Assembly (NCBI GenBank): GCA_002403895.1
Contig: DHIQ01000224.1
Coordinates: forward strand, 1 to 18,766
Direction of reading: 5' to 3'
Length of the DNA stretch: 18,766 nt
Source: Candidatus Neomicrothrix sp. UBA4742
GTDB taxonomy: Bacteria > Actinomycetota > Acidimicrobiia > Acidimicrobiales > Acidimicrobilacustridaceae
Part shown: in pieces, positions 1-18,766 of the stretch
How positions within the stretch are numbered: the first letter of the stretch is position 1
Layout of the letters: each line of letters opens with the position of its first letter
The notes under the pieces: model-generated
Database searches by the model: none
Told to the model about the DNA's origin: nothing
The model's input: the letters and a program-made list of their open reading frames with translations, nothing else
Program-made: the position numbers and the translations under genes

Positions 1-94
1 GGACTAGCTCGACCGTCGCGCTGGTTGAGCCACCCAACGCCAACGTCATCAGACGCTCGCCGACCACGTGGCATCCGAAGCCGGAGGGAAACCC

Positions 95-304
95 ATGCGT
101 GACGTTCTCGAAATCGACGCTGAACTGGTCGAGCAGGCCCACAGGCTGCGTCAGCGGGCCCAGAGCCTTCGCAGCCAGGCCACCTCATTGCCCGACGTCC
201 TCGGGTCCGCCTATCGCCGCCGGGCCAGCGAGCTCGAGTTCGAGTCGTGGGTCTCCGAGCTGCAAGCCGGCCTCCCCTACGACCAGGTCCATTCCGGGGC
301 CTGA
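95..304 (+). CDS. Small hypothetical protein, helical (69 aa)
   Basis: I do not recognise this protein. The ATG at 95 is chosen because GGAGGG (83-88) lies a normal distance upstream; an in-frame GTG at 68 has no such site. The product is charged and rich in Glu, Arg, Gln and Leu, with heptad-like spacing over roughly residues 5-50, so a short helical hairpin or coiled coil is likely. It has no signal peptide, membrane segment or cysteine. It stands alone and is followed by a hairpin terminator at 387-429. Its last residues, PYDQVHSG, also occur inside the DUF35 protein at 11531-12052, which is probably chance. The reading frame is plausible but short. Confidence 0.55.
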   Translation: MRDVLEIDAELVEQAHRLRQRAQSLRSQATSLPDVLGSAYRRRASELEFESWVSELQAGLPYDQVHSGA

Positions 305-386
305 GCGTCAACCGATCGCACTGGTGCCTTCCCCCCGGGTGCCGGTGCCCCGCAGGGCCCTCGGCTTCCTGCCCGGCTCCCTGCCC

Positions 387-429
387 CGACACCCGCCTCG
401 TCATTGCGACCGGCGGGTGTCGCCGTTTT
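387..429 (+). terminator. Rho-independent terminator
   Basis: An 11-bp perfect inverted repeat (CGACACCCGCC at 387-397, GGCGGGTGTCG at 412-422) surrounds a 14-nt loop and is followed by a short T run (426-429). It lies 80 nt after the stop of the small gene at 95-304 and before the PAS fragment, so it probably ends that transcript. Confidence 0.75.
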
Positions 430-461
430 CGGCCCGCCCGCTGCGGTAGGTTTCGCGCACC

Positions 462-803
462 GTGAACGCAGAGCCCGAGGACCGATCGCCGGCCGAACCG
501 CTCGACGAGGCCACGGTGACCCGGCTGTGTCGGGCCATCGTCGAGACCTCCCCGCTCGTCTACTACGTGGTCGATGCGGCGAGCCGGGTGATCTACGCCA
601 ATCCGGCCAGCGAGGACTTCCTGGGTTACGCCCCTGACGAGATCCTGGGGATGGCGGCCAGTGACCTCATCCACCCCGACGATCTGGAAACGGCACTATC
701 CGCCCTCTCCCAGATCGTCGAGACGGGCACCGGACGGCCGGGGCAGATCCCACCCATGGCGATGCGCGTTCAGCACCGCAACGGCGAGACCACGTATCAC
801 TGA
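462..803 (+). pseudogene. Truncated PAS-domain sensor fragment
   Basis: The frame opens at GTG 462 and encodes 113 residues. After a charged leader, residues about 20-110 resemble a PAS/S-box fold: the YYVVD, ViYANPASEDFLGY, HPDD and HRNGE motifs are all present in order. The reading stops straight after HRNGETTYH, before the last PAS beta strand, and no output domain follows in frame. Immediately downstream, in another frame, lies a GAF-like remnant (811-1053). PAS-GAF proteins normally carry an effector such as a GGDEF, EAL or kinase domain, and none is present. The most economical reading is a decayed sensory gene with an internal deletion and loss of its 3' end. A stand-alone short PAS protein is possible but less likely. 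Confidence 0.6.
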
Positions 804-810
804 GCGAACC

Positions 811-1053
811 ACCGTGATCCGCCCTGACCTCGACGGCCTGCCTCCCGCCTTCGGAGCCGAAGTGGAGGCCGCAGGGCTGCGCGCCTGTTGGGCCAGTCCC
901 GTGATCGTCCCCGACGACGAGACCCTGCTGGCCTGCGTGATCGTCTGGCGCGACGTCGAGGGCCCGGGCGGGCAAGGGCCGCTACCGGCTCGCCCCGTAG
1001 ACCATTCCCCGGTTGCCCGGTGGTCCTGTCGTCGGGCGCGGGACGGAAACTAG
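811..1053 (+). pseudogene. GAF-domain remnant, out of frame with the PAS fragment
   Basis: In the frame beginning at 811 the translation TVIRPDLDG, then GLRACWASPVIVPDDE and LLACVIVW, resembles the C-terminal half of a GAF domain, as found in bacterial sensor and diguanylate cyclase proteins (the GLRACWS.P... G....Y pattern). It has no start codon or ribosome binding site of its own. It is in a different frame from the PAS fragment just upstream and loses similarity after about position 960, running to a TAG at 1051-1053. I infer it is the other visible piece of the same broken gene. The TAG overlaps the operator of the next gene. Confidence 0.5.
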
Positions 1054-1068
1054 AACCTGTTCTATACT
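1051..1068 (+). promoter_or_regulatory. KstR-like operator overlapping a leaderless promoter
   Basis: TAGAACCTGTTCTA (1051-1064) matches the KstR consensus TnnAACnnGTTnnA exactly. A -10 hexamer, TATACT (1063-1068), overlaps its right edge. Exactly six bases separate the hexamer from the ATG at 1075, so transcription would start at or next to the start codon. A repressor bound here would block the -10 element of the amidohydrolase/Rieske operon. Confidence 0.8.
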
Positions 1069-1074
1069 CGAGGC

Positions 1075-1944
1075 ATGACCATGCCAGGAAACGTCGGCAT
1101 CATCGACCTGATGCTGGGCATTCCCGACGGGCCCAAGAAGGACTGGTACGAGTTCCTCAAGCCCCTCGTCCGTGACCACGAGAGCCGGGACGAGTTCGAG
1201 TTCCCGGCCCAGTACATGTTCAAAGAGGTGCCCGAGGACCCGCACACCGACGACAACGTCGCCTACGTGCTCGGCCAGATGGACCGCTACAACATCGCCC
1301 AGGCCATGATCGGCTACACCACCGGAGGCGACAGCGCCCGAGCGCTGCGGGAGCACCCCGATCGCTTCCTGGCGTCGGTGGGGATCGATCCGAACCGGGG
1401 CATGGACGCGGTGCGCCACCTCGAGCGGGCCGTCGTCGACGGAGGAGCGATCAGCGCCCAGGTGTTCCCGGCCGGCTGCAACCCGCAGGTGCCTATCAAC
1501 GACAAACGGATGTACCCGATCTACGCCAAGTGTGTGGAGTTGGACATCCCCATCTTCGTCTGCGTCGGGGTGCCGGGACCGCGGGTGCCGATGGCTTGCC
1601 AGCACATGGAACTGGTCGACGAGGTGTGCTGGTTCTTCCCCGAGCTCAAGTTCGTGACCCGCCATGGTTGCGAGCCCTGGACCGAGTTGGCCATGAAACT
1701 CATGCTCAAGTGGCCCAACCTCTACTACTCGACGAGCGCCTTCGCCCCCCGGTACTACCCCCAAGCCATCATCGACTACGCCAACACCCGGGGCGCCGAC
1801 AAGGTGATGTACGCCGGCTACTTCCCCATGGGCCTGAGCCTGGAGCGCATCATGCGCGAGCTACCCGACGTCCCGTTCAAGGACGAGGTCTGGCCCAAGT
1901 TCCTCCGTGACAACGCCCGAAAGGTCCTGAAGCTCGATGACTGA
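1075..1944 (+). CDS. Amidohydrolase-2-fold protein lacking canonical metal ligands (paralogue A)
   Basis: 289 aa, cytoplasmic, with the look of the COG2159 amidohydrolase/ACMSD-like TIM-barrel family, whose members are metal-dependent decarboxylases or hydrolases. Recognisable landmarks are HPDRF, IPIF at strand 5, FVTRHG at strand 6, the LYYSTSAFAPR segment and the final DKVMYAGYFP where the family usually has a GSDYP-type motif. By eye the expected N-terminal HxH is replaced (DLMLG), the strand-5 His by Cys (FVCVG) and the final Asp by Tyr, leaving only the strand-6 His. It is closely related to the protein at 8440-9303, especially over the last half. The start at 1075 suits a leaderless transcript; ATG 1081, with GAGG seven bases upstream, is an alternative. 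It is translationally coupled to the Rieske oxygenase downstream. Substrate unknown; steroid or isoprenoid catabolism is inferred from operator and neighbours. Confidence 0.88.
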   Translation: MTMPGNVGIIDLMLGIPDGPKKDWYEFLKPLVRDHESRDEFEFPAQYMFKEVPEDPHTDDNVAYVLGQMDRYNIAQAMIGYTTGGDSARALREHPDRFLASVGIDPNRGMDAVRHLERAVVDGGAISAQVFPAGCNPQVPINDKRMYPIYAKCVELDIPIFVCVGVPGPRVPMACQHMELVDEVCWFFPELKFVTRHGCEPWTELAMKLMLKWPNLYYSTSAFAPRYYPQAIIDYANTRGADKVMYAGYFPMGLSLERIMRELPDVPFKDEVWPKFLRDNARKVLKLDD

Positions 1945-1971
1945 GACCTCGATGACTGAGACCTCGATGAC
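1934..1971 (+). repeat. 15-bp tandem repeat across the gene junction
   Basis: The unit TCGATGACTGAGACC occurs at 1934-1948 and 1949-1963, followed by a partial third copy starting at 1964. It spans the stop of the amidohydrolase gene (1942-1944) and repeats an in-frame ATG for the Rieske gene at 1937, 1952 and 1967. The protein effect is an ETSMT repeat at the N-terminus. Confidence 0.9.
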
Positions 1972-3040
1972 CCAGACGGGAGAAGGGTCGGTGGAGGCTC
2001 GCTACCCGTTCGGCGTCCCGTCGGGTTGGTTCCAGGTGGCCTGGTCCGACGACGTGGCCACCGGTGAGGTGATCCCCCGCTACTACTTCGGCCGCCACCT
2101 GGCGCTGTGGCGTGACGAGCGGGGCACACCCCACCTCAACGATGCGTTCTGTCCCCACCTCGGTGCCCATCTCGGCTTCGGCGGACGGATCAAGGGCGAG
2201 GAGATCGCGTGTCCGTTCCACGGCTGGCAGTTCGACGCCGAGGGCACCAACACGTGCATCCCCTACAGCAATCGCACCAACCAGCGGGCCAAGCTCCGGG
2301 CCTACCCGGTGGTCGAGATCGGCCACTTCGTGATGGCCTGGTACCACCCCGAGGGCGAGCCCCCGAGCTGGGACATCGACGAACCGGCGGAGCTCACCGA
2401 CCCGGAGTACGGCGAGTGGACCAACGTGACCTTCTCGGTCGACGCCGCCGCCCAGGAACTAGCCGAGAACTCGGTCGACGGCCCTCATTTCCGCTACGTG
2501 CACAACACCGAGGTCGTACCGGAGATCCAGAGCTACGAGACCGACGAGTGGCGGGCTCGAATGCGCTCGGTGCAGAGGTTCCCCACGCCGCGGGGGGTGG
2601 TAGACGGCCGCATCGACGTCGACAACCAAGGTCCCGGCTTCGGCGTGACCCGGTTCTCCGGCATCGTCGACACGTTCCTGGTGGGGGCCGCCGTGCCCGT
2701 CGACGCCAACCGCTGCGAAGTGCGGTTCAGCTTCAAGACCCGCAGCCTGGGCGACGCCAAGACCACGTCGAGCGTCGGCCGAGCCTTCGTGACCGAGGTG
2801 TGCAAGCAGTTCGAGGAGGATCGGCCCATCTGGGAGAACAAGGCCCACATCGTGCGCCCGGCGCTGGCCGACACCGACCCGCCGTTCATGAAGTTCCGCA
2901 GGTGGTACGCCCAGTTCTATACCGAGGGCAACAGCGGCGAGCGTGACCTGTGGGCCCCGGCTCCGCCACCACCGGGTGAGCAGCCGGTGTTCATCCGGCC
3001 GGAAGCCACCGCGTCGTCGAAGCACCGCGTCAGCGACTGA
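1937..3040 (+). CDS. Rieske non-heme iron oxygenase, KshA-like
   Basis: 367 aa, close to the usual length of KshA, the oxygenase component of 3-ketosteroid 9-alpha-hydroxylase. The Rieske [2Fe-2S] ligands are visible as C72-x-H74 and C92-x2-H95 (CPH ... CPFH). The catalytic iron site is D181-x2-H184-x4-H189 (DGPHFRYVH) with the distal Asp at about 295 in FEEDRPIW. A reductase partner supplying electrons is needed and is not in this window. The gene overlaps the amidohydrolase stop by 8 nt, indicating translational coupling and control by the operator at 1051. The first 14 residues come from a tandem repeat, so ATG 1952 or 1967 could equally be the start. The family assignment is firm; the exact steroid substrate is inferred, and a related terpenoid or aromatic substrate remains possible. 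Confidence 0.9.
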   Translation: MTETSMTETSMTQTGEGSVEARYPFGVPSGWFQVAWSDDVATGEVIPRYYFGRHLALWRDERGTPHLNDAFCPHLGAHLGFGGRIKGEEIACPFHGWQFDAEGTNTCIPYSNRTNQRAKLRAYPVVEIGHFVMAWYHPEGEPPSWDIDEPAELTDPEYGEWTNVTFSVDAAAQELAENSVDGPHFRYVHNTEVVPEIQSYETDEWRARMRSVQRFPTPRGVVDGRIDVDNQGPGFGVTRFSGIVDTFLVGAAVPVDANRCEVRFSFKTRSLGDAKTTSSVGRAFVTEVCKQFEEDRPIWENKAHIVRPALADTDPPFMKFRRWYAQFYTEGNSGERDLWAPAPPPPGEQPVFIRPEATASSKHRVSD

Positions 3041-3062
3041 CAGGGCCAGGAACCGTAATGCC

Positions 3063-4463
3063 TTAGATGACCCCGTCGGAATGAAGGCGCCGGTAGGCCA
3101 ACCAGCCCGGCAGCATCGGCACCCAGAGCGCCACCAGCCGCCAGATGAGCACCGCCGCCACCGCGGGAGCGGCGTCGACCCCCGCCGCGATCAGGCCGAG
3201 GGCCAGGACCGGTTCGACCAGCCCCACCCCGTCGGGCGTCGGGGCCACGACCACCGCCACCCCGGCCACCAGCGACGCCGCCATGATCGCCACCCATGAC
3301 CCGGACCCGCCGAATCCGTACACCAGGGCCAGCACCACGACGCCGTTGACCAACGCCAGGACCACCGCGGCGATGGCCGAGGGCAGCATCAGCAGGGGGT
3401 CCGCCGCGGCCAACGCCGATACCGCGTCGCGGTCGGGACGGATCACCCGGTTGCGATAGCGGCGGGGGGCGGTGACCAGCCCCACCAGCACCAGCACCCC
3501 TGCCGCCAACCACACCGGCCACCCGCGTTCGAGTCCGGTCCCCCACGTCGGGCTCACCAGCAGCGCGGCGAAAGCGAACACCAACAGGAGCAGCGCATGG
3601 GCGCCAACGGCCAAGACGTCCAGCACCGCCACCCGGCCCACCGCCTCACGCCGAGGCACCCCCGCCCGGGCCAACTGGTGCACCGTCAACCCATCGGGTC
3701 CGAACTCCGGCAGCAGACGGCCCGTGAACGATGACGCCACCGCCGCCGTCAGCACCCCGCGGAACGCCCCGCGGCCCGCCCGCAGCCCGTCCGTGAAACC
3801 CAGCGTCTCGACCGCCGCGATCGGATACGAGAGGGCCAGCAACACCACGGCCGCGGCCAACCATCCCATCGACAGCTCCCCCAATGCAGCCCGCACCGCC
3901 GACCACGGCGTAACCCAGGCCAGCCCGATCATTGCCAGGATCCCCACCCCGACGACGACCCGCACCTCCACCCACTCCAGGTCGGGCAGCCGTTTGCCCA
4001 GATCACCCTCTGGGATCACCGGGCGGTCCCAACCGTCCCCTGGCACGTCCGGCGGGCGCTCCCGCAGCAGGGTCTCGAACCGCGGCGCCCGGACGTAGGC
4101 CAGGCGATCGTCGATCAAGCCGAGGGCGGCGCCCACCAACCCCGATCCGATGCCGATCGCCAGGTTGAACGCCCCATGGCCGAGCGCGTCGTCCACCCGT
4201 ACCCGACACCGGGCCTGGGTCCGCAGGGCAGCGGCGTCGGGCGGTTCGTTCACCGAGCCGGGCCCGGGGATGCGGACGTCGTTGGTGTTGTGGATGGCAT
4301 ACAGCGCCGGGCTCCCGCAGGTCTGCACGCCCGGGTTGTCCACCGGACGCAAGGCGAAGAACGTCGCCACCGCCAGCGCCACGAACGACAGCACCAGCAG
4401 CACGCGGCCGATGGTCCACAGTGTCGATCGGCGGGTGATCGGTGCCGACGCGGGCACGCTCAC
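3063..4463 (-). CDS. LPG-synthase-type (UPF0104) multi-pass membrane protein
   Basis: 466 aa with about nine or ten membrane segments. The first (about residues 17-39) is followed by a hydrophilic extracytoplasmic stretch of roughly 60 residues containing two cysteines (CGSPALYAIHN and RCRVRVDD), then another segment and a soluble loop up to about residue 170. The remainder resembles the lysylphosphatidylglycerol-synthase transmembrane or UPF0104 family: the FTGRLLPEFGPDGL, PTPDGVGLVEPVL and IWRLVALWVPMLPGW patterns fit the family's P-x-P-x-G-x-G-x-x-E and R-x3-x-W-x-P signatures. Such proteins move or modify membrane lipids; the substrate here is unknown. The start is GTG 4463. It lies 18 bp after the PI-PLC-like lipoprotein gene on the same strand, so the two are probably co-transcribed. 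The 3' end converges on the Rieske gene with a 22-bp gap. Confidence 0.82.
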   Translation of the reverse strand: MSVPASAPITRRSTLWTIGRVLLVLSFVALAVATFFALRPVDNPGVQTCGSPALYAIHNTNDVRIPGPGSVNEPPDAAALRTQARCRVRVDDALGHGAFNLAIGIGSGLVGAALGLIDDRLAYVRAPRFETLLRERPPDVPGDGWDRPVIPEGDLGKRLPDLEWVEVRVVVGVGILAMIGLAWVTPWSAVRAALGELSMGWLAAAVVLLALSYPIAAVETLGFTDGLRAGRGAFRGVLTAAVASSFTGRLLPEFGPDGLTVHQLARAGVPRREAVGRVAVLDVLAVGAHALLLLVFAFAALLVSPTWGTGLERGWPVWLAAGVLVLVGLVTAPRRYRNRVIRPDRDAVSALAAADPLLMLPSAIAAVVLALVNGVVVLALVYGFGGSGSWVAIMAASLVAGVAVVVAPTPDGVGLVEPVLALGLIAAGVDAAPAVAAVLIWRLVALWVPMLPGWLAYRRLHSDGVI

Positions 4464-4481
4464 GCAACCATCTCTCGGTGG

Positions 4482-5630
4482 TCAGCCCGTCGACGGGGTG
4501 GAGGAGGTACTCGGGCTCGTGGGCGGAATGGGCGAGTTTTCGATCCACGAGTTCTCGCACCCGGATGGCCCGTTGATCGGGTTGCATCGCGCCGGCGTCC
4601 CGCCGGGGATCTGCGCCACATAGGTCGAGCCGTTGTAGCGGGCGGTCATGCCTGGCAACGGGTAGTCGGTGCTCACCCATTGGGCCCCGCTGGCCAACGC
4701 CGCCTCGCGCTGGGTGGTGTCCCCGCTGGTCGGGGTGGTGACCTCCGAGTCGGCCCGTGTGCGGATCATGTAGCCCTTGCGCACCTCGTCCTGGATGCGG
4801 GCCAGGTTCGTCCCCGTCGGGTCGTTCTCCTTGAGGAAGGCGGCGTCGGGCTTGCCGGGGGTGCTCGGTGGGAACGCCACCCGGCCCTCCAGCGACGGAT
4901 GCCCACCGGCGGTGTACTCGTCCTCCCGGTTGTCGAGCACGAACATGACCTTGCCCCGAGAGTCCGCCAGTCGTGGCCACCCGGTGGTGAGCACTGCGGA
5001 CTCCAACGTCGGCTTGCCACCCCGGACATCGTCGGGGGTGATCAGGCGGTCCGGCGGGAATACCGAGCGGATCTCGGCATCGATGCTGTCGAACTGCGCC
5101 GGCGTGAGCGGGTTGTTGTCCTTGATCTCGAGCTGGATCCCGATCGGGATGGCGTCCGGATGGGCGTCGGACCAGGTCTTCACCACGGTGAGGCACTCCA
5201 CCAGCGTGAGGCAGGTGGAACCCTCGTCGATGGCCTCGATGTGGAACACCTTGGACCCCACCACGCCCTTGGGCCGGAACTTCTGGCCGGTCGGGTCCTG
5301 GGTGATGTCCAGCTCCACTTGGCGGATCCCCTGGTTCTGGAACTGCTGGTCCAACGGGTCATGGGAGTAGGCCAGCGTGGCCGCCTCGGCGCTGATGGCG
5401 ATGTACTTGGCCAGGTTCTCCGGCGTCGGCTCGACGTGGTAGGCGTTGTGCATCCCCAGCACCTGGAGCTGGTTGATCCGCAAGTCGGCTTGGGCTGCGC
5501 TCTCGGTGGTGGCGGTGACGCCACCGGCCGACGATCCGCCCGAACCTGACGAGCTGCACCCCGCCACGGCGGCCGCCAGCCCCGTGACGAGAACCAGGGC
5601 CAGCATCCGCTGTCTCGCATTCGACCTCAC
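4482..5630 (-). CDS. Ca2+-dependent phosphoinositide phospholipase C-like lipoprotein
   Basis: About 382 aa, exported and lipid-anchored. The N-terminus has Arg residues, a hydrophobic core and the lipobox VAGC (Cys about 25), followed by a Ser/Gly linker. The mature part resembles the PI-PLC-C1 family: LGMHNAYH (His about 61) begins the barrel, QVELDITQD (about 105-112) and LEIKD (about 168-172) carry candidate acidic metal ligands, and KVFHIEAID supplies the second candidate catalytic His (about 130). Family members cleave phosphoinositide-type headgroups; the natural substrate in this bacterium is unknown. The C-terminus is a Pro/Ser/Thr tail. The start is uncertain: GTG 5630 keeps a positively charged n-region, TTG 5636 has a better-spaced GGGGGA, and ATG 5606 would remove the Arg residues. 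It is divergent from the beta-lactamase-like gene and upstream of the LPG-synthase-type gene. Confidence 0.8.
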   Translation of the reverse strand: MRSNARQRMLALVLVTGLAAAVAGCSSSGSGGSSAGGVTATTESAAQADLRINQLQVLGMHNAYHVEPTPENLAKYIAISAEAATLAYSHDPLDQQFQNQGIRQVELDITQDPTGQKFRPKGVVGSKVFHIEAIDEGSTCLTLVECLTVVKTWSDAHPDAIPIGIQLEIKDNNPLTPAQFDSIDAEIRSVFPPDRLITPDDVRGGKPTLESAVLTTGWPRLADSRGKVMFVLDNREDEYTAGGHPSLEGRVAFPPSTPGKPDAAFLKENDPTGTNLARIQDEVRKGYMIRTRADSEVTTPTSGDTTQREAALASGAQWVSTDYPLPGMTARYNGSTYVAQIPGGTPARCNPINGPSGCENSWIENSPIPPTSPSTSSTPSTG

Positions 5631-5732
5631 CGGCAATGTAGGTCCCCCAGAGTCGTCTCGATGCTCGAACGTACCACCGGCCCGGGAGCCCATCGGGGCG
5701 CTACGGTGCCACCGACCACCCGGGGGAAGACG

Positions 5733-6908
5733 ATGACCGACACCACGACACCGACGCGGCATGACCCCGTGGAGCTGGGGCTGGATCCAACGGCGCTCGA
5801 GGCGCTGCTCGTCCGAGCCCGACGCGAGATCGAAGACGGGACGCTGCCCTCGTGCCAGTTGGCGGTGGCCCGCAATGGACGCCTGGCCGTGTTCGAGACG
5901 TTCGGCGAGGCCGTGCCGTCCAGCCGCTACGTCATCTTCTCCTGCACCAAAGCGCTCATCGCCGGCGCCATCTGGCTGCTCCTGGCCGACGGCTCCCTCC
6001 AGCTCGACCAGCGGGTGGCCGAGGTGATCCCCGAGTTCGCCACCAATGGCAAGGACGTGATCACCGTCGGCCAACTGCTGGTGCACCAGAGCGGGTTCCC
6101 TTACGCGCCGCTGAACCTGTTCGCCAACCCCACCCGCCAGGACCGCCTGGCCCGTTACTCGACCTGGCGGCTCAATTGGGAACCAGGGACCCGGTTCGAG
6201 TACCACCCGACGTCGGCCCACTGGGTCCTCGCCGATCTCATCGAGAGTGTCACCGGCACCGACTACCGCGAGTTCGTGCACGCCCGGGTACTCGACCCGT
6301 TGGGGCTCACCCGGTTCCGCCTCGGCGAGCCGCCCGAGCGCCAGGCCGACATCACCACGCTGGAGATCCGGGGCGAGCCCCCCACCGAAGCGGAGTTCGC
6401 CGCCATGTTCGGCATCGAGGGCCTCACCCTGGAGGCGATGGTGGGCGAGGTCACCGACGCCGCCCTCGTCGCCTTCAACCGGCCCGAGGTCCGGGCCCTG
6501 GGGGTGCCCGGGGCCGGAGGCATCACCGACGCGGCCAGCCTTGCGCTCTACTACCAGGCCCTGGTGCACGATCCCGACGGGCTGTGGGACCCGGCCTGGC
6601 TGGCGGCAGGGACCCGCGAGATCCGTGGTGATCTGCCCGAGCCGCTGTTCGGGGTGCCCTCCCATCGCACCCTGGGCCTCACCATCGCCGGCGAGGGCGA
6701 CACCGCCCGCTACCGGGGCTACGGCCACACCGTGTCACCCCGGGCGTTCGGGCACGGCGGGGCCGCCGGACAGATCGCCTTCGCCGACCCGGACACTGGG
6801 GTCTCGTTCTGCTACCTGACCAACGGGATCGACGCCAACCTCCTGCGCCAGCAGCGCCGCACCGCGGGTCTGGCCAGCCGTGCTGGGTCCTTGGTGGCAT
6901 CGGACTGA
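5733..6908 (+). CDS. Serine hydrolase of the beta-lactamase/class C esterase family
   Basis: 391 aa, probably cytoplasmic because no signal peptide is visible. The S-x-x-K nucleophile motif is SCTK at residues 70-73. The second motif is a Tyr in FEYHPTS (Tyr about 157), and the third box, normally KTG, is HGG in FGHGGAAG near residue 344. That combination is typical of EstB-like esterases and other non-penicillin-targeting members rather than true beta-lactamases. Members hydrolyse esters, lactones or small amides; the substrate here is unknown. ATG 5733 follows GGGGGAAG at normal spacing, so the in-frame open stretch back to 5661 is rejected. The gene is monocistronic, divergent from the PI-PLC-like gene, and ends at a hairpin (6911-6926). 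Confidence 0.85.
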   Translation: MTDTTTPTRHDPVELGLDPTALEALLVRARREIEDGTLPSCQLAVARNGRLAVFETFGEAVPSSRYVIFSCTKALIAGAIWLLLADGSLQLDQRVAEVIPEFATNGKDVITVGQLLVHQSGFPYAPLNLFANPTRQDRLARYSTWRLNWEPGTRFEYHPTSAHWVLADLIESVTGTDYREFVHARVLDPLGLTRFRLGEPPERQADITTLEIRGEPPTEAEFAAMFGIEGLTLEAMVGEVTDAALVAFNRPEVRALGVPGAGGITDAASLALYYQALVHDPDGLWDPAWLAAGTREIRGDLPEPLFGVPSHRTLGLTIAGEGDTARYRGYGHTVSPRAFGHGGAAGQIAFADPDTGVSFCYLTNGIDANLLRQQRRTAGLASRAGSLVASD

Positions 6909-6910
6909 TC

Positions 6911-6926
6911 CCGAGCTGACGCTCGG
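6911..6926. terminator. Hairpin in a convergent gap
   Basis: CCGAGC (6911-6916), loop TGAC and GCTCGG (6921-6926) form a perfect 6-bp stem two bases after the stop of the serine hydrolase gene and before the convergent end of the anti-sigma candidate. There is no T run, so termination is inferred from position and stem strength. Confidence 0.5.
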
Positions 6927-6970
6927 CGGCTGGGCTGGCGCCACCCTCACCGGGGCCAGAGCCGCTCCCC

Positions 6971-7633
6971 CTACCTGCCGCCTCCGTAGCCGTCGCCCCG
7001 GTTGCCGCCACCCGACCCCGGCCCATCGCCCTTGGGAGCCGAGCCCGTGCCGTCGTTCTTCGGATTGCCGCCGTTGGGAGCGTTCTTCGGATCAGCGGGG
7101 TTCGTCTTGGGATCACCCGTCGGGTCGGGCTTGGGCGACTGGTGGCTCGGATCGACGCCGGCGTGACCGTCCCCCGGGATCGTCGTCGTCGCCGGTCCGG
7201 CGCCGGTCGTCGAGGTCGGAGCGAAGGTGGTGGTCTCCCCACCACCGGGGCGGGTGTCCACGCTGGTCCCGTCGGCCGGCACCGGGAGGTTGATACCCAC
7301 CGGTCGACAGGCCGAGGCCACGGCGCGTTGGAGAGGATCAGGCAGCGTGCCGGCGGCGGCGGCCCCAGCCGAGCCGAGCACCACCGCCCCGGCCAGGCCC
7401 GCGGCGATCAGACCCTTGCGCGACCGGTAGGCGGACAGGGAGATAGCGGACCGCGTCCGCCCGGCCTGGCGCGCCGCCCCCATGGCGGCCACATGGCGCT
7501 GGGCGGTGGCCGGGTCGGGCTCGATGAGGAAAGCGGCGCGCAGGTCGGAAGCGATCGCCTCCTCGGCCGGGCTCAGCGCCCGGTCGTGGTCCCGAAGGTC
7601 GTTCCTACCGTCCATCACAAGAGCAATCGCCAT
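6971..7633 (-). CDS. Single-pass membrane protein, probable anti-sigma partner, with disordered tail
   Basis: About 220 aa. The cytoplasmic N-terminal part (to about residue 80) contains a short helical motif, LSPAEEAIASDLRAAF ... DPATAQRHVAAM, of the kind found in proteins encoded directly after ECF sigma genes in actinobacteria. One membrane segment follows (around GLIAAGLAGAVVLGSAGAAAAG), then an extracytoplasmic region with one Cys and a long Gly/Pro/Asn/Asp/Lys-rich tail with repeated PKNDG-like elements ending in GYGGGR. It lacks the classical HxxxCxxC zinc motif of ZAS anti-sigma factors. The role as anti-sigma factor is inferred from gene order only. The start is either ATG 7633 or ATG 7615; neither has a strong ribosome binding site. 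It lies 64 bp downstream of the sigma gene on the same strand. Confidence 0.7.
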   Translation of the reverse strand: MAIALVMDGRNDLRDHDRALSPAEEAIASDLRAAFLIEPDPATAQRHVAAMGAARQAGRTRSAISLSAYRSRKGLIAAGLAGAVVLGSAGAAAAGTLPDPLQRAVASACRPVGINLPVPADGTSVDTRPGGGETTTFAPTSTTGAGPATTTIPGDGHAGVDPSHQSPKPDPTGDPKTNPADPKNAPNGGNPKNDGTGSAPKGDGPGSGGGNRGDGYGGGR

Positions 7634-7697
7634 GGTGAGCCGATTTGATCCTGCCTCATGCGAACTTGTCCCGGTCGGACGGCAGATCGTCGGGTGC

Positions 7698-8276
7698 TCA
7701 CCACGGCTCTTGCTCCGCCAGATTCCGGGCCAGCGAAGCAAACGACCGCCGCAGCAGGGCCTTCACCGCGGATTCGCTCTTGCCAGTGATGCGGCAGATG
7801 TCCCTGATCGGCAGGTCGGCCAGCACCCGGAGCATGAGGACCGACTGCTGCTCCTCGGTGAGTTGGCTCATGGCCTCGATCACCCCGCCCACCCGCAGCC
7901 GGGCGATGGCCGTGGCCTCGACGTCGCCGGCCTCGGTCCGGGTCTCGGTCACCTCCACGGGCAGTCCGCTGTCTTCGCGGCGGCGGCCCTGCCGGCGCAG
8001 GTCATCCACCCGGCGTCGGTAGGCGATGGTCAGCACCCAGGTCCGGAAATGGTCCTCATCTCCGGTGAAGGTGTCGATGGCATCCATGACCGAGACGAAC
8101 ACGTCGGCAGTCAGGTCCTCGGGGCTCTCGGCCCCGTTGGCCCGCAGGTACCCGAGCACGAGGGGGGACAGGTCCCGGTAGAGCGAGGCGATGGCGTCGG
8201 GCTCGCCGTCGCTGGCCTGGGCCAGGGTCTCGGCGAAGGCATCGTGGTCTTCATCGCGCCATCGGGTAAACCTCAC
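7698..8276 (-). CDS. ECF-type RNA polymerase sigma factor
   Basis: 192 aa, the normal size for a sigma-70 family ECF factor. Region 2 covers about residues 25-100 (IASLYRDLSPLVLGYL, then DLTADVFVSVMDAI and HFRTWVLTIAYRRRVDDLRR). Region 4 covers about 135-187 (LTEEQQSVLMLRVLADLPIRDICRITGKSESAVKALLRR), including a helix-turn-helix. It directs transcription of a stress or envelope regulon that cannot be named from sequence. The start is GTG 8276, with a weak GGA upstream. It is followed by the membrane protein above and is divergent from the KstR-type promoter of the second amidohydrolase, with 163 bp between the start codons. Confidence 0.9.
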   Translation of the reverse strand: MRFTRWRDEDHDAFAETLAQASDGEPDAIASLYRDLSPLVLGYLRANGAESPEDLTADVFVSVMDAIDTFTGDEDHFRTWVLTIAYRRRVDDLRRQGRRREDSGLPVEVTETRTEAGDVEATAIARLRVGGVIEAMSQLTEEQQSVLMLRVLADLPIRDICRITGKSESAVKALLRRSFASLARNLAEQEPW

Positions 8277-8415
8277 TTGATTCCATCGGCCTTCTAGAGA
8301 GGAACTTGATCAACCCGCCCCAATCGCACGTTCGCGCTCGCTGGGATGACGCCGGTCCGCTCGGAAGCCTATGGCGGGACCTCGTCGGGTCCGCGCACCC
8401 TCGGCGCCAACGCAC

Positions 8416-8433
8416 GAGAACGTGTTCTAGTGT
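8416..8433 (+). promoter_or_regulatory. KstR-like operator overlapping a leaderless promoter
   Basis: GAGAACGTGTTCTA (8416-8429) matches TnnAACnnGTTnnA in all positions except the first (G for T). A -10-like TAGTGT (8428-8433) overlaps its right edge, and six bases separate it from ATG 8440. This is the same geometry as at 1051-1075 and indicates a leaderless, repressor-controlled start for the second amidohydrolase. Confidence 0.75.
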
Positions 8434-8439
8434 CGGGCC

Positions 8440-9303
8440 ATGAGCATGCCGACCGGGATCCCGGTGATCGAGACGTTCCTCGGCTTCCCCAGCCGCAACC
8501 GGGCCGACGTCTACAAGTTCCTGGCGCCGCACCTGCGTGACGAGGAGAGCAAGGGCTTCTCCTTCCCCGCCCAATACCTGTTCAAGGACGTGCCCGCCGA
8601 CCTGGACGACAATGTCGACCCGGTGGCCGTCGTGATCGACAACCTCGATCGCTTCGGCATCGAGCGGGGCATGATTTCGGTCGGGCCCGGCAAGGATGAC
8701 GCCGAGCGGGCCATCCGCAACCACCCCGATCGCTTCATCACCTCCATCTCGGTCGACCCCAACGATGGAATGGACGCGCTGCGCCAGATGGTGGCGGCGT
8801 ACGAGACCTACGGCATCAAGGCGGTGACCACCTTCCCGGCCGGCGCCCAGGTCGCCATCAACGACAAGCGCTACTACCCGATCTACGCCAAGTGCTGCGA
8901 GCTCGACATCCCCATCTTCTCCTGCGCCGGGACCCCCGGACCCCGGGTGCCGTTCGAGCCGCAGAAGGTCGAACACATCGACGAGGTGTGCTGGTTCTTC
9001 CCGGAACTCACCTTCGTCACCCGCCACGGGTGCGAGCCGTGGACCGACCTGGCCGTCAAGCTGATGCTGAAGTGGCCCAACCTCTACTACTCGACCTCGG
9101 CCTTCGCCCCCCGCCACTACCCGAAGGCCATCATCGACTACGCCAACACCCGGGGCGCCGACAAGATCCTCTACGCCGGCTACTTCCCCGCCGGGCTGAC
9201 CTACGACCGCATCTGGGGCGACATGCCCAACGTCGGCTTCAAAGACGACGTCTGGCCCAAGTTCCTGAGGGAAAACGCCCTCAAGGTCTTGAAGCTCGAC
9301 TGA
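8440..9303 (+). CDS. Amidohydrolase-2-fold protein lacking canonical metal ligands (paralogue B)
   Basis: 287 aa, paralogue of the protein at 1075-1944. The two agree best from residue about 140 onward, where NDKR, YPIYAKC, DEVCWFFPEL, FVTRHGCEPW, KWPNLYYSTSAFAPR and IIDYANTRGADK are shared. The N-terminal half has diverged strongly. The same canonical metal positions are altered: ETFLG where DxHxH is expected, Cys for the strand-5 His (FSCAG) and Tyr in the last motif (YAGYFP), with the strand-6 His kept. It is monocistronic: it starts under its own KstR-like operator and ends 6 bp from the convergent thiolase-fold gene. No ribosome binding site precedes ATG 8440, consistent with leaderless translation; ATG 8446 is an alternative. 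Reaction and substrate unknown. Confidence 0.88.
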   Translation: MSMPTGIPVIETFLGFPSRNRADVYKFLAPHLRDEESKGFSFPAQYLFKDVPADLDDNVDPVAVVIDNLDRFGIERGMISVGPGKDDAERAIRNHPDRFITSISVDPNDGMDALRQMVAAYETYGIKAVTTFPAGAQVAINDKRYYPIYAKCCELDIPIFSCAGTPGPRVPFEPQKVEHIDEVCWFFPELTFVTRHGCEPWTDLAVKLMLKWPNLYYSTSAFAPRHYPKAIIDYANTRGADKILYAGYFPAGLTYDRIWGDMPNVGFKDDVWPKFLRENALKVLKLD

Positions 9304-9309
9304 GCCGGG

Positions 9310-10476
9310 TCAAGGCTTGTCGGCCCCCACGACCCACATGGCGAAGAACTGCGAGCCGCCACCGTAGGCATGGCCCAGCGCGGTACGAGCCCCGTCGATC
9401 TGGTGCTCACCGGCCTGGCCCCGCACCTGCATGGCCGCTTCGGCAAAGCGCAGCATGCCCGAGGCGCCGATCGGGTTGGACGACAGCACGCCGCCCGAGC
9501 AGTTCACCGGCAACTCACCCGTCATCTGGGTGACCCCGTCCTCGACGTAGCGCCAGCCTTCGCCGATGGGGGCAAAGCCCAGGTTCTCCAGCCACATGGG
9601 CTCGAACCAGGAGAACGGGACGTACATCTCGACCACGTCGATCTCCCGCAGCGGGTCGGTGATGCCCGCTTGGGCGAAGACGTCGGCGGCGCAGTCCTGG
9701 CCGCCTTGGGGGTTCACCTGGTCGCGTCCGGCGAACATCGTCGGCTCGCTGCGGAGCGCGGTGCCCTTCACCCAGGCCGGCGCTCGTCCGGCGGCCGCAG
9801 CGGCGTCCCCACCGGCCTCGTTGGTCAGCACCATGGCGCAGGCCCCATCGGAGGACGGGCACGTCTCCGAGTAGCGAATCGGGTCCCACAACATCATCGA
9901 GTCCTTGACGGAATCGAACGTGATGCCTTCCTCGTGAAGATGGGCGTAGGGGTTCTTGAGGGCGTTGAGTCGATCCTTGAGGGCCACCAGGATGCCGATG
10001 TGGTCGGGCGCGCCCGAGCGCGCCATGTACGAGCGGATGTGGGGAGCGAAGTACCCGCCGGCGCCGGCGTGCATCGGCGGCTGGAACGGCATCGACACCG
10101 ACAGCGCCCACATGGCCTCTGACTCGGACTGCTTCTCGAAGGCCACGGTGAGCACCCGTTCATGGATTCCCGACGCGATGAGGTCGCTGGCCACGATGGC
10201 GGTCGATCCCCCCACCGAGCCGGCGGTGTGCACCCGGAACATGGGCTTGCCCACCGCGCCCAGCGCGTCGGCCAGGTACAGCTCCGGCATCATCACGCCC
10301 TCGAAGAAGTCCGGGGCCTTGCCGATCACCACGGCGTCGATGTCCGACCACGTCATCCCGGCGTCGCCGAGGGCGCGCCGCGCGGCGGTGCGCACCACGC
10401 CCGCGATCGACCCGTCGTTGGTGGACTGGTGCTTGGTCTGGCCGATGCCGACGATGGCTACTCGTTCCTTGCCCAT
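9310..10476 (-). CDS. Thiolase-fold lipid-transfer/aldolase-type protein (Ltp-like, copy 2)
   Basis: 388 aa, thiolase superfamily of the SCP-x/Ltp type. The fold is clear (VAIVGIGQTKHQ start, DGACAMVL, GGVLSSNPIGASG, GHAYGGGSQ end), but the catalytic Cys of thiolases is missing: the VHTAGSVGGSTA segment (about 82-93) has Gly/Ser there, and the active His of GHPxG is Asn (N334). Tyr residues lie at about 285 (EMYVPF) and 371 (HAYGGG). Ltp2-type steroid side-chain retro-aldolases work with Tyr residues and a DUF35 partner, so a retro-aldol role is inferred. The start ATG 10476 overlaps the preceding stop in TGATG and has GGAGGG upstream; in-frame extension to 10626 is rejected. Last gene of a four-gene coupled operon. 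Confidence 0.88.
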   Translation of the reverse strand: MGKERVAIVGIGQTKHQSTNDGSIAGVVRTAARRALGDAGMTWSDIDAVVIGKAPDFFEGVMMPELYLADALGAVGKPMFRVHTAGSVGGSTAIVASDLIASGIHERVLTVAFEKQSESEAMWALSVSMPFQPPMHAGAGGYFAPHIRSYMARSGAPDHIGILVALKDRLNALKNPYAHLHEEGITFDSVKDSMMLWDPIRYSETCPSSDGACAMVLTNEAGGDAAAAAGRAPAWVKGTALRSEPTMFAGRDQVNPQGGQDCAADVFAQAGITDPLREIDVVEMYVPFSWFEPMWLENLGFAPIGEGWRYVEDGVTQMTGELPVNCSGGVLSSNPIGASGMLRFAEAAMQVRGQAGEHQIDGARTALGHAYGGGSQFFAMWVVGADKP

Positions 10477-11531
10477 CACTCGCCCTCCAGGACGCACACG
10501 AGGTTCTGTTGCAGGCACGGCCCCGACGTGGCGTGGGCCACTGCCCGGTCGCCACCGCCGCGGCTGATGCGGGTGGCGGCCTCTCCGATACGGATCAACC
10601 CGGCGGTCATGATCGGGTTGGCGCACAAGGGCCCGCCGGACGGGTTCACGTCCACGCCGTCGGCCAGACCGAGGGCGTCACCGATGATCAGTTCTTGATG
10701 CGAAAAGGGCGCGTGCAGCTCGGCCAGGTCCACTGGTCCGTCGGCCACCCCGGCCCGGGCCGCAGCCTGTTCGGTGGAGACCGACCGGGTGAGATCGCGC
10801 AGACCCAGGGCGTGGGCCTCGATGCGATGGTCGATGCCTCGGATCCAGGCCGGGCGATCGCTCAACTCCCGAGCGGCATCACCGGCGGCGATGACCACGA
10901 CGGCCGCCCCGTCGGTGATCGGCGGGCAGTCGTGCTTGCGCAGTGGCGCCACGAACTCGGGCTCCGCCAGCAACGCTGCGGGATCCACCTCACCACCGAG
11001 CTGGGCGTAGGGATTAGTGGCGCCCGCCCGGCGATTCCGGGCCACCACCTCGGCCATCTGTTCAACCGTGAAGGTTCCGGCCTCGAGTCCCACCCGGGCC
11101 TGTAGGGCCGCCATCGACACCGGGTCCAGCCACAGCGGGCCGACGGTGTAGGGATCCATCTGGCGGCTCAGCACCCGGCGGATGTCACCCGGCGACGACT
11201 TGCCGTAGGCGTAGATGAGGGCGACGTCGGTCTTGCCCATCTGCATCTTGACCCAGGCCTCGTACAGGGCCCAGGCCCCGTCCATGTCGACGTGGGATTC
11301 AGAGATGGGCGGCCACGGCCCGAACGCGTCCAGCGACATCACGAACGAGAACGGCTGGCCGGCCAGGTAGTCCGAGCTGGCCGAGCAGACGAAGTCGATT
11401 CGGTCCTTGGGGATGCCGGAACCGGCGAGCGCCTCGCCCATGAGCGGCATCAGCATCTCGACTTCGTTGATGTCGGAGACCTCACGGGCGTGATGGGTCT
11501 GGGCGAACGACACAACGGCGACGTCACGCAT
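10476..11531 (-). CDS. Thiolase-fold lipid-transfer-type protein (copy 1)
   Basis: 351 aa, more diverged and shorter than copy 2. It keeps the thiolase core (DVAVVSFAQT start, DGAAVVVIA, ELHAPFSHQE, NPSGGPLCANP, HATSGPC). The nucleophilic Cys position is occupied by a SHVDMDG segment (about 79-85) and the catalytic His by Asn (N305). Cys303 and Cys339 remain near the pocket. A Claisen thiolase reaction is therefore unlikely; a partner or aldolase-type subunit of copy 2 is the best inference. Its ATG shares one base with the stop of the DUF35 gene upstream (TGATG), and its own stop shares one base with the start of copy 2, so the proteins are probably made in fixed ratio. Confidence 0.85.
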   Translation of the reverse strand: MRDVAVVSFAQTHHAREVSDINEVEMLMPLMGEALAGSGIPKDRIDFVCSASSDYLAGQPFSFVMSLDAFGPWPPISESHVDMDGAWALYEAWVKMQMGKTDVALIYAYGKSSPGDIRRVLSRQMDPYTVGPLWLDPVSMAALQARVGLEAGTFTVEQMAEVVARNRRAGATNPYAQLGGEVDPAALLAEPEFVAPLRKHDCPPITDGAAVVVIAAGDAARELSDRPAWIRGIDHRIEAHALGLRDLTRSVSTEQAAARAGVADGPVDLAELHAPFSHQELIIGDALGLADGVDVNPSGGPLCANPIMTAGLIRIGEAATRISRGGGDRAVAHATSGPCLQQNLVCVLEGE

Positions 11532-12052
11532 CAGGCGTTGTCCTTGTAGCTCTCGAACGACGCGTCGGGTTCGCCGTTGGGTCGGAAGTGACGGATGCTC
11601 TCGAGGGTCGGGCCGATCTCGTCGTCAGGCACCCAGACCGCCTCGACCCGCATGCCCGAGTGCACCTGGTCGTAGGGGACCTCCTGGATGAGGTGCATGA
11701 TCGGGATGTCGGAGCCGTCGAGCAGGATCAGCGCGCCCACATACGGAATCTCCATGAGCGTGCCCATGAACGCCACGTTGACCACGCAGAACGAGGTGAC
11801 GGTGCCGGTGTGGGCCAGCTCGACGTCCTCCTCGGTGGGCACGCCGTCGGTGGGGCACGACCCGCGGGGCGGCACATAAACCTTGTGGCACACCGGGCAG
11901 CGTTGGCCGACCAACCGCTTGTTGGCCACGTTGTGCAGGAAGCGGCTGCTGGCCCGACCGGCGGTGTAGACGTAGTCGAGGCGGGCCGGGGTGCGGATGG
12001 ACTTGACCGGCTCGACGCCCTGGAGGCTGGCCGGCAGAGTGACGTCACTCAT
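11531..12052 (-). CDS. DUF35/OB-fold protein with zinc ribbon
   Basis: 173 aa. A helical N-terminus is followed by a rubredoxin-like zinc ribbon (RCPVCHKVYVPPRGSCPTD, about residues 51-69; three Cys, with a non-Cys residue at the usual fourth place) and an OB-fold domain (HTGTVTSFCVVN, YVGALILLDG, VEAVWVPDDE). DUF35 proteins bind acyl-CoA and pair with thiolase-fold enzymes, as ChsH2 does with Ltp2 in cholesterol side-chain cleavage. Here it precedes a thiolase-fold gene with a 1-nt overlap and follows another DUF35 gene with a 4-nt ATGA overlap. The role as an acyl-CoA-positioning subunit is inferred from that family precedent. Confidence 0.88.
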   Translation of the reverse strand: MSDVTLPASLQGVEPVKSIRTPARLDYVYTAGRASSRFLHNVANKRLVGQRCPVCHKVYVPPRGSCPTDGVPTEEDVELAHTGTVTSFCVVNVAFMGTLMEIPYVGALILLDGSDIPIMHLIQEVPYDQVHSGMRVEAVWVPDDEIGPTLESIRHFRPNGEPDASFESYKDNA

Positions 12053-12591
12053 TCGGGGACCCCCTCGGGCTCGAAGCAGGCGATGTCGAGGATGTGTCCG
12101 ACCCGATAGCCGCTGTCGTCACTGCCCGCGCTCGTCCCCCCATCCGCTTCGGTGTCGACGTCGGCCGGGCGGGCGGGCAGCCAGCGGGCCTTGACCCGCA
12201 TGCCGGTGGCCATGACCGCCTGATCGCCGTCGGTGTCGACGGCGTGCACCAGGTCCGTATCGGCCCCATCGAGGCGGATCATGGCCCAGGCGAAAGGGCG
12301 ATCGAGGGGCTGGTCGGTGAGGGGCTCGTTCACCCAGCACCACGTGGTCACGACGCCGGCGTCACCCACCTCGACGATCTCCGTGAGCTCCTCGGCGGTG
12401 ACCGGGTCGTACTCCTGCGGCGGCACGATGACCCGGCCATCGGCGCCCTTGATGCCGACGATGATGCCCTCGCGCATGCCGGTCATGAACGCCCCGATGA
12501 CCGGTCCAGTGGTCCGGCTGAACGGATACTCGATGACGTTCGGAGCCTTCAGGACGTCCCCGCCCGTGGGTGCTCCAGCGGTGCTGCTCAC
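12049..12591 (-). CDS. DUF35/OB-fold protein without zinc-ribbon cysteines
   Basis: 180 aa from GTG 12591, chosen because GAGGGGGA lies six bases upstream; the open frame continues to 12801 but overlaps the divergent synthetase gene. The region that forms the zinc ribbon in relatives is present in outline (FMTGMREGIIVGIKG ... RVIVPPQEYDP) but contains no cysteine. The OB-fold part is intact (VGDAGVVTTWCWV, FAWAMIRLDGAD, RVKARWLP) and is followed by an acidic Gly-rich insertion (about 146-165). First gene of the DUF35/DUF35/thiolase/thiolase operon, transcribed from the divergent promoter region containing the operator at 12634. It probably forms a heteromer with the next gene's product. Confidence 0.85.
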   Translation of the reverse strand: MSSTAGAPTGGDVLKAPNVIEYPFSRTTGPVIGAFMTGMREGIIVGIKGADGRVIVPPQEYDPVTAEELTEIVEVGDAGVVTTWCWVNEPLTDQPLDRPFAWAMIRLDGADTDLVHAVDTDGDQAVMATGMRVKARWLPARPADVDTEADGGTSAGSDDSGYRVGHILDIACFEPEGVPE

Positions 12592-12633
12592 GTTGATTCC
12601 CCCTCGGTCCCGGGTTGGCCTGCGGCAGAGTAC

Positions 12634-12647
12634 TGTAACGCGTTCTA
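12634..12647. promoter_or_regulatory. KstR-like operator between divergent units
   Basis: TGTAACGCGTTCTA is an exact match to TnnAACnnGTTnnA. It lies in the 100-bp gap between the DUF35 start (GTG 12591) and the acyl-CoA synthetase start (ATG 12692). -10-like hexamers flank it on both strands (TACTTT at 12646-12651 on plus; TACTCT on minus at 12632-12627), so one site could control both directions. Confidence 0.78.
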
Positions 12648-12691
12648 CTTTGCCGCCAGGCACGCTGATGACGATCCCGGGGGGACAAGCG

Positions 12692-14245
12692 ATGACCGAG
12701 TTGGGCTTCTGGAAGATGGCCACGGCTGATCCCGAGCGGATGGCGCTCATCACCCCCGACGGGCTGGAACACCGCGCCGGCGAGCTGCTGGCCGCCGCCA
12801 ACCAGATCAGTCACGGTCTCCGCGCCCTCGGTCTCGAGCGGGGCGACACGGTGGCGGTGGTGTTGCCCAACAGTTTCGAGATGCTGGCCGTCTACCTCGG
12901 GGCGACCCAGGTCGGCCTCTACATAACCCCCATCAACCACCACCTCGTCGGCCCGGAGATCGCCTACATCGTCAACGACAGCGATGCCAAGGTGCTGGTG
13001 GGCCATGAGCGCTTCGCGGCGGAGCTGGAGAAGGCCATCACCGAGCTCGCCACGCTGCCGGCCGACCGCCGCTTCGCGCTCGGCACGGTCGACGGCTTCC
13101 GCCCCTACACCGAGCTGCCTGAGGGTCAACCGACCACGGCTCCCGATGACCGCATCGCCGGTGCGCCCATGCACTACACGTCGGGCACCACCGGGCGACC
13201 CAAGGGGGTCAAGCGCAAGCTGGTGGACATCGACCCCGACGTGCTGGGTGAGCTCTACAGCGGCTTCCAGGGGATGTTCGGTGTACAGCCCCTCGACGGA
13301 AACGTGCACATCACCGGCTCTCCGCTCTACCACACGGCCGTGCTCATGTGGACGGCCAACGCGCTGCACATGGGCCATGCCGTGGTGGTCATGGACAAGT
13401 GGTCGCCCGGGAGCATGCTCCAGCTCATCGACCGCCACGGCGTCACCACCAGCCACATGGTGCCCACCCAGTTCCACCGGATGCTGGCCCTGCCCGAGGA
13501 CGTGCGCATGTCCTACGACGTGTCGTCCCTGCGCTGCATGGTCCACGCCGCCGCCCCGTGCCCGCCTGACGTCAAGCGCCGGATGATCAAGTGGTGGGGC
13601 GACGCCATCATGGAGTACTACGCGGCGACCGAGGGGGGCGGCACGATCGTCACCGCCGCGGAGTGGATGACCAAGCCGGGGACGGTGGGCAAGGCGTGGC
13701 CGGGCTCGGAGATCCGCATCCTCGACGAGAACGGCCAGGACGTGGTCACCGGCGCAGAGGGCACGGTGTACATGAGCCTCGCCCTGGCCGACTTCGAGTA
13801 CAAGGGCGACGCGGCCAAGACGGCCGAGAACCGCACTGCCGGCTTCTTCACCGTCGGGGACTGGGGCCTGCTCGACGAGGACGGGTACCTGTTCCTCAAG
13901 GACCGCAAGTCCGACATGATCATCTCGGGCGGGGTGAACATCTACCCGGCCGAGATCGAGGGGGAGCTGCTCACGTTCCCCAAGATCGGCGACGCGGCCG
14001 TCTTCGGCATCCCCAACGACGACTGGGGTGAAGAGATCAAGGCGGTCATCCAGCCGGCCGAGGGCATCGAGCCCGACGACGCGCTGCGCGACGAGATCAT
14101 TGGCTTCTGCATCGAGCGGCTGGCCAGCTACAAGCGGCCGAAGTCGATCGACTTCGTGCCGGAGCTCCCCCGCGACCCGAGCGGCAAGCTCTACAAGCGC
14201 AAGCTGCGCGACCCCTACTGGGAAGGTCGCGGCGCCCGCATCTGA
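12692..14245 (+). CDS. Acyl-CoA synthetase (FadD family, AMP-forming)
   Basis: 517 aa, ANL superfamily. It activates a carboxylic acid to its CoA thioester via an acyl-adenylate. The P-loop A3 motif is YTSGTTGRPKG (about 162-172), the A5 region is MEYYAATEGG, the A8 hinge is LKDRKSDMIISGGVNIYPAEIE, and the A10 lysine lies in SGKLYKRK (about 497-504). ATG 12692 follows GGGGGGA (12679-12685) at ideal spacing and gives the MTELGFWK opening common in this family; ATG 12668 is in frame but lacks such a site, and the frame back to 12233 is spurious. It is divergent from the DUF35/thiolase operon across a KstR-like operator. A steroid or branched side-chain acid is an inferred substrate. Confidence 0.93.
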   Translation: MTELGFWKMATADPERMALITPDGLEHRAGELLAAANQISHGLRALGLERGDTVAVVLPNSFEMLAVYLGATQVGLYITPINHHLVGPEIAYIVNDSDAKVLVGHERFAAELEKAITELATLPADRRFALGTVDGFRPYTELPEGQPTTAPDDRIAGAPMHYTSGTTGRPKGVKRKLVDIDPDVLGELYSGFQGMFGVQPLDGNVHITGSPLYHTAVLMWTANALHMGHAVVVMDKWSPGSMLQLIDRHGVTTSHMVPTQFHRMLALPEDVRMSYDVSSLRCMVHAAAPCPPDVKRRMIKWWGDAIMEYYAATEGGGTIVTAAEWMTKPGTVGKAWPGSEIRILDENGQDVVTGAEGTVYMSLALADFEYKGDAAKTAENRTAGFFTVGDWGLLDEDGYLFLKDRKSDMIISGGVNIYPAEIEGELLTFPKIGDAAVFGIPNDDWGEEIKAVIQPAEGIEPDDALRDEIIGFCIERLASYKRPKSIDFVPELPRDPSGKLYKRKLRDPYWEGRGARI

Positions 14246-14464
14246 GGTCCCCGACCCCAGGTCGCGCCGACCCCGGTCCGGGATCGTGCCACGAACCACC
14301 GTGGCGGTAGCCAACAGCACGAACTCATCCACGGCGGACCGCGTGGGCTCCGATGCCGAGCAGGACCTCGATGGCCGGTGCCAGCACGAGATGCAGGCGT
14401 CCACCAACCGCACGATCCCGAATGGGGGGACGGGCTTGGGTGACGGGCCGGGCCGCAGCCGGAC
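14246..14464. other. Intergenic gap with a small hairpin
   Basis: This 219-bp gap separates the converging synthetase and PH-domain genes. GCCACG (14288-14293) and CGTGGC (14300-14305) form a 6-bp stem with a 6-nt loop and could act as a weak terminator; there is no T run. I see no credible coding sequence, RNA gene or repeat in the rest. Confidence 0.4.
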
Positions 14465-14872
14465 TCAGGCGTCGAGGGCGGTGCGGTGGCGCTCGATCTC
14501 CTCGTACAGCCCCGTGAGGTTCTGGACCGGCGGCAGCTCTACCCGCTCGCCCGAGTTGAGCTCGATCTCGAGGTTCCAAAAGCCGGGGATCACGTCGGTG
14601 GCGAGGATGCGATACCAGGGGATGTCACGCCGGCGAGGCCAGTTCTTCTGGATCCGCAGACCCTCCTCGCGCACCACCAGCACCGCACCGAGCAGGGTAC
14701 GGATCCCCAGCACCGCGCTCACCAGGCCCACGAGGCTGAGCAGCCGCATCCACCACTCGATACCCGAGGCCAGCACGAGCGGGATGAACAGCAGCGCCAG
14801 CACGGCGAGGATGACCACGCGGACCCAGCGGGCCAGAGGTGAGATGCGGAGCGGGTACCGCTGGGGAGCCAC
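14465..14872 (-). CDS. Two-TM protein with bacterial PH-like domain
   Basis: About 135 aa from GTG 14872. Two membrane segments (about residues 14-35 and 38-58) are followed by a cytosolic bacterial PH-like domain: VVREEGLRIQKNWPRRRDIPWYRI, then FWNLEIELNSGERVELPPVQN and a C-terminal helix. Small actinobacterial proteins of this layout are common and of unknown function. The open frame extends to 15133, but that extension is Arg-rich and without character, so the start just before the first membrane segment is preferred; it has no convincing ribosome binding site. It lies on the same strand downstream of the acyl-CoA dehydrogenase and may be read through from it. Confidence 0.68.
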   Translation of the reverse strand: MAPQRYPLRISPLARWVRVVILAVLALLFIPLVLASGIEWWMRLLSLVGLVSAVLGIRTLLGAVLVVREEGLRIQKNWPRRRDIPWYRILATDVIPGFWNLEIELNSGERVELPPVQNLTGLYEEIERHRTALDA

Positions 14873-14954
14873 GTTGCCATTGTCGCATCGAGTGGCTCCG
14901 ATCCCACCGCGCCGGAACCGGACGGTTGGGTTGGCCAGCTCGCTGCCGGCTGGA

Positions 14955-15155
14955 TCAACCCGACGGGCGTCCGCCCCACGCGCTGATCGTGAGCGGTCCG
15001 AGGATGCGGAACCTGGCCACCTCGCCCGGATCATCCGACACCCCGTAGCCGTATTCGCCGCCCGTTGCCGGACCGCCCGTCCCAGGACCGTCCGCCACGT
15101 CACCCGGCTGACCACTGCCGTCACCCCCACCAACGGGAGGCGCGGGCTCGGTCAC
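14955..15155 (-). CDS. Possible small Gly-rich protein
   Basis: 66 aa, not recognised. The GTG at 15155 overlaps the stop of the acyl-CoA dehydrogenase gene in GTGA, a common coupling arrangement. The first 35 residues are Gly/Pro/Asp-rich; the rest (EYGYGV ... ARFRILGPLTISAWGG) alternates hydrophobic residues and faintly recalls the opening strand of SARP-type regulators, but it is far too short to be one. It could be a genuine coupled small protein or an open frame kept by high GC content. Confidence 0.35.
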   Translation of the reverse strand: MTEPAPPVGGGDGSGQPGDVADGPGTGGPATGGEYGYGVSDDPGEVARFRILGPLTISAWGGRPSG

Positions 15156-16381
15156 GACCGGCGCGTCTCCCGCCAGGGCACGCCCTTGTCCTCGCGGGCT
15201 TCGGCGGGGAGCCCCAGCGCCCGTTCACCGATCATCGTGCGATGCACCTCGTTGGTGCCGCCACCTATCCGCGAGGCGAACTGACCCATCACCTGCATCT
15301 GCCAAAACCCGGCTTGGGGCGCGTCCGCCCCGGCGAGCATGCCGGCCGCCCCTTCGAGGTCCTGGGCCAGCTCCACCCGGCGCGACAGCGCAGTGGTGAA
15401 CGCGTTCTTGAGCACCGAGGGATCGGGAGGCGTGCCCCGCTTGGTCATGATCGCCGTCTGCATGCGCAACTGCAGGAACGTCAGGATGCGCTCCCGGGTG
15501 AACACGTCGGCCAGGCGCTGGCGCACAATCGGATCCTGCGTGCGGCCGAAAGCCCGAGCCACCTCCACCACCGCGTCGAACGTGCTGGCCTGCCCTGCCC
15601 CACCGATCATCCCCGACTCGCTGGCCAGCACCGTCCGGGTCACCGCCCATCCGCCGTTGACCTCACCGACCACATTGGCGCCAGGCACGCGGACGTCATT
15701 GAGGAAGACCTCATTGAAATGAGAGAGGCCGGTGGCCTGCACGAGCGGCCGGACCTCGATCCCCGGGGCGTGCATGTCCACGATGAAGAAGGTGATGCCC
15801 TTGTGCTTGGGGGCGTCGGGATCGGTCCGGGCGATGAGGATCCCGTAGTCGGCGTGGTGGGCCGCCGAGGTCCACACCTTCTGGCCCGTCACCACCCACT
15901 CGTCGCCGTCCCGCTCCGCCCGCGTGGCCAGGGCGGCCAGATCGCTCCCCGCCCCCGGCTCGCTGAACAGCTGGCACCACCGCTCGTCGCCCCGCAGCAG
16001 CGGTCCCAGGTAGCGGGCCTGCTGCTCGTCGTTCCCGTGGCGCATGATCGGGGGGCCCACGAGTTGCTGGGACGCACCGATGAACCCGGTGGTCACGTCG
16101 AAGCGGCGGACCTCCTGGTTGAAGATGATCGACTGGCTGGGCGTGCCGCCCCGGCCGCCGAAGGCCTTGGGCCAGGCGATACCCGCCCACCCGTTGTCGT
16201 AGAGGACCGCCTGCCACTCGTGGCACCGGCGGTGGTACTCGGCCTCCTCGTCGGGATCGGTGGCCACGGCGCCGCGCGACCAGTCGGCGTCGGTGCCGGT
16301 CTTGAGCTCGGCGTGCGATTCGAAGAAGGCGGTGACCTCGGCCCGGAACGCTGCTTCTTCAGGGGTGTCCTCGAAATCCAT
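15152..16381 (-). CDS. Acyl-CoA dehydrogenase (FadE type)
   Basis: 409 aa, FAD-dependent, full length for the family. The N-terminal helical domain, the QLFSEPGAGSDLA signature (about 137-149), the KVWTSAAHHADYGI strand and the C-terminal QFASRIGGGTNEVHRTMIGER segment are all present. The C-terminal position that is Glu in medium-chain enzymes is Gly (GGGTNE), while a Glu in VLASES (about residue 255) sits where isovaleryl-type and steroid ChsE-type enzymes carry the catalytic base. This suits bulky or branched acyl-CoA substrates. A KstR-like operator lies 14-27 bases upstream of the ATG with a very short leader. Mycobacterial relatives in steroid degradation work as heterotetramers with a second, degenerate subunit; the gene at 17716-18690 is a candidate partner by inference. 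Confidence 0.92.
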   Translation of the reverse strand: MDFEDTPEEAAFRAEVTAFFESHAELKTGTDADWSRGAVATDPDEEAEYHRRCHEWQAVLYDNGWAGIAWPKAFGGRGGTPSQSIIFNQEVRRFDVTTGFIGASQQLVGPPIMRHGNDEQQARYLGPLLRGDERWCQLFSEPGAGSDLAALATRAERDGDEWVVTGQKVWTSAAHHADYGILIARTDPDAPKHKGITFFIVDMHAPGIEVRPLVQATGLSHFNEVFLNDVRVPGANVVGEVNGGWAVTRTVLASESGMIGGAGQASTFDAVVEVARAFGRTQDPIVRQRLADVFTRERILTFLQLRMQTAIMTKRGTPPDPSVLKNAFTTALSRRVELAQDLEGAAGMLAGADAPQAGFWQMQVMGQFASRIGGGTNEVHRTMIGERALGLPAEAREDKGVPWRETRRS

Positions 16382-16390
16382 GGAAGTCCA

Positions 16391-16408
16391 ATACTAGAAC
16401 ACGTTCTC
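16391..16408 (-). promoter_or_regulatory. KstR-like operator at the acyl-CoA dehydrogenase promoter
   Basis: TAGAACACGTTCTC on the plus strand (16395-16408) matches TnnAACnnGTTnnA except at the last base. Read on the minus strand it is GAGAACGTGTTCTA, identical to the 14-mer at 8416. A -10-like TAGTAT (minus, 16396-16391) overlaps it and lies nine bases before ATG 16381, so the leader would be only a few bases. The chagasin-like gene starts 107 bp away on the other strand. Confidence 0.78.
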
Positions 16409-16515
16409 AAACTGACGGATGAGCCGACGGCGGGCCGACGGGGAGGGCCGGATACCCCGATCGGCCCGTGGCGGCCATACTGCCGGGCATCCGCAGACGA
16501 GGAGCGAAGGGACCG

Positions 16516-17181
16516 ATGGCCAGCCGGACCACGCGACGACAGACGCACGCGTCCCCGGTCCCCTCCCTGATCTCGCGGTCGGGAGCAGTCAGGCTGATCG
16601 TGCTGGCCGTGACCCTGGCGGCGGCCCTCACCGCATGCGGCGGGGCCGAGTCGTCCAGCTCCAGCGCCACGACCGTCCCCGGCACGGGCAACGCCGGGAC
16701 CCCCGTCACCGTCTCCGCCTACTGCGACCCGGCCGCCCCGATCTCGGTGGCGCTGGGTCAGCAGTTCGCCCTGACCCTGGAGGCCGACGCCGCCACCGGG
16801 CTCAGCTGGCAGACGGTCACCCCACCCGACCCCGCCATCCTGTTGTCCATCGGCACCGAGTTCCCCGGGCAGGGCCGGACCGTCGAGGGCGGCTCGTGCC
16901 AAGGCGCCACCCAGGTCCTGCGCTACGGGGGCCGGGCCTTGGGGACCACCACCATCACCCTGCGCTACGGCCGACCGGGCGCCGCCGCCGCGCCCGACAA
17001 GACCGCCACGTTCTCCGTCACGGTCGTCGACCCGAATGCCCCTCCGACCACACCACCCACGACCGCGGCCTCGACGACCACCACGGCCCCCGCGGTGACC
17101 ACCGCGCCGAAGACCACCATGACGACCAGAGCGCGCACCACGACCACCAGCACGACGCTCAAGACGACGGGCACCACCTGA
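16516..17181 (+). CDS. Chagasin-like (I42) protease-inhibitor lipoprotein with Thr-rich tail
   Basis: 221 aa. A basic n-region, a hydrophobic stretch and the lipobox LTAC give a lipid-anchored exported protein. Residues about 75-180 resemble the chagasin/I42 fold: the ALGQQFALTLEADAATGLSW loop corresponds to the family's NPTTGY-x-W loop, and TITLRYGRP to the final Y-x-RPW strand. Several loop residues differ, so inhibition of cysteine proteases is a family-based guess. The last 45 residues are almost entirely Thr, Pro, Ala and Ser, as in wall-spanning, possibly glycosylated linkers. ATG 16516 has AAGGGA just upstream. It is convergent with the DUF983-like gene (22-bp gap), where CACCTG/CAGGTG (17175-17191) could form a small hairpin. 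Confidence 0.72.
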   Translation: MASRTTRRQTHASPVPSLISRSGAVRLIVLAVTLAAALTACGGAESSSSSATTVPGTGNAGTPVTVSAYCDPAAPISVALGQQFALTLEADAATGLSWQTVTPPDPAILLSIGTEFPGQGRTVEGGSCQGATQVLRYGGRALGTTTITLRYGRPGAAAAPDKTATFSVTVVDPNAPPTTPPTTAASTTTTAPAVTTAPKTTMTTRARTTTTSTTLKTTGTT

Positions 17182-17203
17182 AGACCAGGTGCACGGCGCA
17201 GCC

Positions 17204-17674
17204 TCAGCGGCGACCGCGAGGCAGAGCCCGGCTGGGGATGCGCTCGTGCTGCTCGAGCTCCACCCCGGGAGCGACGCCCTCGTCGAACTCGAGCGGGCGC
17301 ATGGCCAGGTCGATCGCCGTCCACAACGTGCGGGAGAACGGAAAGAACACGAAGGGCACGACGATGGCCACGGCCAGGTCCAGCAGCCCGATCACCCACA
17401 GGTCGGGATCGGGGTAGGTGATGGCCACACCCACGATGAGGACGAGGACCACGGCGGTCTGGGCCACGATGATGTTCAGGAACCACGAACCGAGCCACTG
17501 GCCGGCCAGGCGATGAAACCGCAGTCCGCACCCGGGACAGGCGTCCACCATCGAGACCCAGCGGCGGAAGAGGTGCCGGTGGTCGCAGACGGGACAGCGC
17601 AGCACCGCCGCCCGTCGCAACATCACCGAGGTCGAGATCGCCACTCCGGTAGTGTGCCAGGACGTCCCGGCCAT
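17204..17674 (-). CDS. DUF983-like zinc-ribbon membrane protein
   Basis: About 156 aa. A four-Cys ribbon (RCPVCDHRHLF, then MVDACPGCGLRFHR) is followed by two membrane segments (about VAQTAVVLVLIVGVAITY and LLDLAVAIVVPFVFFPFS) and a cytosolic tail with basic and acidic residues. This is the layout of DUF983 proteins, which have no established function. The start is uncertain: ATG 17674, GTG 17644 and ATG 17623 are in frame and none has a strong ribosome binding site; the shortest form would begin right before the ribbon. It lies 41 bp downstream of the second acyl-CoA dehydrogenase on the same strand but looks functionally unrelated. Confidence 0.78.
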   Translation of the reverse strand: MAGTSWHTTGVAISTSVMLRRAAVLRCPVCDHRHLFRRWVSMVDACPGCGLRFHRLAGQWLGSWFLNIIVAQTAVVLVLIVGVAITYPDPDLWVIGLLDLAVAIVVPFVFFPFSRTLWTAIDLAMRPLEFDEGVAPGVELEQHERIPSRALPRGRR

Positions 17675-17715
17675 TGTGACCCGGCGCGGCAGGGCGGGCG
17701 GATCAATGAGCCAGG

Positions 17716-18690
17716 TCAGGCGGTCTGGTCGAGCACGTCGGCCATGACGTCGGCCCACTCGTCCCGGGTCCCGAAGGCCGGCTCCAGCGCGTAGGCCCGC
17801 TTCAGGTACAGGTGGGCGTCGATCTCCCAGGTGAAGCCCATGCCGCCGTGCACCTGGATGCACGTCTTGGCGTTGGCCAGGGCGGCCTCGGCCGCGGTCA
17901 GCTTGGCCGCGGCGACGGCCCGCTCCGCCGAGCCGACCGCCGGGTCGTCCAACGTCACCCCCGCGGCGTAGACCGCACCCCGGGCGATCTCCGCCCGGGT
18001 GAAGGTGTCGGCCAGAAGGTGCTTCATGGCCTGGAAGGCGCCGATCGGCCGGCCGAACTGCTGGCGCTCCTTGGCGTAGGCGACGGCCAGAGCGGCGGAG
18101 GCCTGCGACGAGCCCAGCAAGAGGGCGGAGGTCAGCGCCGCGCCATGGATGCGGAGTCGGGCCGCAGCCTCGGCATCGAGGATCAGATCGCCCTGGGGCA
18201 GCGGGGCGGTGAGACGGGCCACCGGCGTGAGGGGGTCGAGCGGCCGGAGCAGCTCGACGACGAGGTCGCCGGCGGGCACCAGCCAGATCCCGGCATCGTC
18301 GACGACCGCCAAGTGGTCGAGCCGGTCGGGGAACTCCACGATGCCGCTCGGATCCGCGCGGTCGATGCCGGCGACGATGGCCTCGCCGGTGGCGGCCCCG
18401 GGCACGGTGCCCGCCAGGAGCTGGGTCCACACCAGCGGGCCCGGCACCAGGGCCCGGCCCAGCTCCTCGAAAGCCACGACGGCGTCGGCCCAGCCCCCCT
18501 CGGCGCCACCGGCGGCCGCGGCCAGGAGCAGCGAGAAGAGTCCCAGGTCGCCGAGCTCGCGCCAGCGGTCCCGGTCGACCCCGTGGTCGTCGGCCAGGGC
18601 CCGCACCGTCGCCATCGGGAACCGGCCCTCACAGAAGGACCGCACGCCGTCGGCCAGCGCGACCTGATCCTCACTCAATTCAAAGTCCAT
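17716..18690 (-). CDS. Acyl-CoA dehydrogenase, short divergent type
   Basis: 324 aa, clearly of the acyl-CoA dehydrogenase superfamily (MDFELSEDQ start; YAKERQQFGRPIGAFQAMKH; IQVHGGMGFTWEIDAHLYLKRA), but about 60-80 residues shorter than usual. The middle beta domain is reduced: no SEPGAGSD-type flavin motif is visible, and that stretch is a low-similarity Asp/Leu/Pro-rich segment. Proteins like this form the second subunit of alpha2beta2 steroid acyl-CoA dehydrogenases in actinobacteria, so a heteromer with a full-length FadE is likely. GGGAG precedes ATG 18690 at normal spacing. Fourteen bases upstream ends another gene on the same strand, so it belongs to an operon that continues beyond the window. 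No KstR-like site is seen here; the promoter is probably further upstream. Confidence 0.88.
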   Translation of the reverse strand: MDFELSEDQVALADGVRSFCEGRFPMATVRALADDHGVDRDRWRELGDLGLFSLLLAAAAGGAEGGWADAVVAFEELGRALVPGPLVWTQLLAGTVPGAATGEAIVAGIDRADPSGIVEFPDRLDHLAVVDDAGIWLVPAGDLVVELLRPLDPLTPVARLTAPLPQGDLILDAEAAARLRIHGAALTSALLLGSSQASAALAVAYAKERQQFGRPIGAFQAMKHLLADTFTRAEIARGAVYAAGVTLDDPAVGSAERAVAAAKLTAAEAALANAKTCIQVHGGMGFTWEIDAHLYLKRAYALEPAFGTRDEWADVMADVLDQTA

Positions 18691-18704
18691 CTCACTCCCG
18701 CCGA

Positions 18705-18766
18705 TCAGTGAGTCGAGCCGGCGATGACGCGCCCGTCGGTGGAACCCGCGTCACACGGTTCGGTGA
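18705..18766 (-). CDS. C-terminal end of an upstream gene (partial)
   Basis: On the minus strand an open frame from the window edge reads TEPCDAGSTDGRVIAGSTH and stops at TGA (18707-18705), 14 bases before the ATG of the short acyl-CoA dehydrogenase. The spacing and ribosome binding site between them suit an operon. Only 19 residues are visible, too few to name the product. Confidence 0.45.
   Translation of the reverse strand, partial: TEPCDAGSTDGRVIAGSTH

Follow-up and report, generated by a model that had tools for sequence, protein, structure and literature searches.

KstR-type operators and a KstR-like regulator point to a lipid-catabolic regulon in an Acidimicrobiales genome

The closest described system is the KstR regulon of Mycobacterium. 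The available portion of its description (PMC1995591) gives the motif as TAGAAC(N2)GTTCTA, with positive sites that include TGTAACATGTTCTA (EMSA) and GAGAACACGTTCTA (RT-qPCR of the flanking gene); the site upstream of Rv0223c, one half of which is GAGAAC, was EMSA-negative. The same portion places sites at Rv3520c/Rv3521 (F420-dependent oxidoreductase), fadD19/echA19, and cyp125; the genes after Rv3520c/Rv3521 are ltp4 and ltp3, as named in PMC6429209. A comparison of 31 genomes, in the part of the paper available (PMC3388012), puts the origin of KstR at the Mycobacterium-Rhodococcus ancestor and reports KstR paralogues in more distant organisms. In one library of open-licence papers, none contains both "KstR" and "Acidimicrobi."

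The window analyzed here, an 18,766-nucleotide stretch of the Candidatus Neomicrothrix sp. UBA4742 genome, contains four near-palindromes conforming to TAGAACnnGTTCTA (Table 1). All four were recovered where a preliminary description had placed them; TnnAACnnGTTnnA fits two exactly, and the other two are one outer base off. The 14-bp palindrome TAGAAC(N2)GTTCTA is common to this regulon and to Mycobacterium KstR, and an operator lies at fadE and kstR in both, as far as the available portion of the mycobacterial account extends (PMC1995591). Judged from sequence, it is very probable that a KstR-like TetR repressor, whose gene lies elsewhere in this genome, uses the four sites as operators. The sites, the regulator, the conserved order operator-fadE-kstR, and further strong sites in the genome together indicate a KstR-type regulon far outside Mycobacteriales, in an Acidimicrobiales metagenome-assembled genome. 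The occurrence of this operator together with a KstR-like regulator in a different class makes the date of KstR origin testable and offers a handle for defining the lipid-catabolic regulons of a large group whose members are mostly uncultured.

Table 1. Operator sites and genes of the window
Feature	Position	Strand	Details
Operator 1, TAGAACCTGTTCTA	1051-1064	.	exact match; 10 nt upstream of amhA first ATG (1075)
amhA, Amidohydro_2-fold protein	1075-1944 (alternative start 1081)	+	PF04909, E 2.4e-27
KshA-like Rieske oxygenase	1937-3040	+	PF19298, E 1.3e-33
Operator 2, GAGAACGTGTTCTA	8416-8429	.	10 nt upstream of amhB
amhB, amhA paralogue (63% identical)	8440-9303	+	PF04909, E 2.4e-24
Thiolase-type protein, NF006180 (PRK08313)	9310-10476	-	674.7 bits versus cut-off 514
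Lipid-transfer/thiolase-type protein, NF005924 (PRK07937)	10476-11531	-	531 bits versus cut-off 419
DUF35/ChsH2-type OB-fold protein b	11531-12052	-	PF01796, PF12172
DUF35/ChsH2-type OB-fold protein a, first gene of operon	12049-12591	-	PF01796, E 1.7e-11, longer frame
Operator 3, TGTAACGCGTTCTA	12634-12647	.	divergent gap DUF35a/fadD; 42 and 44 nt from start codons on its two sides
fadD, acyl-CoA ligase	12692-14245	+	PF00501, E 6.8e-64, longer frame
fadE1, full-length acyl-CoA dehydrogenase	15152-16381	-	PF02770, PF02771, PF00441
Operator 4, TAGAACACGTTCTC	16395-16408	.	13 nt upstream of fadE1
Chagasin-family gene	16516-17181		shares operator 4 gap with fadE1

The gene names proposed earlier hold, that of the chagasin-family gene included; the gene at 14465-14872 has no Pfam match and is not chagasin. 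Downstream of operator 1, the frame of the KshA-like oxygenase overlaps amhA, making the two one operon. This oxygenase, a candidate KshA, has a KshA_C domain, and its best PDB matches are KshA (E 5e-42). AmhA and AmhB have the TIM-barrel fold of the Amidohydro_2 family, whose metal-dependent members are defined by an HxH on the first strand and an Asp on the last. In contrast to the LigJ/ACMSD/decarboxylase-type amidohydrolases, both proteins lack these features: none of the 18 aligned AmhA/B-type sequences has His at either HxH position, and a Tyr-Phe-Pro (Y247) is invariant where AmhC and AmhD, which also retain a DxH in the alignment, carry Asp. BB4693 of Bordetella (PDB 3irs) has Ala at the Asp position and is itself a protein of unknown function. 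At the thresholds used, NCBIfam has no family for AmhA, AmhB, AmhC, AmhD, or the DUF35 proteins. In this genome, amhB has only the operator in common with the amhA-kshA unit; in the relative G006, an amhB-type gene is followed by a KshA-like gene. The operator ties two amidohydrolase-like proteins to a KshA-type oxygenase and gives them a pathway context. As to the earlier proposal that both act in the same pathway, the evidence extends to their membership in one regulon.

The DUF35-thiolase unit carries an operator and encodes two adjacent thiolase-like proteins, whose families NF006180 and NF005924 we take to be Ltp3/Ltp4. In Rhodococcus rhodochrous, ltp3 and ltp4 are reportedly needed for C24-branched sterol side chains, a finding ascribed to Wilbrink in 2012. 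The adjacency of the two proteins, in a unit with DUF35 proteins, resembles that system, the ltp3/ltp4 identity here being a presumed one. Across the divergent gap, fadD has no NCBIfam match above cut-off among the 25 matches listed.

The candidate regulator is encoded on contig 84, downstream of an operator, TAGAACGCGTTATC (L021:6116; two outer mismatches, 27.0 bits), and a shrunken fadE (the fadE remnant). It combines a TetR helix-turn-helix with a KstR-type C-terminal domain (TetR_N and TetR_C_20; PF00440 and PF17925), its best PDB matches are KstR (E 4.7e-26, residues 21-204), and as a query at E 1e-10 it matches itself alone within the genome. It aligns with positions 3-185 of the 185-position profile NF033703, the NCBI equivalog for KstR, at 144.3 bits and misses the cut-off of 280 bits; it is therefore classed as KstR-like and not as a KstR equivalog. 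The KstR-like TetR regulator that the preliminary description had called for is present, short of equivalog rank. Whereas fadE and kstR form one operon here, they are divergent in the Mycobacterium system, according to the portion of its description available (PMC1995591).

All 13 close relatives that could be tested keep the order operator-fadE-kstR. The isolate Aquihabitans sp. G128 has a KstR relative (locus L105) with 46% identity. For each of the four window units, some relatives have an operator upstream of the orthologue; this, with the regulator in the genome, bears out the identification of the sites as KstR-type operators. For amhA-type loci (best locus in each of 29 other genomes), an exact operator lies 30 to 78 bp upstream in 7, a two-mismatch operator at 30 bp in 1, and none in 21. 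Upstream of amhB-type genes, the operator is exact in G006, G008, and G009, has one mismatch in G012 and two in G002, and is lacking in G005. The DUF35-thiolase unit or its fadD gap has operators with one or two mismatches in G059, G041, G004, and G038; none was found at the unit in G012 (L196). Orthologues of fadE1 have an exact upstream operator in G002 (79% identical) and G004 (69%). In G059, the kstR, fadD, DUF35-thiolase, and amhA-kshA units and three operators fall within 11 kb.

How the regulon would work can be sketched by analogy with mycobacterial KstR. A repressor dimer would occupy the operator, covering or adjoining the promoter and start codon, and keep amhA-kshA, amhB, DUF35a-b-thiolases, fadD, and fadE1 blocked; an intermediate from the degradation of a sterol-like lipid would then release it. 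The regulon would span the genome, taking in the fadE remnant-kstR unit, LLM oxidoreductases, two further amidohydrolases, and CYP125. Its recognizable side-chain steps would be C26 oxidation, CoA activation, and beta-oxidation or retro-aldol cleavage; ring steps and uptake would differ from the classical ones.

That difference rests on what the genomes contain. Mce genes, expected earlier among the targets, were not found: PF02470 has no match in nine genomes that carry the regulator or its sites, this one and eight others (G000, G002, G004, G005, G006, G008, G009, G012, and G059), and has 6 matches in G038 and 12 in G041. In none of these nine genomes does the HsaC-type extradiol dioxygenase model (TIGR03213) score above 43 bits. 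In a Mycobacterium kyorinense genome it returns 377, 328, and 224 bits; the best of these loci (L267) is also without an operator, so this control demonstrates detection of the enzyme type by the model and no more. HsaC-like matches in G038 and G041 (~240 bits) were set aside, their loci being without operators; read by eye, the neighboring genes may represent another aromatic pathway. Since neither Mce nor an HsaC-type dioxygenase was found in the nine genomes, the regulon is not a classical cholesterol regulon. Compared with the Mycobacterium KstR regulon, it instead has amidohydrolase-like proteins and several LLM oxidoreductases in prominence. With HsaC and Mce4 not found, it becomes a concrete hypothesis that the rings are degraded by a new route or that the substrate is a new one.

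On gene content, the substrate is somewhat more probably a sterol-like lipid than anything else. The main competitor, a possibility of appreciable but lesser weight, concerns the substrate alone: the KstR-like regulator may sense another lipid, such as branched or isoprenoid acids, hopanoids, or other terpenoids. The lack of Mce and HsaC matches speaks for this, as do the regulator's score at half the equivalog cut-off, the numerous LLM oxidoreductases and amidohydrolase-fold proteins, and relative G006, which is 100% complete and has no protein in the KstD score range. Against it stand the KshA-like oxygenase, the two thiolases above family cut-offs, and a 3-ketosteroid dehydrogenase (KstD) homologue in this genome (E 2.2e-104), with no operator on its 3-kb contig. 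A partial CYP125-type P450 at a contig end (best PDB matches CYP125, E 4.6e-89 and 7.2e-59) also weighs against it, its operator-like site being one core base off. Side-chain genes with operators include CYP125, FadD, and thiolase-DUF35. A second FAD_binding_2 protein is encoded on contig 30.

Keeping to a sterol-like substrate, we offer a broader joint reading that is doubtful as a whole. KstR control would long predate the Mycobacterium-Rhodococcus ancestor. In the Acidimicrobiales, it would govern a non-classical catabolism of sterols or sterol-like lipids, with the side chain processed via CYP125 and thiolase-DUF35 and with Mce4-independent uptake. In the attack on the rings, pairs of a KshA-type Rieske oxygenase with a metal-free amidohydrolase-fold protein, along with LLM flavin/F420 oxidoreductases, would replace HsaA-D, and a riboflavin (and F420-precursor) operon may be co-regulated.

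It is improbable that a different TetR protein reads the window sites and that the KstR-like one reads its own operator only. The genome has 33 TetR_N places, and G012 (71% complete) has four exact sites and a KstR match that is no more than weak (E 3.5e-24), as this alternative would allow. However, a single regulator-operator pair accounts for both, the half-site is the published KstR half-site (available portion of PMC1995591), and exact sites track the KstR-like gene across genomes. Among 41 genomes, 11 have both an exact site and a close KstR, 1 KstR only, 2 a site only, and 27 neither (Fisher P = 2.8e-7); for the amhA operator and KstR in 30 genomes, the respective counts are 8, 2, 1, and 19 (P = 6e-5), both tests counting related genomes as independent and using a KstR threshold (E 1e-40) chosen after seeing the data. 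Counting against the pairing of operator and KstR-like regulator, G018 has one exact site and no KstR match, G048 a KstR-like gene and no exact site, and G055 and G061 a KstR-like gene and no operator at amhA. The EMSA-negative Rv0223c site and the regulator's score below the equivalog cut-off likewise count against it.

The sites of the proposed KstR-like repressor also stand clear of the background. The scoring matrix was built on 75 sites, all from relatives and none from this genome, which had been preselected for proximity to gene starts, no more than two mismatches, and an AACnnGTT core without changes. With it, operators 1 to 4 reach 29.2, 27.5, 23.4, and 25.2 bits; the next-best window position has 7.7 bits. 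None of 1,000 first-order Markov shuffles of the window attains 23.4 bits (best, 22.2). Chance frequency of the motif across the genome, which the preliminary description had named as a refuting outcome, was not borne out. The loose pattern, if allowed one mismatch, occurs at 7 window places versus 0.88 expected, a number reached in 0 of 200 shuffles; the three extra places (2801, 4573, and 5242) have a broken AAC or GTT core. Genome-wide, the loose pattern occurs 28 times versus 9 for its reversed control and exact TAGAACnnGTTCTA 5 times versus 0; with one mismatch forward and reversed counts are equal (9 each), and at two mismatches the control count exceeds the forward one (63 forward versus 131), so the bare mismatched pattern is unspecific without position and flanks. 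A one-mismatch count across 80 genomes was dropped as a test, as it failed to tell KstR-bearing genomes apart from the rest; in some A+T-richer genomes both these matches and the control matches are numerous. Examination of 23 of the 28 loose-pattern places put 11 in intergenic regions or at gene starts and 12, rejected as operators, within called genes, the genes coming from a simple purpose-made caller with approximate starts. That the four sites are chance palindromes beside catabolic genes is extremely improbable: such intragenic occurrences and the mismatch counts lean that way, but the shuffles and the operator position conserved at orthologous promoters oppose it.

The regulon had been described as local, which it is not. 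In 430 kb of own-genome loci, many of them chosen for pattern matches, 13 places score at least 23.4 bits and 17 exceed the maximum of three shuffled sets (20.2 bits), and these 17 are spread over the window contig and ten others. Further strong sites lie upstream of luciferase-like (LLM) oxidoreductases, two more amidohydrolases, and CYP125, and the regulon probably also includes an acyl-CoA ligase and a short-chain dehydrogenase.

The window covers the left-hand 18.8 kb of a contig 23.7 kb long, from a 3.55-Mb MAG that is 79% complete. Direct sequence checking recovered the four palindromes of the preliminary description exactly as claimed. With a matrix built from 75 sites in relatives (preselected for an intact core and at most two mismatches; consensus AACTAGAACnnGTTCTAGTT), the four score, from best to weakest, 29.2, 27.5, 25.2 and 23.4 bits, the next place scores 7.7, and the best score in 1000 shuffles of the window is 22.2 bits. 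Operators and start codons are 10-44 nt apart, a spacing that would fit a repressor covering promoter and start. The matrix scan also bears out that the unrelated intervening genes (lysylphosphatidylglycerol-synthase-like, PI-PLC-like, beta-lactamase-fold and sigma factor) have no operator.

Predicted KstR-type operators and associated features
Feature	Location	Genes or remarks
Operator 1	window 1051-1064	amhA and KshA-like Rieske oxygenase gene, frames overlapping
Operator 2	window 8416-8429	amhB
Operator 3	window 12634-12647	gap between DUF35a-DUF35b-thiolase-thiolase and fadD; one of the 17 places
Operator 4	window 16395-16408	fadE1, full-length acyl-CoA dehydrogenase; one of the 17 places
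amhA	window 1075..1944 (+)	
amhB	window 8440..9303 (+)	
135-aa protein	window 14465-14872	no Pfam match
fadE1	window 15152..16381 (-)	
DUF983 protein, shorter acyl-CoA dehydrogenase, another FadE	window 17204-18690; L191 286-1470	no operator
fadE remnant-kstR	contig 84; remnant L021 6138-6518	one of the 17 places
LLM oxidoreductases (n=5)	contigs 198 (three), 165, 15	operator
Amidohydrolases (n=4)	AmhA, AmhB; AmhC, contig 198; AmhD, contig 4	operator
CYP125 gene, partial	contig 35	site in front
Short-chain dehydrogenase	contig 60	site in front
NAD-dependent epimerase	contig 117	site in front
185-aa protein	contig 122	site in front
Top-scoring site	contig 47 (L006) 6808-6821	in front of FMN riboswitch-ribD operon
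FMN riboswitch and ribD	L006 6962-8238	

A KstR-like TetR regulator, the homologue anticipated by the preliminary description, was found as one among 33 TetR_N places of the genome. Its 207-aa product has TetR_N and TetR_C_20 domains, and its nearest solved structures are KstR chains (E 4.7e-26), followed by 3bjb. The match to the NCBI KstR equivalog spans nearly the full length and scores 144 bits of the required 280, so we name the regulator KstR-like. The gene is preceded by a fadE frame of 126 codons, which matches a 413-aa relative in three separate segments through either decay or an assembly fault, and the predicted operator TAGAACGCGTTATC lies upstream of this frame. Among 14 loci with KstR 59-68% identical, 13 were testable, L060 being left out as its contig is too short upstream; each of these carries an operator (0-2 mismatches) 1.2-1.3 kb upstream of kstR with a fadE-like gene in between. 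The complete set of 75 KstR loci contains 43 sites with no more than one mismatch versus 0 in three shuffled sets, many of the more distant loci having no upstream operator.

A matrix scan of 430 kb of own-genome loci finds 17 places that score higher than the shuffled maximum, 20.2 bits (table). An 18.8-bit site lies at the start of a contig 35 acyl-CoA ligase gene whose product exceeds the NF005863 cut-off. The top site of the loci scanned (32.5 bits) lies 140 bp before the FMN riboswitch (RF00050, 91.6 bits) and ribD, and riboflavin and F420-precursor synthesis may be co-regulated with flavin/F420 oxidoreductases. The riboswitch was not found in the site loci scanned in 13 relatives.

Operators are conserved in some relatives. 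Of 80 genomes searched, 48 carry amhA-type genes, own genome counted, and in 9 of the 30 with loci read, own included, an operator lies 30-78 bp upstream (eight exact, one with two mismatches). All nine have a close KstR except G012. Genus g12 has no operator in 17 amhA-type loci read and also no KstR-like match. Operators also precede amhB-type genes of relatives and, in G002 and G004, the fadE1 orthologues; G059, G041, G004 and G038 have one before the DUF35-thiolase unit, G012 has none there; exact sites are kept at the orthologues of AmhD and of several LLM genes. In G059 the whole gene set, kstR and three operators fall inside 11 kb.

Operator sites had been expected at Mce genes, an expectation that failed: no Mce protein was found in the own genome or in eight others with the regulator or its sites. 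In the same nine, no HsaC-type dioxygenase match exceeds 43 bits (377 bits in a mycobacterial genome as positive control). For KstD the own genome has one homologue, and no protein in the relative G006 scores in that range. Since the MAG is 79% complete, absence from it alone is weak; the argument rests on G006 (100% complete), G059 and G004 (96%) and G002 (95%).

A protein search returned 2668 KstR-like proteins at E 1e-10, some of the best 120 being source-named 'cholesterol catabolism regulator'. The organism is assigned to Acidimicrobiales: proteins 91% identical to AmhA and 88% identical to the regulator are source-named 'Acidimicrobiales bacterium', and 40 of 75 contigs with KstR relatives are titled Acidimicrobi-, Ilumatobacter or Aquihabitans, and the rest mostly just Actinomycetota, Actinobacteria or Actinomycetes. 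AmhA-type proteins have at least 7999 matches, some among those listed named Myxococcota, Binatia or Limnocylindrales, so this family is either older than its KstR-type regulation or more widely spread. Two contigs titled 'Candidatus Binataceae' (L114, L117) carry KstR-like genes, 37-38% identical, that have an operator with one mismatch ~3.8 kb upstream, possibly through transfer outside Actinomycetota or mis-binning.

The operator matches the published KstR motif (PMC1995591). The origin of KstR, placed at the Mycobacterium-Rhodococcus ancestor by PMC3388012, fits these data only via transfer, or if KstR is taken in the narrow sense and the present regulator is a paralogue. 'Ilumatobacter' is absent from the accessible main text of two steroid-degrader surveys (PMC4810484, PMC5790920), as is 'Acidimicrob' from that of the latter, and no paper in the open-licence literature searched combines KstR and Acidimicrobi. 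As to sites and regulator, a variant of the KstR-type regulon is well supported; any assignment of its substrate would be tentative.

AmhA and AmhB are 63% identical. In an 18-sequence alignment the first-strand HxH positions hold no His and the last-strand Asp is replaced by the Tyr of an invariant Y247-F248-P249; His195 is invariant too. The predicted structure is a TIM barrel (mean pLDDT 78, residues 28-49 poor); Foldseek ranks 3irs, itself of unknown function, before LigJ and decarboxylases, and VIA-align places 3cjp nearest. A search of nine genomes recovered 19 KshA_C genes, from eight of them. Twelve adjoin a gene that BLAST matches to AmhA, AmhB, AmhC or AmhD, and in 8 cases an operator stands before the gene or unit, some loci being cut. 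We infer that oxygenase and amidohydrolase-fold protein form a functional pair, with hydrolysis, C-C cleavage or hydration as candidate reactions on the oxygenase product. Such adjacency is also seen in genomes without close KstR and without operators, and KshA-type Rieske genes adjoin several kinds of amidohydrolase-fold gene (L269, L280, L281, L282 and the AmhA/AmhB loci).

Elsewhere in the window, the shorter acyl-CoA dehydrogenase past fadE1 reaches 126 bits against IpdE2, whose cut-off is 450; relatives of the 135-aa protein, 47-48% identical, lie near fadE1/fadD in G012 and G004 (L196, L201).
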